A stretch of DNA of 64,000 nucleotides from Arenicola marina (Eukaryota > Annelida > Polychaeta > Arenicolidae). The stretch lies in contig OZ025261.1 of the NCBI GenBank assembly GCA_964019135.1, positions 33,744,738 to 33,808,737 on the forward strand. Reading direction: 5' to 3'. Below the pieces are notes generated by a model, which saw only the letters and a program-made list of their open reading frames with translations, made no database searches and was not told the origin of the DNA. Shown here one piece after another: positions 1-64,000 of the stretch (position 1 is the first letter of the stretch; each line of letters opens with the position of its first letter). A program made the position numbers and the translations under genes.

Positions 1-629
1 GTTGCACTTGAAGAAAAAACTAAAATACACATGGAGATAAAAGTAGGTTCGACCACAGCTCTTGTGACGTCACGCATGCGTACGTCATCGTTTGTCACAC
101 TAAGGCTACAAATAATCAACTACTTGACCACGCTATGGGGCCATCACAACTAAAGCTTAAAATGCTATACTTTCTAAAATCTTTCATGACGAACTACATT
201 ACGTCTTACAGTCATATGACTGTTTACTAATTCCCTGAACAGTACAGGCGGATAGGGTAATACCTTTAGCTGCGACCAAAGGGGCGAGAAAACGGTTGTG
301 TGCAGGAAGAACAAGTGCATATATGTATATTACGACAGCTAGGCCACATTGCTTGAAGACCAACGTCAGTTATTAGGGTAGGTAATCCTTGTGATCCCAT
401 CCGTTAAAACGGCCAAGGGGCACCACATTTCCCGTCGCTACGGTAATGCCGGTAGTAAAGCCGATCATCAGGCCGTACATTGGAGCGTGGGGACATGCGC
501 ATCTGTCGATCTTCTAAACCATACAGATATATCAAGACAAACTGCATCACGTCAGTATCGGGAGTACAAGAGAGCGGAGCCACGTGCCGTGGGTAGGCTC
601 CGTGAATAACGTGACAAGACTAACAGCCT
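1..629. other. Gene-free LMF2 3' flank
   Basis: No coding exon, RNA gene or transposon is recognised here. A palindromic CRE-like core (TGACGTCA) occurs near 66. Short open frames have no recognisable similarity and no splice context. Confidence 0.5.
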
Positions 630-1320
630 GGCCCGTTCTGGCCGACACACGCTGCCTCGTTCTGGGTCACACGCGTGGACAGTCTCTTCTGGCTGATACA
701 TGCGTGGACAGCCTCGTTCTGGCCGACACACGCTGCCTCGTTCTGGGTCACACGCGTGGACAGTCTCTTCTGGTTGATACATGCGTGGACAGCCTCGTTC
801 TGGCCGACACACGCTGCCTCGTTCTGGGTCACACGCGTGGACAGTCTCTTCTGGTTGATACATGCGTGGACAGCCTCGTTCTGGCCGACACACGCTGCCT
901 CGTTCTGGGTGACACGCGTGGACAGTCTCTTCTGGCTGATACATGCGGGGACAGCCTCGTTCTGGCCGACACACACTGCCTCGTTCTGGCTGACACGCGC
1001 GGACAGCCTCGTTCTGGCCGACATGCGTGGACAGCCTCGTGCTGGGCGACACACACAGCCTCGTTCTGGCCGACACAAGCTGCCTCGTTCTGGGTCACAC
1101 GCGTGGACAGTCTCTTCTGGCTGATACATGCGTGGACAGCCTCGTTCTGGCCGACACACACTGCCTCGTTCTGGCTGACACGCGCGGACAGCCTCGTTCT
1201 GGCCGACATGCGTGGACAGCCTCGTGCTGGGCGCCACACTTGAACAGCCTTGTTCTGGCTGATCCGAGGACGACCTCATTTCGAGCCTCGTTCTGGATGG
1301 CATTCGTGGACAGCCTGGTT
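630..1320. repeat. Minisatellite, 81-bp unit made of three ~27-bp subrepeats
   Basis: The string GCCGACACAC recurs at 641, 722, 803 and 884, which gives an 81-bp period. Within it, the motifs CCTCGTTCTGG and GCGTGGACAG recur about every 27 bp. Copies degrade toward 1320. The period is a multiple of three, so several frames stay open across it on both strands; these are repeat shadows, not genes. It lies about 0.9 kb past the LMF2 stop codon. Confidence 0.9.
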
Positions 1321-2190
1321 GTGGATATCGCACGGCATCTGCGATTCCGACGTGTTCACATCTTATGCTTTCACTGTCAGACATTGGACGGGATGTTACA
1401 GCCAGGAGCTAGGTCTACTGTCTGGGGAGCACTGGGAAACAACCGGGCTACGTGAATCATAGTTTATAGTTATATTGACAAAAGTTTTCACGTCTATTGT
1501 GTGGTTCACTAAGTAAACACTACGACCAGACTTTCAACAAAACGACGTTCGTGATCGTCGTTCAAACGAACCCAAATCAGCAATAAATGATATATATGTA
1601 TAACAACAAAATAGGGAAGTAAAACGCGCTTCTATCAACATCACCAACAAATGAGCATTTCCAACAAGTGAACACAAAGGACTGTTCTCAGAAACATTTA
1701 CATTAGTTCTGGATTTTAACGACAGTTTATTGTCTTCAGCACATCTGTTTCATCTAATGCGGGTTGTTACTCCCCTAGCTGCGTACTTATGACGAATGAA
1801 GGCATGTTCGTTTGAAAGTTCTTACTTGGCAACATTCGCTTGTCACCTCAGCTTGCATTGATTTTGCCTTAGTGTGGATATCCTCCCTCTGCGACACCAC
1901 CAAGGACCCGGATATGCACTTGACACGTGTTTTACAGAGACCATGTGGAACGATCAGAGCAGAGATACTGCCGATGTAACAGTAAAGATTGTGGCGCTGA
2001 GATCAACAAGAAACAACTTGTTTTCCAGACAATCAGTCAACTCGCAGTCGCACGCACACAAACCAGTGACGTCACGCATTCTTGGGCAACACACTGCGGG
2101 GGCGCGTTCCATTTAACCCCTCCCCTCCTCTCCCAGACGCTCGCCCCCCCCCCCATAACACGTCCATAACACTACCCCCGTCAGCCCCTA
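1321..2190. other. LMF2 3' flank / probable 3' UTR
   Basis: The stretch runs from the minisatellite to the LMF2 stop. It holds a candidate poly(A) signal at 1726-1731 on the minus strand and a C run near 2145. No other gene is visible. Confidence 0.4.
1726..1731 (-). terminator. Candidate polyadenylation signal for LMF2
   Basis: The plus strand reads TTTATT, so the minus strand reads AATAAA, 460 bp past the LMF2 stop codon. It is a hexamer match only; the cleavage site is not known. Confidence 0.3.
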
Positions 2191-2418
2191 TCATCTGAAG
2201 AGTGGTTCCTTCAGCAGCTGGACGGTGGGGTCGAGGAAGGTGAGGACGAGGCCCGTGACGAAGAGGGCCATGCACGTCTTGAAGCCGTCCCACTGGCCCA
2301 GGTAGCGGCGGAGGAAGACCATGACGGTTTGCAGGGCGCTGGGCTTGGCATCGGTCTCCTTGTGCTTCTTATCCTTCTTATTCTTCTTGTTTTTCTTCTT
2401 CTCGTCTTCTTTGGGGTC
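2191..2418 (-). CDS. LMF2: LMF2 exon 17 (last coding exon, residues 613-687)
   Basis: Begins phase 0 after an acceptor reading TTAACGCAAAG. It encodes a lysine-rich stretch ([19 protein letters not shown]), then [11 protein letters not shown] and a hydrophobic segment [13 protein letters not shown], and ends KEPLFR with a TGA stop at 2191-2193. The basic stretch before a final membrane segment resembles the vertebrate LMF2 tail in layout rather than in sequence. Confidence 0.85.
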   Translation of the reverse strand, partial: DPKEDEKKKNKKNKKDKKHKETDAKPSALQTVMVFLRRYLGQWDGFKTCMALFVTGLVLTFLDPTVQLLKEPLFR

Positions 2419-5400
2419 CTTTGCGTTAAAACAATGACAATGCGTCACATGAGAATAGGTCTACCATAAGTAGATATATAATACAATAATTGTTACTGTT
2501 TTTTTTACTGTTTGTCGATTTACTTTGTATCCAGGCATTCTTGTATGAGAGAAGCCAATACAAAAATAATGTAATACAAAAAAAGAACACAAAAAAAGAA
2601 GATATATAGTACATCGTGTTTCATCTCCATAATGTATCACATTAATTAGGCCCTAGTGAGTGTTTCTCAAATATAATTAATCGGCATTTGACAGCTAGGG
2701 CTGGGAGTAGGGAGGGGGGAGGGGGGGGGGGGGGTAGGGCTAAGAGGCCTATGAATGTGGGATAAGAGGCCAATGGTGATGGCTAAGAAGTCCAGGGTCA
2801 GGGATCAGTGAAGCAGAGGCCGAGTGCACCCCGCGAGTGTACCTGGTATATGCCTGTCTTCTTGAGGTAGTTGACAAAGGACGGTTCATCCTTAGACAGG
2901 ATGGGGAGGTATTCCTCCTTGACCTCCCTCACCCACCAGTCCGCATCGGAGTCGGTCCTGCGTGAAGACACACAGACACAAATCCTTCATAGACATAACA
3001 ATATATAGAGCTTGCGGAACTGGAACGTATTTGTTAAACTCAGCACCATAGAGAAACCAAAAGAAATTAATTAACATCCTGATCCGATGAGACGACACCA
3101 CTATTATTAAATAGTTGATGCACTAAATGCATATCAATCGGAATGCTATACCACAGCCTAGAGTAATTAAATGCTATATACTGGAAACATACACTGAATA
3201 TTATGTGACAGACAAGAATTCGGAATACTCTATCAGGAAGTACATATATTACCTTTACAACGGAAGACTTAGCTGAGTACATGATATCGGTGCTGTTATT
3301 AAATTAAAACGCGACTGTTCCATAGTTATCTCACAGTTTTATAATGAAGAAGTTACCAACATGTATCATAACGGAGAAGTTAGCAAAATGCCTTATCGCA
3401 GAAAAGCTACATGAATGAGTTATAACAAAAAAGCTACCAAAATGCGTTACAACGGAGACGCTGTCTGAATGTTACTCCGTGCAGATGCACCACATGCCGA
3501 CAGTGGGCGATATTACGTGGCTTTACCATCTGTGCTTGCTATCCAACTTGGTGAAGGAATAGTGGTAGAGATAAGCCCTGATGTACTTGGGCGGTTTGTC
3601 GGGGAAGGGATTCTCTCCCATCAGCTCCAGCACTGAAACACAGCAGGTAACTGATAAATTCAGGGATCTCATGATAAGTGAGTGAAATAATATGTTTTAA
3701 ACATTAAAAGGGAATAGACAGAGAATGGTCATTCAAACATGACCTTAAACATAAAAAATAAATAAATTATTACCAGTTTCCGAAATAATTTTTTTTTCGT
3801 TCAAGAAATTTGAACTTATTAACTGAACTGGTTGAATGTATGTTAAATTGGAGTACAGAAGGGGATTTCCTTTTTTCTTCTATAGGGCGGTACTTGGTCT
3901 CTGGCCATAGATCACCCAATGTTCTCTGATATAGAAATTTAGGTAAGGATACAACAAAACGTCGGCGTTAGAACAAGAAAGTATGCGGATAGAGTGGATA
4001 GATAGGGAATCTGATGATATTTCTTAGGGCGTGTTCGATTTACCTTAAACCGACGGGAAACCGAAACCGTGTTTGAAACCGGGTTCAATGGTTTGTCCAA
4101 CTAAAGGCGAACGCATAGTTCCATTTGTCTACAGTTTCAGCATGGATTTTGGCAATGGCCATATGCTTATGAAGCTATATGCCAGTATAAATATGCCGTC
4201 CGTTTCTTTTTCTACCCCCGATTGGACTGTCCGTTAATAAATTAGTATCGTACTCTTGTCCAGAAGACTATTAATTACACGTGGGAATAACTATCGATAG
4301 TTTCACGGTTTCGAGCTAACCGGTTTCGGTTCTTCTCCTGTCAGACAGTCATTTCGGCAAACCGGTTTTGCTTTCATGCAAATCGAACAAGCCCTTACTA
4401 CCTTGAATCAGAGTAACTGAGGTTCAGTTCTCTGGACAGCTATCCCAGGACTAGCTAAAATAATTCATCTCTTTGATAGCGGACAATATGTCTGTTCCAC
4501 ATGTTCAGGTTTACCTTCACATCTCTACTGACCTTCGGGTTGGTTGTGGAGTAGGCGGTAGACCAGGTTTAGAAACCAAGGGTTGTGCTGGTAGTTTCCC
4601 AGGGCGGCGAACCACATCTGCCAGTCCAGGCGAGGTTGGTGGGGCGCTACAGCAACAGCAATGGGGGAGGTTACAGGGGCACAACGTTACACCATTCACA
4701 TCTGTCATAGCATCAAGATGCGTTAAACAAGACAATGCACGCTATTGGATGTTACTTTAAGATGTTAGCTGGTAGTACAACCACAACAAACCACAAGGGG
4801 ACTGTCATGGTCGACCAAACTGCCTTTTTCCCACCTTTGACAACTGACCGGACAGATATTTGGGATTTTTAATACGCACAATTTTAAACATGTTAAGTAT
4901 GAAATAATTACACCTTGACGTGCGCAATCCAGAATTTAATATAATGATTTAATGTTATGGATTTTTATTACAACACTATTCGGAAGTCCTTCACAAGTAA
5001 ATAATGTCATGACTCCCAGCTCAAGGTACTTATGATAGCATTAACATCACCCCTAATTATTATGTCGTGTCTCGTAATTCGTGTCTCAACCGATGATCCA
5101 GAGTTTGCATTACCTCACCGTTAGAGATAAACGGACGGAACAGATAACGAAAGTTTCATGTGTACCACCCTTGGGACACAGTGACTCCACCCAGATCAAT
5201 GAACCTCTTGGGACAATCAAACACACTATCTCAGACACACTCTTCACACTCACAGTTGCCAGGGTCGAGGTTCTAATGCGCCATCATCGCGGAGGAAACA
5301 AGACCACTGAGCTCTCATGGCGGGCGAAGCGTAAGTTATTGACGAGGATTCCTAAAAGTTGCCTCAGTCCTGCCCGCCGTTTGATCCGTAAGCTTACACT

Positions 5401-8400
5401 AGTCTGTCTATGTTCTTACACTAACAATTTAATTTATGGATTTTAACACTATAAAACGACAGACCATTGCGCTGGACATAGCGGTCTCAGGGACTCACCC
5501 ACGTAACCCAAGGGTTGCGAAACGTTCCCTGGTTTGTACAGGAAATGGTATTCCTTCCAGCCTTTCTCGATATGGTTGCTGCCCTCCAGAATGACTTCTG
5601 GACGACCTTCAACGCCTGTCATTCTGCCCCAGACGAGAAATGAAGGGTCACAACAACTGGTTTAAAACGGGACATTCATGCATATATATATATATATCGC
5701 TACACGTGTCAATGTGACCGCAGCCATTCGACATGTGGATATCCTATTATTAATGACATCTCAGCCGAATACATCAATATGAGCACTGTCCTCTTAAAAT
5801 ACCTTTCAACAACAATAGTATGTAACGGTTTCACCATCTGAAATAATTTTAACGTCAGATTCTTTTGTAATTACACTCTCGGTGACACATAGCCATCATT
5901 ATATCATGCAATCAAAACGATAACCAAGCTTTTAATCACCAGCACCTTCTTATCTTAACCCAGGTATTCGAGCTGATCGTGACCTCAGATTACTCAACGC
6001 CGCGCGATGCACCAGAACACGAACTCACACGTAAAGCAGAATTTTTTTTTTGGTGTGTGTGCAAAATCATGCCAAGCGGCCGGTGTGGTTAAGACCGTCT
6101 CACCTTCGGAAGAGTCCATAGGAACTGGTTATTTCATAGGGGTTGGCCTTAGCATGCCATTGGTGCAAAACGGGCCACAAACCATCACGGGCATTAGTCT
6201 CAATAACGGTGTAATCAACCTGCGGGAAATTAGAAACAACAAAACCAGGGGATTAAGCAACACATCAAACTGAAAACAGGCGGCGAGTGGGGGGGGGGGG
6301 GGCTGCGTGGGGCCGGGTTATATTGGAGAGAGGGAGGGGGGGGGGGTGGCCGGTTCTGGTGAAGCTGGAATTGGATTGGAGGTGGTGAGGGGTGGAAGTG
6401 TGGCGGAAGTATATGTATAACTATCCTTTATCCCGATGGCTTTGTTGACTGGTAAGTGAATACATGTATTTGCTTTAAGCCACCCATTGGGACACTCTGG
6501 GCAATATAAATAACCAAACAACAAAATCAGTAAAGGAATTAAATAGCGGCCACAGTGACGTCACGGTCTCGACTATCAGAGGCGGGTCAGCGCGAGACCC
6601 AACCACCAGGCTCGGCGTTAGTAAAGACTTGGACAATGAGACTTGGACACTGTCCTAGATACTGACCGGATCGCTTAGGATACCAATGATGGTGATTGGC
6701 TAGTTATAGTTTCACAAAAAGTAACGGAATAACAGATGAAATTGTTGGGTGGAAAGTCTATATGAACAGGACGATTCTATGGGCTTAAATTTTATGGCAT
6801 AGCAGAGGTGTCACAACAGGAAACTACAGATTGATATTAGATCTGCAAAGACGCCTTAACTGTTCATATCGCAACAACGTGAAGGATCAAGGCAGGGGCG
6901 GCTCTCCGGGAGCAACCCAAGACTACTGGTAAAGAAAGACGTGGAACCGTTGTTGGTTGGTTGGTTGTATATTCAGTACGCTTTCACCACTTTTGGTCAT
7001 ATCGCGTCAATGGGAGAAGGAAGGGAGAGTGGATCCATGGCCCGGGGGTAAACCCCTACTCTTTGCGAAGAAGGACATGGGATCTTTATCCTGCGACCAC
7101 ACAGACAAGGCCACAGCGGGACTCAAACCACCGATTCACGGGATGACCCCTTCATATTAATATTACAATCACCGTGAGCTGTGGAAAATATTAACAGTAT
7201 GTGATGTCTAACACACTGCTGCTCTACTTGAAGCGTTAGTAAGTCCGCTATGTCATCGATCAATGAACGCAACATCACACATGCATTTCAATCAAAACAT
7301 TTCGCATATGGCACGAATAAAGAAAATTCGATTGATAACAAAAATTGATGTAAAGTATATAGCAGCGGAAACTAAAATCCCTCACGTCCTTTTGTCACTC
7401 ACTTTCGCTTCATATGCGCTGGATATGTCACAGTCTTCAAGGCAAACCTCACGTCACTACTTTTGTGGTTAAAGCAGATGGTAGCAAAGATCGATCCGTA
7501 AATGTTCTATAGGGCGCATACCTTCAGTATAACAGTGATACCGGGTACACTATTTAGAAAGTGTACGAGATGTCAAAACAGTGAAGAATCAAGGTAAAGG
7601 AGCCACAAGGAAAACTAAACAAAATCTATGGACTGACGAATCAGTGGAGTAGCCACAAGAATGACAATGCTGTTGTCTCCAAACCACCGCAATTTCAGTT
7701 ATATAACGGTTATTGGCAACCAACAAGCAATGCGAATATGAAACCACCGACGGATGCAGTCGCAACTCAACAAAGAGGGGGTACGGGCCGGAATAATAAC
7801 GAAACAAAAACCACAGTGGACCGACAGAGAAGAGGCTCGTAGGCTGACTGGTTGCTGTAATACCTCTTAAACAGGCCGTAGGGACTGGAGAGCCTATAGA
7901 GACGAGAGTCCGCGTGCCAGTGTCTTACTGTCTGCGGCAATGTCCGCACAACGGCTTTGTCCACTTGAGTGTGGGGAACCTTGAAAGCAAGGCCACAACG
8001 GGCGATAATAGGGGATCATAGTCGTATCGAAATATGAATTGCGGTTCAAGCGCTGTTGACAGCTTTCACTGAAGGGAATGCGTTATTTGTTGATCAACTA
8101 ATTAGCTTAATTAAACACCCCTTAGTTTAGCACTTAAAAAAATTAAAATTACGGCACGCGCTAAGGCATATTTATACGGTTCATACAGACACATGCCTGC
8201 TTACACTCGCATTGGGTAAATATACATAGTATTATGTTCACGTAAACAGTTTGTTCACATACACAGGTCTTCTGTTCACGTACATACGTATTCTGTATAT
8301 ATATGTATGTAGAATCACTATTCTGTATATATATGTATGTAGAATAACTATACTGTCTATGGGAAGTCCTCCCTACTTACCAGACTAACGCCAAATATCC

Positions 8401-11400
8401 AGAATGCTGCTGCGCCAAATATGACACAGCCAACCATGTTCATGAGCTTCTTGAAAATGCCCCGCTCCAGAGCCACGGACCTTCAAGCATAGAAAGTACT
8501 ACAGTAAATGATATGACAGGTCCTAACATGGTAGATGGATCTTACATGTCATGACTTTGATTCTCCAAGGATGTTTCACAGCATTATTCAGCCAGTGTAC
8601 ACAAAGCTGGACTAACGCATCTATCCATCCTATAGGATGTTACGGCCTCGTAAGCACTTGTCGCTGGATTATTTTGGGGCAGAGACTGCGCATAGTAAAG
8701 GTAAATTATCTCAATCTTCATGATGAACTTTTAGGGGTCACTTTCCAACTAAATTGTCAAATATCTTGTGAACCTCCTAGCCTAGGGACAACACCCCGAG
8801 CCAAATGGTGACTGGCAGCGCCCCCTACCTGACGAGTGCCTTCAGGACCTCACAGCCCAGGGACAACACCGCGAGCCAAATGGTGACTGTCAGCGCCCCC
8901 TACCTGACGAGTGCCTTCAGGACCTCCCAGCCCAGGGACAACACCCCGAGCCAAATGGTGACAGGCAGCGCCCCCTACTTGACGAGTGCCTTCAGGACCT
9001 CCCAGCCCAGGGACAACACCCCGCGCCAAATGGTGACAGGCAGCGCCCCCTACCTGACGAGTGCCTTCAGGACCTCCCAGCCCAGGGACAACACCCCGAG
9101 CCAAATGGTGACTGTCAGCGCCCCCTACCTGACGAGTGCCTTCAGGACCTCCCAGCCCAGGGACAACACCCCGAGCCAAATGGTGACTGTCAGCGCCCCC
9201 TACCTGACGAGTGCCTTCAGGACCTCCCAGCCCAAGGACAACACCCCGAGCCAAATGGTGACTGGCAGCGCCCCCTACCTGACGAGTGCCTTCAGGACCT
9301 CCCAGCCCAGGGACAACACCCCGAGCCAAATGGTGACAGGCAGCGCCCCCCACCTGACGAGTGCCTTCAGGACCTCCCAGCCCAGGGACAACACCCCGAG
9401 CCAAATGGTGACTGTCAGCGCCCCCTACCTGACGAGTGCCTTCAGGACCTTCCAGCCCAGGGACAACACCCCGAGCCAAATGGTGACTGTCAGCGCCCCC
9501 TACCTGACGAGTGCCTTCAGGACCTCCCAGCCCAGGGACAAAACCCCGAGCCAAATGGTGACTGTCAGCGCCCCCTACCTGACGAGTGCCTTCAGGACCT
9601 CCCAGCCTAGGGACAACACCCCGAGCCAAATGGTGACAGGCAGCGCCCCCTACCTGACGAGTGCCTTCAGGACCTCCCAGCCCAGGGACAACACCCCGAG
9701 CCAAATGGTGACTGTCAGCGCCCCCTACCTGACGAGTGCCTTCAGGACCTCACAGCCCAGGGACAACACCCCGAGCCAAATGGTGACAGGCAGCGCCCCC
9801 TACCTGACGAGTGCCTTCAGGACCTCCCAGCCCAGGGACAACACCCCGAGCCAAATGGTGACTGGCAGCGCCCCCTACCTGACGAGTGCCTTCAGGACCT
9901 CCCAGCCCAGGGACAACACCCCGAGCCAAATGGTGACTGTCAGCGCCCCCTACCTGACGAGTGCCTTCAGGACCTCCCAGCCCAGGGACAACACCCCGAG
10001 CTAAATGGTGACTGTCAGCGCCCCCTACCTGACGAATTCCTTCAGGACCTCCCAGCCCAGGGACAACACCCCGAGCCAAATGGTTACTGGCAGCGCCCCC
10101 TACCTGACGAGTGCCTTCAGGACCTCCAAGCCCAGGGACAACACCCCGAGCCAAATGGTGACTGGCAGCGCCCCCTACCTGACGAGTGTCTTCAGGACCT
10201 CACAGCCCAGGGACAACACCCCGAGCCAAATGGTGACTGTCAGCGCCCCCTACCTGACGAGTGCCTTCAGGACCTCACAGCCCAGGGACAACACCCCGAG
10301 CCAAATGGTGACAGGCAGCGCCCCCTACCTGACGAGTGCCTTCAGGACCTCCCAGCCCAGGGACAACACCCCGAGCCAAATGGTGACTGTCAGCGCCCCC
10401 TACCTGACGAGTGCCTTCAGGACCTCCCAGCCCAGGGACAACATCCCGAGCCAAATGGTGACTGGCAGCGCCCCCTACCTGACGAGTGCCTTCAGGACCT
10501 CCCAGCCCAGGGACAACACCTCGAGCCAAATGGTGACTGGCAGCGCCCCCTACCTGACGAATTCCTTCAGGACCTCCCCGCCCAGGGACAACACCCCGAG
10601 CCAAATGGTGACTGGCAGCGCCCCCTACCTGACGAGTGCCTTCAGGACCTCCCAGCCCAGGGACAACACCCCAAGCCAAATGGTGACTGGCAGCGCCCCC
10701 TACCTGACGAATTCCTTCAGGACCTCCCAGCCCAGGGACAACACCCCGAGCCAAATGGTTACTGGCAGCGCCCCCTACCTGACGAGTGCCTTCAGGACCT
10801 CCCAGCCCAGGGACAACACCCCGAGCCAAATGGTGACTGGCAGCGCCCCCTACCTGACGAGTGCTTTCAGGACCTCCCAGCCCAGGGACAACACCCCAAA
10901 CCAAATGGTGACAGGCAGCGCCCCCTACCTGACGAGTGTTTTCAGGACCTCACAGCCCAGGGACAACACCCCGAGCCAAATGGTGACTGTCAGCGCCCCC
11001 TACCTGACGAGTGCCTTCAGGACCTCCCAGCCCAGGGACAACACCCCGAGCCAAATGGTGACTGTCAGCGCCCCCTACCTGACGAGTGCCTTCAGGACCT
11101 CCCAGCCCAGGGACAACACCCCAAACCAAATGGTGACAGGCAGCGCCCCCTACCTGACGAGTGCCTTCAGGACCTCACAGCCCAGGGACAACACCCCGAG
11201 CCAAATGGTGACAGGCAGCGCCCCCTACCTGACGAGTGCCTTCAGGACCTCCCAGCCTAGGGACAAAACCCTGAGCCAAATGGTGACTGTCAGCGCCCCC
11301 TACCTGACGAGTGCCTTCAGGACCTCCCAGCCTAGGGACAACACCCCGAGCCAAATGGTGACTGGCAGCGCCCCCTACCTGACGAGTGCCTTCAGGACCT

Positions 11401-14400
11401 CACAGCCCAGGGACAACACCCCGAGCCAAATGGTGACTGTCAGCGCCCCCTACCTGACGAGTGCCTTCAGGACCTCCCAGCCCAGGGACAACACCCCAAG
11501 CCAAATGGTGACAGGCAGCGCCCCCTACCTGACGAGTGCCTTAAGGACCTCCCAGCCCAGGGACAACACCCCGAGCCAAATGGTGACTGTCAGCGCCCCC
11601 TACCTGACGAGTGCCTTCAGGACCTCACAGCCCAGGGACAACACCCCGAGCCAAATGGTGACTGTCAGCGCCCCCTACCTGACGAGTGCCTTCAGGACCT
11701 CCCAGCCCAGGGACAACACCCCAAGCCAAATGGTGACAGGCAGCGCCCCCTACCTGACGAGTGCCTTAAGGACCTCCCAGCCCAGGGACAACACCCCGAG
11801 CCAAATGGTGACTGTCAGCGCCCCCTACCTGACGAGTGCCTTCAGGACCTCACAGCCCAGGGACAACACCCCGAGCCAAATGGTGACTGTCAGCGCCCCC
11901 TACCTGACGAGTGCCTTCAGGACCTCCCAGCCCAGGGACAACACCCCAAGCCAAATGGTGACAGGCAGCGCCCCCTACCTGACGAGTGCCTTCAGGACCT
12001 CCCAGCCCAGGGACAACACCCCGAGCCAAATGGTGACTGTCAGCGCCCCCTACCTGACGAGTGCCTTCAGGACCTCACAGCCCAGGGACAACACCCCGAG
12101 CCAAATGGTGACTGTCAGCGCCCCCTACCTGACGAGTGCCTTCAGGACCTCCCAGCCCAGGGACAACACCCCGAGCCAAATGGTGACTGGCAGCGCCCCC
12201 TTCAGGAAGGAATCGTAGTCGTCTCGAGTGAAAGCTACAAACAAACGAGGTCATTACTATGTGACAACCATCAGTCATGAGCATTGATTAAGCACGTTTA
12301 TTAAAAGTGCGTACAAGTTTTACCGGTCCAAATAGGCAAAAGTTGCCAAAATCTTATGACTGACCGTAATTTAACGAGCTGTAATATAAGCGTTCGACAA
12401 TGAGTATCACTAAGCAACCATCTTGACGTACATGTATTATGCTCACAGACAATTTTATTCAAATTTACGATAGCAATCCAAAAATTCAGCCTTTACCTTT
12501 TAGAGCAAAACAATAACCACAAAGAAGACTTACTGATGTCGGACTCCACTCTCAGAGGCTTTGTCCTCACTTTGAGGTCAAACAGCTTGATGGTCCAGTA
12601 CACCAGGGCGCCGTATACCATGATGTTCAGCGCCCATTTGATTGGTCGCCAGAACTGACCAATCAAAGGATAGTGCTTGGCTTCTTCATCTTCTCCTAGG
12701 TAGCCGTAAAACAAACAGAAACACGAAAATAAAATGTGATAATTCATTTTATTGCACATTACAACAATACGTGAATGATATGAATTTTACTGGTAGGGTT
12801 CCATTTACATGACGTCATGAACAACAAACGAGTAGCCATTGAGCGACATGCACGCTGAAGTCTCATATGAATAGCAGGAAGCAGCCTTATGTAACATATC
12901 GACAGGATTGTGTAATCTTACAATGCGTTACGTATAACGGCCCCGGATAATTAAATATTAACGCACATATTGATCAGCGTAATGGCAAATTAGAAAACCC
13001 CCGTGTTTATAAATACTTAATCAGGTACCCCGACAACATAACCAGTGATATATGTTTCTAAAAATAGATCGTTGCATGAGCAGATTTAACGCATGCAATA
13101 GCCTAGATCATGCCAACACCGTTCGAAATCTCGCTAAATCTCGCTAGCAGTCTCGCCTGCGAACTCGCTCGTAGTCTAGCAAACCCTCGCTTGCAGTCTC
13201 GCTCGCAGTCTCGCTCGCAGTCTCGCATAGTCTCGCCACAGAACTCACTTGCCGTCTCGCACACAGGACATGGCTGATCTCGTGACGCTATCCGACCCCC
13301 CGCCCCTCACTCTCGGATAATCCCCGCAAACCGCTGTCGGCATTACCTTTCGGGCTTTGTCCGATCCATCTGCGAATGAAATTGTCATCGACCAAGGAAA
13401 ACGAGATGGCGACAGTCAGGAGGTTGAAGAAGTTGTAGTTTCCCGTCAGCATGATGAGAAACATCAAGAAACACTGGAAGGAGAAAGAAGAGGAAGGTGA
13501 GATTAGAAATAAATAGTCAGCTACATACTAGGTGTAAACCCGGTGTGAGTGCATCAGATTGACATCTGTACCAGTGTAAGAACATGCATACCGACAGAGG
13601 TGGAGGACGGGATAAGGGCGTGTGAACCCCGGCAGAGAAAGTCTTGAGTAATCTCTGTAGGTCATATCGCGATAATGGGGGAGGGTCAAGGTAAAAAGGA
13701 GCCATGTCTCCAGGAATAACAGGCATAGACATTAGCACACGCTACCTAATAGACCACGCAGATAGACGTACACCGCATAATAAATACAGCTAGACGCAGG
13801 CACATAGGGGTGGACGCCAATTTCGACCGCTAGAAGGCGCTGGGAGCGCAGTAAGAGGGACTTGACCTCAAATTGGACGCTACACGTAACCAGCGCATCA
13901 CGTGGTCTCTTACACCACAATTACATTAGAATTTAGGAAAATTCTTTTAATTCCATCGCTGACCACACCTACATACCCAGAATATGTCTCTTCCATCCCG
14001 GAAGAAGAACCCTTTAGAATTTTATACCAACACCCGACACGCCAGCGTCTCACTTTTAGAGCCAACATCCGGGTTTTTTGTTGCTCCATGTTGATGGCCC
14101 CGCCATTATCGATTGACGGTCCGCTGCCTGGCATGACGGACGGGGCGGGTCCCAAATCAATCATATTAAGTGACAGAGGATCCCCCGGTCTATCTGTCTG
14201 TCGGCAGCCAGGCGGTGAGACGGTGAGACGCGAGGCAGGGGCATCTCGGGTGATAACAATACAGGTAGGACAGGCTTAACAAACACAAGGGGCGCCCCAA
14301 CCCACGCCCCGTGAAGGCGGATAAAAGGGCAACGAAGCGGGGGGAGCGGTAGCTCCATACGACAACAAAAATCCAGGGTTTTGATAGATCTTGAGGGGGG

Positions 14401-17400
14401 GGGGGGCGGGGGTCATTTTGTGTAGGTTCGAATATCTTACGCCCACGGGTGGGGGGGGTCGAAGGGGGCCCACACGGATGGAGTACAGCAGTTTATATTG
14501 CACAAGGCTTCGCACCAGAAACAAGGAGGGGAGGGAGGGGGGGGGGGGGTACCACGGGTACCTTGGATCCACGTCTGCAATGAAGTGTGTCTGTTGTGTG
14601 TGTTTCAAACGGTTGATTGGTTTCCGAAGGACATTTCAGTTTGTAACATCATTTCGGGTCAAATGGAATATTCTTCGAGTAACGCCATGGCACGTACATA
14701 ACCTACTCTTTTTAATGTGAAATGTTTAAACTCGAGCTACTTTTCGAAGGCAACACTTCTCCGTGGAAAAAAACGCCCGGTTTTTAGGTTTTAGACTTAT
14801 ACCCTGTTAACTATTCTGACTAAATATACCAACAAGTGCTAGGTTCGAGTCCGCTTACACCTAAGCAGTAGTAACACATCCCGACTTGATTGATACCCAT
14901 GGCTGGAAAACCTCGCGGCAATATCGAGTTGAGGGGATCTCATATACCCCTGACTCTGTGCAACAAAAGACGGCTACGACTTTGTTCCATGCTCTTTGCG
15001 AAAGAGTTAAAAGAAAGAAATATCCCCGACTCAGTGTGAAGTCGCGCGGTATCTTCTCGAGTGACAACGAAGGAGTCACGTGTGGCAGCCCACACCCTTG
15101 AAGTCGCGAAATGACGGTACTACTCTTTGCGAAAGAGTTCATATTACAATTCTAGTTTGGATTACTGTAAATATCTACCGGGCGCGCAATAGCACAATAG
15201 CGCTCTCAGCGCCATGCTTGCGAGCACTCACCCACCATCGACACACGGACAACAGTCGCCATTACAAGGGCTTTACACCCTACACATGTAGTTTACGACC
15301 CCGCAGCTTACTACATATATTATATGCACATGTAATATATCAATAGGCGAGTGGTTCACCCCGCAAAGGCCATATTGACAATCAAGACCACACCACCCGT
15401 GGGGCTCATGCACAGCCGTAAAAGCAATCTTATCGTCATTTAAGTCCGGAGATTTAATCAACATATGCGGGTACCCCCCCACCTCTCCTCCCCCCACTTC
15501 TACCCTCTCTCTCGCCATGGTCGCAGCAGACACCACCTTGTATTTATTACACGTTCAGTCGCACACGCCGGGGGTTACAGAGATGGTCCGGACCTGCCAG
15601 GCTGCCCTGCCAGGCTGCCCTGCCAGGCTGCCCTGCCAGGCTGCCCTGCCAGGCTGCCCTGCAAGGCTGCCAGGCTGCCCTGCCAGGCTGCCAGGTTGCC
15701 AGGCTGCCCTGCCAGGTTGCCAGGCTGCCCTGCCAGGCTGCCCTGCCAGGCTGCCAGGCTGCCCTGCCCGGCTGCCAGACTGCCAGGCTGCCCTGCCAGG
15801 CTGCCAGGCTGCCCTGCCCGGCTGCCCTGCCCGGCTGCCCTGCCAGGCTGCCCTGCCAGGCTGCCAGACTGCCAGGCTGCCCTGCCAGGCTGCCAGACTG
15901 CCAGGCTGCCCTGCCAGGCTGCCCTTGCCAGGCTGCCCTGCCAGGCTGCCAGACTGCCAGGCTGCCCTGCCAGGCTGCCAGACTGCCAGGCTGCCCTGCC
16001 AGGCTGCCCTTGCCAGGCTGCCCTGCCAGGCTGCCCTGCCAGGCTGCCCTGCCAGGCTGCCAGACTACCAGGCTGCCCTGCCAGGCTGCCAGACTGCCAG
16101 GCTGCCAGGCTGCCCTGCCAGGCTGCCAGGCTGCCCTGCCAGGCTGCCAGGCTGCCCTGCCAACCACACGGATCGAGACCGTGGGGATCAAATATGCCGA
16201 GTGTGGGCTATTAGCGACCCCACTTGGCAACCGGCGGAACTAAACCCGATAAACCTAATGAGACCAACGTTTTGCGTCGTCGTGGGAGACGGGGGGGGGG
16301 GGCAGTAAGCTGGGGGTATGAGAATGAGGCATGACCACGTGTTGAGGCTAAGATTCAATGTGGGTCGGTGGAGGAGGGAGGGGTGGGGATCAGGGGTGGG
16401 GCAGGATGGTTGTGATCGATAGCCGTAAAATCCTCCTTTAGACGGAATCGAAATACATGCCTTTTTTCTCAATTTCACTGTAAATTGAGTCTGTGGCCTG
16501 TGACCACGACGGCTTCATCATCCCCCCACGCCCCCCACCATCCCCTTGCTCTCCGCCAGATCTAAGCACGCGATAGGTTTTGTACTTACTTGAAATGGAT
16601 CAATGCAACATGCGCATTAATTATCCGAGACACACCTAGACAGGTCCCCAGCGAGGGCTACCTGCCCCCCCCCCCCCCCACCCCCCGCCAACCAGCGAGG
16701 CCAGTTGTGGCGATCTACCAACCGATACACTCCGCAAGACAAAAGCAGTAGTCTACTATTGATTTAGACGTTACTGCTTCTTAGAACCTTTAGAGAGTGA
16801 GTTCTGTACAAACTTGCTAGCCCCCCACCCCCTCCCTCTCTCTCCCTCCCTCACTGTCTTTCCGATCTGTTCGCACACACCGTTCGGAGAGACTTCTGTC
16901 ACTCTACAAACACCGCCCCATGACCCACACATAGCACGGTGTGCCCGTTACCAGGCAAGGCACCGGCTACCTCAGATATATGTGCCCACACACAGTCGAT
17001 AACCTCACCGCCTCACTGAGGTGTAAGTCCACTGGTGTGTGCTGCCCCGCCCCCACCCCCCTCCCCCCTTATCCATACACCGTGCAATTATCGATTTCGT
17101 AGAGATAAAAAAAAGTCGTCTGCTCAGCAAAGAAAAGCGCGCGAACAGGACATAGCAACAGACGCGCCGGTTGGCAATAGACGCCGCGGACTGCCTCTGC
17201 AGGAATGTCCCAGCAATGGCAAGCATTCTAGCCGCCGCGAATCATGGAGCGCATCCTACAAGTTGTCAGGACAAGTTAGTTACCAAGGATAGTGAAGTAT
17301 CGTTGTCAAGCGTCATGATTTGGGATTAACCGTAATACAGGTGAGCCCATGTCAAGAAAAGCTTTATTACAAGAAAATAATAAGTTTCCATTTTACACAT

Positions 17401-20400
17401 CCATATAATTTAGCGTGAAGCCATTGAAATACCTGTTAGTGATCCAGATACACGATGACGTCATAACCGACAAGGTTTTTGCTGATGTGTCCGTAACAAG
17501 CCTCAGCCAGCAGTCGCGTATTAAACTATAAACCGTTTACAGAACCATTATAATTACACTATAAGCTTAGCAACTTTGGGGTCGTTTTTCCATGTAATAG
17601 CGAACCATTGTTTTAACATAGCTCACATTTGACTCAAGCCTACCATTTACTATAGTAATCCATTTCGCGGGCTCTAAATGGAATATGAACCTAGTATTAG
17701 TATAGTTAACAAGAACATATTTTGAATAATGTAAGGTTGTTCGGGAAGTTCCATATCAAGAATTTGATTTGAATTTAATCAGATGCCAAAATAACGTAAG
17801 GATTTTCACAAGCACACGTCACATCATTTGTGTATTCACCACAATGAATAAGGACACCAAAGCAACTTGTAGCCTGAATAAATGACAAATGAGTGTGCAT
17901 GTCGCTGAGTCTGGTTGTGTGATCCACTTCGTGACCCTCCACCCCAAGGGTGGTAGCCAGTCAGCCAGGTACTGAGGGGCTCTGTGCGAGGGCCCAGAGC
18001 TGAGGGGGTAAACCCCGTTACACCCCAAGGGTGGTAGCCAGTCAGGTACTGAGGGGCCCCGTGCGAGGGCCCAGAGCTGAGGGGATTAACCTCGTTACCA
18101 GCTCCTGAACCATTCCTCTCACAATATCGCTGCTATAGCGTCAGTGGTATATATGTATTTGTCAGTTAGACTGCCCACTGGACCAGTAGACATATTATAT
18201 CATACGTCCAACATATAGATAGACACATGGGGCCCAGTATGCTACACCGGCCACCATCGAGTAGAGGGAAGGCCTGGCCCCAATAGTGGCCACATCATCA
18301 CGAAATCTCTCACCAGAGGGAGACACTGGGGCAGTCGATTGCCCTATTCATTCCTCCTCAGCCGTCTACCTGTACAACCATAGACACTTGCACAGGTGGG
18401 GATCGAACCCAGGCAGCGACCTAGCTACCGCCAGAACCCAGGCAGCGACCTAGCTACCGCCAGAACCCAGGCAGCGACCTATTACCGCCAGAACCCAGGC
18501 AGCGACCTAGCTACCGTCAGAACCCAGGCAGCGACCTAGCTACCGCCAGAACCTAGACAGCGACCTAGCTACCGCCAGAACCCAGGCAGCGACCTAGCTA
18601 CCGTCAGAACCCAGGCAGCGACCTAGCTACCACCAGAACCCAGGCAGCGACCTAGCTACCGCCATAACCCAGGCAGCGACCTAGCTACCGCCAGAACCCA
18701 GGCAGCGACCTAGCTACCGTCAGAACCCAGGCAGCGACCTAGCTACCGCCAGAATCTAAACACACGCTTCATTTATAACGTGGTGACGCCCACAGGGGGG
18801 GGGGCGTTAAACGTATCTAAACGCAAAATATCCCCCTGCCCTCCTCTCACCCTCGCTTCGTTTGAAGACCGGTGATCACCGACAGTCCCTCCCCCCCACC
18901 CCACGCTCAAACCCCCGTCCATCCAATGGGCCCACCCATTTAATAACACATAACATAATTAACACCGCATGACACACATCTATATAACATATAACAATAG
19001 AGCAACGAGTTGGGGCGTTGTTAGTTATTTACAGGGCCATCTGAGCGAGGTGATACCCTTAACATAGCGATGTCCGTGCATGGGGTTAGTACGCTGGGCC
19101 CCCCCCCCCCCCCACTCTCATAACACGTCAGAACGGGTCTACACGAGCGCGGGTCTGAACCCACGGAGAGCGACGGCGGGGAGGGGAGGGGGGGGGGCTA
19201 GTAATTAACTCCGCGGCGCACAAGGGTCTGAAATAAAAAGACACAACCCGACACTGACTCGGCACATAAAGATGGAGACTGGAGGTCGGTGAACAACGAG
19301 GACAGAGGATAAGACTTGCACTAGGTCGTGGCTCGCCAGGAAAGGACCACCCCAGGAGTTAATAGCGAGCCTTGTTGTGGTATAGGTCCTTGTATCGTGA
19401 GGCATGACCTGAACGGCTGGTCTATATAGAGATAGCGAAACGACAGCATTAGCATAGACAACTCAGTCACACAATAGTGAAGGTTAGTAGCACTGAACAG
19501 AGTATGTGAATACATACCTACAGGTATACTTTCATGTACTATATATTAGGAATATATAAATACATGTGTAAGATGTTACGAACATGTTATTTATGGTCAC
19601 ATATGTACCTCTATTAAATTATTATTATAGGGTGTCAGTATATATGTATGAAAACATGACTGATGTATATGAATATATATATATTTATATGTATATATAA
19701 ACATGTAGATAATATATACAAGTGAATAATAATTACAAGTATATACATTCACATATAAGACTTGAGAGTTGATCAATGTACCGGTATGTTAATGGGGTAT
19801 CCATTTTTAGGCGAGCACATCACTCTGCAATAAGTTCACGCAAATTACGAAGTCTCGTGCCCCCGATTAGCTAGCATATAAAGTAGATATCGATGTTTTG
19901 TTGGCAGGAGCCACAGGTAGGCAACTTGATAGATATATGTTTCTCAGGCCTGCTTGGTCTGAGAAGGGTAGTGACTGTATTGTCGTTGCATGCGGACGCC
20001 CCGTCATCATAATCATAATGCCGTCCTCAAAAGGGTCTGTACCGCTGTTAGGTAGAGCGTAGACCGCGTGGTATCACCTGGGGTACTGACTCTTATCAGA
20101 ATACTTGAGACTGCACGCCGAACCACATCAGCTGCGCTATAGGGGCGAAATATCTGAGTACACACCCGCGGAGGGGCGGGGGGGTCAGGACACACCCGGC
20201 GTGAGGGGGTTCAGATCACATCCGCGGGAGGGAGAGAGGGGGGGGGGGGTTAAACCAGGGCTTAGACCAGGGCACCACGCCACAATAACCGGTCGATATT
20301 ATGTCGCGCATGAATACCAAAGACTTTACGCACAACTTTACATCCAGCATTTATGGCAACCGACCGACCAAAGGTTGGACGACATTGCGTGTATCAATAT

Positions 20401-23400
20401 CTTGAATACCTACTTGGTGGTCCCAGGCGATTATTTTACCGCGGAGGGTGTCGCCGTAAATTCCTTTAGCGGCTGGCCCTTGGCTATTGCAGTAAGTTAC
20501 AGCGAAGGATATGGCGACTAACAGCGACGCCAGAACTCCGTGTCACAGTAACAACTTTACTTCCAGACCAGGTCTCCAGCCGCCATGTCTGCCAAAAGCA
20601 GGCCGAGGTCAAGGTCACCGGGGAAGACGCCGGACATCCGGATCTCGTCCAGCGAAAGCGGAAGTCGCGCAGCTTCCGGAGCCAGTCGCACGCGCAGCCC
20701 CGCGGCGTCTGCTAAAAACCGGAACCGCTCTCCCCAGTCACGTGGCAAGTCAGCGGCCAGCTCCCGGATGTCCAGCTCGGGCGCCAAGACACCACTGTCG
20801 GCCAAGTCCAGGGGGAGTGGCAACGCCAGCCGGAAGAGCAGCGCCGTGGTCCGGAGAACGCGGATCCAGGCGGTGGAAATTGAGAGCCGCGGACTCACCT
20901 TTCTAGATCTGTCCGGACAGGGAATGACGGCAGTCGCTAGCACCACCTTCTTACGTAAGCACCTGGCAGGACTCCACAAAGCCTTCTTTTAGCTGTCTCT
21001 TTTCCACCAATTGTTTTATTATCTATATGATTATATGGTTAGACACGAGCCTGTCGTTAGTCTAACTTAGGTTTAACTTCCGCGTTTAAAATTCACGCAA
21101 TAGACGACCGCAGTAATGGAAGGTGGCTTTTCGAAGCTTCGATCAAAGTCACCGCTTTCATTATGGGTGGACTTTGATTGCTTAGTGACGGATACTGGCG
21201 AATCAGTACTAATGGCAAAAAATATGCGGAGGTCGTTTACAGAAGCTCACATTGTACTCATAGTGTAGCTTCCTTTACAATAATTGATATCGTAACTCCA
21301 CACTTTGAAGGTAGAATTAGGTCAACCCCTCTAGTCAAAACTATGTAAAATGTGCCTGGAATCTAGACAAATGCAACATTTCATTTCAGGTAAAGCGGTG
21401 GGAGAGCTGAATCTATCGAGTAACAACCTCCGACAGCTGCCTGGTGATGTCAGCAAACTAACCAACCTCTGCCACCTGGATATCAGTAAGAACGGGATCC
21501 GCTGCGGGCATCCCAAGGACTTCTCGGGTCTGCCTCTGGAGCTGGGTCAACTGGCCAACCTCACCGTGCTTTGTATCTCAGAGTGCAATTTACCCTTCAT
21601 CCCGCCAGCCATCTGGAAATGCCGCTCCCTCAGGGCCCTGGATATCAGCCGGAACAAGATCAACGTCCTGGCCCCGGATGTAGGCAATCTGAGCCAGTTG
21701 CGCCACTTGGATGCGCAGCAGACGAGTATCATGACACTACCGCCAGAGGTCGCCCTCTGTCAGGAGCTGGAGGAGATTCTTCTGTGGGGCAACGCCATTG
21801 AGAGTCTTCCGGAGACGCTGAGAGAGATCCCGAACCTCAGGGTTCTGGCTATCAACTACAAGAGCTTCAGCGCCGCCGTGGATGACTATCGGGATACGCT
21901 GATCCGGAAGGGCCAGATCCAGTCCGAACACATCCCGCCGGTGCTCTTCGACATCCCGGCACTGGCCAAACTGGACTTGGAGGACACCAAGCTGAACTTC
22001 CTTCCGGAGCGGTGCCACGGGAAGTACAAGGAAGTGTACCTCGGCAGGAACTTCTTCTATAAACTGCCGCGTATGGTGCTCCAGATCCCCACTCTAGAGA
22101 CGCTGGATATCTCGGAAAACAAACTGAGCGTCATTCCGGACGCCATCGATTCAATCTCCACCTTGAGGGCGCTGCGGCTGAACGATAACGACATCGAGAA
22201 GATTCCCCTGTCCATCGGCAACATGAAGCAGCTGCGGGAGCTGAACCTCGGAGGAAATAAAATCTCGGGCCTGCCGGAAGCGCTGGGACGACTGGAGAAT
22301 CTACAGAGTCTGCTTCTGGATCGAAATCAAATCCGGAACATCCCGGATTCGCTGAGCAACTTAGAGTGTCTTGAGACGCTGGATCTCACGGATAACCTGA
22401 TCGCATCCCTGCCGATCAGCTTCCACAAAATGGCTGCCTTGAAGACGGCCCACAGCTACCGCAAGCTGCACAAACACGGACTGTGGCTGCACAAGAACCC
22501 ACTGAGGAGCCCCCCGGAGGAGGTGTGGAAAACAGACGAACCGAAGGGCATCTTCGAGCACCTGCGGCGCCTGCAGATCCAGCGGACGGAAAACCTCCAA
22601 CGGCAAAAGCTGATCGTCTTGGGCGAGGTGCAGTGTGGGAAGACCAGCCTGGTGCACGCAATGACTGCCGGGAAGTCCCTCCTGACCCAGGCGACTGCGG
22701 ACAGCACGGCTCTGGTCGATTTCTTCGCCTGGAGGACCCAAAATGGCGTTGACCTGCTGGTTCATGACCTTGGCGGGGCGGACGCCTATCGGACGCCGAC
22801 GCAGCTGTATCTCGACCCCAAGGCCCTCTATCTCCTCGTCTACGACCACCGGAAGTACACCACACAAAACCACCAGGCGGCGCTCGGAGTGTGGTTGGAC
22901 ATGCTGCTGACGCATGCGCCGGGAGCCGTGGTGAAGATTGCCGGGACTCAGATCGACCAATGTTCAGAGGACTTCGCCCTGAAGATCAAGGATCAGGTGG
23001 AGGAGCAAGTTCAGCAGCAGATGGCGGAGCGAGCCGACAAGATCCAGCAGGAAGTGGTGCGCGTGGACGCCATGCTGCGTGACATCGAGGGCGGGAGGTC
23101 AGCGCAGGAGATTGAGCAACTCAGCCGGCAGAGGGCGCGGCTGGTGACTCTGGGCCAAACATCGCTGAGGCTGCAGAACGATATCTCCCTGGTGACGGCG
23201 GGAGAGGGGATCCAGGGCGTGCCGCAGCTGGTGAGCAGTCTAGAGGTGCTGGCGGTGGATTCCACCCTGTTCCCCCATGCACAGAGACAGGTCCCAGGGG
23301 TATGGGACAAATTCCGTCTCGCCCTGAAGAAGCGAAGGGATTTCTTCCTCACGCTAGACACGGTGTTGCAGACCGGTAAGCAGCAGTACGAGCTGACCAG

Positions 23401-26400
23401 GGCAGACGTCCTTCAATGTCTGAACCATCTCTGCGACATCGGCGAGATCATGTGGTTCCAACATAACCCCGCTTTACGCAAGGTCGTATTCCATCGTCCC
23501 GTGACCTTGACCGAGATTCTCAGAGGTCTCTTTCGGCATGATCTGGAGGAGTTCCTCGACTACGACCAAAACAGGCTTTTCTTCTCCAGGGGTCTCATGT
23601 CTCGCGAGATCTTTGATCAGGCCACGTTGCAGTACAAAGTCGGCGGGCAAATCTCGCGCAACCTCCTCCTGTGTATGTGGTTCCATCTGACGCTTTCCGG
23701 GGAGGACTTCACCACCCTACTCGACCTGATACCCCACCTCGGTCTCTGCTACGTCACGCCACTTCCGGAAGTCCCACTTCCGCCTCAGGAATACGTGCCA
23801 ATGGTTGCCATTCCCGCCTTCAACAGAGAGGATGACCTCAAGGATGACCTTGAATCCATATGGCCAGCGTCGCCGCGCGACTCCCAGAAACAAGTCTCCC
23901 TGACCTTGACCTTCCCTTTGATATACCCACACGGCCTCTTCGAGAAGCTCTCCTGCTCCGTCCACAATTGCGTCCAGTCGCGTATGGACTGGCAAAATCT
24001 CGTGGTCGGCGAGACTTCCGGTGGGACGTTACTCCTGCGGCGTTACTTAGATCCCGAGACCTATGATTGCGTTATACAGATCACGGTGAGAGACGATGAC
24101 GTCACAAAGCTCACGCAATGTCTCGGGTCAATCGTGGCTGAACTCAAGGTCACCTTGTGCGAGTACCGTGGATCGGTATGGTACCTCAGGTCAGATACGA
24201 AAAACTGTGAAAACATCGTCAAATCGGAATGTCTGCCAAAAGGATTGGCTTCCATCTGATAATCCAAATCCCGACGGCCACGCCACCACATGGAGCTCAT
24301 AACATGTTATTTATTGTCCATACACCAAGTGACCAGAACAATATTATGATGCAATTTTTAATATTTAAGTAGGTGTTCTATCTTATTAAGCTATAAGCTA
24401 TTTCGCATGACCCAGCTGGACAATATTCTGATATTATTTCCCATTGTTACACACATGTATATAGTTCGAAGTATTAAATTTTGTATGACACACCGTCATA
24501 GTGTATATAATAATTACCACAAACGTGCACATTACTAGGTCAAATATTGTATAGTTTATACAGACACAAAATTGTTTTTCGCACACCAAAACGGTTTATC
24601 TGCTAAATATTACTATGTGTAGTGTAGACTGTAGTGCACTAGTACTCGTACCATATAGTGCTCGCGACCACGTCGTGACTCGACCAAAGCGGAACTGTGA
24701 TATTCTGTACATAGTGAAGGGATTTAACTAATAGGTGTGGTTCACGTGCTTAGTTTGTAGCCTTATTTAACAGGTGGTGGGTCAGGGTGTGGGTGATGCC
24801 ACACTCATATTTAGTAGTATTTATTTTATGCGAGTGTTCGTTGTATTACCGTATTTTCCTGCATGTAAGTCACACTTAAAAGTAACTTATTGTGACTTTT
24901 ATCCCGGAAAGTACGGTATATATAATTACTACGTATAATTAAAACATAGTCGGTGTTAGTGGCATTAAATTGTAGCTGTAGTGAGCGAAAGTATATTATT
25001 ATGTCAATGTAAATAATGTAAATTTGCGTGATATATCTATGCATGGATTGTATTATTTTTACTGGCACCATAATGGAGACATATCAACCGCGGTGAAGCC
25101 GATTATAATGTCGATAATAGGTTTATAAATTTACTTCTGTTGGCTAAATTAAACAAATTATATTATCAAGAATGCAGGGGTTTAGCGTGGGTCTGAGATT
25201 ATTGTTACTCGAAGTGGAGAATTCTTCCACTGTATCTATCCGTCCATCATATTGAGAATAAAACATTGCTACAGTGCACGGTTGCTTGATTGGTCTATAT
25301 AACCAGATTTAACCTGTGTAAATCCTATCGCTACAATGGCAAGGGTCAAGGCAGGGCGGATCCATGTCTGTGAGAGTAACTCCCTACTGTGTGCCAAGAC
25401 AGATACGAAATCTTTTTTTGATATCTGTATATCACGATATAGCCCCACAGGCTGAAAGTGCCGTTAAAACCCAATCAAATCAAATCAACATTGATATCTG
25501 TATGGCACGATATAGCCCTACAGGCTGAAAGTCCCGTTAAAACCCAATCAAATCAAATCAACATTGATATCTGCACAAATGGGGCAATAACCACGAACCA
25601 CCTGCTCGACTGGCCCAGCAGAGCACAACGCAGCGCACTAGCCGCAAGTATGTCGACCTGAACTACGCGACAACCACGGTCCGTTCACCCCACCTGCCGG
25701 CTAAATGACATGAAATATGGCTGCTGCAGGCCAGGTCTGTTCACATACATGGCGCCTCCCGGGACGATGAAATGGAGTAGCAGGAATTATTGCCCCGGAT
25801 GTAGGTGCCAGGGCGCGAACCCATGACCTGTTGGTCTGCAGCTCAGTCCGCTAACCAACTGAGCAGTGGAGGATTCCCCAGCAAAATGAAGGCTACGCCA
25901 ACACCAAACAAAACCCACATCTTAATGTCGGGCCACCTATGTCTACCTACACATGAGAGAAGCAACCTCCAGGTGGTTATCAAACGTGATGTATTGTGTC
26001 TAAGGATTCATGTAATATAACGTTAGGCCAACCACTGACGCCATCGTGCACATTAAGAGGTAAAGACCATTTCATCACCCTTTTCTACAAACTGGATATT
26101 GGTCACCGGAAGTACTCAACGGTACTGCCGGGTACGCCCTTAACTGCCAGAGTTTACCGAATCACTCCTGCATATATACAATGGGAACAATTTTTCTAAT
26201 CCGACTGAATCGCAATGATCACATTATTCATCTGGAGCCGTATTCATAATCGCCACTTACGCTACGCCACTAGACTTAGCGCTAAGTGGATGATATGTCG
26301 AGCGATTATCAGGTTCAATATGAGTATTCACACAAGCAGTGGATTTTCTGAATAAAGAAAGTGCTAAAATTATATTGAAGACGATTTCTTAATTATGAGC

Positions 26401-29400
26401 ACCGCCACAACGAGATGGCGAGGCTAAGACGAAAATGCACTTTTCATGCTTAACTTACGATGGGAGTATAAATACGGCCCCAAAAGTCTAAAACAAGGTC
26501 ATGTATGTATGTAGGAAATACTGAAACGAGACGCCAATATAAACGGCAAATGGTATAACTTGGTAGAACTCACCTGGGCGTAAAAGGCGAATATCCTTTG
26601 CGATCTTACGGGTGAGAAGAACATCAAAGGCACCGCTATCTCAATGACGTAGGTGGCGGCCACACTGAGTTTGTTGAACCACTCCGGAAGTTGGTGAAAG
26701 TACCAGGCCAAGGGAGCCGGGATACACTGGAGACACAGGATAGTATGGTCAACATACTAACCGCTCTTCCACAAAAGCTGATTATCATTAACTATTATAT
26801 CATTGAAGTTCTACAGCATTCTGCAGCATCAACTGTTGCAGCCTAATTCTATAGCTCAATTTGAATGCCTCCTGCAATATCTCAACTTTTAACACCTTCC
26901 GCAACATCGAACATTTATTTTTAAGCCCACTGCACTACCTCAACTTTTCATGTTTTGGTCATGGTACTTACTTGTGTTTCGTAATGGTAATTTAAGGCTG
27001 GAAAATAAGAACCGCACATTAACATACATATTCATACCAAATATTAAGGTTAATTTACGTACGTTTTATTTATTACTGTAGATGTATATTTATACATATA
27101 TATATCCCGGTAGTATATATACATAAGATATCCAATTGGACCAGCAAAGCGTCAATTGGTACTTTCGTTGGCATGTTCTTGACCAGTTTTGTTAAGTCTT
27201 AAATCTACCCGTGTTTGTGATATACGGCTTGGAACACCAACAGGTTTTCATTTCACTCGCACTTTTCAAACTCTCCCCCTTACCTGTCAGCCCTCACGAG
27301 GTCGGACAGTTGCTGGTCACCTTGACGACGCCCCCCCTCCCACTTACCTGTCAGCCCTCACGAGGTCGGACAGTTGCTGGTCACCTTGACGACGCCCCCC
27401 CCTTACCTGTCAGCCCTCACGAGGTCGGACAGTTGCTGGTCACCTTGACGACGCCCCCCCTCCCCCTTACCTGTCAGCCCTCACGATGTCGGACAGTTCC
27501 TGGTCACCTTGACGACGCCCCCCCTCCCCCTTACCTGTCAGCCCTCACGATGTCGGACAGTTCCTGGTCACCTTGACGACGCCCCCCCTCCCCCTTACCT
27601 GTCAGCCCTCACGAGGTCGGACAGCTGCTGGTCACCTTGACGACGCCCCCCCTCCCCCTTATCTGTCAGCCCTCACGAGGTCGGACAGTTGCTGGTCACC
27701 TTGACGACGCCCCCCCCCCACTACCTGTCAGGCCCCACTAGGTCGGACAGTTGCTGGTCACCTTGACGACGCGTCCCCCCCCCCTTTACCCGTCAGCCCC
27801 CACCAGGTCGGACAGTTTCTAGTCAAATTGACGACACCAACCGCCCCAACCCTTACCTGTCAGCCCCCACTAGGTCGGACAGTTGCTGGTCAGTTTGACG
27901 ACGCCCCTACCCCTTACCTGTCAGCCCCCACCAGGTCGGACAGTTGCTGGTCAGTTTGACGACGCCGGAAGCGAACATCAACCGGAAGAGCAGCCACTTG
28001 ACCAGCCAGAAGGTCACGTGATCATGCTGGTGGTACCAGACGCTGCGCATGCCGAATAGGTTCAGTGGCGCCACCATCAGGCAGAGAAAGCCAGCCTCCA
28101 GCAGCAAAATGTCCCTGGCGACCAAAGTACAACGATCATCAGTAAGAGACATGGACTCTAGACTATCTCTGCTACTTGGTATGCTTGGCGATACCAGGTA
28201 CTATTACCTTAGGTTGTAGCAAATTCACGATTTATAACTTAACGATTCTTGTATTTGTAAATGGCCACGAAATATGAAATTTGTATTTCAATTATATCCG
28301 ACGCCTTAAAAAATGAGAAATTATTAAACACTTATTAATAACGACCTGTTCAAAGAAAAAACCAACTAAATGAAATAAATAAGATGGCTAAGTTGACTGA
28401 TAATACGACTTTCTCGACTTAGTTCCACAAATAGGTAGTTTTATTAATTCCACCATGAAGTTTATGCTTCATGTCACTTCCCATTAGGACACCTCCTTGG
28501 CTCGACTGAATTAAGTCATGTTTGTAATATAAATAAAATACTCACCACTGGAACCAGAGAAAGGTTTGTCCAACCTGCAACAAAGAGAACACCGATGTCA
28601 GACATCGTAGTATTGGGATAAACTGAAAAAGGCGTAATTGCTAAGTACCGGTCGTCCATTATAACCGACAGGTGTGTGTCGTCCTTGGTGCCATCGCACC
28701 GCTGTCTTTAAAGCTCTACACAAAGGGGAGATAATAACATGACATGCGGTATAATAGTTGCAGGGATTATAAGCGTTGTGGAAAGCCTCATAAATCGCTA
28801 CTTGAGAGCTTTAGATAACTCCCAGAGTCCGAGTTGCGCGGTTTGTCTCTTAGGTATGTTACCACCTTAATTTGATGTTGCTTCGTGCAGATCACTTTCA
28901 CCGTCATAACGCACCCGTTCAGTGTAGGCACCAATGTCTCGAGCATATTAAGTGCAGCGACCAGTGGTACAGTGCCCGATCCTCGCCCTACCTCCCACCC
29001 ACCAAAACAAATCGAAGCCAACCCCATATTTTACTAGGAAGAAAGGAACGTTATTGCCCGCTCACACTCTTCTGTAAACATCACATACCAGAGGTAAAAT
29101 TGATGGCAAAGTGGTGAGGAGGGGATCCACACACTACGTGGATACCTAATGACGACACATATATGAGCGTTATTCAAAACGACTTCATCAACGACTTCAT
29201 CAACCGCAAGTGACGCGTGCATGGGCGGATTTGTGTTTTTGACCACTTTTGTGTACATATGGGATCAACTAAGCCAAGGATGGCTGGTTGGTTATAGAGG
29301 ACGCTTTAACCACTTTTGGTCATATCGCGTCAATGGGAGAAGGGAGACTGGAGCTGAGTCCCCGGGGGTAACCCCCTACTCTTTACGAAGAAAGATATGG

Positions 29401-32400
29401 GATTTTTATCCTGCGACCACACAGACATGGCCACAGCAGGGCTCGAACCACCGACCCACGTGCCGTTAGTCTCTCAGGTGACCAGTGTACTCAATGCGAG
29501 CGCTCTAGCCCACTGAGCTGTCGCGCCGGCCCCCTAAGCCAAGGAAACTCGAGCTCAATGAGATGAGAGGATTAATCGGGCCCAGGCACGGGTGGGTTGT
29601 GAACCTACGACCGGTTAGTCTCCAGCGGGCTACGCTACCGCTGGAACCGACTCCTCACTCACACGTCATGTAACCTTCATGCCAGTATCGAGCACCAACG
29701 TATAACCCATGCAGCGGTAAAAAAGGGAGGGGGGGGGGGCACTACCTATACTTAGGTATATACATAAGTGGCCCCCAAATGACCCCCCTTTTCGTTTTTT
29801 CTCTCTCAAACCCCCAATTTCTCTTGATGTGCCGATCTGAGACAGACGTTTTTTTTCTCGAAATTGCAGCTCTTGACCATATATTCCAGTTTATATCGAA
29901 ACAAATACATTTTCTCTTGCTCTCCATGTGCCCTCTATGGCATTGGCGGCAAACCCCCAACACTGCAGTAATGTAGCGCCCCTCCCCCTCTCCCGGTGGC
30001 AAGCCAGCTGTACCTATTTCGTGGGTACGTTGTTTATGAAGAGATATATTGTACGCTGTCATACGGTGACTGACACCTAGTGTTAAGGGTTGGTAATAAC
30101 TCTAAAGACAGCATCAGACATAACTCAAAGGCTTCACTTTTGGTCCTATGACAGGGGCATAGGCCTGGGCATAGGCCTGGGCATAGCTCTGACATGGCTG
30201 TACGGCATCGCAATAGAACAGCTCTGTAGCATAGCTATACGATATCGCACTAGATACATAGCTCTGTCGTATAACTATAAGATATCGCACTGTAACATAG
30301 CTATAAGATATCGCACTGTAGCATAGCTATACGGTATCGCACTAAAACATAGCTCTGTAACATAGCTATAGAATATCACACTAGAACAGAGCTCTGTAGC
30401 ATAGCTATAGAATATCACACTAGAACAGAGCTCTGTAACATAGCTATAGAATATCACACTAGAACAGAGCTCTGTAACATAGCTATAGAATATCACACTA
30501 GAACAGAGCTCTGTAGCATAGCTATACGGTATCGCACTAAAACCTAGCTCTGTAACATAGCTATAGGATATCACACTAGAACATAGCTCTGTAGCATAAC
30601 TATAAGGTATCGCAATAGAACATAGCTCTGTAGCATAGCTATACGAGATCACACTAGAACATAGCTCTGTAGCATAGCTATAGGGTATGACAGTGGAACA
30701 CAGCTTTATGATAGCAATACGACCTAACAACAAAGCATGACATCAGAGCATAGCTCTCTGGCGTATGGCCTCGATTATCGCTCAGTGGTAAAGTAAAGGA
30801 ATCATACGCTGAAAAGCTCCAGGCCCTGTTGCACCACTGATATCTCTCTTATCTAACTTAATCATCATCGAGGCTCCTATTCCTACAATGACATTGTCGC
30901 CCGTACGTTTAGGATGCAGCTGATAGGTTTGTCTATTTGTAAGCCATCAAACAATCGCCTAAATACTACGGCAACCATGGTGGGCAGATAGCACTGTTGG
31001 CTATTGTAGTAAAGGTAATTGGACCTCACAGGGAGCGCCTCAGATTCTACTAATATTTGCACAAAAATATTATCCCAAACACGACACAGCCTGGGGCATG
31101 GATAGTGGAGGGGAGGGGTTGAAGGGGGGGGGGGGTGCGGGGTTGGGGGGGGGGGTGGAGGGGGGGGGGGGTGCGGGGTTGGGGGTGGGGTGGAGGGGGC
31201 GGGTGTGTTTGCGGGGTTAGGGGTGGGGTGGAGGGGTTTGCGGGGTTGGGGGGTGGGGTGGAGGGAGGGGGCCCATAAACAGTCTTACAGGCACATCGAA
31301 ACCAGCGTCCGTGAAATGCCACCCGGGAGTCTGTTGCCATGGCGACCTTTGGCATTTAGCATCCTCCCATCCCTCCCTATCACTGCCCTCTTTTCTGGAC
31401 GGAAAGAGCATAGGATGTATGTCTGGGTATTGAGTGTGGGGAGGGAGGGGGGGGGGGTAGGGTATCGGGTGGGGTATGCGATGAGGTGTTGGGTGGATAC
31501 TGTTTGAGGGTAAGCATGGGGTGAGACAGGGGTCGGAGAAGTGTGGTGTTTAAATCACACCACTCCCCACCATCTACTGTTGCTACAAGCGCTGCCTGTC
31601 TGCCATGGTGAACTGGCAATGTCTTGTTGAGCACCTCACTCAGTACCCCCGCTTCCCACAACCTCCCCACCCGCGCTCTTCCCAGGAACCTAGCATCCCT
31701 ATTCTAACATCCTCCTCTGGATTATCAGTTGTGGGAGTAAAAAGGTATCCATATTATCTCTTTTTCAAGCATCTTTCCTCCCCACTTCGCCGCTTCCATC
31801 GACGGTCTAATTCCATTGGCGAGTCCTGCCGCCTTGATGACGACAACTGGCATCAGCCCTCAGGCCAGCTCCCTTCCCTACANNNNNNNNNNNNNNNNNN
31901 NNNNNNNNNNNNNNNNNNNNNNNNNNNNNNNNNNNNNNNNNNNNNNNNNNNNNNNNNNNNNNNNNNNNNNNNNNNNNNNNNNNNNNNNNNNNNNNNNNNN
32001 NNNNNNNNNNNNNNNNNNNNNNNNNNNNNNNNNNNNNNNNNNNNNNNNNNNNNNNNNNNNNNNNNNNNNNNNNNNNNNNNNNCATACAGGGGGACACAGT
32101 AGAAACATACAGGAGGGAACACATTAGAAACATACAGGAGGGAACACATTAGAAAAATACAGGGGAACACAGTAGAAACATACAGGGGGGAACACATTAG
32201 AAACATACAGGGGAACACAGTAGAAACATACAGGGGGGGACACAGTAGAAACATACAGGGGGGAACACATTAGAAACATACAGGGGAACACAGTAGAAAC
32301 ATACAGGGGGGAACACATTAGAAACATACAGGGGAACACAGTAGAAACATACAGGGGGAGACACAGTAGAAACATACAGGGGAACACAGTAGAAACATAC

Positions 32401-35400
32401 AGGAGGGAACACATTAGAAACATACAGGGGAACACAGTAGAAACATACAGAGGGGAACACAGTAGAAACATACAGGGGGGAACACATTAGAAACATACAG
32501 GGGAACACAGTTGAAACATACAGGGGGGAACACATTAGAAACATACAGGGGAACACAGTAGAAACATACAGGGGGGGACACAGTAGAAACATACAGGGGG
32601 GAACACATTAGAAACATACAGGGGAACACAGTAGAAACATACAGGGGAACACAGTAGAAACATACAGGGGGGAACACATTAGAAACATACAGAGGGGAAC
32701 ACATTAGAAACATACAGGGGAACACAGTAGAAACATACAGGGGAACACAGTAGAAACATACAGGGGGGAACACATTAGAAACATACAGGGGGGAACACAT
32801 TAGAAACATACAGGGGAACACAGTAGAAACATACAGGGGGGGACACAGTAGAAACATACAGGGGGGAACACATTAGAAACATACAGGGGAACACAGTAGA
32901 AACATACAGGGGGGAACACATTAGAAACATACAGGGGAACACAGTAGAAACATACAGGGGGGAACACATTAGAAACATACAGGGGAACACAGTAGAAACA
33001 TACAGGAGGGAACACAGTAGAAACATACAGGGGAAAACATAGTAGAAACATACAGAGGGGAACACATTAGAAACATACAGGGGAACACAGTAGAAACATA
33101 CAGGGGAACACAGTAGAAACATACAGGGGGGAACACATTAGAAACATACAGGGGGGAACACATTAGAAACATACAGGGGAACACAGTAGAAACATACAGG
33201 GGGGGACACAGTAGAAACATACAGAGGGGAACACATTAGAAACATACAGGGGAACACAGTAGAAACATACAGGGGGGAACACATTAGAAACATACAGGGG
33301 AACACAGTAGAAACATACAGGGGGGAACACATTAGAAACATACAGGGGAACACAGTAGAAACATACAGGAGGGAACACAGTAGAAACATACAGGGGAACA
33401 CAGTAGAAACATACAGAGGGGAACACATTAGAAACATACAGGGGAACACAGTAGAAACATACAGGGGGGAACACAGTAGAAACATACAGGGGAACACAGT
33501 AGAAACATACAGAGGGGAACACATTAGAAACATACAGGGGAACACAGTAGAAACATACAGGGGGGAACACAGTAGAAACATACAGGGGGGAACACAGTAG
33601 AAACATACAGGGGGGAACACATTAGAAACATACAGGGGAACACAGTAGAAACATACAGGGGAACACATTAGAAACATACAGGGGAACACAGTAGAAACAT
33701 ACAGGAGGGGACACAGTAGAAACATACAGGAGGGGACACAGTAGAAACATACAGGAGGGGACACAGTAGAAGCATACAGGAGGGAACACAGTAGAAACAT
33801 ACAGGGGAACACAGTAGAAACATACAGGGGAACACAGTAGAAACATACAGGGGGGAACACATTAGAAACATACAGGGGAACACAGTAGAAACATACAGGG
33901 GAACACAGTAGAAACATACAGGGGGGGACACATTAGAAACATACAGGGGAACACAGTAGAAACATACAGGGGAATACAGTAGAAACATACAGGGGAACAC
34001 AGCAGAAACATACAGGGGGGAACACATTAGAAACATACAGGGGAACACAGTAGAAACATACACGGGAACACAGTAGAAACATACAGGGGAACACAGTAGA
34101 AACATACAGGAGGGGACACAGTAGAAACATACAGGGGGAACACAGTAGAAACATACAGGGGGGGACACAGTAGAAACATACAGGGGGGAACACAGTAGAA
34201 ACATACAGGGGAACACAGTAGAAACATACAGGGGGGAACACATTAGAAACATACAGGGGAACACAGTAGAAACATACAGGGGAACACAGTAGAAACATAC
34301 AGGGGAACACAGTAGGAACATACAGGGGAACACAGTAGAAACATACAGGGGAACACAGTAGAAACATACAGGGGGAACACAGTAGAAACATACAGGGGAA
34401 CACAGTAGAAACATACAGGGGGAACACATTAGAAACATACAGGGGAACACAGTAGAAACATACAGGGGAACACAGTAGAAACATACAGGGGAACACAGTA
34501 GAAACATACAGGGGAACACAGTAGAAACATACAGGGGGGAACACATTAGAAACATACAGGGGGGGACACAGTAGAAACATACAGCGGGGAACACATTAGA
34601 AACATACAGGGGAACACAGTAGAAACATACAGGGGAACACAGTAGAAACATACAGGGGAACACAGTAGAAACATACAGGGGAACACAGTAGAAACATACA
34701 GGTGAACACAGTAGAAACATACAGGGGGAACACATTAGAAACATACAGGGGAACACAGTAGAAACATACAGGGGAACACAGTAGAAACATACAGGGGAAC
34801 ACAGTAGAAACATACAGGAGGGGACACAGTAGAAACATACAGGGGGGAACACATTAGAAACATACAGGGGAACACAGTAGAAACATACAGGGGAACACAG
34901 TAGAAACATACAGGGGGGAACACATTAGAAACATACAGGGGAACACAGTAGAAACATACAGGGGAACACAGTAGAAACATACAGGGGAACACAGTAGAAA
35001 CATACAGGAGGGGACACAGTAGAAACATACAGGGGGAACACAGTAGAAACATACAGGGGGGAACACATTAGAAACATACAGGGGAACACAGTAGAAACAT
35101 ACAGGGGGGAACACATTAGAAACATACAGGGGGGAACACATTAGAAACATACAGGGGGAACACATTAGAAACATACAGGGGGGGACACAGTAGAAACATA
35201 CAGGGGGGAACACATTAGAAACATACAGGGGAACACAGTAGAAACATACAGGGGGGAACACATTAGAAACATACAGGGGAACACAGTAGAAACATACAGG
35301 GGGAACACAGTAGAAACATACAGGGGGGAACACAGCAGAAACATACAGGGGAACACAGTAGAAACATACAGGGGGAAACAGTAGAAACATACAGGAGGGA

Positions 35401-38400
35401 AGGCACTATGAAGCCGGTCAGGCATGAAGAGATGCTGCTCCCGAAGTATGACAAACTCTAGGAAATCACGGAATTTGTAGATATGAGACACGCTGGGCGC
35501 CCCCAAGCGGTCGCCGCAGGAAGCTCTGCGTGGGCTCAGAATCAATGCTATTGCCCTTTGCTTCTCTACCAGCTGTTATTAGCGCCTGGGACTAATCAGG
35601 GAGGAGACTCGACATGCCAATCTGCGTGCTTCCGTTTCATGTTCCGTATTTGATCACTACAGTCAAGTCTCTTATTGCACAACTGATGGCTTAGAATGGT
35701 GCATTAGTAGGCCGAGAGAGCGGGTTAACTTGGGAACGCAGGAAGGAAATACCATAGTAAATCCATGCTGTCAAGTTTCGTATCGCCTCTACCATCAACA
35801 TTTCTCGTAAGAGTGGGTGAAATTGGATACCAAGGAAAATATTGTGCACAGATGAAAATATGACCATCAGTTCAATGATCAATCTCTCATCGTGTTGATG
35901 TATCGTTACAGGGTTGTTGTTTTCGTGTTGGCACACCGTGACCTATACCGTGAAACCGCGTCTAGGAGAAGGGTGGAGGTAGACAGGCGCCAAAGTCATT
36001 GTATTCTCTTCGAAGACAGGCATGAGATCTTTATATATTATCCTTACGCGGTTGCACAGATGGAAGCTTGAACCCCACAATCGGTAGCTTGGCCGCCCTA
36101 ACAAGTACCATGATAAACCCCGACTCAACCATCGAGGAAAGTAATCAAAACGGGAAGGGGTCCCCTGCAGACATCCGCATGACGTCATCAACATATCTGC
36201 CTTAGATCGGTTCGAGTTCCATCGCGCACTGTCACTGGGCCTGGAGCAAACAACCCTTGAATACGTCCTGGTGCTCTTGTTCCCGAGTTAACATTCTGAA
36301 AACCCGGGTCGACGTCCTGTAATATAACCTTCTGGCAGTGGTGTTAGCCACCGGCTCAACCACAGGCGGTAAAAACCGGCTTCAGGCGAGCAGCAGGTGT
36401 TCACTTCAAGAAAAACAAGTGCGCTATTTCAACTGGCGTAGAGACCGCGGCTTGAAAAAGCGCGACCTTAGAGCTGATGGAAACATCCCTTGCAAGTGGT
36501 ATATTTTTCACTTCGTTAATCCCTCTTTTGTTGATAAAAGGGATGAACGTTGAGTCTTTAGACTATGTAAGCCTTGAGGTTAGGCTGAGGCTTAGGCTTG
36601 TCAGGCCATGTGCTTTTTTGGACAAAAAATGTGCGGGGGAGTTACCTACCCTTACCTCATTATCGTTATACTACAAATGTCACGACATATAAATACGATT
36701 TCGCTGGCAGACAAATGCTGCCGCCTTTATGGCCAATGATTCTCTAATCATTTTCGCACATGGGTCAGGACTACGTGGCTGGCAATCTCGGGTAGGGTCA
36801 TTGGCGTAATTGTTTTCAGTACCTAGTTTTCAGTGAAGTGAGCGTTAGTCCAGGGAATTATAAACAACGTGTGTTTGATCAATCCATCCGAGTTTTGTAA
36901 AACTTCATGTAGAGATTACAGTTTTTCTAGATATGTAACCTTTGGGTGGGTACAGACAATTAGTGCTCTTCCATTTGCCTAACAGCGGTATCTGCGTTTG
37001 TAAATTATAGTGGGGACCAATGCTGAGAGACGATCCATGGATGCCAAAGGATTAAACGGCTACCATGAAGGGGGAGGAACTAATACGGCGACGGATAATG
37101 TTCGATGGTTCTTGAGCCTTCGATTTCGAATATGAGCCTCTCATATACATCCACATTCGCCATCTACAATCATTGGGTACAACCGGTAATGGCGTTAATG
37201 TAGAGCTAAAGTTACGCCCAGAAACAGTACCAAGGCTTCAGCTAACTGACACCAGCCGGTCTCTTGATAGAACATTTATTTTTGGCGTAGCTCACGCAAT
37301 ACTCGCGCCTAACACTGGCTAAAACAGTTGCTTTCGATGGGAGCTGACATGGAAGACGGACCCCATGCCTGCCACGATACCACCGCTACTAGTAAATGAA
37401 TGAATATTGTTTTACGCCACTTTAGTGAACATTTGGGCAAAACCAAGAGTTCCCCGGGACAAAAGTCACGTGATTAGCACGCGGAACGCCGAGGCAGCTG
37501 TTCACATGTAACGTCTGAGGAGATGCAGCGCCACCTGTGTCGAGATTTCAGATGGACAGATGGTCAATGGACCCGGGGAGCGGGTTATAATTACACATCC
37601 AGGGGATCAGGATACGGGGACTAGTATAACCGATCCTGAGGCGGCACCCCGTAATTACCTATCCAGAGACCGTTTCTCTCTATTTGTAACGATACATTAT
37701 CACTGTATTTGGAAAGTATTAATATCGTATCTTACTCCACTAACGGAGTGAGATGTTCAGGTCCCGTGTTCAGCAAAGCCGTGTCGGAGTCGGAAAAGGA
37801 ATGTCGGATTAAAAACGGCAATTATTATTGGAAATATGAGTTACAGGTAAAAGAGTGTCGGGTAACGGGTTTATCGGTTTATGCGATTATTAACGCGTTA
37901 TGACTGTACAGTCTGTACTACAATACAAGCATCTTTAACGACACTGTTATCTCGTTTAAAAAGTTCCATACCATATCAGCATAGTTCAACAGAATTAATC
38001 GCGGTCCGCTAAGAACCTAAACATGTCGCATATGGCTAGCACGGAGGCTAGTTTCGCTGGATTGCAGCTAGCGATGCAGTTTCCATTGGACACGGATGAG
38101 TGTCAGTCTCTGAGACCTGATGGGGCAGCCGGGAGGGCGGCTTCATATCGCTGCCAGGACAGATTCCTCTGAGACAAGAGAAACTGGACCGCTTTCGACA
38201 AGAATGTTAAACCAAACACACGTTTGTGGGCCGAAAACATTTCCCTTTGGGCCTTCCATCGGAACAGAGAGAGGCACATCACATCATAGAGGTTCGCAGT
38301 ACAGGTAAAGTAACCGACCCGGGAATATCTTAGGTGCAAAACTTATTGTTGCGGTCTTGGTTGGAGCTGCCATGCAGGAGCTGGCTACGACAACACCACT

Positions 38401-38910
38401 GGGACTCTCTCGCCCGGGGAGAGGCCGGGCGGGGGAGGGGGGAGGGGGGGGGGGTGAAGGAATGGAGGGCGGGTGGGCCATACGTGCCGGGTCCCAAGGT
38501 GCACTAAGTTTTAGGAACAACCGCACTACAATACCTCCCTTTGGACCCCCCCCCCGCCCACATCCCAGTCCCCGCCTTCACCCTTTGTTTTCTCTCTCGC
38601 TTGCGCCCGTTTTCCCTATACATGTATACCTCTGCCTTTCTCGCTTCTTTCTCATCTATCAAGTCGCCAACCAAGGGTTGGGACGCGGTACGAAGAATTT
38701 ATACCAATTCCTATTCCTCGACTTTAGTGTAGCAATTCTGGAGCCGAGTTCTATCGTGTAAAATAACTTCCGGATTGTCCACAATACTCCCCTCGCCCAC
38801 CCGTCCTCCTTCCGCTATTCCCCCGGCATCCTCATCCTTATATCCCACAACACTTATTTCTGCCTGCCCGCCCCCCCCCCCCCCTACACCGCTCTTACAC
38901 CTATTACATA

Positions 38911-38949
<39 letters not shown>

Positions 38950-41900
38950 TATGTATACCTACTCGCGGCCCAGGGTCTGCAGCAACCCAGCTGGGTCCAG
39001 GCAGGCCGCAGGGAGGGAGGCAGGAACGAAGACAAGATGCCGGGCGGGCGAGTTTGGGGTGAGGGCGTTGGGGGGGGGGGCGTGGGGGAGGGGGGAGGGG
39101 GGCACGCGCCACAAACCTCCCTCCGACACCCACATGCGCATCTACAACAGCTAGCCAGACCCAGAAATATACACACATCTGTCTACCCAGGTATGACAAC
39201 CGACCGGCCCGCGTCAGACACGTGGTAGCCAAGGCCTAGCTTCTGGTGGCTCTCCCCTCCTCATGGCCCTTGGCCGCCGTCAACTCCTGCCTGGACTCCT
39301 ACCACATGTACGTCGACACCTCTCTTCGCCCGTCTGGCCACGCCGGCCACGTCCCCGCCTGGACTCATCTAGCACAGTCTTACATAGAGTAGCAACAGGC
39401 TCAGAGGACAAGAAGTCAATGACTAGCAGCATGGAGGGATTTACTATGCTTGTCTCTTTCGCAAGGAGGAATTTAGCACATATGCTCCAATTATTCACTC
39501 CTCCTTCGAAAGAAGGAATTCAGCACATTCTTAATTATTCACTCCGCTTTCGAAAGGAGCGATTCAGTATATTCTACTTAATTACTTACTTCTGTCTCGT
39601 AAAGAGGGATGTTGTCTTCAAGTACTCACTCCTATCGCAAATTTGTTTGTATATTCTCCTCGATTACTCACTCCTTTTTTGCTGGAGGGGTTCAGTATAT
39701 ACTTCTCCGTTAATCAATCCTCTTTGGCAACGATGGATTTAGTATATTCTCCTCAATTATTCACTCCTCAATCGCAAAGATGAATTTAGTATATTCTCCT
39801 CTGTTATCCACTCTTTCGCAAGGAGGGATTTAGTATACTCTACTCAATTACTCACTTTTATTTTACAAGGAGAGATTTCGTATATTCTCAATTACTAACT
39901 CCTCCTTTGCATGAAGGGGTTTAATATATTCTTAATCACTCATCTTTTGCATGGCGGGGTTTAGCATATTCTTCTCTTGTAATCAGTCCTCTTTTGCAAG
40001 GAGGGATTTATTATATTCTCCTTAATGATTTGCTGCTCTCCTCATGGCATCCGACCCATTAGTATACACCAGTATATAGCGAGAACCACCTGCACACAGG
40101 GACCACCTCCATACAACCTGTATTATAAACGACCACATGAAAACAGCGACCACCTGAAAACAACGACCACCTCTATACAACCGCCATCTGTATGCAGTGA
40201 TCACATCTATAAAACGACCACCTGTACACAGGGACCACCCCTATATAACCGCCATCTGTATGCAGGAATCACATCTATAAAACGACCACCTGTACACAGG
40301 GACCACCTCTATACAACCGCCATCTGTATGCAGTGATCACATCTATAAAACGACCACCTGTACACAGGGACCACCTCTATACAACCGCCATCTGTATGCA
40401 GGGATCACATCTATAAAACGACCACCTGTATACAGGGACCACCTCTATACAACCGCCATCTGTATGCAGGGATCACATCTATAAAACGACCACCTGTACA
40501 CAGGGACCACCTCTATACAACCACCATCTGTATGCAGTGATCACATCTATAAAACGACCACCTGTACACAGGGACCACCTCTATACAACCGCCATCTGTA
40601 TGCAGGGATCACATCTATAAAACGACCACCTGTATACAGGGACCACTTCTACACAACCGTTTCCTGCCGTCGATTCTCCAGCTCTTTCAAGCATTGTTCT
40701 ATGCAAGTCGACTACAAGATACTTTGCCTTATCATGAGCGCTCGCTAGTTCCGACCTGGCATTGTTATCAACAGCGGGAGAATCTGCCTCTCGGGGCCAC
40801 TAGTTTTCTACAGAAAGAGAGAACACTGTTCTTCCGATGGCACCTTCTTGTTGAAGCGTTCCTAGGTTCAATTCCCTTTCATCCACCGCCCCCCCCCCCC
40901 CGCCCCCACACACACATATACTTCCCATCAACAGTTTCTTTGAGACATGCGGAGAAAAAGATCATTTATTTCATATACTTTGCCCGTAATTCAACCTAAA
41001 TAACGTATTAATATGTATTTCGTCCAGAAATTCCATGTTTCACTGTACATACATGTACATGACTGTATGACATGTCTACCGATGGGGGAAGGAAACACAA
41101 TTGTTTACCGACAACCTAAAACCTCTCCCTCTGCCTAAGTAGCGACACTGGCTCTACATCAATCACTTAGAAGGCAGCTAACCTTTGTCAGACACAGCCG
41201 CCAAAACGTAAACGAAATGCAACGAAATGCAATGCTTCAGTCCCCGATTACTGCTCGTGATGTGTGTTGAAGCATTTTTCAGCCGAAGGCACGTAGCAAG
41301 AGAAACAACCTGCTCACCCCGAGGGTGGAGGCGGTTTGATCTCACACAGACCTTAGTTCATTCTTCATCATGTTTTTTTTTTCTCAGCCTCTTTAACGGT
41401 AGAAGCGATGGTACAGCCCTGGCGAAGCACGTACAGGAGGGTGGGTGTAGGTCGTTCCCAACGGGCCGGTAATCACTCACTGTAGCTCGTATACAACTAC
41501 CACCGATAGCAAAAAGTATCAAAAACTATCATCCGAAGTATATATGTATATATACATATATAGGGCGGTATGTATCTTCCAAGACTATTAAACCTATTGC
41601 TTTTGAAACGGGCCAAAACAGCAGATTTAAAGATACCTTAACCTGACGTGGATGATCACAGGTCGACAGGAGCCATGTGCCCAGGAACTATCCCCTACTC
41701 TATCTCCAACTGTGAGCATCGGATAGTTACGCCCCGGCACAGGAATAGTAGCCTCAGGAGCCTAATAGCTGTCAGTAGCACACTGATCTTCAGACAAAAC
41801 GATTCCGGGTCCGGGTGTATGAACATGGAGGGTCTGTAACGCTGCTCTAACATCAGCCATTATGTCCATACCAATCTGTATTGTTATGTGTGTTTCTCGA

Positions 41901-44900
41901 TACACACCCTGCCCTCACCCCCACCCTACTCCCCCTGTGGTCGGTTCTACATGTCATTGGAGGTGCGCGGATTGTGGTTACGCTCTAACCACAGTCTCGC
42001 ACGGAATGGCGGGTTCGCACAGACAATCACATCTGTAAAGTCTGATCCTTGTCGTTGATGTCTCAAGACAGTTGGTTGCCACAGTATTGGGGATTATGTC
42101 CCCAAAACAGATCTTGAAGAAGAGGGGGGGGGGGCAGACCATGTAGTGAGAGCGGGGGGGGAAGGTGGATACCGTTTGGCCTGCCACACCAGGCCTGGCG
42201 TTGGCGGTGGTTGCCGCGGGATATTGCCGCCGGGCGTGTTTTTTATGTTGCGGGATCTATTAGAAATTATATCTACCGCATTCGGGCGGAAGGCTTAAAT
42301 TGACTTAACCTATGTAGGTCATATCGCTTAAAAATGGGAAGGATTAAGACAGAGAGGAGCCAGGGCTCCGGGTGTAACCGCCTACTCTTTAAAACCACTA
42401 GGGATCTATTTCCTGCACATGCACACAGGGTGGTGGTGGGGGGGCTCAAACCACACACCGGCCGCTCAGATTGGCTCAGCCGAGCACTAATAATTAAAAA
42501 ACCAAACCTGTTAACCTACTAGACCACGGACCCTGCTCAACAGAGCTACATTGATTTACCACTTATGCACAAATCCATACACACAAACAAATCACCCCAA
42601 ACATGGGGTTTGTGTTAGTTGTATACTAATGAACGCAAAACGACGCCTTCGATCGAATGATTGCGCGACAGCGAACCACCTAAGACTGGTATTTGATACC
42701 GAATTGCTCAAGGTTTCGCTTACAGCTAGTAATATTAGGTCATATTGGCACAGTGATTAATGTGTACCCCTTGCCACATTTCTCCGGGAGGATGAAAAGT
42801 TGATGAACAGAGACTGCACATTTAGTTCAGAATGTGACCTCCAAGACCAAGATCCCCCTAGAACCATCAGGAGTGAGAGTTAAACAGCTCCAGACACCGA
42901 TTTAACCCCCAACCACTTTGTAATTTGGCGCTGGTCCTGAATAAACGCCATATTTTATCAACCAAATTCTGTGTGGTCGCAGGATAAAGATCCCATGTCC
43001 TTATTTGCAAAGAGTAAGGGGTTACCCCCGGGGACATGGCTCCACTCTCCCTCCCTACTCCCATGGACTCGATATGACCAAAATTGATTAAAGCATCCTG
43101 AATATACAACCATCTATCAACCAAAACATCCTCATGTCCCCTTCCTGTGCCTTGTTAATAATGGATGTCAAACAATCAAAATCAATTAGCACCACTTTCA
43201 AGTGACATCGCCTATTGTCTTAATAGCTCTCGAGGTCCACTCAACTACATCATATCCATATTTAGGTACAAGCACAAGACGCTAAGGCGGTCTCACCTGG
43301 AACATGGAGAAGTACAGAGCCCAGAGCACCGCGAAGACGATGGTGTTCCTCTGGTGTCTCGATACCATGGCGACGAATGCCAGGATGACGCCTCCCAGAC
43401 AGACGAGGTCCATGGAGGTCTGGGTGTCGAGACCCAGGCGTGGCAGCAGGCGGAGCACTGTGGGCTGATTGGTGACCAGGTCCCGGATGTCAATGGCAGA
43501 CTCAGCCGAGCCTGGTAGACAAAAGGTTGTTCAGTTGGTCAAATGGTCACTTTCAAACATTGTGTAATGTTAATTATACCTAGTAGGTCATAGAGAGCAA
43601 AAAATGGGAAGTGTCAAGGCAGAAAGAAGATAAATCTTATTTATTCAAAGTTTGCACAAATCAGTATTGGCAGGTAGGGCTTAAAGCCTGAGTGATGGAT
43701 AGAGCAAAACCTATTGACAAGGGTTGTATGAAGTACCTACAAAGGAGTAGTCACTTAGACATTCTGATGCTATGTCAAACAAGTGTTGAATGCTTGTCTC
43801 ATAATTATATCCTTTACTTCATTTCTATAGTTCTATGTAACATCTTACTTAGCATTATCTGTAACAAAATTATAAAGATAGCAACTACTAAATTCCTCAT
43901 ATGACATATCAAGTACTACTTACCAGTTTTAAGTACAAGTTTTGCTGGTAATATTCCATTGTCTCCATATAATCCTAAAATCGAATGAATAATAATTAGT
44001 TATCACCTTTGAAACATGCATAGTAATACAAATATCTTCTCAAGTTTTTAATTATGATTTCTCTGAGACTTGTGTCATTACAATTCTAAAAACTTTACAG
44101 ATCACAGAACAGTTGGGGAACAGTAGTTGATTTGTATTAAAAGCTTTTTATCTAAATATAATGTAACAAATGTCAGATAAGTTATCCCTATGTGCTTAGT
44201 CCTATGCTGTAACATATCACCATTCAGTTAATAAATATACCTAATGATATACTTTAATGATACATATTGGTACCAGGTCTACTGGCTCAAACACTACTTT
44301 TTGGTGAATGGGGTGAGGAAGAAGAAGGGATGGCATAGCATGTACAGTGGTCCCTGTGTGATATTTTGTGATATTGATCCTGGTCACGGCACCAAATGTG
44401 ATATTTTAGGAAGTAGGTGTCTTTACTCTACTTTAATTTTACTTCTTGTTGTGTTGGTCTAATTATTTCTAAACTTAATTTTGACAACCCCAACTGGGTG
44501 TTCGTTCCGAGATCGGTCTTAAGTTAACACGTGGTGGCGAAGGCACTGAGGCGAAACGAAGTGGTTAAAATTCAATGAACACTCAAAAACTCGAATAAAA
44601 CCTGTTACCGAATCTGTTAAACGGTGTGTAACTTACCTGGCAGCAGTTGGTGTAACTGCTCCTAGCCTCTAGCTCCGTAAGGCGGTGTATCCAAACTAAA
44701 TATAAAACTAGCAGTCTCTTTCCTAAAAATCCACCCATCCCGCTCGCTGCCCTCTCGCTAACTGACCAAACTCAACCCAAGTGGTGACATCACCGCTCCG
44801 GTTGCTAAAGCAACACTCGCGAGAAACTATACAGGGGTCAAAAGTATGGACACCCAAACAAAAACATAAATACCATACCTGCATTATAGTCCCTTTATTA

Positions 44901-46113
44901 TCCGGTCTTTTCGCTGTGCACAGAATACTTTTACATGTTAAAGCACGTTTATTATAAGACTCCATCGATAACATGCATTACGACCAACATTTGTGAACTC
45001 ATTATTTGGCGGCATGGTGTGACAGTCAAACTAATTGGCTCTAAACAAACAATACATTGCGCTATTCAGACTGGTTGTTAAGGATCAGACAGCTAAATAT
45101 GCATCATTGGTATTCATACTGTTATACATTTGATATAAGTAGGACCGTACACAATGGCTGGAGAACAAAATAAAAGATTTTAACTATGGAATAGTACATC
45201 AATGCTATTCAACGGCACAGAACAGGAGAAACCATAATCAGCATAGCAGCTTTATTTGACTGAATGTCGATGCTATCACGGATTAGGGGGGGAAGAGGAG
45301 CCAGAGCTGTATCAAAGTTTCTGAAGATGTATTATAGTGCCATTAGGGTGGGTGATGATCGACACTTGAGCGAAAACAGCCCATCTTGGGGCATCCTTCT
45401 ATTATATGGCTCTCTCCGTTATACAGTCTTTCCGAGCTCGCAGAATAGAAGTTATATAATGCTGGGACCACTGTATACACATTTTTAGTACAAACTGCCC
45501 TGTATTCCCTAAACTGCAATTGATGGCTTATTACTGTTCCAAATCCAGAATGCATAGACAGCCTATTTTGACCATTAAAGATAATAACACCATCTAAAAT
45601 ATAAGACACTGCATGACAGAAATTTGTAGTCATAAAAAAGGCATCTAAAATAGATACTGACATTCATGACAAAGTACCTGGTGGTTAAATGTTTGAACAC
45701 TTTCTATGTTAACCAGACTATCTATATATTCAAGAATGGCAATTTTGAAGAAAACAGTCTTGATCGATTAGACAGGTACATCGTCAAAAATTACAGATTT
45801 CTGCTTCAGGGATTAAGAGAAAAAGGGGGTCATTTGGGTGGCACATTTGTATATACCTAACTATATGTAGTGCCCCCCTTCCATGGGTATTGTAAGTGCC
45901 ACCCACTGTGTTAACTTGTACACCTTATATAGCTGCAGACAGTGACAGGAGAGTTTTACGTCCAGTGCACTACTGATATGTTGTTATTGAATTGTCAAAT
46001 TAACGAAATTCAGACTCACCTGGGATCTGCACGAAGAGTGAGGCAAATGCAAACAAGTAAATCACTGACATGCACCACAGAAAGAAATCCCTAGTCATTC
46101 GAATCTCGCCCAT
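2191..46113 (-). CDS. LMF2: Lipase maturation factor 2 (whole gene, 17 coding exons plus one alternative)
   Basis: Multi-pass endoplasmic reticulum membrane protein of the lipase maturation factor family. LMF1 is needed to fold and assemble lipoprotein, hepatic and endothelial lipases; the role of LMF2 is less certain. Exons in transcription order: 46020-46113, 43924-43974, 43297-43511, 28546-28574, 27918-28114, 26972-26997, 26574-26726, 13347-13473, 12534-12695, 12129-12234, 8381-8480, 7864-7979 or 6104-6219, 5499-5623, 4533-4646, 3527-3632, 2843-2957, 2191-2418. All borders are GT-AG and phases agree, giving 2064 nt or 687 residues (human LMF2 is about 707). Family signatures are QIPGLYG-like near residue 30, [19 protein letters not shown] near 160-180, [10 protein letters not shown] near 265 and [13 protein letters not shown] near 505. 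The IPGLYG start and the NCAPH2 neighbour favour LMF2 over LMF1. A lysine-rich stretch and a last hydrophobic segment form the C-terminus. Intron 7 hosts an opposite-strand gene. Confidence 0.93.
2419..2842 (-). other. LMF2 intron 16
   Basis: Non-coding intron with a poly-G tract at about 2706-2741. Nothing else is recognised. Confidence 0.7.
2843..2957 (-). CDS. LMF2: LMF2 exon 16 (residues 574-612)
   Basis: Starts phase 2 after an acceptor TTCACGCAG and ends phase 0 at donor GTACAC. It encodes [20 protein letters not shown] followed by KTGIYQ. The tryptophan pair plus [10 protein letters not shown] matches the conserved WWxRxxVEEFFP block of LMF2 proteins. Confidence 0.88.
2958..3526 (-). 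other. LMF2 intron 15
   Basis: AT-rich intron. No gene, transposon or tandem repeat is recognised. Confidence 0.7.
3527..3632 (-). CDS. LMF2: LMF2 exon 15 (residues 539-573)
   Basis: Phase 1 start after acceptor TGTTTCAG, phase 2 end at donor GTAAAG. It encodes [20 protein letters not shown] then YLYHYSFT, the counterpart of the vertebrate NPFxxxPPxYVRAxxYxYxF block. Confidence 0.88.
3633..4532 (-). other. LMF2 intron 14
   Basis: Non-coding AT-rich intron. No recognisable feature was found on either strand. Confidence 0.7.
4533..4646 (-). CDS. LMF2: LMF2 exon 14 (residues 501-538)
   Basis: Phase 1 to phase 1, 114 nt. It encodes [18 protein letters not shown] followed by [13 protein letters not shown]. 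The segment [13 protein letters not shown] is one of the most conserved stretches of the family and fixes the identification. The donor is GTCAGT, a less common but valid form. Confidence 0.92.
4647..5498 (-). other. LMF2 intron 13
   Basis: Non-coding. A 121-codon open frame on the plus strand at 5081-5446 has no recognised similarity or splice context and is not called. Confidence 0.6.
5499..5623 (-). CDS. LMF2: LMF2 exon 13 (residues 459-500)
   Basis: Follows either alternative exon 12. Phase 2 start, phase 1 end at donor GTGAGT. It encodes [15 protein letters not shown], then [14 protein letters not shown], matching the vertebrate MTGxGGRPEVVLEGS and FMYKPGN motifs. The first base completes an Arg codon with the AG that ends both versions of exon 12. 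Confidence 0.92.
5624..6103 (-). other. LMF2 intron between exon 12a and exon 13
   Basis: Non-coding, with a short (AT)n run near 5680. Nothing else is recognised. Confidence 0.7.
6104..6219 (-). CDS. LMF2: LMF2 alternative exon 12a (exon-13 proximal copy)
   Basis: 116 nt, fully open, with acceptor TTCCCGCAG and donor GTGAGAC. It starts phase 0 and ends phase 2. It encodes [20 protein letters not shown] through ITSSYGLFR. The end SYGLFRR is identical to vertebrate LMF2. It has the same length and the same two phases as the exon at 7864-7979, and the two share 12 of 38 residues without a gap (W-H-A at 21-23, YGLF at 34-37). Using both, or neither, shifts the frame. Confidence 0.8.
6220..7863 (-). 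other. LMF2 intron between the two alternative exons 12
   Basis: 1.6 kb, non-coding. It carries G runs at about 6288-6302 and 6337-6346 and a SINE-family fragment at 6951-7150. No further exon copy was seen. Confidence 0.6.
6951..7150 (-). mobile_element. SINE fragment (common family of this window)
   Basis: It shares a body sequence with copies near 29290-29534, 42310-42525 and, inverted, 42955-43125. Shared strings include GGTCATATCGCGTCAATGGG and ATCCTGCGACCACACAGACA. Orientation is taken from the copy that keeps a tRNA-like head at 29534. Confidence 0.65.
7864..7979 (-). CDS. LMF2: LMF2 alternative exon 12b (exon-11 proximal copy)
   Basis: 116 nt, open, with acceptor CTTGCTTTCAAG and donor GTATTAC. 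It starts phase 0 and ends phase 2, exactly like exon 12a. It encodes [20 protein letters not shown] through SSPYGLFK. Its start VPHTQVD resembles the vertebrate VPYSYVE better than 12a does, while 12a matches better at the SYGLFRR end. Either one joins exon 11 to exon 13 in frame. Expression is inferred, not shown. Confidence 0.75.
8283..8350. repeat. Two-copy ~40-bp direct repeat just inside LMF2 intron 11
   Basis: TTCTGTATATATATGTATGT occurs twice within 70 bp, starting about 30 bp from the exon 11 donor. It is a small duplication at the 5' end of an intron. Confidence 0.7.
8381..8480 (-). CDS. LMF2: LMF2 exon 11 (residues 387-420)
   Basis: Phase 2 start, phase 0 end at a strong donor GTAAGTAGG. 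It encodes [12 protein letters not shown] then a hydrophobic segment [16 protein letters not shown]. The last residues join VPHT or VDYT of the alternative exons, matching SLVPY in vertebrates. Confidence 0.85.
8772..12200. repeat. 75-bp minisatellite made of LMF2 exon 10 end plus its splice donor (~46 copies)
   Basis: The string ATGGTGAC recurs every 75 bp from about 8804 to 12180. On the minus strand each unit reads the last ~50 nt of LMF2 exon 10 ([17 protein letters not shown]), then CAG|GTAGGG, then about 15 nt of intron. Almost every copy keeps the GT. The 25-codon unit is in register with LMF2, and the donor supplies an in-frame TAG in each copy, so only splicing at the first donor keeps the protein. 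Plus-strand open frames of 399 and 737 codons here are by-products of the period. Confidence 0.95.
12129..12234 (-). CDS. LMF2: LMF2 exon 10 (residues 352-386)
   Basis: Acceptor TTTGTTTGTAG, phase 1 start, phase 2 end at the first GTAGGG donor of the array. It encodes [17 protein letters not shown] then [17 protein letters not shown], the counterpart of vertebrate VWLGVASLVWELLSALW. About the last 65 nt are the founder or first copy of the 75-bp array. Any later donor would add an in-frame TAG. Confidence 0.88.
12235..12533 (-). other. LMF2 intron 9
   Basis: 300-bp intron between exons 9 and 10. No feature is recognised. Confidence 0.8.
12534..12695 (-). CDS. LMF2: LMF2 exon 9 (residues 298-351)
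   Basis: Phase 1 to phase 1, 162 nt, acceptor CTACCTAG and donor GTAAGTC. It encodes [19 protein letters not shown] followed by [11 protein letters not shown], a membrane segment with LMF-type flanks. Confidence 0.9.
12696..13346 (-). other. LMF2 intron 8
   Basis: Non-coding. The end nearest exon 8 holds a short GCGAGACTGC-type repeat (13130-13255). The remainder is unremarkable. Confidence 0.7.
13130..13255. repeat. Short degenerate tandem repeat, ~12-bp CTCGCTCGCAGT-type unit
   Basis: About ten imperfect copies of a CTCGC/GCAGT motif lie 90-220 bp into LMF2 intron 8. This is another tandem repeat near the start of an intron, but it does not reach the donor. Confidence 0.75.
13347..13473 (-). 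CDS. LMF2: LMF2 exon 8 (residues 256-297)
   Basis: Acceptor TTTCTCCTTCCAG, donor GTAATGC, phase 0 to 1. It encodes [19 protein letters not shown] then [19 protein letters not shown] is a near-invariant family signature. Confidence 0.93.
13640..13735 (-). mobile_element. Short SINE-family fragment
   Basis: It shares GTAGGTCATATCGCGATAAT and GGAGCCATGTCTCC with the SINE body seen at 6951, 29290 and 42310. Only part of the body remains and no tRNA-like head is visible. Confidence 0.5.
15585..16165. repeat. Minisatellite of 10-13-bp GCTGCCCTGCCAG-type units
   Basis: About 45-50 copies alternate between CTGCCCTGCCAGG and the shorter CTGCCAGG or CTGCCAGACTGCCAGG. All plus frames and one minus frame stay open ([11 protein letters not shown] and SLAGQPG-like peptides), which reflects composition only. 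It lies in LMF2 intron 7. Confidence 0.95.
17938..18100. repeat. Two-copy tandem repeat, ~80-bp unit
   Basis: ACCCCAAGGGTGGTAGCCAG starts at 17941 and again at 18022. The copies share GTACTGAGGGG and GCGAGGGCCCAGAGCTGAGG. The second copy has lost a few bases. Confidence 0.9.
18120..18440 (-). mobile_element. tRNA-derived SINE relic
   Basis: The minus strand reads GGGTTCGATCCCCACC around 18395-18415, a good pol III B box, at the border with the 29-bp array. The body toward 18120 is unique in this window. Assignment rests on the B box only. Confidence 0.45.
18405..18752. repeat. 29-bp minisatellite derived from a tRNA-like SINE head (~12 copies)
   Basis: The unit contains CAGAACCCAGGCAGCGACC then TAGCTACCGC. 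On the minus strand it reads GCGGTAGCTAGGTCGCTGCC then TGGGTTC, which continues directly into the B box of the adjacent SINE. The array looks like amplification of the SINE head. Confidence 0.88.
20585..20954 (+). CDS. ROCO gene exon 1 (residues 1-123)
   Basis: Encodes the Ser/Arg-rich N-terminus and the beginning of the repeat region ([11 protein letters not shown]). It ends at TTAC|GTAAGC, phase 1. Without splicing the frame stops soon after at 20990, which supports this donor. Confidence 0.85.
20585..24259 (+). CDS. MFHAS1-like leucine-rich repeat Roc-COR (ROCO) protein, nested in LMF2 intron 7
   Basis: Two coding exons, 20585-20954 and 21390-24259, join at phase 1 (donor TTAC|GTAAGC, acceptor ATTTCAG) into about 1079 residues; human MFHAS1 has about 1052. 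Residues 1-100 are Ser/Arg-rich and probably disordered. Leucine-rich repeats follow (about 110-500, for example [15 protein letters not shown] and [15 protein letters not shown]). The Roc GTPase-like domain has a P-loop [11 protein letters not shown] near 535, DLGG (Walker B/G3) and AGTQID (G4). A COR-type region extends to the C-terminus, with [12 protein letters not shown] and [13 protein letters not shown] resembling MFHAS1. MFHAS1 modulates Toll-like receptor and ERK signalling; the role here is inferred from family only. The start has a good context (GCCGCCATG), and an acceptor-like TTTACTTCCAG upstream suggests a 5' UTR exon. It is transcribed opposite to its host gene. Confidence 0.9.
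21390..24259 (+). CDS. ROCO gene exon 2 (residues 124-1079)
   Basis: One 2.87 kb exon carries nearly all LRRs, the Roc domain, COR and the C-terminus. Acceptor TTTCATTTCAG; the first codon is Arg, made with the last base of exon 1. Stop TGA at 24257-24259. A short intron followed by one very large exon suggests partial retroposition in its past, but this is speculative. Confidence 0.9.
25257..25262 (+). terminator. Candidate polyadenylation signal for the ROCO gene
   Basis: AATAAA, 1 kb after the stop codon. Variant ATTAAA hexamers occur earlier, so the real site is uncertain. Confidence 0.3.
25418..25563. repeat. Two tandem copies of a 73-bp SINE-tail-like unit
   Basis: TTGATATCTG starts at 25418, 25491 and 25564. 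Each unit ends in CGTTAAAACCCAATCAAATC and a second CAAATCAA, which looks like the 3' tail of an invertebrate SINE or LINE. Confidence 0.8.
25807..25870 (-). mobile_element. tRNA-like SINE head
   Basis: The minus strand reads GCTCAGTTGGTTAGCGGACT (A box) and, 36 nt on, GGGTTCGCGCCC (B box). Acceptor-stem pairing typical of a working tRNA is not evident, so this is called SINE rather than tRNA gene. Confidence 0.6.
26574..26726 (-). CDS. LMF2: LMF2 exon 7 (residues 205-255)
   Basis: Phase 0 to 0, acceptor CTGTGTCTCCAG, donor GTGAGTTC. It encodes [20 protein letters not shown] then [20 protein letters not shown]. This is strongly family-typical: the HQLPxWxxKLSVxxTYxIEIxVPL block. Confidence 0.95.
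26972..26997 (-). CDS. LMF2: LMF2 microexon 6 (26 nt, residues 196-204)
   Basis: Acceptor TTATTTTCCAG, donor GTAAGTACC. It encodes ALNYHYETQ with the preceding base, the equivalent of vertebrate ALTYHYETQ. It is too short to find as an open frame; the family sequence and phase on both sides fix it. Confidence 0.9.
27270..27960. repeat. ~62-65-bp minisatellite made of LMF2 exon 5 end plus splice donor (~11 copies)
   Basis: TTACCTGTCAGCC with GGTCGGACAGTTGCTGGTCA recurs about every 55-66 bp from 27283 to 27960. Read on the minus strand, each unit is the end of exon 5 ([11 protein letters not shown]) followed by CTGACAG|GTAAG and a G-rich intron start. The outermost exon-side copy is the real exon. 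At least two copies have damaged donors (near 27660 ATAAG, near 27785 GGTAAA). Confidence 0.92.
27918..28114 (-). CDS. LMF2: LMF2 exon 5 (residues 130-195)
   Basis: Phase 2 to 1, 197 nt. It encodes [18 protein letters not shown], then [20 protein letters not shown] and [14 protein letters not shown]. It contains the strongest family block ([20 protein letters not shown]). The donor GTAAGG is followed at once by an in-frame TAG, so the first donor must be used. The exon end has been amplified into the adjoining array. Confidence 0.95.
28546..28574 (-). CDS. LMF2: LMF2 microexon 4 (29 nt, residues 121-130)
   Basis: Acceptor CTTTGTTGCAG, donor GTGAGTA. It encodes [10 protein letters not shown], equal to vertebrate VGQVFLYFQW. 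Phase 0 to 2 agrees with both neighbours. Confidence 0.92.
29281..29534 (-). mobile_element. tRNA-derived SINE, best copy in window
   Basis: Read on the minus strand from 29534: GCGCGACAGCTCAGTGGGCT (A box region), then GGTGGTTCGAGCCC (B box) near 29440, then the body shared with the copies at 6951 and 42310. It therefore has a complete pol III head and defines the orientation of the family. Confidence 0.75.
29590..29662 (-). mobile_element. Second tRNA-like SINE head
   Basis: The minus strand carries GCGGTAGCGTAGCCCGCTGG and, 20 nt on, GTAGGTTCACAACCC, a plausible A/B box pair of another SINE subfamily. There is no clear body. Confidence 0.45.
30170..30715. repeat. 39-bp minisatellite (~13 copies)
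   Basis: The unit contains CATAGCTCTGTAGCATAGCT and ATAGAATATCACACTAGAA. Copies vary by a few bases and become irregular at both ends. Minus-strand open frames ([13 protein letters not shown]) are repeat shadows. Confidence 0.92.
31104..31280. repeat. G-rich block with many G runs of 4-14
   Basis: The plus strand has more than fifteen G runs separated by T, GT, GC or A within 180 bp. This is strong potential for G-quadruplex folding on the plus strand, which is the non-template (RNA-like) strand's complement for LMF2. Confidence 0.85.
31883..32082. other. Assembly gap (200 N)
   Basis: Exactly 200 N, a placeholder length. The right side begins inside the 23-25-bp array, so the array probably caused the break and its true length is unknown. 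Confidence 0.98.
32083..35394. repeat. 23-25-bp minisatellite, 3.3 kb, cut on the left by the assembly gap (~135-140 copies)
   Basis: The units are GAAACATACAGGGG plus AACACAGTA (23 bp) and a longer form with six G and AACACATTA (25 bp), often alternating as a dimer. Minus-strand frames read [20 protein letters not shown] peptides for hundreds of codons because stops are absent from the unit. It lies in LMF2 intron 3. Confidence 0.97.
38916..38954. repeat. (AT)n microsatellite
   Basis: Almost pure alternating AT next to a C-rich tract at 38870. Confidence 0.95.
39430..40030. repeat. Degenerate ~45-70-bp tandem repeat with small palindromes
   Basis: About ten diverged copies contain TTTAGTATATTCTCCTCAAT and CACTCCTCxTTTGCAAGGAG. 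The second part is a hairpin-like inverted motif (CTCCT...AGGAG). It is older than the sharp arrays around it. Confidence 0.75.
40065..40660. repeat. 68-bp minisatellite (~8 copies)
   Basis: TCACATCTATAAAACGACCA recurs at 40201, 40269, 40337 and 40405, a 68-bp period. Units also hold ACCTGTACACAGGGACCACC, a short imperfect palindrome. Copies are about 95% alike. Confidence 0.93.
42305..42525 (-). mobile_element. SINE copy with tRNA-like head
   Basis: On the minus strand a head near 42525 reads GGTCCGTGGTCTAGTAGGTT with a diverged B box (GGTTTGAGCCC) near 42450. The body then shares GGTCATATCGC and AACCGCCTACTCTTT-type sequence with the copy at 29281. Confidence 0.65.
42955..43125 (+). mobile_element. 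SINE fragment, inverted relative to other copies
   Basis: It contains TGTGTGGTCGCAGGATAAAG and CAAAGAGTAAGGGGTTACCC, the reverse complement of the body at 6951 and 29281. It lies 170 bp from LMF2 exon 3. Confidence 0.65.
43297..43511 (-). CDS. LMF2: LMF2 exon 3 (residues 49-120)
   Basis: Acceptor TTTTGTCTACCAG, donor GTGAGACC, phase 1 to 0. It encodes [20 protein letters not shown] then [24 protein letters not shown] is identical to vertebrate LMF2. Confidence 0.93.
43512..43923 (-). other. LMF2 intron 2
   Basis: Non-coding, with a weak fragment of the common SINE body near 43570-43640. Nothing else is seen. Confidence 0.6.
43924..43974 (-). CDS. LMF2: LMF2 exon 2 (51 nt, residues 32-48)
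   Basis: Acceptor TTTTAG, donor GTAAGTAG, phase 1 to 1. It encodes [16 protein letters not shown], following IPG of exon 1: the IPGLYGxxGILPA start motif of LMF2. Confidence 0.93.
43975..46019 (-). other. LMF2 intron 1
   Basis: 2 kb, AT-rich. No exon, array or clear transposon was found. Confidence 0.6.
46020..46113 (-). CDS. LMF2: LMF2 exon 1 (first coding exon, residues 1-31)
   Basis: Starts [20 protein letters not shown] and continues [11 protein letters not shown] before donor GTGAGTCTG, phase 1. The vertebrate protein starts the same way (R-x-x-FL, hydrophobic segment, FAFASLYxQIPG). The hydrophobic stretch is the first membrane segment or signal anchor. Confidence 0.92.
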
Positions 46114-46619
46114 CCTGATTGCACCGCCTGGGTCCGCGGGGGAATGTACTGGAGCTGAGGAATCCTGCGCCCGGCTCAGATATTTTCTGTTTCCAGCTGA
46201 TATCTAGACGTGTCGTTCCCGCAGCGCACCGGCTCGAGCCGCATAACACCAAAAGTTTAACGCATAAGGAAAGAGCTTCATTTTCGGCGCCTGTTTTCAT
46301 CATTGCAAAGTTTATGTGTATCCTAAATGGCGATACCCTGACTTAACTAAAACTAGTTATATTCTCTATTTATGGATTTTACAGTCTTTTGTGAATGGTT
46401 TTAGGAAGGAATATAAGGGTTATGGACACCAAACGGGAACATATTCATACACAGTGCACCCATGTATGGGCCGCCGTTACGGCATTTCATGGTAACGAAA
46501 TTTCCAGAAATATGTATTAGGGTTCACATGTACATCATTTGGCCCAGTGGTTATTAATTCTGACCTGCCTCACTCGACCTCGCCGGGATAGACACGTAGG
46601 TACCGGTGTAGCATGATAA

Positions 46620-46784
46620 CCTGTCCGCCGGGATAGACACGTTTGCCACACCACAGCCGAAACGACAATAGAGAATCTATATTAATCAGGTTTCTGAATG
46701 AAACAATCGAGTTTTCTGCACATTTTGATATAAATTTCGCCTGGGCTTAGTTTTGGCGGGAAAGAGCTCGATATCCAACTTTAA
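46620..46784. mobile_element. Truncated MITE (family A, one end only)
   Basis: It matches the right half of the element at 48423-48830 (GATAGACACGTTTGCCACAC, CAATCGAGTTTTCTGC, TTTTGGCGGGAAAGAGCTCG) and ends in the same terminal sequence with TTAA. The left end is missing. Confidence 0.75.
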
Positions 46785-48422
46785 TTGCAGCCCCCTAATT
46801 AACCCCCCCCCCCCCCCCACCCCCCGCACGCACACACCGGCCCGCGCAGCCCGGCAGAAAGCGGCTCACGCACAAGATACCCTCATTTATGAGACATTTA
46901 AACATGGAACCTACGGGGCCACGCTCAACGCGTATTTATGAAGCGGTAAAAACTATGTTGGTGTCTTGTTGCAATTAAATATAAGGTAATTTAATATAAT
47001 TGTAATAAAAGTAGCTTAGAGCCACCTTTTTAAAGAAATATGTGGTTGGCTTTCCGTAACACCGGAACTACTTTTTCCTTCCCACCGAGTTCCAAACTGC
47101 TATTTTTACGTTTTTCTGGTTTTCTCTTCTGATAAAATATAATTTCTTTTAATTTGGAAGAAAGTTTATACAATAGCATACACAATTACCAAGGACGACC
47201 TAACTACAAAGGCCCTTCAAAAACCAAACACTGTCTGAGTGTTATTTGCTGCGCCGCTTCGATAAGGAACTTTGCTGCGGACCTTTTGTTTTGAAATATG
47301 CGCGGGATTTTCGTAAATAAACTATCATTTCTCCGGATCCTGACATGATTTACCACTTTTTCCTAAATCTACTTGACGTAAAATTAGCCAAATAATACCT
47401 TAATATAGTGAGGACTGTTGTAAGGCAACAGTCTTAACATCGGTCTTCGTGGTAAGCAGGTAAGTAAATTAGACACTCCACAGCCACACACTGCTCACCC
47501 TCACTGCCTCAGGCCTCACTGTCACGGACGGTTTTCACCCGCGTGGGCCGCTGGATGTCTGAGCCGCTGGACATTTAGGCCGCTAGGAGGGGTGGAGGGA
47601 GGGGGGTGGTATTACTAGGCAGAGGAGATTAGGGATTAAGCGGAGGCTGAAGGGCGAACCGATCAAATGGTTATTGTTTTGCTTTAGGCCAATTAGCGAT
47701 TCATTGAAACGGACTGATGTCACAATGACAATGTTGGTGCGCATGCGTAGTAGGTGAAAATACGCAGCGGGCGAAAATACATGCGGGTGAAAACATTGCC
47801 ACGTGCTTATAAATCTGCATATGAATCTAGTCTTTCGCAGGGTTTTCTGCTGGCTTGTTTCTGTCGTTTTGCACCTATTTTTCTTTTATTGTGCAATTTC
47901 CTACGACTAAATTGGAAGGCCTACCTGGTGCAGCTAGAGCCAGGCATGTAGAAAACTAGAAGTACCTGGCTTAAAGCCCAACAAACCAACAGAGAAAAAT
48001 GTGAGGTACGGGTCACTCAGATCGCCTTCTCCTTGGTTTCGGACTTGTTTGGGCCGCAATTGCAATGTCTGGCATGGGGGGGGAGGGGAGGGGAGGGGTT
48101 ATATGTGTGGCTGTGGGGTCAATATCAATTTCACATTTTTTATCTCAATCTAATACATAACCTATATTTATTTTGACAACATCTCATATGTTTTTATCAA
48201 ATTTTATAATTTTGTACTCTTATTCATTTTTACCACATTCCACTTTTTGTTCTCCTCTAATATTTCCCCTCTCCCACATTTGGTTACCCATTCTTTATGG
48301 CCAATCTCATATATATGTATCTTAGACTTATCTTAATGACATCTCATATTTGTAATCCCAATTTTATATTCATTTCGACAACACCACATAATTTTTACGT
48401 TCAATAAAACATATTGCATATA

Positions 48423-48830
48423 TTAAAGTTGCATGTCGAGCTCTTTCCCGCCAAAATTAATGAGGTCAAAATACATATAAGAATCAGTCCTTGAATCATT
48501 CAAGACTTCTTTTATCTATACTCCACCCATACCAGACTGCCAAATAGTGTCTCTTAGCCTTGTCCGTGATATCAATTTACCACGAGTTTTCATTTTAGTG
48601 GTAAACGTCATCAGTTTGTATGCTTCGCGATGCTTTGGTATAAGTAGCAGTGCCGCGACCGAGTTCTGTGGTGTCCCGGGATAGACACGTTTGCCATACC
48701 ACAGCCGAAACGGCGAGGTTTATCAGGTCTCTGAATTTATAGAATGAAACAATCGAGTTTTCTGCAAATTTTGATATAAATTTCGCCTAGGCTTAGTTTT
48801 GGCGGGAAAGAACTCCACATGCAACTTTAA
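48423..48830. mobile_element. Complete MITE (family A), ~408 bp
   Basis: Terminal inverted repeats of about 30 bp: left TTAAAGTTGCATGTCGAGCT and CTTTCCCGCC, right GGCGGGAAAG and AACTCCACATGCAACTTTAA. Both ends carry TTAA, which may be the target duplication. No transposase frame. Confidence 0.85.
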
Positions 48831-49162
48831 TTTTGGCACATCCTTCATTTTTATCTTTTACTAAATTTCCCTTCTACATTCTTATACTCATTGTTTACTG
48901 CCAATATGATTAAGTTTAATTGTACATCTCACAAGTTTACCCCAATTTATAGGCAAATGATGTACGCGCCTGTGGCCATGCCTCTAGGCTACAGATAAAA
49001 GTACCAACAACACAGCCACACTGCCCACTCTGCAATTAACCTAGTTCCATAGATGTAACATAGTCCACTCCGCTATGGGTCCAGTCGCGGAACTACTGTT
49101 GGCGGTAGCCACAGCGGCTTGCTTGCAAGACTACACTTAACCCTGGTTTATGGGCATGGCTG

Positions 49163-49850
49163 TTAAAGTTGCATATCAAGCTCTTTCCCGCCAAATTTAA
49201 GGAGGTCAAATAACAAATAAGAAACAGCCCTTAAATCATTCAAGATTTCTTTTGTGTATCCTTCACACATGCCAGACTGCCAAATGGAGTATCTTTGACT
49301 GTGATATGAGTTTACCACAAGTTTTCATTGTAGTGGTAAACATCATTAGTTGGTTTACCAGGCCTGTCTAACTTATCACAGGGTGCCGTTAGAGCCAGGC
49401 AGCATTTGTTGTCTTTGCGGTGTTGCAGCGCATATTGGCATGGCTGGTGCTGATCGAATAAACTTAGCTCATAAAAGCCCTGACATTGCAAGTTAAGACC
49501 ATAAATCAAAATATTTTCTTTCTGCCAGGTCAGCAAATTGCAAGGATTCTGGAAAGATGCATATTTTGTTGGCTAGTTAAAAACTGTATGCCCTATACGT
49601 GAAAATATGCGCTGCAACACCGCACAGACAGCCAATGCTGCCTGGCTCTAATGACTCACAGGCTGCTTAGAGGCAGGCCTGGTAATTAGTTGGTGTGCTT
49701 CTCAATGCTTTGTCATAAGTAGCAGCGTCTCGACAGAGTTCTGTGGTGTCCCAGCATAGACATATTTGCCACATCACAGCCGAAAAGGCGATGTTAATCA
49801 GGTTTCTGGATTTTGTCTTTTTCTGCAAATTGCATGATATGCAACTTTAA
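49163..49850. mobile_element. MITE (family A) interrupted by another MITE
   Basis: Left end TTAAAGTTGCATATCAAGCT and right end GATATGCAACTTTAA match the 48423 copy. The internal sequence matches too, apart from a 340-bp insertion at 49346-49694. Confidence 0.85.
49355..49685. mobile_element. MITE (family B) inserted in the family A element
   Basis: Terminal inverted repeats TTACCAGGCCTG and CAGGCCTGGTAA; inner arms such as GAGCCAGGCAGCAT pair with ATGCTGCCTGGCTC. It is flanked by a 9-bp direct repeat TTAGTTGGT (49346-49354 and 49686-49694). The 48423 copy shows the matching uninterrupted site. A 9-bp (or 8-bp) target duplication fits Mutator-like or hAT-like transposases. Confidence 0.85.
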
Positions 49851-50071
49851 TCAATGAGTTGATGTAATTAAAATAGGATTGGCCGCTATACAATCAGGCA
49901 TAGCTATAGAGCTCAAGATCTGCCCAACCTTTACTTAATACCATTTAAACAGGTAATCCTTATTATTACGAGTTGGTGGGCATGTTAACTAGTACAATAG
50001 CGTTACATCTGAAGGCCTCTAAAATGCCGTATTCTGACCCAAACCGCCCTGCTGCCCATGCAATCGACAAT

Positions 50072-50114
50072 CGTTGCCATGGCGACGCTGCATAGAACAA
50101 TGAAACATGACGTC
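50072..50114. promoter_or_regulatory. X-box (RFX-type) plus CRE in the NCAPH2 upstream region
   Basis: GTTGCCATGGCGAC at 50072-50085 is a near-perfect palindromic RFX site. TGACGTCA at 50107-50114 is a perfect CRE. The pair lies 1.3 kb before the NCAPH2 ATG, where a non-coding first exon is expected. Function is inferred. Confidence 0.45.
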
Positions 50115-50367
50115 ACGCACAAAAGAATTGTAGTTATAGCTTTAAATAGCCCGCTTCCATGACTAGTTGCCTAGTTGCACATGCAATGTTTCTTGGCAAC
50201 ATATATATGGTATAAAAAGGCGACTGGCCAACTATATGTGGAAAGGCTTGCGATTTGCGGACAGTCAGTCCCAAAATGCTTTACTTTTGTCGTTGCATGC
50301 GGAAATTAAACCAAAGAAGCAGAGACAAGTCAACGCCTTAAATTTAAATTCAACTCGTAATAATAGT

Positions 50368-50550
50368 AATAGCGCGAGTTTTGCTTGGCGTTAGGCATTT
50401 TATTGGCCCTTGATCAAGCTGTAGCAGCCCTTCATTTTCATTATCCGCCCTCGGCCTTGCGGCCTCGGGCCGATAATGAAAATTGGCGGGCTGCTACAGC
50501 TTGATGTCGGGCCAATAAAATTGCCTAACGCCCCGCAAACTCGCGCTATT
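50368..50550. mobile_element. Foldback / long inverted repeat element, ~183 bp
   Basis: The two arms pair over about 85 bp. Outer ends AATAGCGCGAG and CTCGCGCTATT are exact complements; inner parts such as AAGCTGTAGCAGCCC pair with GGGCTGCTACAGCTT. The centre is CGGCCTTGCGGCC. No coding capacity. Confidence 0.88.
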
Positions 50551-50565
50551 GTCATATTCAACATA

Positions 50566-50710
50566 TTTTGTTTATGCTTGACATTTAGTTCAGAAGGTCT
50601 GGAATGTGAGAGGTCAGTGGTTTGAGTCCAAGCCATAGCGAATTCCAAACTTCCTGGGCCAGTTTGTGACTCTTGACCATGTTGACAGCTTGATATCTGT
50701 GTACAGGGGT
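50566..50710 (+). repeat. Diverged SINE-like repeat, copy 1
   Basis: Shares GAATGTGAGAG, TCAGTGGTTTGAGTC (B-box-like) and CCAGTTTGTG with the copy at 51000-51130. Confidence 0.5.
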
Positions 50711-50999
50711 AGGTCCCAGGAGGATCTATAGATGGCCAGACTGAGAGATATCACATTGGTACTGATGGGAAAACCTGGGACCACTCTTGCAAATGGTCGC
50801 CTACTGGACCAGGTGCTACAAAGGATATGCTCAGATCTTTGCTTAGTTCGGGAAGATATAGTCCTTTGCATATTCCCTGGATGCCTGTAGGCACCAGAGG
50901 CTTAATACACATGCAGGGCATATTGGATTGACCACAAGGTTGCAGTCCAAGGAGAAAGGGTGGAATGTACAATCTCAACATAAATAGCTTATCATATAG

Positions 51000-51130
51000 G
51001 CACATTGCATTTGACATTTCACTCTGTAAGTCCTTGAATGTGAGAGATCAGGGGTTTGAGTCTGAGCCATGGCAGGGGCCAAAATTTGTGGGTCAGTTTG
51101 TGGCCTTTGATCATGTATGGTACCTGTGTT
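51000..51130 (+). repeat. Diverged SINE-like repeat, copy 2
   Basis: GAATGTGAGAGATCAGGGGT, TTTGAGTCTGAGCCATGG and GTCAGTTTGTGGC align with the copy at 50566. It lies in the NCAPH2 5' flank or first intron. Confidence 0.5.
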
Positions 51131-51412
51131 TATATGAGAAAAAAACCTTTTGCACACTGGCCAGGCTAGTACATCTCCGCTTGTCAAAGAAATGACTAAA
51201 CAAACCATTAGAGTCCTGAATCGAATAGAACTTGAAGCCTTAATACTTCAGTACTGGTTTGTTGCATATTTGTTGATGGGTAGTTGGTAGCCAAATCATA
51301 TCAGCTAACTATATACATTTTCTCAAATGCATATAAACATGCATCTATCAGTAAGAAATCTTCTAATTGTATACATATATATTTTGTATATGTTGTATTT
51401 TTCTCAGGAGTC

Positions 51413-51541
51413 ATGGTCCTCTCCAGTACTCAAGACGCTGATCTTGAGGCTAGATTTGGTCACCTGCTTCAGCCAATCAGGGACTTGACTAAAAATTGGG
51501 ATGTAGATATTGCCAGTCACTTAGAAGAATACATTGCAGAG
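51413..51541 (+). CDS. NCAPH2: NCAPH2 coding exon 1 (residues 1-43)
   Basis: The ATG lies 5 nt after an acceptor TTTTTCTCAG. It encodes [20 protein letters not shown] and [16 protein letters not shown], the CNDH2 N-terminal signature. Donor GTAAAT, phase 0. Confidence 0.93.
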
Positions 51542-54500
51542 GTAAATATGATTGTTGTTAAGTGTATCAACCATGCAAAGCATTTTTCAGAATATTAGTA
51601 CCACTGGTCTTTTTTTTTTTGTGTGAGGTCATGCAATTACAGCCCTGTGGAAGTAGATATATAAGTTGGCAATGCAGGAGCTTAGCATATATATACATAT
51701 ATATTTTGCAATTATGTGGAGATGTAAATAACAGGATGTATTGTGAAACAGGATGTGCATGTAGCAGTATGTTTCATGTCTGGCAGCTTGGAACTATTTC
51801 AATCACTTTCGATGGAGGTGCTACAACCTTGAATTTTGCTGAAGCAGCTCTCCTTATTCAGGGATCTGCCTGTGTCTATGGCAGAAAGGTATGTTCAAAG
51901 CTATCCCTGTTACCTATGTGTACCTTGTCTCATGTTCATTTAGATATTATTTCAAATCTTCTTTGTGGTACGTTAACCAATACATGTAGGTAAGTGGCAA
52001 GTTCAGCTGTTATTGACTCTGCTCTGCTAGGCCAGCCTAAGCGGCCGATTCATGATTTATGCCCTATCTGTGGAAATATCTGTCAGTGCAAGATAAAAAA
52101 ATAATGTCTTTCTTTGCAAAGAGCAGGGGGTAGCTTGCGTAGACCTAGCTTCTATTCTGTCTTTACCCTTTACATTGTCATGTCTTGACCTACAGAGTTA
52201 CAAGCATCCTACTTTAAAGTAACTGTAATAGGAAGAATAATGTTTGTATATGCAGGAGCCATATTAGAAACTAATAAATGCCATTATTCATTTCATCTTA
52301 CAGGTTTTGTAACCAACATGTTTCTTCATTGTAGGTTGAGTACTTGTACTCTCTCGTGTACCAGGTTCTGGACCTGCTGGCCAGCAAAAAGTAAGCTACT
52401 TTAGCCAATAGTGTCAACATCTGATCTAGCATAATAATATTTTATCGCCGTAAAGACGAGAATTTTAATCGCCGCGTAGGTGAAAACGAGCAACCAGATC
52501 TCATCTGGTGTTCAGGGCAGCGGCTAACTTACTTTGTGACACATTTTTAATAAAACCCCTATTTAACGGACCTCCATCGAACGACTACATGACGTCAACT
52601 AAGTGTTGTGCGTGACAATAAATTGACGTGCGGAGATTTGTTTGACATGGTCTTGTTTTGTTGAATTGTGTAGAAAGCAGCAGAAACAAACAGAGGAAGG
52701 TGGAGACGCAGAAAATGATCCAAATGGAAATCGAAGACATGAAGACGATGAGGTAAGTATGGTCACTGTCTCTATCAGTGTATGGTCACTGTCTCTATTA
52801 GTGTATGGTCACTGTCTCTGTCAGTGTATGGTCACTGTCTCTATTAGTGTATGGTCACTGTCTCTGTCAGTGTATGGTCACTGTCTCTATCAGTGTATGG
52901 TCACTGTCTCTATCAGTGTATGGTCACTGTCTCTGTCAGTGTATGGTCACTGTCTCTATCAGTGTATGGTCACTGTCTCTATCAGTGTATGGTCACTGTC
53001 TCTGTCAGTGTATGGTCACTGTCTCTGTCAGTGTATGGTCACTGTCTATCGGTGTATGGTCACTGTCTCTGTCAGTGTATGGTCACTGTCTCTATCAGTG
53101 TATGGTCACTGTCTCTGTCAGTGTATGGTCACTGTCTCGATCAGTGTATGGTCACTGTCTCTGTCAGTGTATGGTCACTGTCTCTATCAGTGTATGGTCA
53201 CTTTCTCTGTCAGTGTATGGTCACTGTCTCTGTCAGTGTTTGGTCACTGTCTCGATGTGTATGGTCACTGTCTCTATCAGTGTATGGTCACTGTCTCTAT
53301 CAGTGTATGGTCACCGTCTCTATCAGTGTATGGTCACTGTCTCTATCAGTGTATGGTCACTGTCTCTATCAGTGTATGGTCACTGTCTCTATCAGTGTAT
53401 GGTCACTGTCTCTATCAGTGTATGGTCACTGTCTCTGTCAGTGTATGGTCACTGTCTCTATCAGTGTATGGTCACTGTCTCTCTCAGTGTATGGTCACTG
53501 TCTCTATCAGTGTATGGTCACTGTCTCTATCAGTGTATGGTCACTGTCTCTATCAGTGTATGGTCACTGTCCCTACCAGTGTATGGTCACCGTCTCTATC
53601 AGTGTATGGTCACTGTCTCTGTCAGTGTATGGTCACTGTCTCTGTCAGTGTATGGTCACTGTCTATCAGTGTATGGTCACTGTCTCTGTCAGTGTATGGT
53701 CACTGTCTCTATCAGTGTATGGTTACTGTCTCTGTCAGTGTATGGTCACTGTCTCGATCAGTGTATGGTCACTGTCTCTGTCAGTGTATGGTCACTGTCT
53801 CTATCAGTGTATGGTCACTGTCTCTATCAGTGTATGGTCACTGTCTATCAGTGTATGGTCACTGTCTCTATCAGTGTATGGTCAACATTTAACCTTTAGT
53901 ACAAAATACATTAACATTTCTCGCTTGGCTAGAAGACCTCAAATATGACAGGCAATAAAGCAGTTAATATCATTATTTGACGCGTGGAATTTCCATCAAG
54001 CATGCAAAGCAAAACCTAAAAAAAAACAAGCGTCACATGCAAACAATAAAAAAAAAGAGATAATGCGATGCATGTGTAACTATTCCCTCTGAGCCATGCT
54101 CGTTGTGTAATTTAGATTGGTGCTTCATTTCGACAAAACAACTCGGAAAACCGTGAATTCGTTCAATTTAACACCTCAGTGGTGAGACAATGGAGGCGCG
54201 CTGGTTGCCTGAGTTTAGACCATTTCAAAAGACTCCCTGTTCTATGTATGGCTGTTCTAAGATACCCCTGTCCGGCCATTCCGAGATACTCCCTGCGCAG
54301 TGTCCAAAGTGTTTTACGTTAACTTTTGGAATATATTTCCTCTAGTTCCTCACACTGGATGACCTCAAAACACACAAGAACATTGGTCTACGGAGCGACG
54401 AGGGAAACAGTGAAGAGGTATGACTTCCATTCGAGCTTACACTTATCCTATGTGCCTATTTATGGCACTGCCTTCATGGTATACTTGCTATTTTGAAGTC

Positions 54501-57500
54501 TATTACCGGCTTAAGCTCGAACTAACTGCATGTATATTTATATATATATAGAGAGAGAAATTGTCGTATACATATCAATTGCTTATCAAGACTGTGTACT
54601 TGAATACAGTTAGTGAAAGAAATTTTGAAAGCGATCTGATTACGAACAAAATGGAACTCCCTTGCATTTTCCTTCTCTATGACTGTTCCAGGGAGTGCAT
54701 GTTATGCCCAAGACTCCGTTGGCCCTGGTGCACAAAGACGACGCGGAGAAGGGGGAAAATCCATTGTTAAGGTGGGTCATTTGAAATCATACTAGAAAGA
54801 AATTGATATGAATTCTTGTTGTTATTGTACACTGGAATCAATTATCGGTAATGTTTCTCAAAGGGCACAGCTTATTATTATCGGGTATAGCTGGCCGGGT
54901 TATCCCAGATGTGGGTAAAGCTCGCTTAAAGCGCTGATTCATCTACCATTTGGGTTAATTATCGAGAAGTTGTATAGTGTACATTGGATACATACTAAAA
55001 ACATTTTCAGCAGGAACGTACGATGCTAATTTAAGATGTAGGTAAGATTGATCTGGTTTTCTGTGCACAAAATTAGCTTATTTTCGCCTTTTCAGCCACA
55101 AGGGAGAGGTTCTGGGCAGTCGACAAGACTTCAAGATGAACACGTGCGCAGTGCACCCATCTGGGATTCAGCTCCTCGACTTGTCGCACCTCAACCTGCT
55201 GGAGGTGTCCTTCCTCAACCTGGTCACATCCACGCCCTACCCTACACGTGAGTCTGTCCACACCCCTCCCTACACCCTACACGTGAGTGTCCACACCCCA
55301 CCCTACACTCTACCCTACACGTGAGTCTGTCCACACCTCACCCTACACCCTACCCTACACGTGAGTCTGACCACACCCCGCCCTACACCCCACCCTACAC
55401 CGTACCCTACACGTGAGTCTATGATAGTATCCGCACCCTACTCGTTCCGTGACCTTAGACGCTTTCCTGGTTTGTCTTCCAGGGCCAGGTGGCGCTGTGA
55501 CCACAGACACAGGACCCCCAGGCGAGGACCCACTACCCCAGCCAGAGGCACAAGCAATGGACATCAGCCGTGAGTACCCAGAGAAAAAATCAACATTTAT
55601 TCTTGATAATGTATACAGGGACCGCCCGTAGTTAGTAGTTTCGTACTCGACTGAAGATCCATGGTTTGCGGGCTGGTCATTTATCATGTCATGTCCCAGG
55701 GTCCCTTGGCCTGATTTCGCCCATTTGAGCACGAAAGTGGCATAAAACACCCAATCGATCCCCCTATTATGTGTGAGATTGTCAGCTTACTGGTATTTAC
55801 TGATTTTAATTTAAAATTACGAAATTCCACTTCTGGTGGCTGCCAGAGAAGGATGCTCAGATTCAGAACTGAAGGACAACAACAACCCGGAAGTGAACCA
55901 ATGCAGCGTAATATTGATGTGGAAAACCGATATTTAATCTGTTGATTCCAAGATTCGAGGGTGCTGAATTTATAATTGATTTTGATTTTTAAAGTGAACG
56001 AAATATAAATGGCGGCCACGAAAACAACCTTTGCTATGCCATACTGAATCATTTGATACAATGCTTTAGCTTTAAATACCAACTATCGCTCTCCCACCTT
56101 TCAGAGATATCAGCCCATTGTATGCATGAACGTCTGTGTAAAATGTTCCGTGTTTTTCTCCACCTAGTGGATGACCACGACAATATCTTTGACGCTCATG
56201 AACCTGACGATTTGCCAGCAGACGATCAAGGTCAAGCCATAGAGGAGGACGTGGGAAAGGTAACTTCGATTTGCATTATTGCTGAATCGGTCTGCGATCC
56301 AAATATTTTTCGATGCCCCTAATTTGGCCAAAGCTGCACGCTTGGCCAAAGCTGCACGCTTGGCCAAAGCTGCACGCGTGGTCAAAGCTGCACGCGTGGC
56401 CAAAGCTGCACGCTTAGCCAAAGCTGCACGTGTGGCCAAAGCTGCACGCTTGGCCAAAGCTGCACGCTTGGCCAAAGCTGCACGCGTGGCTAAAGCTGCA
56501 CGCTTAGCCAAAGCTGCACGCGTGGCCAAAGCTGCACGCGTGGCCAAAGCTGCACGCGTGGCCAAAGCTGCACGCGTGGCCAAAGCTGCACGCTTAGCCA
56601 AAGCTGCACGCGTGGCCAAAGCTGCACACTTGGCCAAAGCTGCACGCTTGGCCAAAGCTGCACGCGTGGCTAAAGCTGCACGCTTAGCCAAAGCTGCACG
56701 CGTGGCCGAAGCTGCACGCATGGCCAAAGCTGCACGCGTGGCCAAAGCTGCACGCGTGGCCAAAGCTGCATGACACGAAGTCTGGGGTAAGGGTCCATTC
56801 TCCAATCCTATCTTCGCTTACAGACAAGAATAGGATATGGAAGATCTTGCACGTATAACAATATTCAGGGATGGATATTCGCCCCTCTTGTTAATTTCTT
56901 GCAGGCCTCGTGTACGTGGCTCCTCCCTCGGTCCTCCCGATGGACTTTCATAGGTTAAATTATCCGGCTGGCACCGACCAACCAACCCCGTCCGTTACTT
57001 TTGCAGGACTCACAGGACGGACTCCGACGGCCGGAGCGAACAGCACGGAGACCCATGCAGCCAGTCCCCTCTAAACCCGTAAGTACCCACAGCCTGGAGA
57101 CCCATGCACCCAGTCCCCTCTAAATCCGTAAGTACCCACAGCCCGGAGACCCAGCACCCAGTCCCCTCTAAACCCGTAAGTACCCACAGCCCAGGGACCC
57201 AGCACCCAGTCCCCTCTAAACCCGTAGGTACCCACAGCCCGGAGACCCATGCAGCCAGTCCCCTCTAAACCCGTAAGTACCCACAGCCCTGAAACCCATG
57301 CAGCCAGTCCCCTCTAAACCCGTAAGTACCCATAGCCCAGGGACCCAGCACACAGTCCCCTCTAAACCCGTAAGTACCCACAGCCCGGAGACCCAGCACC
57401 CAGTCCCCTCTAAACCCGTAAGTACCCACAGCCCGGAAACCCATGCAGCCAGTCCCCTCTAAACCCGTAAGTACCCACAGCCCAGGGACCCAGCACCCAG

Positions 57501-60500
57501 TCCCCTCTAAACCCGTAAGTACCCACAGCCCAGGGACCCAGCACCCAGTCCCCTCTAAACCCGTAAGTACCCACAGCCCGGAGACCCATGCAGCCAGTCC
57601 CCTCTAAACCCGTAAGTACCCACAGCCCGGAGACCCAGCACCCAGTCCCCTCTAAACCCGTAAGTACCCACAGCCCGGAGACCCATGCAGCCAGTCCCCT
57701 CTAAATCCGTAAGTACCCACAGCCCGGAAACCCATGCAGCCAGTCCCCTCTAAACCCGTAAGTACCCACAGCCCAGGGATCCAGCACCCAGTCCCCTCTA
57801 AACCCGTAAGTACCCACAGCCCGGAGACCCATGCAGCCAGTCCCCTCTAAACCCGTAAGTACCCACAGCCCGGAGACCCATGCAGCCAGTCCCCTCTAAA
57901 CCCGTAAGTACCCACAGCCCGGAAACCCATGCAGCCAGTCCCCTCTAAACCCGTAAGTACCCACAGCCCAGGGACCCAGCACCCAGTCCCATCTAAACCC
58001 GTAAGTACCGACAGCCCGGAGACCCATGCACCCAGTCCCCTCTAAACCCGTAAGTACCCACAGCCCGGAGACCCATGCAGCCAGTCCCCTCTAAACCCGT
58101 AAGTACCCACAGCCCGGAAACCCATGCAGCCAGTCCCCTCTAAACCCGTAAGTACCCACAGCCCAGGGACCCAGCACCCAGTCCCCTCTAAACCCGTAAG
58201 TACCCACAGCCCGGAGACCCAGCACCCAGTCCCCTCTAAACCTGTCAGTACCCACAGCCCGGAGACCCATGCAGCCAGTCCCCTCTAAACCCGTAAGTAC
58301 CCACAGCCCAGGGACCCAGCACCCAGTCCCCTCTAAACCCGTAAGTACCCACAGCCCGGAGACCCATGCAGCCAGTCCCCTCTAAACCCGTAAGTACCCA
58401 CAGCCCGGAGACCCAGCACCCAGTCCCCTCTAAACCCGTAAGTACCCACAGCCCGGAGACCCAGCACCCAGTCCCCTCTAAACCCGTAAGTACCCACAGC
58501 CCGGAGACCCAGCACCCAGTCCCCTCTAAACCCGTCAGTACCCACAGCCCGGAGACCCATGCAGCCACTTCCCGCTAAACCCGTAAGTACCCACAGCCCA
58601 GAAACCCATGCAGCCAGTCCCCTCTAAACCCGTAAGTACCCACAGCCCGGAGACCCATGCACCCAGTCCCCTCTAAACCCGTACGTACCCACAGCCCTGA
58701 GACCCAGCACCCAGTCCCCTCTAAACCCGTAAGTACCCACAGCCCGGAGACCCATGCACCCAGTCCCCTCTAAACCCGTAAGTACCCACAGCCCGGAGAC
58801 CCATGCAGCCACTTACCTCTAAACCCGTAAGTACCCACAGCCCGGAGACCCAGCACCCAGTCCCCTCTAAACCCGTAAGTACCCACAGCCCGGAGACCCA
58901 GCACCCAGTCCCCTCTAAACCCGTCAGTACCCACAGCCCGGAGACCCATGCAGCCACTTCCCGCTAAACCCGTAAGTACCCACAGCCCGGAGACCCAGCA
59001 CCCAGTCCCCTCTAAACCCGTAAGTACCCACAGCCCGGAGACCCATGCAGCCAGTCCCCTCTAAACCCGTCAGTACCCACAGCCCGGAGACCCATGCAGC
59101 CACTTCCCGCTAAACCCGTAAGTACCCACAGCCCAGAAACCCATGCAGCCAGTCCCCTCTAAACCCGTAAGTACCCACAGCCCGGAGACCCATGCACCCA
59201 GTCCCCTCTAAACCCGTACGTACCCACAGCCCTGAGACCCAGCACCCAGTCCCCTCTAAACCCGTAAGTACCCACAGCCCAGGGACCCAGCACCCAGTCC
59301 CCTCTAAACCCGTCAGTACCCACAGCCCGGAGACCCATGCAGCCACTTCCCGCTAAACCCGTAAGTACCCACAGCCCAGGGACCCAGCACCCAGTCCCCT
59401 CTAAACCCGTAAGTACCCACAGCCCGGAGACCCATGCAGCCAGTCCCCTCTAAACCCGTAAGTACCCACAGCCCGGAGACCCAGCACCCAGTCCCCTCTA
59501 AACCCGTCAGTACCCACAGCCCGGAGACCCATGCAGCCACTTCCCGCTAAACCCGTAAGTACCCACAGCCCGGAGACCCATGCAGCCAGTCCCCTCTAAA
59601 CCCGTAAGTACCCACAGCCCGGAGACCCATGCAGCCAGTCCCCTCTAAACCCGTAAGTACCCACAGCCCGGAGACCCAGCACCCAGTCCCCTCTAAACCC
59701 GTAAGTACCCACAGCCTGGAGACCCATGCACCCAGTCACCTCTAAACCCGTAAGTACCCACAGCCCGGAGACCCAGCACCCAGTCCCCTCTAAACCCGTA
59801 AGTACCCACAGCCCGGAGACCCAGCACCCAGTCCCCTCTAAACCCGTAAGTACCCACAGCCTGGAGACCCATGCACCCAGTCCCCTCTAAACCCGTAAGT
59901 ACCCACAGCCTGGAGACCCAGCACCCAGTCCCCTCTAAACCCGTAAGTACCCACAGCCCGGAGACCCATGCAGCCAGTCCCCTCTAAACCCGTAAGTACC
60001 CACAGCCCGGAGACCCAGCACCCTGTCCCCTCTAAACCCGTAAGTGCCGTAAGTAAGTCATTGGGTTTAGACATACAGACGAAGAGACCGAGCGATAAAT
60101 AGGAAAAAGCACCATTGGCGCAGTGTTCTGGACAATTTTTTTTGTATCTTGAATTGTTCTTTAGAGCTTAATACAATATTTCTACGGTAATGGAATGCTA
60201 TGTATAAAATTAATGAGCTTGTCTACTTTACATCAACGCGATATAAATTGTCATCCGCATAGCTAACAAAATCAAATGTTAAAAATATTTTATCAATATG
60301 GTGGCGACATTTCGCTACGACCAAAATAATACCCAGGAAGCATTGCACATGCACAAGTATTGACCTTGGTTTTCTGGACCTAATCTATGGTCTGTAAGGT
60401 CAATGTGTTATTGTCGTAGTTGCTCCGGGTCCTTCCCATGGGATTATTGGAGGAGCGTCTCTATATCACTCGATCAGCTGTTGCAAATCAACAGGTCGTG

Positions 60501-61559
60501 GGTTCGAACCTTGCTACCTACATCCAATCCCATTCCATTGTCTGGGGATGTTTATTGGCCCAATATGACCTTCATATATGCACCAAAACGGCCTAAAAGC
60601 CAAACTTTCGTGTCCTTTTCGTGGCCTGCAGATAGTGGATCATTGGCTGTCACTGGATCCACACAAAGCGAACGCCGTCACGGAGAAACCCTTCAAAAAG
60701 CGTGAGTCACCGTGTTTTTTATAAGCGGGTCCAGTGGTGCCCGAACCCTGTGACATCCGCGGGCCTATCCCGCGTGCCGTAGCCTTCATAGCGCATAAGG
60801 CCTAAAGGTTTTCCTTTTTTTTCATACAGAATTCAGTTATTCATTGACCTGCAATTAAAAATTGGCAATGTATGTATCTCTTATTAAAATTTAAAAACTG
60901 CGCACTATGCAAAACTTGTATGATTTTATGTAATGTCATGTGGGCCTTAAGGCCTTTCAAGACTAATAAAAAACCAATCAATTAATGAAGAGTATTATGA
61001 GTTTGGAGTCCACGATGTTTTAGCATGGACTTGATCAATTCTAAATCTTTGCTTCATGTTTTAGTTTGGTCGATGTACATTTTTTCAAGTTTACTGTTCA
61101 TAACATTCCAGAGAAAACTTTCCGCTTGCCTGCAAGCCTTGAATCAGAGGCGACTAGAAAAAGAAAACGGAAACAGCATGTGAACGAAAGTCGACCCCTT
61201 CTACCCATCAGCGAGTTCTGTGCGCAGGCTTGTGAGTCTGTTTGATGACTTCTCTCAACACGTGCAGCCGTGAACGCCCGGGCGAATGTTAACTATTAAT
61301 AACATAACGTCTAACGCTCTAAAGTTCCACATTATATATTAAAAAAAGATCACCGAATTGGTGCATGTCAACATACAAAGCGGATCCATGGTTCCCCTCT
61401 GACGACTATCTGTTTTTTCGGTGTTTAGACAGCGCCACGTCCTGTCAGCGGTTGCCACGCAACCCTCTGGCGGCGCCGTCCTTCCCGGAGTTCGAGCACC
61501 TGTTCTGGAGCGAGCAGCGACGGCGGCAGGCGCGGGTCAGGGAAGAGAAGAAGTGGATG
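51413..61559 (+). CDS. NCAPH2: Condensin-2 complex subunit H2 (kleisin), 5' thirteen coding exons, partial
   Basis: NCAPH2 is the kleisin of condensin II, bridging SMC2/SMC4 and the HEAT subunits in the nucleus for chromosome condensation. Exons: 51413-51541, 51787-51888, 52335-52390, 52674-52752, 54346-54417, 54692-54771, 55096-55247, 55483-55569, 56168-56259, 57007-57078, 60632-60701, 61112-61231, 61429-61559. Phases agree throughout, giving 1242 nt or 414 residues; human NCAPH2 has about 605, so about 190 residues lie beyond the window. Signatures are [20 protein letters not shown] at the start, [12 protein letters not shown] near 65, [15 protein letters not shown] near 80, FLTLDD near 125, MNTCAVHP near 190, and SLDP...KPFKK near 325. 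An acceptor (TTCTCAG) just before the ATG means an unlocated non-coding exon lies upstream. At least four introns start with minisatellites. Confidence 0.93.
51542..51786 (+). other. NCAPH2 intron 1
   Basis: Short intron, nothing notable; T-rich tract near 51610. Confidence 0.8.
51787..51888 (+). CDS. NCAPH2: NCAPH2 exon 2 (residues 44-77)
   Basis: Acceptor CATGTCTGGCAG, donor GTATGT, phase 0 to 0. It encodes [20 protein letters not shown] then [11 protein letters not shown], matching [18 protein letters not shown] in human. Confidence 0.95.
51889..52334 (+). other. NCAPH2 intron 2
   Basis: Contains a diverged plus-oriented fragment of the common SINE body at about 52060-52205 (CTTTGCAAAGAGCAGGGGGT). 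Otherwise nothing is seen. Confidence 0.6.
52335..52390 (+). CDS. NCAPH2: NCAPH2 exon 3 (residues 78-95)
   Basis: Encodes [18 protein letters not shown], matching [18 protein letters not shown] in human. Donor GTAAGC, phase 2. Confidence 0.95.
52674..52752 (+). CDS. NCAPH2: NCAPH2 exon 4 (residues 96-122)
   Basis: Acceptor GAATTGTGTAG, phase 2 to 0, donor GAG|GTAAGT. Encodes a charged linker [19 protein letters not shown]. Family similarity is weak here, as expected of the variable linker; frame and splice sites support it. The donor is the start of the 23-bp array. Confidence 0.8.
52753..53890. repeat. 23-bp minisatellite starting at the NCAPH2 exon 4 donor (~49 copies)
   Basis: The unit holds TATGGTCACTGTCTCTATCAG plus TG. 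The first unit overlaps the donor itself (GTAAGTATGGTCACTG). Copies alternate TCTCTATCAG and TCTCTGTCAG. No unit has a plus-strand stop, so all three frames stay open for about 365-416 codons, one of them continuous with exon 4. Confidence 0.95.
53891..54345 (+). other. Rest of NCAPH2 intron 4
   Basis: Non-coding, two A-rich runs near 54020-54060. Nothing else is recognised. Confidence 0.7.
54346..54417 (+). CDS. NCAPH2: NCAPH2 exon 5 (residues 123-146)
   Basis: Acceptor TATTTCCTCTAG, donor GTATGA, phase 0 to 0. It encodes [19 protein letters not shown], matching FLSLDDFPDSRTNVDL in human. Confidence 0.9.
54692..54771 (+). CDS. NCAPH2: NCAPH2 exon 6 (residues 147-172)
   Basis: Acceptor GACTGTTCCAG, donor GTGGGT, phase 0 to 2. 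It encodes [20 protein letters not shown] then PLL, matching IPLLPMALVAPDEMEKNNNPL in human. Confidence 0.9.
54772..55095 (+). other. NCAPH2 intron 6
   Basis: Non-coding, unremarkable; ends in CGCCTTTTCAG. Confidence 0.8.
55096..55247 (+). CDS. NCAPH2: NCAPH2 exon 7 (residues 173-223)
   Basis: Phase 2 to 1. It encodes [20 protein letters not shown] then PSGIQLLDL, matching [21 protein letters not shown] in human. The exon ends ACCCTACAC|GTGAGT-like (CCTACAC|GTGAGTCTG), and this border is repeated downstream. Confidence 0.95.
55238..55422. repeat. ~35-50-bp tandem repeat of NCAPH2 exon 7 end plus donor (5 donors)
   Basis: TACACGTGAGT occurs five times (donor G at about 55248, 55283, 55320, 55361, 55411), each preceded by CCCTACAC-type exon sequence. 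Spacers contain CCACACC and CCCTACACC. It is a young or small version of the larger arrays. Confidence 0.9.
55483..55569 (+). CDS. NCAPH2: NCAPH2 exon 8 (residues 224-252)
   Basis: Acceptor TTTGTCTTCCAG, donor GTGAGTACC, phase 1 to 1. Encodes a proline/glycine-rich linker ending [11 protein letters not shown], like QPMEVSV in human. Moderate support. Confidence 0.78.
55570..56167 (+). other. NCAPH2 intron 8
   Basis: No feature recognised beyond ordinary intron sequence. Confidence 0.7.
56168..56259 (+). CDS. NCAPH2: NCAPH2 exon 9 (residues 253-283)
   Basis: Acceptor TTTTTCTCCACCTAG, donor GTAACT, phase 1 to 0. Encodes the acidic linker [20 protein letters not shown]. This resembles the acidic middle of vertebrate NCAPH2 in composition only. 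Confidence 0.75.
56322..56772. repeat. 18-bp minisatellite in NCAPH2 intron 9 (~25 copies)
   Basis: The unit GGCCAAAGCTGCACGCGT (variants CTTGGCC, CTTAGCC) starts about 62 bp after the exon 9 donor. In one plus frame it reads ([12 protein letters not shown])n. The period of three codons keeps frames open on both strands. Confidence 0.97.
56773..57006 (+). other. Rest of NCAPH2 intron 9
   Basis: Unremarkable; ends in ACTTTTGCAG. Confidence 0.8.
57007..57078 (+). CDS. NCAPH2: NCAPH2 exon 10 (residues 284-307)
   Basis: Acceptor CCGTTACTTTTGCAG, donor CCC|GTAAGTACC, phase 0 to 0. It encodes a basic linker ([18 protein letters not shown]). The last ~35 nt and the donor are the founder of the downstream array. 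Confidence 0.85.
57045..60045. repeat. 47/49-bp minisatellite made of NCAPH2 exon 10 end plus donor (~60 copies)
   Basis: Each unit contains CCAGTCCCCTCTAAACCC|GT and AAGTACCCACAGCCCGGAGA, then CCCATGCAG (49-bp form) or CCCAGCAC (47-bp form). Nearly all keep a consensus GTAAGTACC donor; a minority read GTCAGT, GTACGT or GTAGGT. Read through the first donor, the frame hits TAA at the end of the second unit (CCC CTC TAA), so only the first donor keeps the protein. Confidence 0.96.
60046..60631 (+). other. Rest of NCAPH2 intron 10
   Basis: It contains a SINE relic around 60450-60515 with a clear B box (GGGTTCGAACC). Otherwise ordinary intron. Confidence 0.6.
60632..60701 (+). CDS. NCAPH2: NCAPH2 exon 11 (residues 308-330)
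   Basis: Acceptor GTGGCCTGCAG, donor GTGAGTC, phase 0 to 1. It encodes [20 protein letters not shown] then K, matching DPWQSLDPF...KPFKKG in human. Confidence 0.92.
60702..61111 (+). other. NCAPH2 intron 11
   Basis: It contains a LINE/SINE tail-like string near 60945-60985 (GGGCCTTAAGGCCTTTCAAG followed by an A-rich end). No gene. Confidence 0.5.
61112..61231 (+). CDS. NCAPH2: NCAPH2 exon 12 (residues 331-370)
   Basis: Phase 1 to 1. It encodes [20 protein letters not shown] then [12 protein letters not shown], matching VPPCVEEALGQKRKRKGAAKL and FHQWYLAAY in human. The KRKRK cluster is a likely nuclear localisation signal. Confidence 0.9.
61429..61559 (+). CDS. NCAPH2: NCAPH2 exon 13 (residues 371-414)
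   Basis: Acceptor TCGGTGTTTAG, donor ATG|GTGAGC, phase 1 to 0. It encodes [20 protein letters not shown] then REEKKWM, matching GPSFADMEVLYWTHVKEQLE in human. The next exon is beyond the window. Confidence 0.92.
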
Positions 61560-64000
61560 GTGAGCCACGTGACATCAAGTCAGACCCTAGGCTGAGTCAC
61601 GTGTAACAGTTGTCAAATCAGGCCTTAGGCTGAGTCACGTGTAACAGTTGTCAAGTCAGACCTTAGGCTGAGTCACGTGTAACAGTTGTCAAGTCAGGCC
61701 CTAGGTTGAGTCACGTGTAAGAGTTGTCAAGTCAGGCCCTAGGTTGAGTCACGTGTAACAGTTGTCAAGTCAGACCTTAGGCTGAGTCACGTGTAACAGT
61801 TGTCAAGTCAGACCTTAGGCTGAGTCACGTGTAACAGTTGTCAAGTCAGACCTTAGGCTGAGTCACGTGTAACAGTTGTCAAGTCAGGCCTTAGGCTGAG
61901 TCACGTGTAACAGTTGTCAAGTCAGGCCTTAGGCTGAGTCACGTGTAACAGTTGTCAAGTCAGACCTTAGGCTGAGTCACGTGTAACAGTTGTCAAGTCA
62001 GGCCCTCGGTTGAGTCACGTGTAACAGTTGTCAAGTCAGGCCCTAGGTTGAGTCACGTGTAACAGTTGTCAAGTCAGACCTTAGGCTGAGTCACGTGTAA
62101 CAGTTGTCAAGTCAGGCCCTCGGTTGAGTCACGTGTAACAGTTGTCAAGTCGGGCCCTAGGTTGAGTCACATGTAACAGTTGTCAAGTCAGGCCTTAGGT
62201 TGAGTCACGTGTACCAGCTGTCAAGTCAGGCCTTAGGTTGAGTCACGTGTACCAGCTGTCAAGTCAGGCCTTAGGCTGAGTCACGTGTAACAGTTGTCAA
62301 GTCAGGCCCTCGGTTGAGTCACGTGTAACAGTTGTCAAGTCAGGCCCTAGGTTGAGTCACGTGTAACAGTTGTCAAGTCAGACCTTAGGCTGAGTCACGT
62401 GTAACAGTTGTTAAGTCAGGCCTTAGGCTGAGTCACGTATAACAGTTGTCAAGTCCGACCTTAGGCTGAGTCACGTGTAAAAGTTGTCAAGTTAGACCTT
62501 AGGCTGAGTCACGTGTAACAGTTGTCAAGTCAGACCTTAGGCTGAGTCACGTGTAACAGTTGTCAAGTCAGGCCTTAGGCTGAGTCACGTGTAACAGTTG
62601 TCAAGTCAGGCCTTAGGCTGAGTCACGTGTAACAGTTGTCAAGTGAGACCTTAGGCTGAGTCACGTGTAACAGTTGTCAAGTCAGGCCTTAGGCTGAGTC
62701 ACGTGTAACAGTTGTCAAGTCAGACCTTAGGCTGAGTCACGTGTAACAGTTGTCAAGTCAGACCTTAGGCTGAGTCACGTGTAACAGTTGTCAAGTCAGA
62801 CCTTAGGCTGAGTCACGTGTAACAGTTGTCAAGTCAGACCTTAGGCTGAGTCACGTGTAACAGTTGTCAAGTCAGGCCTTAGGCTGAGTCACATGTAACA
62901 GTTGGCAAGTCAGGCCTTAGGTTGAGTCACGTGTAACAGTTGTCAAGTCAGACCTTAGGCTGAGTCACGTGTAACAGCTGTCAAGTCAGGCCCTAGGCTG
63001 AGTCACGTGTAACAGTTGTCAAGTCAGACCTTAGGCTGAGTCACGTGTAACAGTTGTCAAGTCAGGCCTTAGGCTGAGTCACGTGTAACAGTTGTCAAGT
63101 CAGACCTTAGGTTGAGTCACGTGTACCAGTTGTCAAGTCAGGCCCTAGGTTGAGTCACGTGTAACAGTTGTCAAGTCAGGCCCTAAGTTGAGTCACGTGT
63201 AACAGTTGTCAAGTCAGACCTTAGGCTGAGTCACGTGTAACAGTTGTCAAGTCAGGCCCTAAGTTGAGTCACGTGTAACAGTTGTCAAGTCAGACCTTAG
63301 GCTGAGTCACGTGTAACAGTTGTCAAGTCAGGTCCTCGGTTGAGTCACGTGTAACAGTTGTCCAGTCAGACCTTAGGTTGAGTCACGTGTAATAGTTGTC
63401 AAGTCAGACCTGAGGCTGAGTCACGTGTGACAGTTGTCAAGTCAGACCTTAGGCTGAGTCACGTGTAACAGTTGTCAAGTCAGACCTTAGGTTGAGTCAC
63501 GTGTAACAGTTGTCAAGTCAGACCTTAGGCTGAGTCACGTGTAACAGTTGTCAAGTCAGGCCCTAGGTTGAGTCACGTGTACCAGTTGTCAAGTCAGGCC
63601 CTAGGTTGAGTCACGTGTAACAGTTGTCAAGTCAGGCCCTAAGTTGAGTCACGTGTAACAGTTGTCAAGTCAGACCTTAGGCTGAGTCACGTGTAACAGT
63701 TGTCAAGTCAGGCCCTCGGTTGAGTCACGTGTAACAGTTGTCCAGTCAGGCCCTAGGTTGAGTCACGTGTAACAGTTGTCAAGTCAGACCTTAGGCTGAG
63801 TCACGTGTAACAGTTGTCAAGTCAGGCCCTAGGTTGACTCACGTGTAACAGTTGTCAAGTCAGACCTTAGGTTGAGTCACGTGTAACAGTTGTCAAGTCA
63901 GACCTTAGGTTGAGTCACGTGTAACAGTTGTTAAGTCAGGCTTTAGGCTGAGTCACATGTTGTCAAGTCAGGCCCTAGGTTGAGTCACATGTTGTCAAGT
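61560..64000. repeat. 38-bp minisatellite starting at the NCAPH2 exon 13 donor (~63 copies, runs off the edge)
   Basis: The intron begins GTGAGCCACGTGACATCAAG; each later unit begins CTGAGTCACGTGTAACAGTT and continues GTCAAGTCAGGCCTTAGG. The first unit is thus the donor, but in later units the donor GT has become CT or TT, so the site is not repeated. Every unit carries TGAGTCACGTG, an AP-1-like TGAGTCA overlapping an E-box CACGTG. Confidence 0.95.

Follow-up and report, generated by a model that had tools for sequence, protein, structure and literature searches.

Why should minisatellites whose units have nothing in common begin, time after time, at the 5′ splice sites of two neighbouring genes? 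The question is raised by a 64,000-nucleotide stretch of Arenicola marina DNA (the window), which lies on a 41.5-Mb contig of an 867-Mb assembly. The genes are LMF2 (minus strand) and NCAPH2 (plus strand), which start 5.3 kb apart and are transcribed away from one another. Draft translations identify LMF2 by its Pfam match to LMF1 (2.2e-58) and NCAPH2 by its match to CNDH2_N (2.4e-48) and, in the PDB, to the condensin-2 H2 chain 9f5w_H (2.7e-67); the LMF2 query had no match in the PDB. The LMF2 model encodes 687 amino acids and a stop, with no internal stops. The full NCAPH2 model has 17 coding exons for 572 amino acids and a stop, and its frame is open throughout. The coding extents, and the exons followed by the arrays discussed below, are:

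2191..46113, minus strand: LMF2 coding extent, 17 coding exons
12129..12234, minus strand: LMF2 exon 10, donor at 12129
27918..28114, minus strand: LMF2 exon 5, donor at 27918
51413..64000, plus strand: NCAPH2 coding extent in the window, 12 of 17 exons
52674..52752, plus strand: NCAPH2 exon 4 of the gene model
55096..55247, plus strand: NCAPH2 exon 7 of the gene model
57007..57078, plus strand: NCAPH2 exon 9 of the gene model, initially annotated as exon 10
61429..61559, plus strand: NCAPH2 exon 12 of the gene model, initially annotated as exon 13

Arrays were called with TRF, borders were taken from the gene models, and the start of homology to each unit was measured relative to the exon end. 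The initial annotation had placed six arrays at donors. All six are real, with an edge at, or no more than 4 bp from, a 5′ splice site according to TRF and the gene models. Its exon labels stand for LMF2 exons 5 and 10 and NCAPH2 exons 4 and 7, while NCAPH2 exons 10 and 13 become 9 and 12 in the frame-consistent model. The six have units of 23-75 bp in 3 to 64 copies (TRF) and are listed here with a shorter neighbour:

8772..12201, minus strand: array A, 75-bp unit, 45.7 copies, across the LMF2 exon 10 donor
27273..27966, minus strand: array B, 64-bp unit, 10.9 copies, across the LMF2 exon 5 donor
52757..53884, plus strand: array D, 23-bp unit, 49.4 copies, after NCAPH2 exon 4
55240..55460, plus strand: array G, units of about 35-50 bp, at the NCAPH2 exon 7 donor, extent set by eye (TRF core 55274-55412)
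57040..60045, plus strand: array E, 48/49-bp unit, 61.9 copies, across the NCAPH2 exon 9 donor
61575..64000 (to 64005), plus strand: array F, 38-bp unit, about 64 copies, following the NCAPH2 exon 12 donor
8252..8360, minus strand: short AT-rich array that starts 20 bp past the LMF2 exon 11 donor, abutting but not spanning it

In four of the six arrays, as originally described, the unit carries the exon end, the GT and the intron start, and homology reaches 39-73 bp into the exon. It starts at -73 in A (whose unit is 73 exon bp plus GT), at -49 in B, that is, 49 bp inside LMF2 exon 5, at -41 in G, and at -39 in E, whose unit holds 39 exon bp. The donor itself has been copied: counting the true site each time, 44 donors in A and eight in B score like it, 52 in E are as strong, and G has five identical copies of CTACAC/GTGAGT (exon/intron). 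Arrays D and F are different. Homology starts at +4 in D, whose unit lacks a donor, and at +1 in F, through a degenerate first unit (+15 by TRF); in both, no copy matches the true donor in strength. The unit consensus sequences are mutually unrelated in 15 pairwise tests, of which the lowest (G against F) was reached in 4 of 200 shuffles, uncorrected. Since homology starts at donors while the units are unrelated, it is indeed position and not sequence that the arrays share. Polarity along the six arrays, taken as a sign of an active end, showed no consistent trend: variation is clearly highest in the last third of two or three arrays and lowest there in one. Part of array E had no match in a phage collection, an uninformative comparison.

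The gathering of array edges at these borders exceeds chance. In the window, 6 of 28 donors and none of 27 acceptors have an array that crosses them or comes as close as 20 bp. Random placement of the 19 arrays of at least 90 bp gives means of 1.0 donor and 0.87 acceptor, and six or more donors with P=0.0002. When both genes are taken whole (32 introns and 22 arrays, covering 31.2 of 69.6 kb), seven of these 22 begin no more than 26 bp from a donor where 0.92 are expected, a number reached in none of 20,000 simulations; in this test, the extent of array G was set by hand. At acceptors, a single array ends within 26 bp, against the same expectation of 0.92 (P 0.62). Counted by splice site, 8 of 32 donors (including that of G, at 26 bp by TRF) and 1 of 32 acceptors in the two genes have an array.

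The contrast between donors and acceptors is less sharp beyond the window, to which 100 kb were added on each side. The original statement that 3′ splice sites are free of array starts is correct inside the window (0 of 27) and fails in the same gene 7 kb further on, where the acceptor of NCAPH2 exon 15 sits in the last copy of an array:

65961-71023 (window coordinates), plus strand: acceptor array of NCAPH2 exon 15, 46-bp unit, 105-110 units, about 5 kb

This array holds 64 exact copies of a 25-bp acceptor context, the true one included, so NCAPH2 has both kinds of border array. At its exon 16 donor there is also a short array whose homology crosses the border. Two other genes, probably MOB and NRM, were placed in the flanks by protein comparison, and no array of at least 90 bp lies within 25 bp of those of their exons that were seen. 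Near 90.5 and 95.7 kb (window coordinates), predicted exons also have donor arrays; these exons have no Pfam match and were left out of the counts.

A sample chosen without regard to repeats gives a first idea of how general border arrays are. It consists of exons with a Pfam match to mitochondrial carriers, searched genome-wide; from 75 matches, 56 stretches (labelled L0xx) were taken by hand and fetched blind to repeats, 40 of them mostly with short open frames and then 16 others. The sample covers a single protein family, its splice sites were called by eye and by motif, and its exons are not fully independent, because several share one gene (for instance, L035, L042, and L043). In the first 40 stretches, arrays that cross the site or have an edge no more than 25 bp away were found at 6 of 33 donors and at 3 of 41 acceptors. 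These nine edges at 74 splice sites compare with eight at 26-350 bp; at the density of the latter, 0.6 would be expected close to the sites. In the last 16, which were counted by hand with the paralogues L067, L073, L074, L076, and L077 counted once, the figures are one of six donors (L063, L066, L068, L069, L072, and L075) and none of 11 acceptors. Among these, the sole donor candidate of L063 is of the GC type, no acceptor was called in L066, and the array of L072 lies 26-46 bp from the acceptor and was not counted.

For all 56 stretches, arrays are counted at 7 of 39 donors and at 3 of 52 acceptors (Fisher 0.092), and some of them only abut the site. L072 is a terminal exon and L066 may be one; dropping both gives 7 of 37 donors. 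TRF places the array of L036 at 29 bp, and it stands outside the seven, although homology to its unit extends to -6. Pooling with LMF2 and NCAPH2 yields 15 of 71 donors against 4 of 84 acceptors with a Fisher value of 0.0026, which is biased, as those two genes were picked for their donor arrays. Homology runs across the donor border in L042 and L069 and includes 3-6 exon bases in L033 and L036; it runs across the acceptor border in NCAPH2 exon 15, L035, and L042, and a further acceptor array is found in L043. In L042, one exon is flanked by a donor array of eight copies and an acceptor array of three, with homology across the border. Arrays starting within about 50 bp of a stop codon were also found, in L022, in L038, where the array begins inside the coding sequence and extends over its stop, and in five paralogous loci, where copy number runs from 4.0 to 6.0 by locus within one assembly. 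The suggestion that the effect is broad is thus borne out, as arrays also lie at the borders of unrelated carrier genes.

Cover by arrays behaves differently from their edges. In a TRF-free check, the first 36 intron bp were covered at 4 of 33 donors and 4 of 41 acceptors, the positions at 120-156 bp at 6 of 33 and 3 of 41, border-spanning windows at 1 of 33 and 3 of 41, and mid-exon windows at none of 41. By this check, array cover at borders is not above that of the intron interior. Nevertheless, five of the six and two of the three covered positions at 120-156 bp come from arrays whose start is at most 29 bp from the border, and the excess therefore rests on edges. A genome-wide search for three strong donors in tandem (AGGTAAGT) gave 3844 matches against 2525 for the reversed pattern (1.5-fold), which is a weak test either way, because matches overlap and cluster within arrays. 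In masked local DNA, the single donor motif and its reverse occurred five and eight times.

The copied splice sites can be asked which of them the genes could use. In five donor arrays, 124 extra downstream GT sites exceeded a score threshold, set between 5 and 8 depending on the array, and none of them keeps the reading frame open; neither does any of 99 extra upstream acceptor copies. None of the 223 extra copies examined thus preserves the frame, and normal LMF2 and NCAPH2 proteins would therefore need the copy next to the exon. Of the splice sites tested, only the exon-proximal ones are predicted to give open frames.

Border arrays of this kind are known from amphioxus. The initial annotation mentioned a report on an amphioxus Adh locus, and such a report exists: Adh3, by Canestro et al. 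2002, as cited in PMC3087553. Minisatellites called mirages are described at the 5′ and 3′ borders of globin genes and Adh3 (PMC3087553). Mirage genes are reported there as regularly spliced, with RT-PCR for the globins, and the BflGb6 mirage has six and three units in two haplotypes (PMC3087553). Units measure 10-72 bp in Adh3 and 150-160 bp in BflGb6, and BflGb9 has mirages as well (PMC3087553, PMC3902484); PGBD5 and troponin C were added later as further cases (PMC3902484). Tandem repeats are mentioned in amphioxus huntingtin, though not under the term mirage (PMC2206037).

The lugworm arrays resemble mirages in having tandem units across exon-intron borders, copied splice sites, and both border types. 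Units are tens of bp long (23-75 bp), and they span the border together with its splice site in A, B, G, E, and NCAPH2 exons 15 and 16. Both borders are represented, by the donors and acceptors of the carrier sample and by the spanned acceptor of NCAPH2 exon 15. In contrast to amphioxus, donor arrays reach 62 units and an acceptor array 105-110, over lengths of 3-5 kb; six arrays share one 64-kb window; and D and F start just inside the intron with no strong donor copy, D (+4) not spanning the border at all and F (+1) doing so only through its degenerate first unit. The arrays are, in effect, new and large members of the known amphioxus kind. They also recall the Rogers model of intron gain by tandem duplication of AG/GT sites (cited in PMC3087553), as the duplication includes splice signals; unlike in that model, no new intron is formed here, the arrays lying in introns of two known genes. 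A genome-wide count of mirages was not among the matches listed from the open-licence amphioxus literature (titles and openings of abstracts, with most subscription papers outside), and the rough frequency given above is the first as far as this literature shows. New as well are the arrays of up to 62 donor-bearing units and the failure of all 223 extra copies to keep the frame.

How might such arrays arise? The most probable account, which we hold with fair confidence, is that of mirage-type border minisatellites. Tandem duplication would first copy a short stretch that spans an exon border or lies next to it; unequal exchange or slippage would then expand the array into the intron, and the array would be homogenised. 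Growth would be tolerated since splicing could still use the copy nearest the exon, which at a donor is the first of the array and at an acceptor the last. Arrays inside exons would be lost to selection, and edges would gather at donors, acceptors, and stop codons for that reason. Some observations run against this account: edges that lie 1-25 bp into the intron (D, F, L030, L043, and L047) do not follow from uniform birth and selection alone, border cover was not raised in the TRF-free check, and the MOB and NRM exons seen were free of arrays. It is less probable, though it deserves consideration, that arrays are born anywhere in an intron and that deletions bring their edges up to the splice signals, which stop them. 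Such encroachment agrees with abutting arrays that start +1 to +23 past donors (D, F, L057, L030, LMF2 exon 11, L043, and L047) and with arrays that end 7-36 bp short of acceptors (L043, L024, and NCAPH2 exon 16), but it cannot make the exon-bearing units of A, B, E, G, L042, L069, and the three acceptor arrays.

The initial annotation suggested a mechanism that targets donors. In such a mechanism, the arrays would be seeded at 5′ splice sites by R-loops, by U1, or by events on the nascent transcript. The counts of 8 against 1 in LMF2 and NCAPH2, and the pooled ones, would fit it, in genes picked for donor arrays; yet the independent sample gives only Fisher 0.092, the tandem-donor search says little, and acceptor arrays (NCAPH2 exon 15, L035, L042, and L043) and arrays near stop codons exist, so that targeting of donors alone is rejected as stated. 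Nor do R-loops on a G-rich nontemplate strand find support, as the nontemplate GC skew has both signs (A +0.24, B +0.34, D +0.03, G -0.44, E -0.43, and F +0.13). Donor-targeted mutagenesis is consequently regarded as improbable, being unneeded and unproven, although there may be a roughly threefold donor bias. A modest preference may instead arise if extra donors downstream are tolerated more readily than extra acceptors upstream. That the arrays are functional, as decoy or backup sites that tune splicing, seems very improbable. Splice motifs are well kept among copies, their mean deviation being 0.2% against 3.0% for the rest of the unit in A, 2.3% against 4.9% in E, and 2.9% against 4.1% in the acceptor array, differences that rest on few variable positions; however, every extra copy tested breaks the frame, and D and F have no copy as strong as the true donor. 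Chance contact is the least credible reading of all and was already disfavoured. The genome is locally rich in repeats, with 65 arrays of at least 90 bp covering 79,347 of the 264,000 bp of window and flanks, but the placement tests in the window and over both genes, together with nine edges where 0.6 were expected among the carriers, speak against it.

Border minisatellites of the mirage type could have consequences beyond these two genes. Introns with 44 and 52 equal donors, and one with 64 exact acceptor contexts, amount to a natural experiment in splice-site choice; if transcripts are normal, the exon-proximal site must win by position and not by sequence. There is some prospect, albeit a tentative one, that exon borders, chiefly the donors, are genuine hot spots where minisatellites are born, with arrays at about one donor in five or six, some three times the acceptor rate, in which case a large share of introns would have been built by border copying. 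The choice of the spliceosome among dozens of near-identical sites would then be under natural test. If the sampled rates hold, border arrays would shape intron length genome-wide and could plausibly give rise to new introns, which has been proposed for the globin genes of amphioxus.

In the terminal exons of five carrier paralogues (L067, L073, L074, L076 and L077, stretches fetched in the mitochondrial-carrier exon sample), a 38-bp array is held in common. It starts shortly 5′ of the stop codon, at positions 675-695, and its copy number across the five loci ranges from 4.0 to 6.0. Further arrays, and a gap adjoining one of them, are as follows (flanks are numbered in window coordinates):

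-23223 to -9940: 13.3-kb array of a 33-bp unit, about 403 copies (fetched stretches L014, L005 and L004)
31883-32082: assembly gap of 200 N, adjoining the 3.3-kb array
32083-35401: 3.3-kb array, bordered on the left by the gap
72041-80198: 28/56-bp unit arrayed over 8 kb, upstream of NCAPH2 exon 16

The acceptor of NCAPH2 exon 16 lies 36 bp beyond the end of the 8-kb array. The gap directly adjoins the 3.3-kb array, so 32083 may not be its true left edge.

LMF2 intron 7 also holds a nested open frame:

21335-24259, plus strand (opposite to LMF2): 974 aa, uninterrupted

This frame encodes leucine-rich repeats and a Roc domain, together with a COR-A match that falls below the cut-off. Separately, a flanking MOB-family gene has one exon in two diverged tandem copies about 200 bp apart (-90548 and -90342), which are possibly alternative exons.

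By eye, the 33-bp consensus of the 13.3-kb array equals the unit of the array spanning -57396 to -57075 once that unit is reverse-complemented and rotated. Similarly, the 40-bp unit at 144230 is close to the reverse complement of the one at 149896. Thus, in both pairs, one unit is found at separate loci in opposite orientations.
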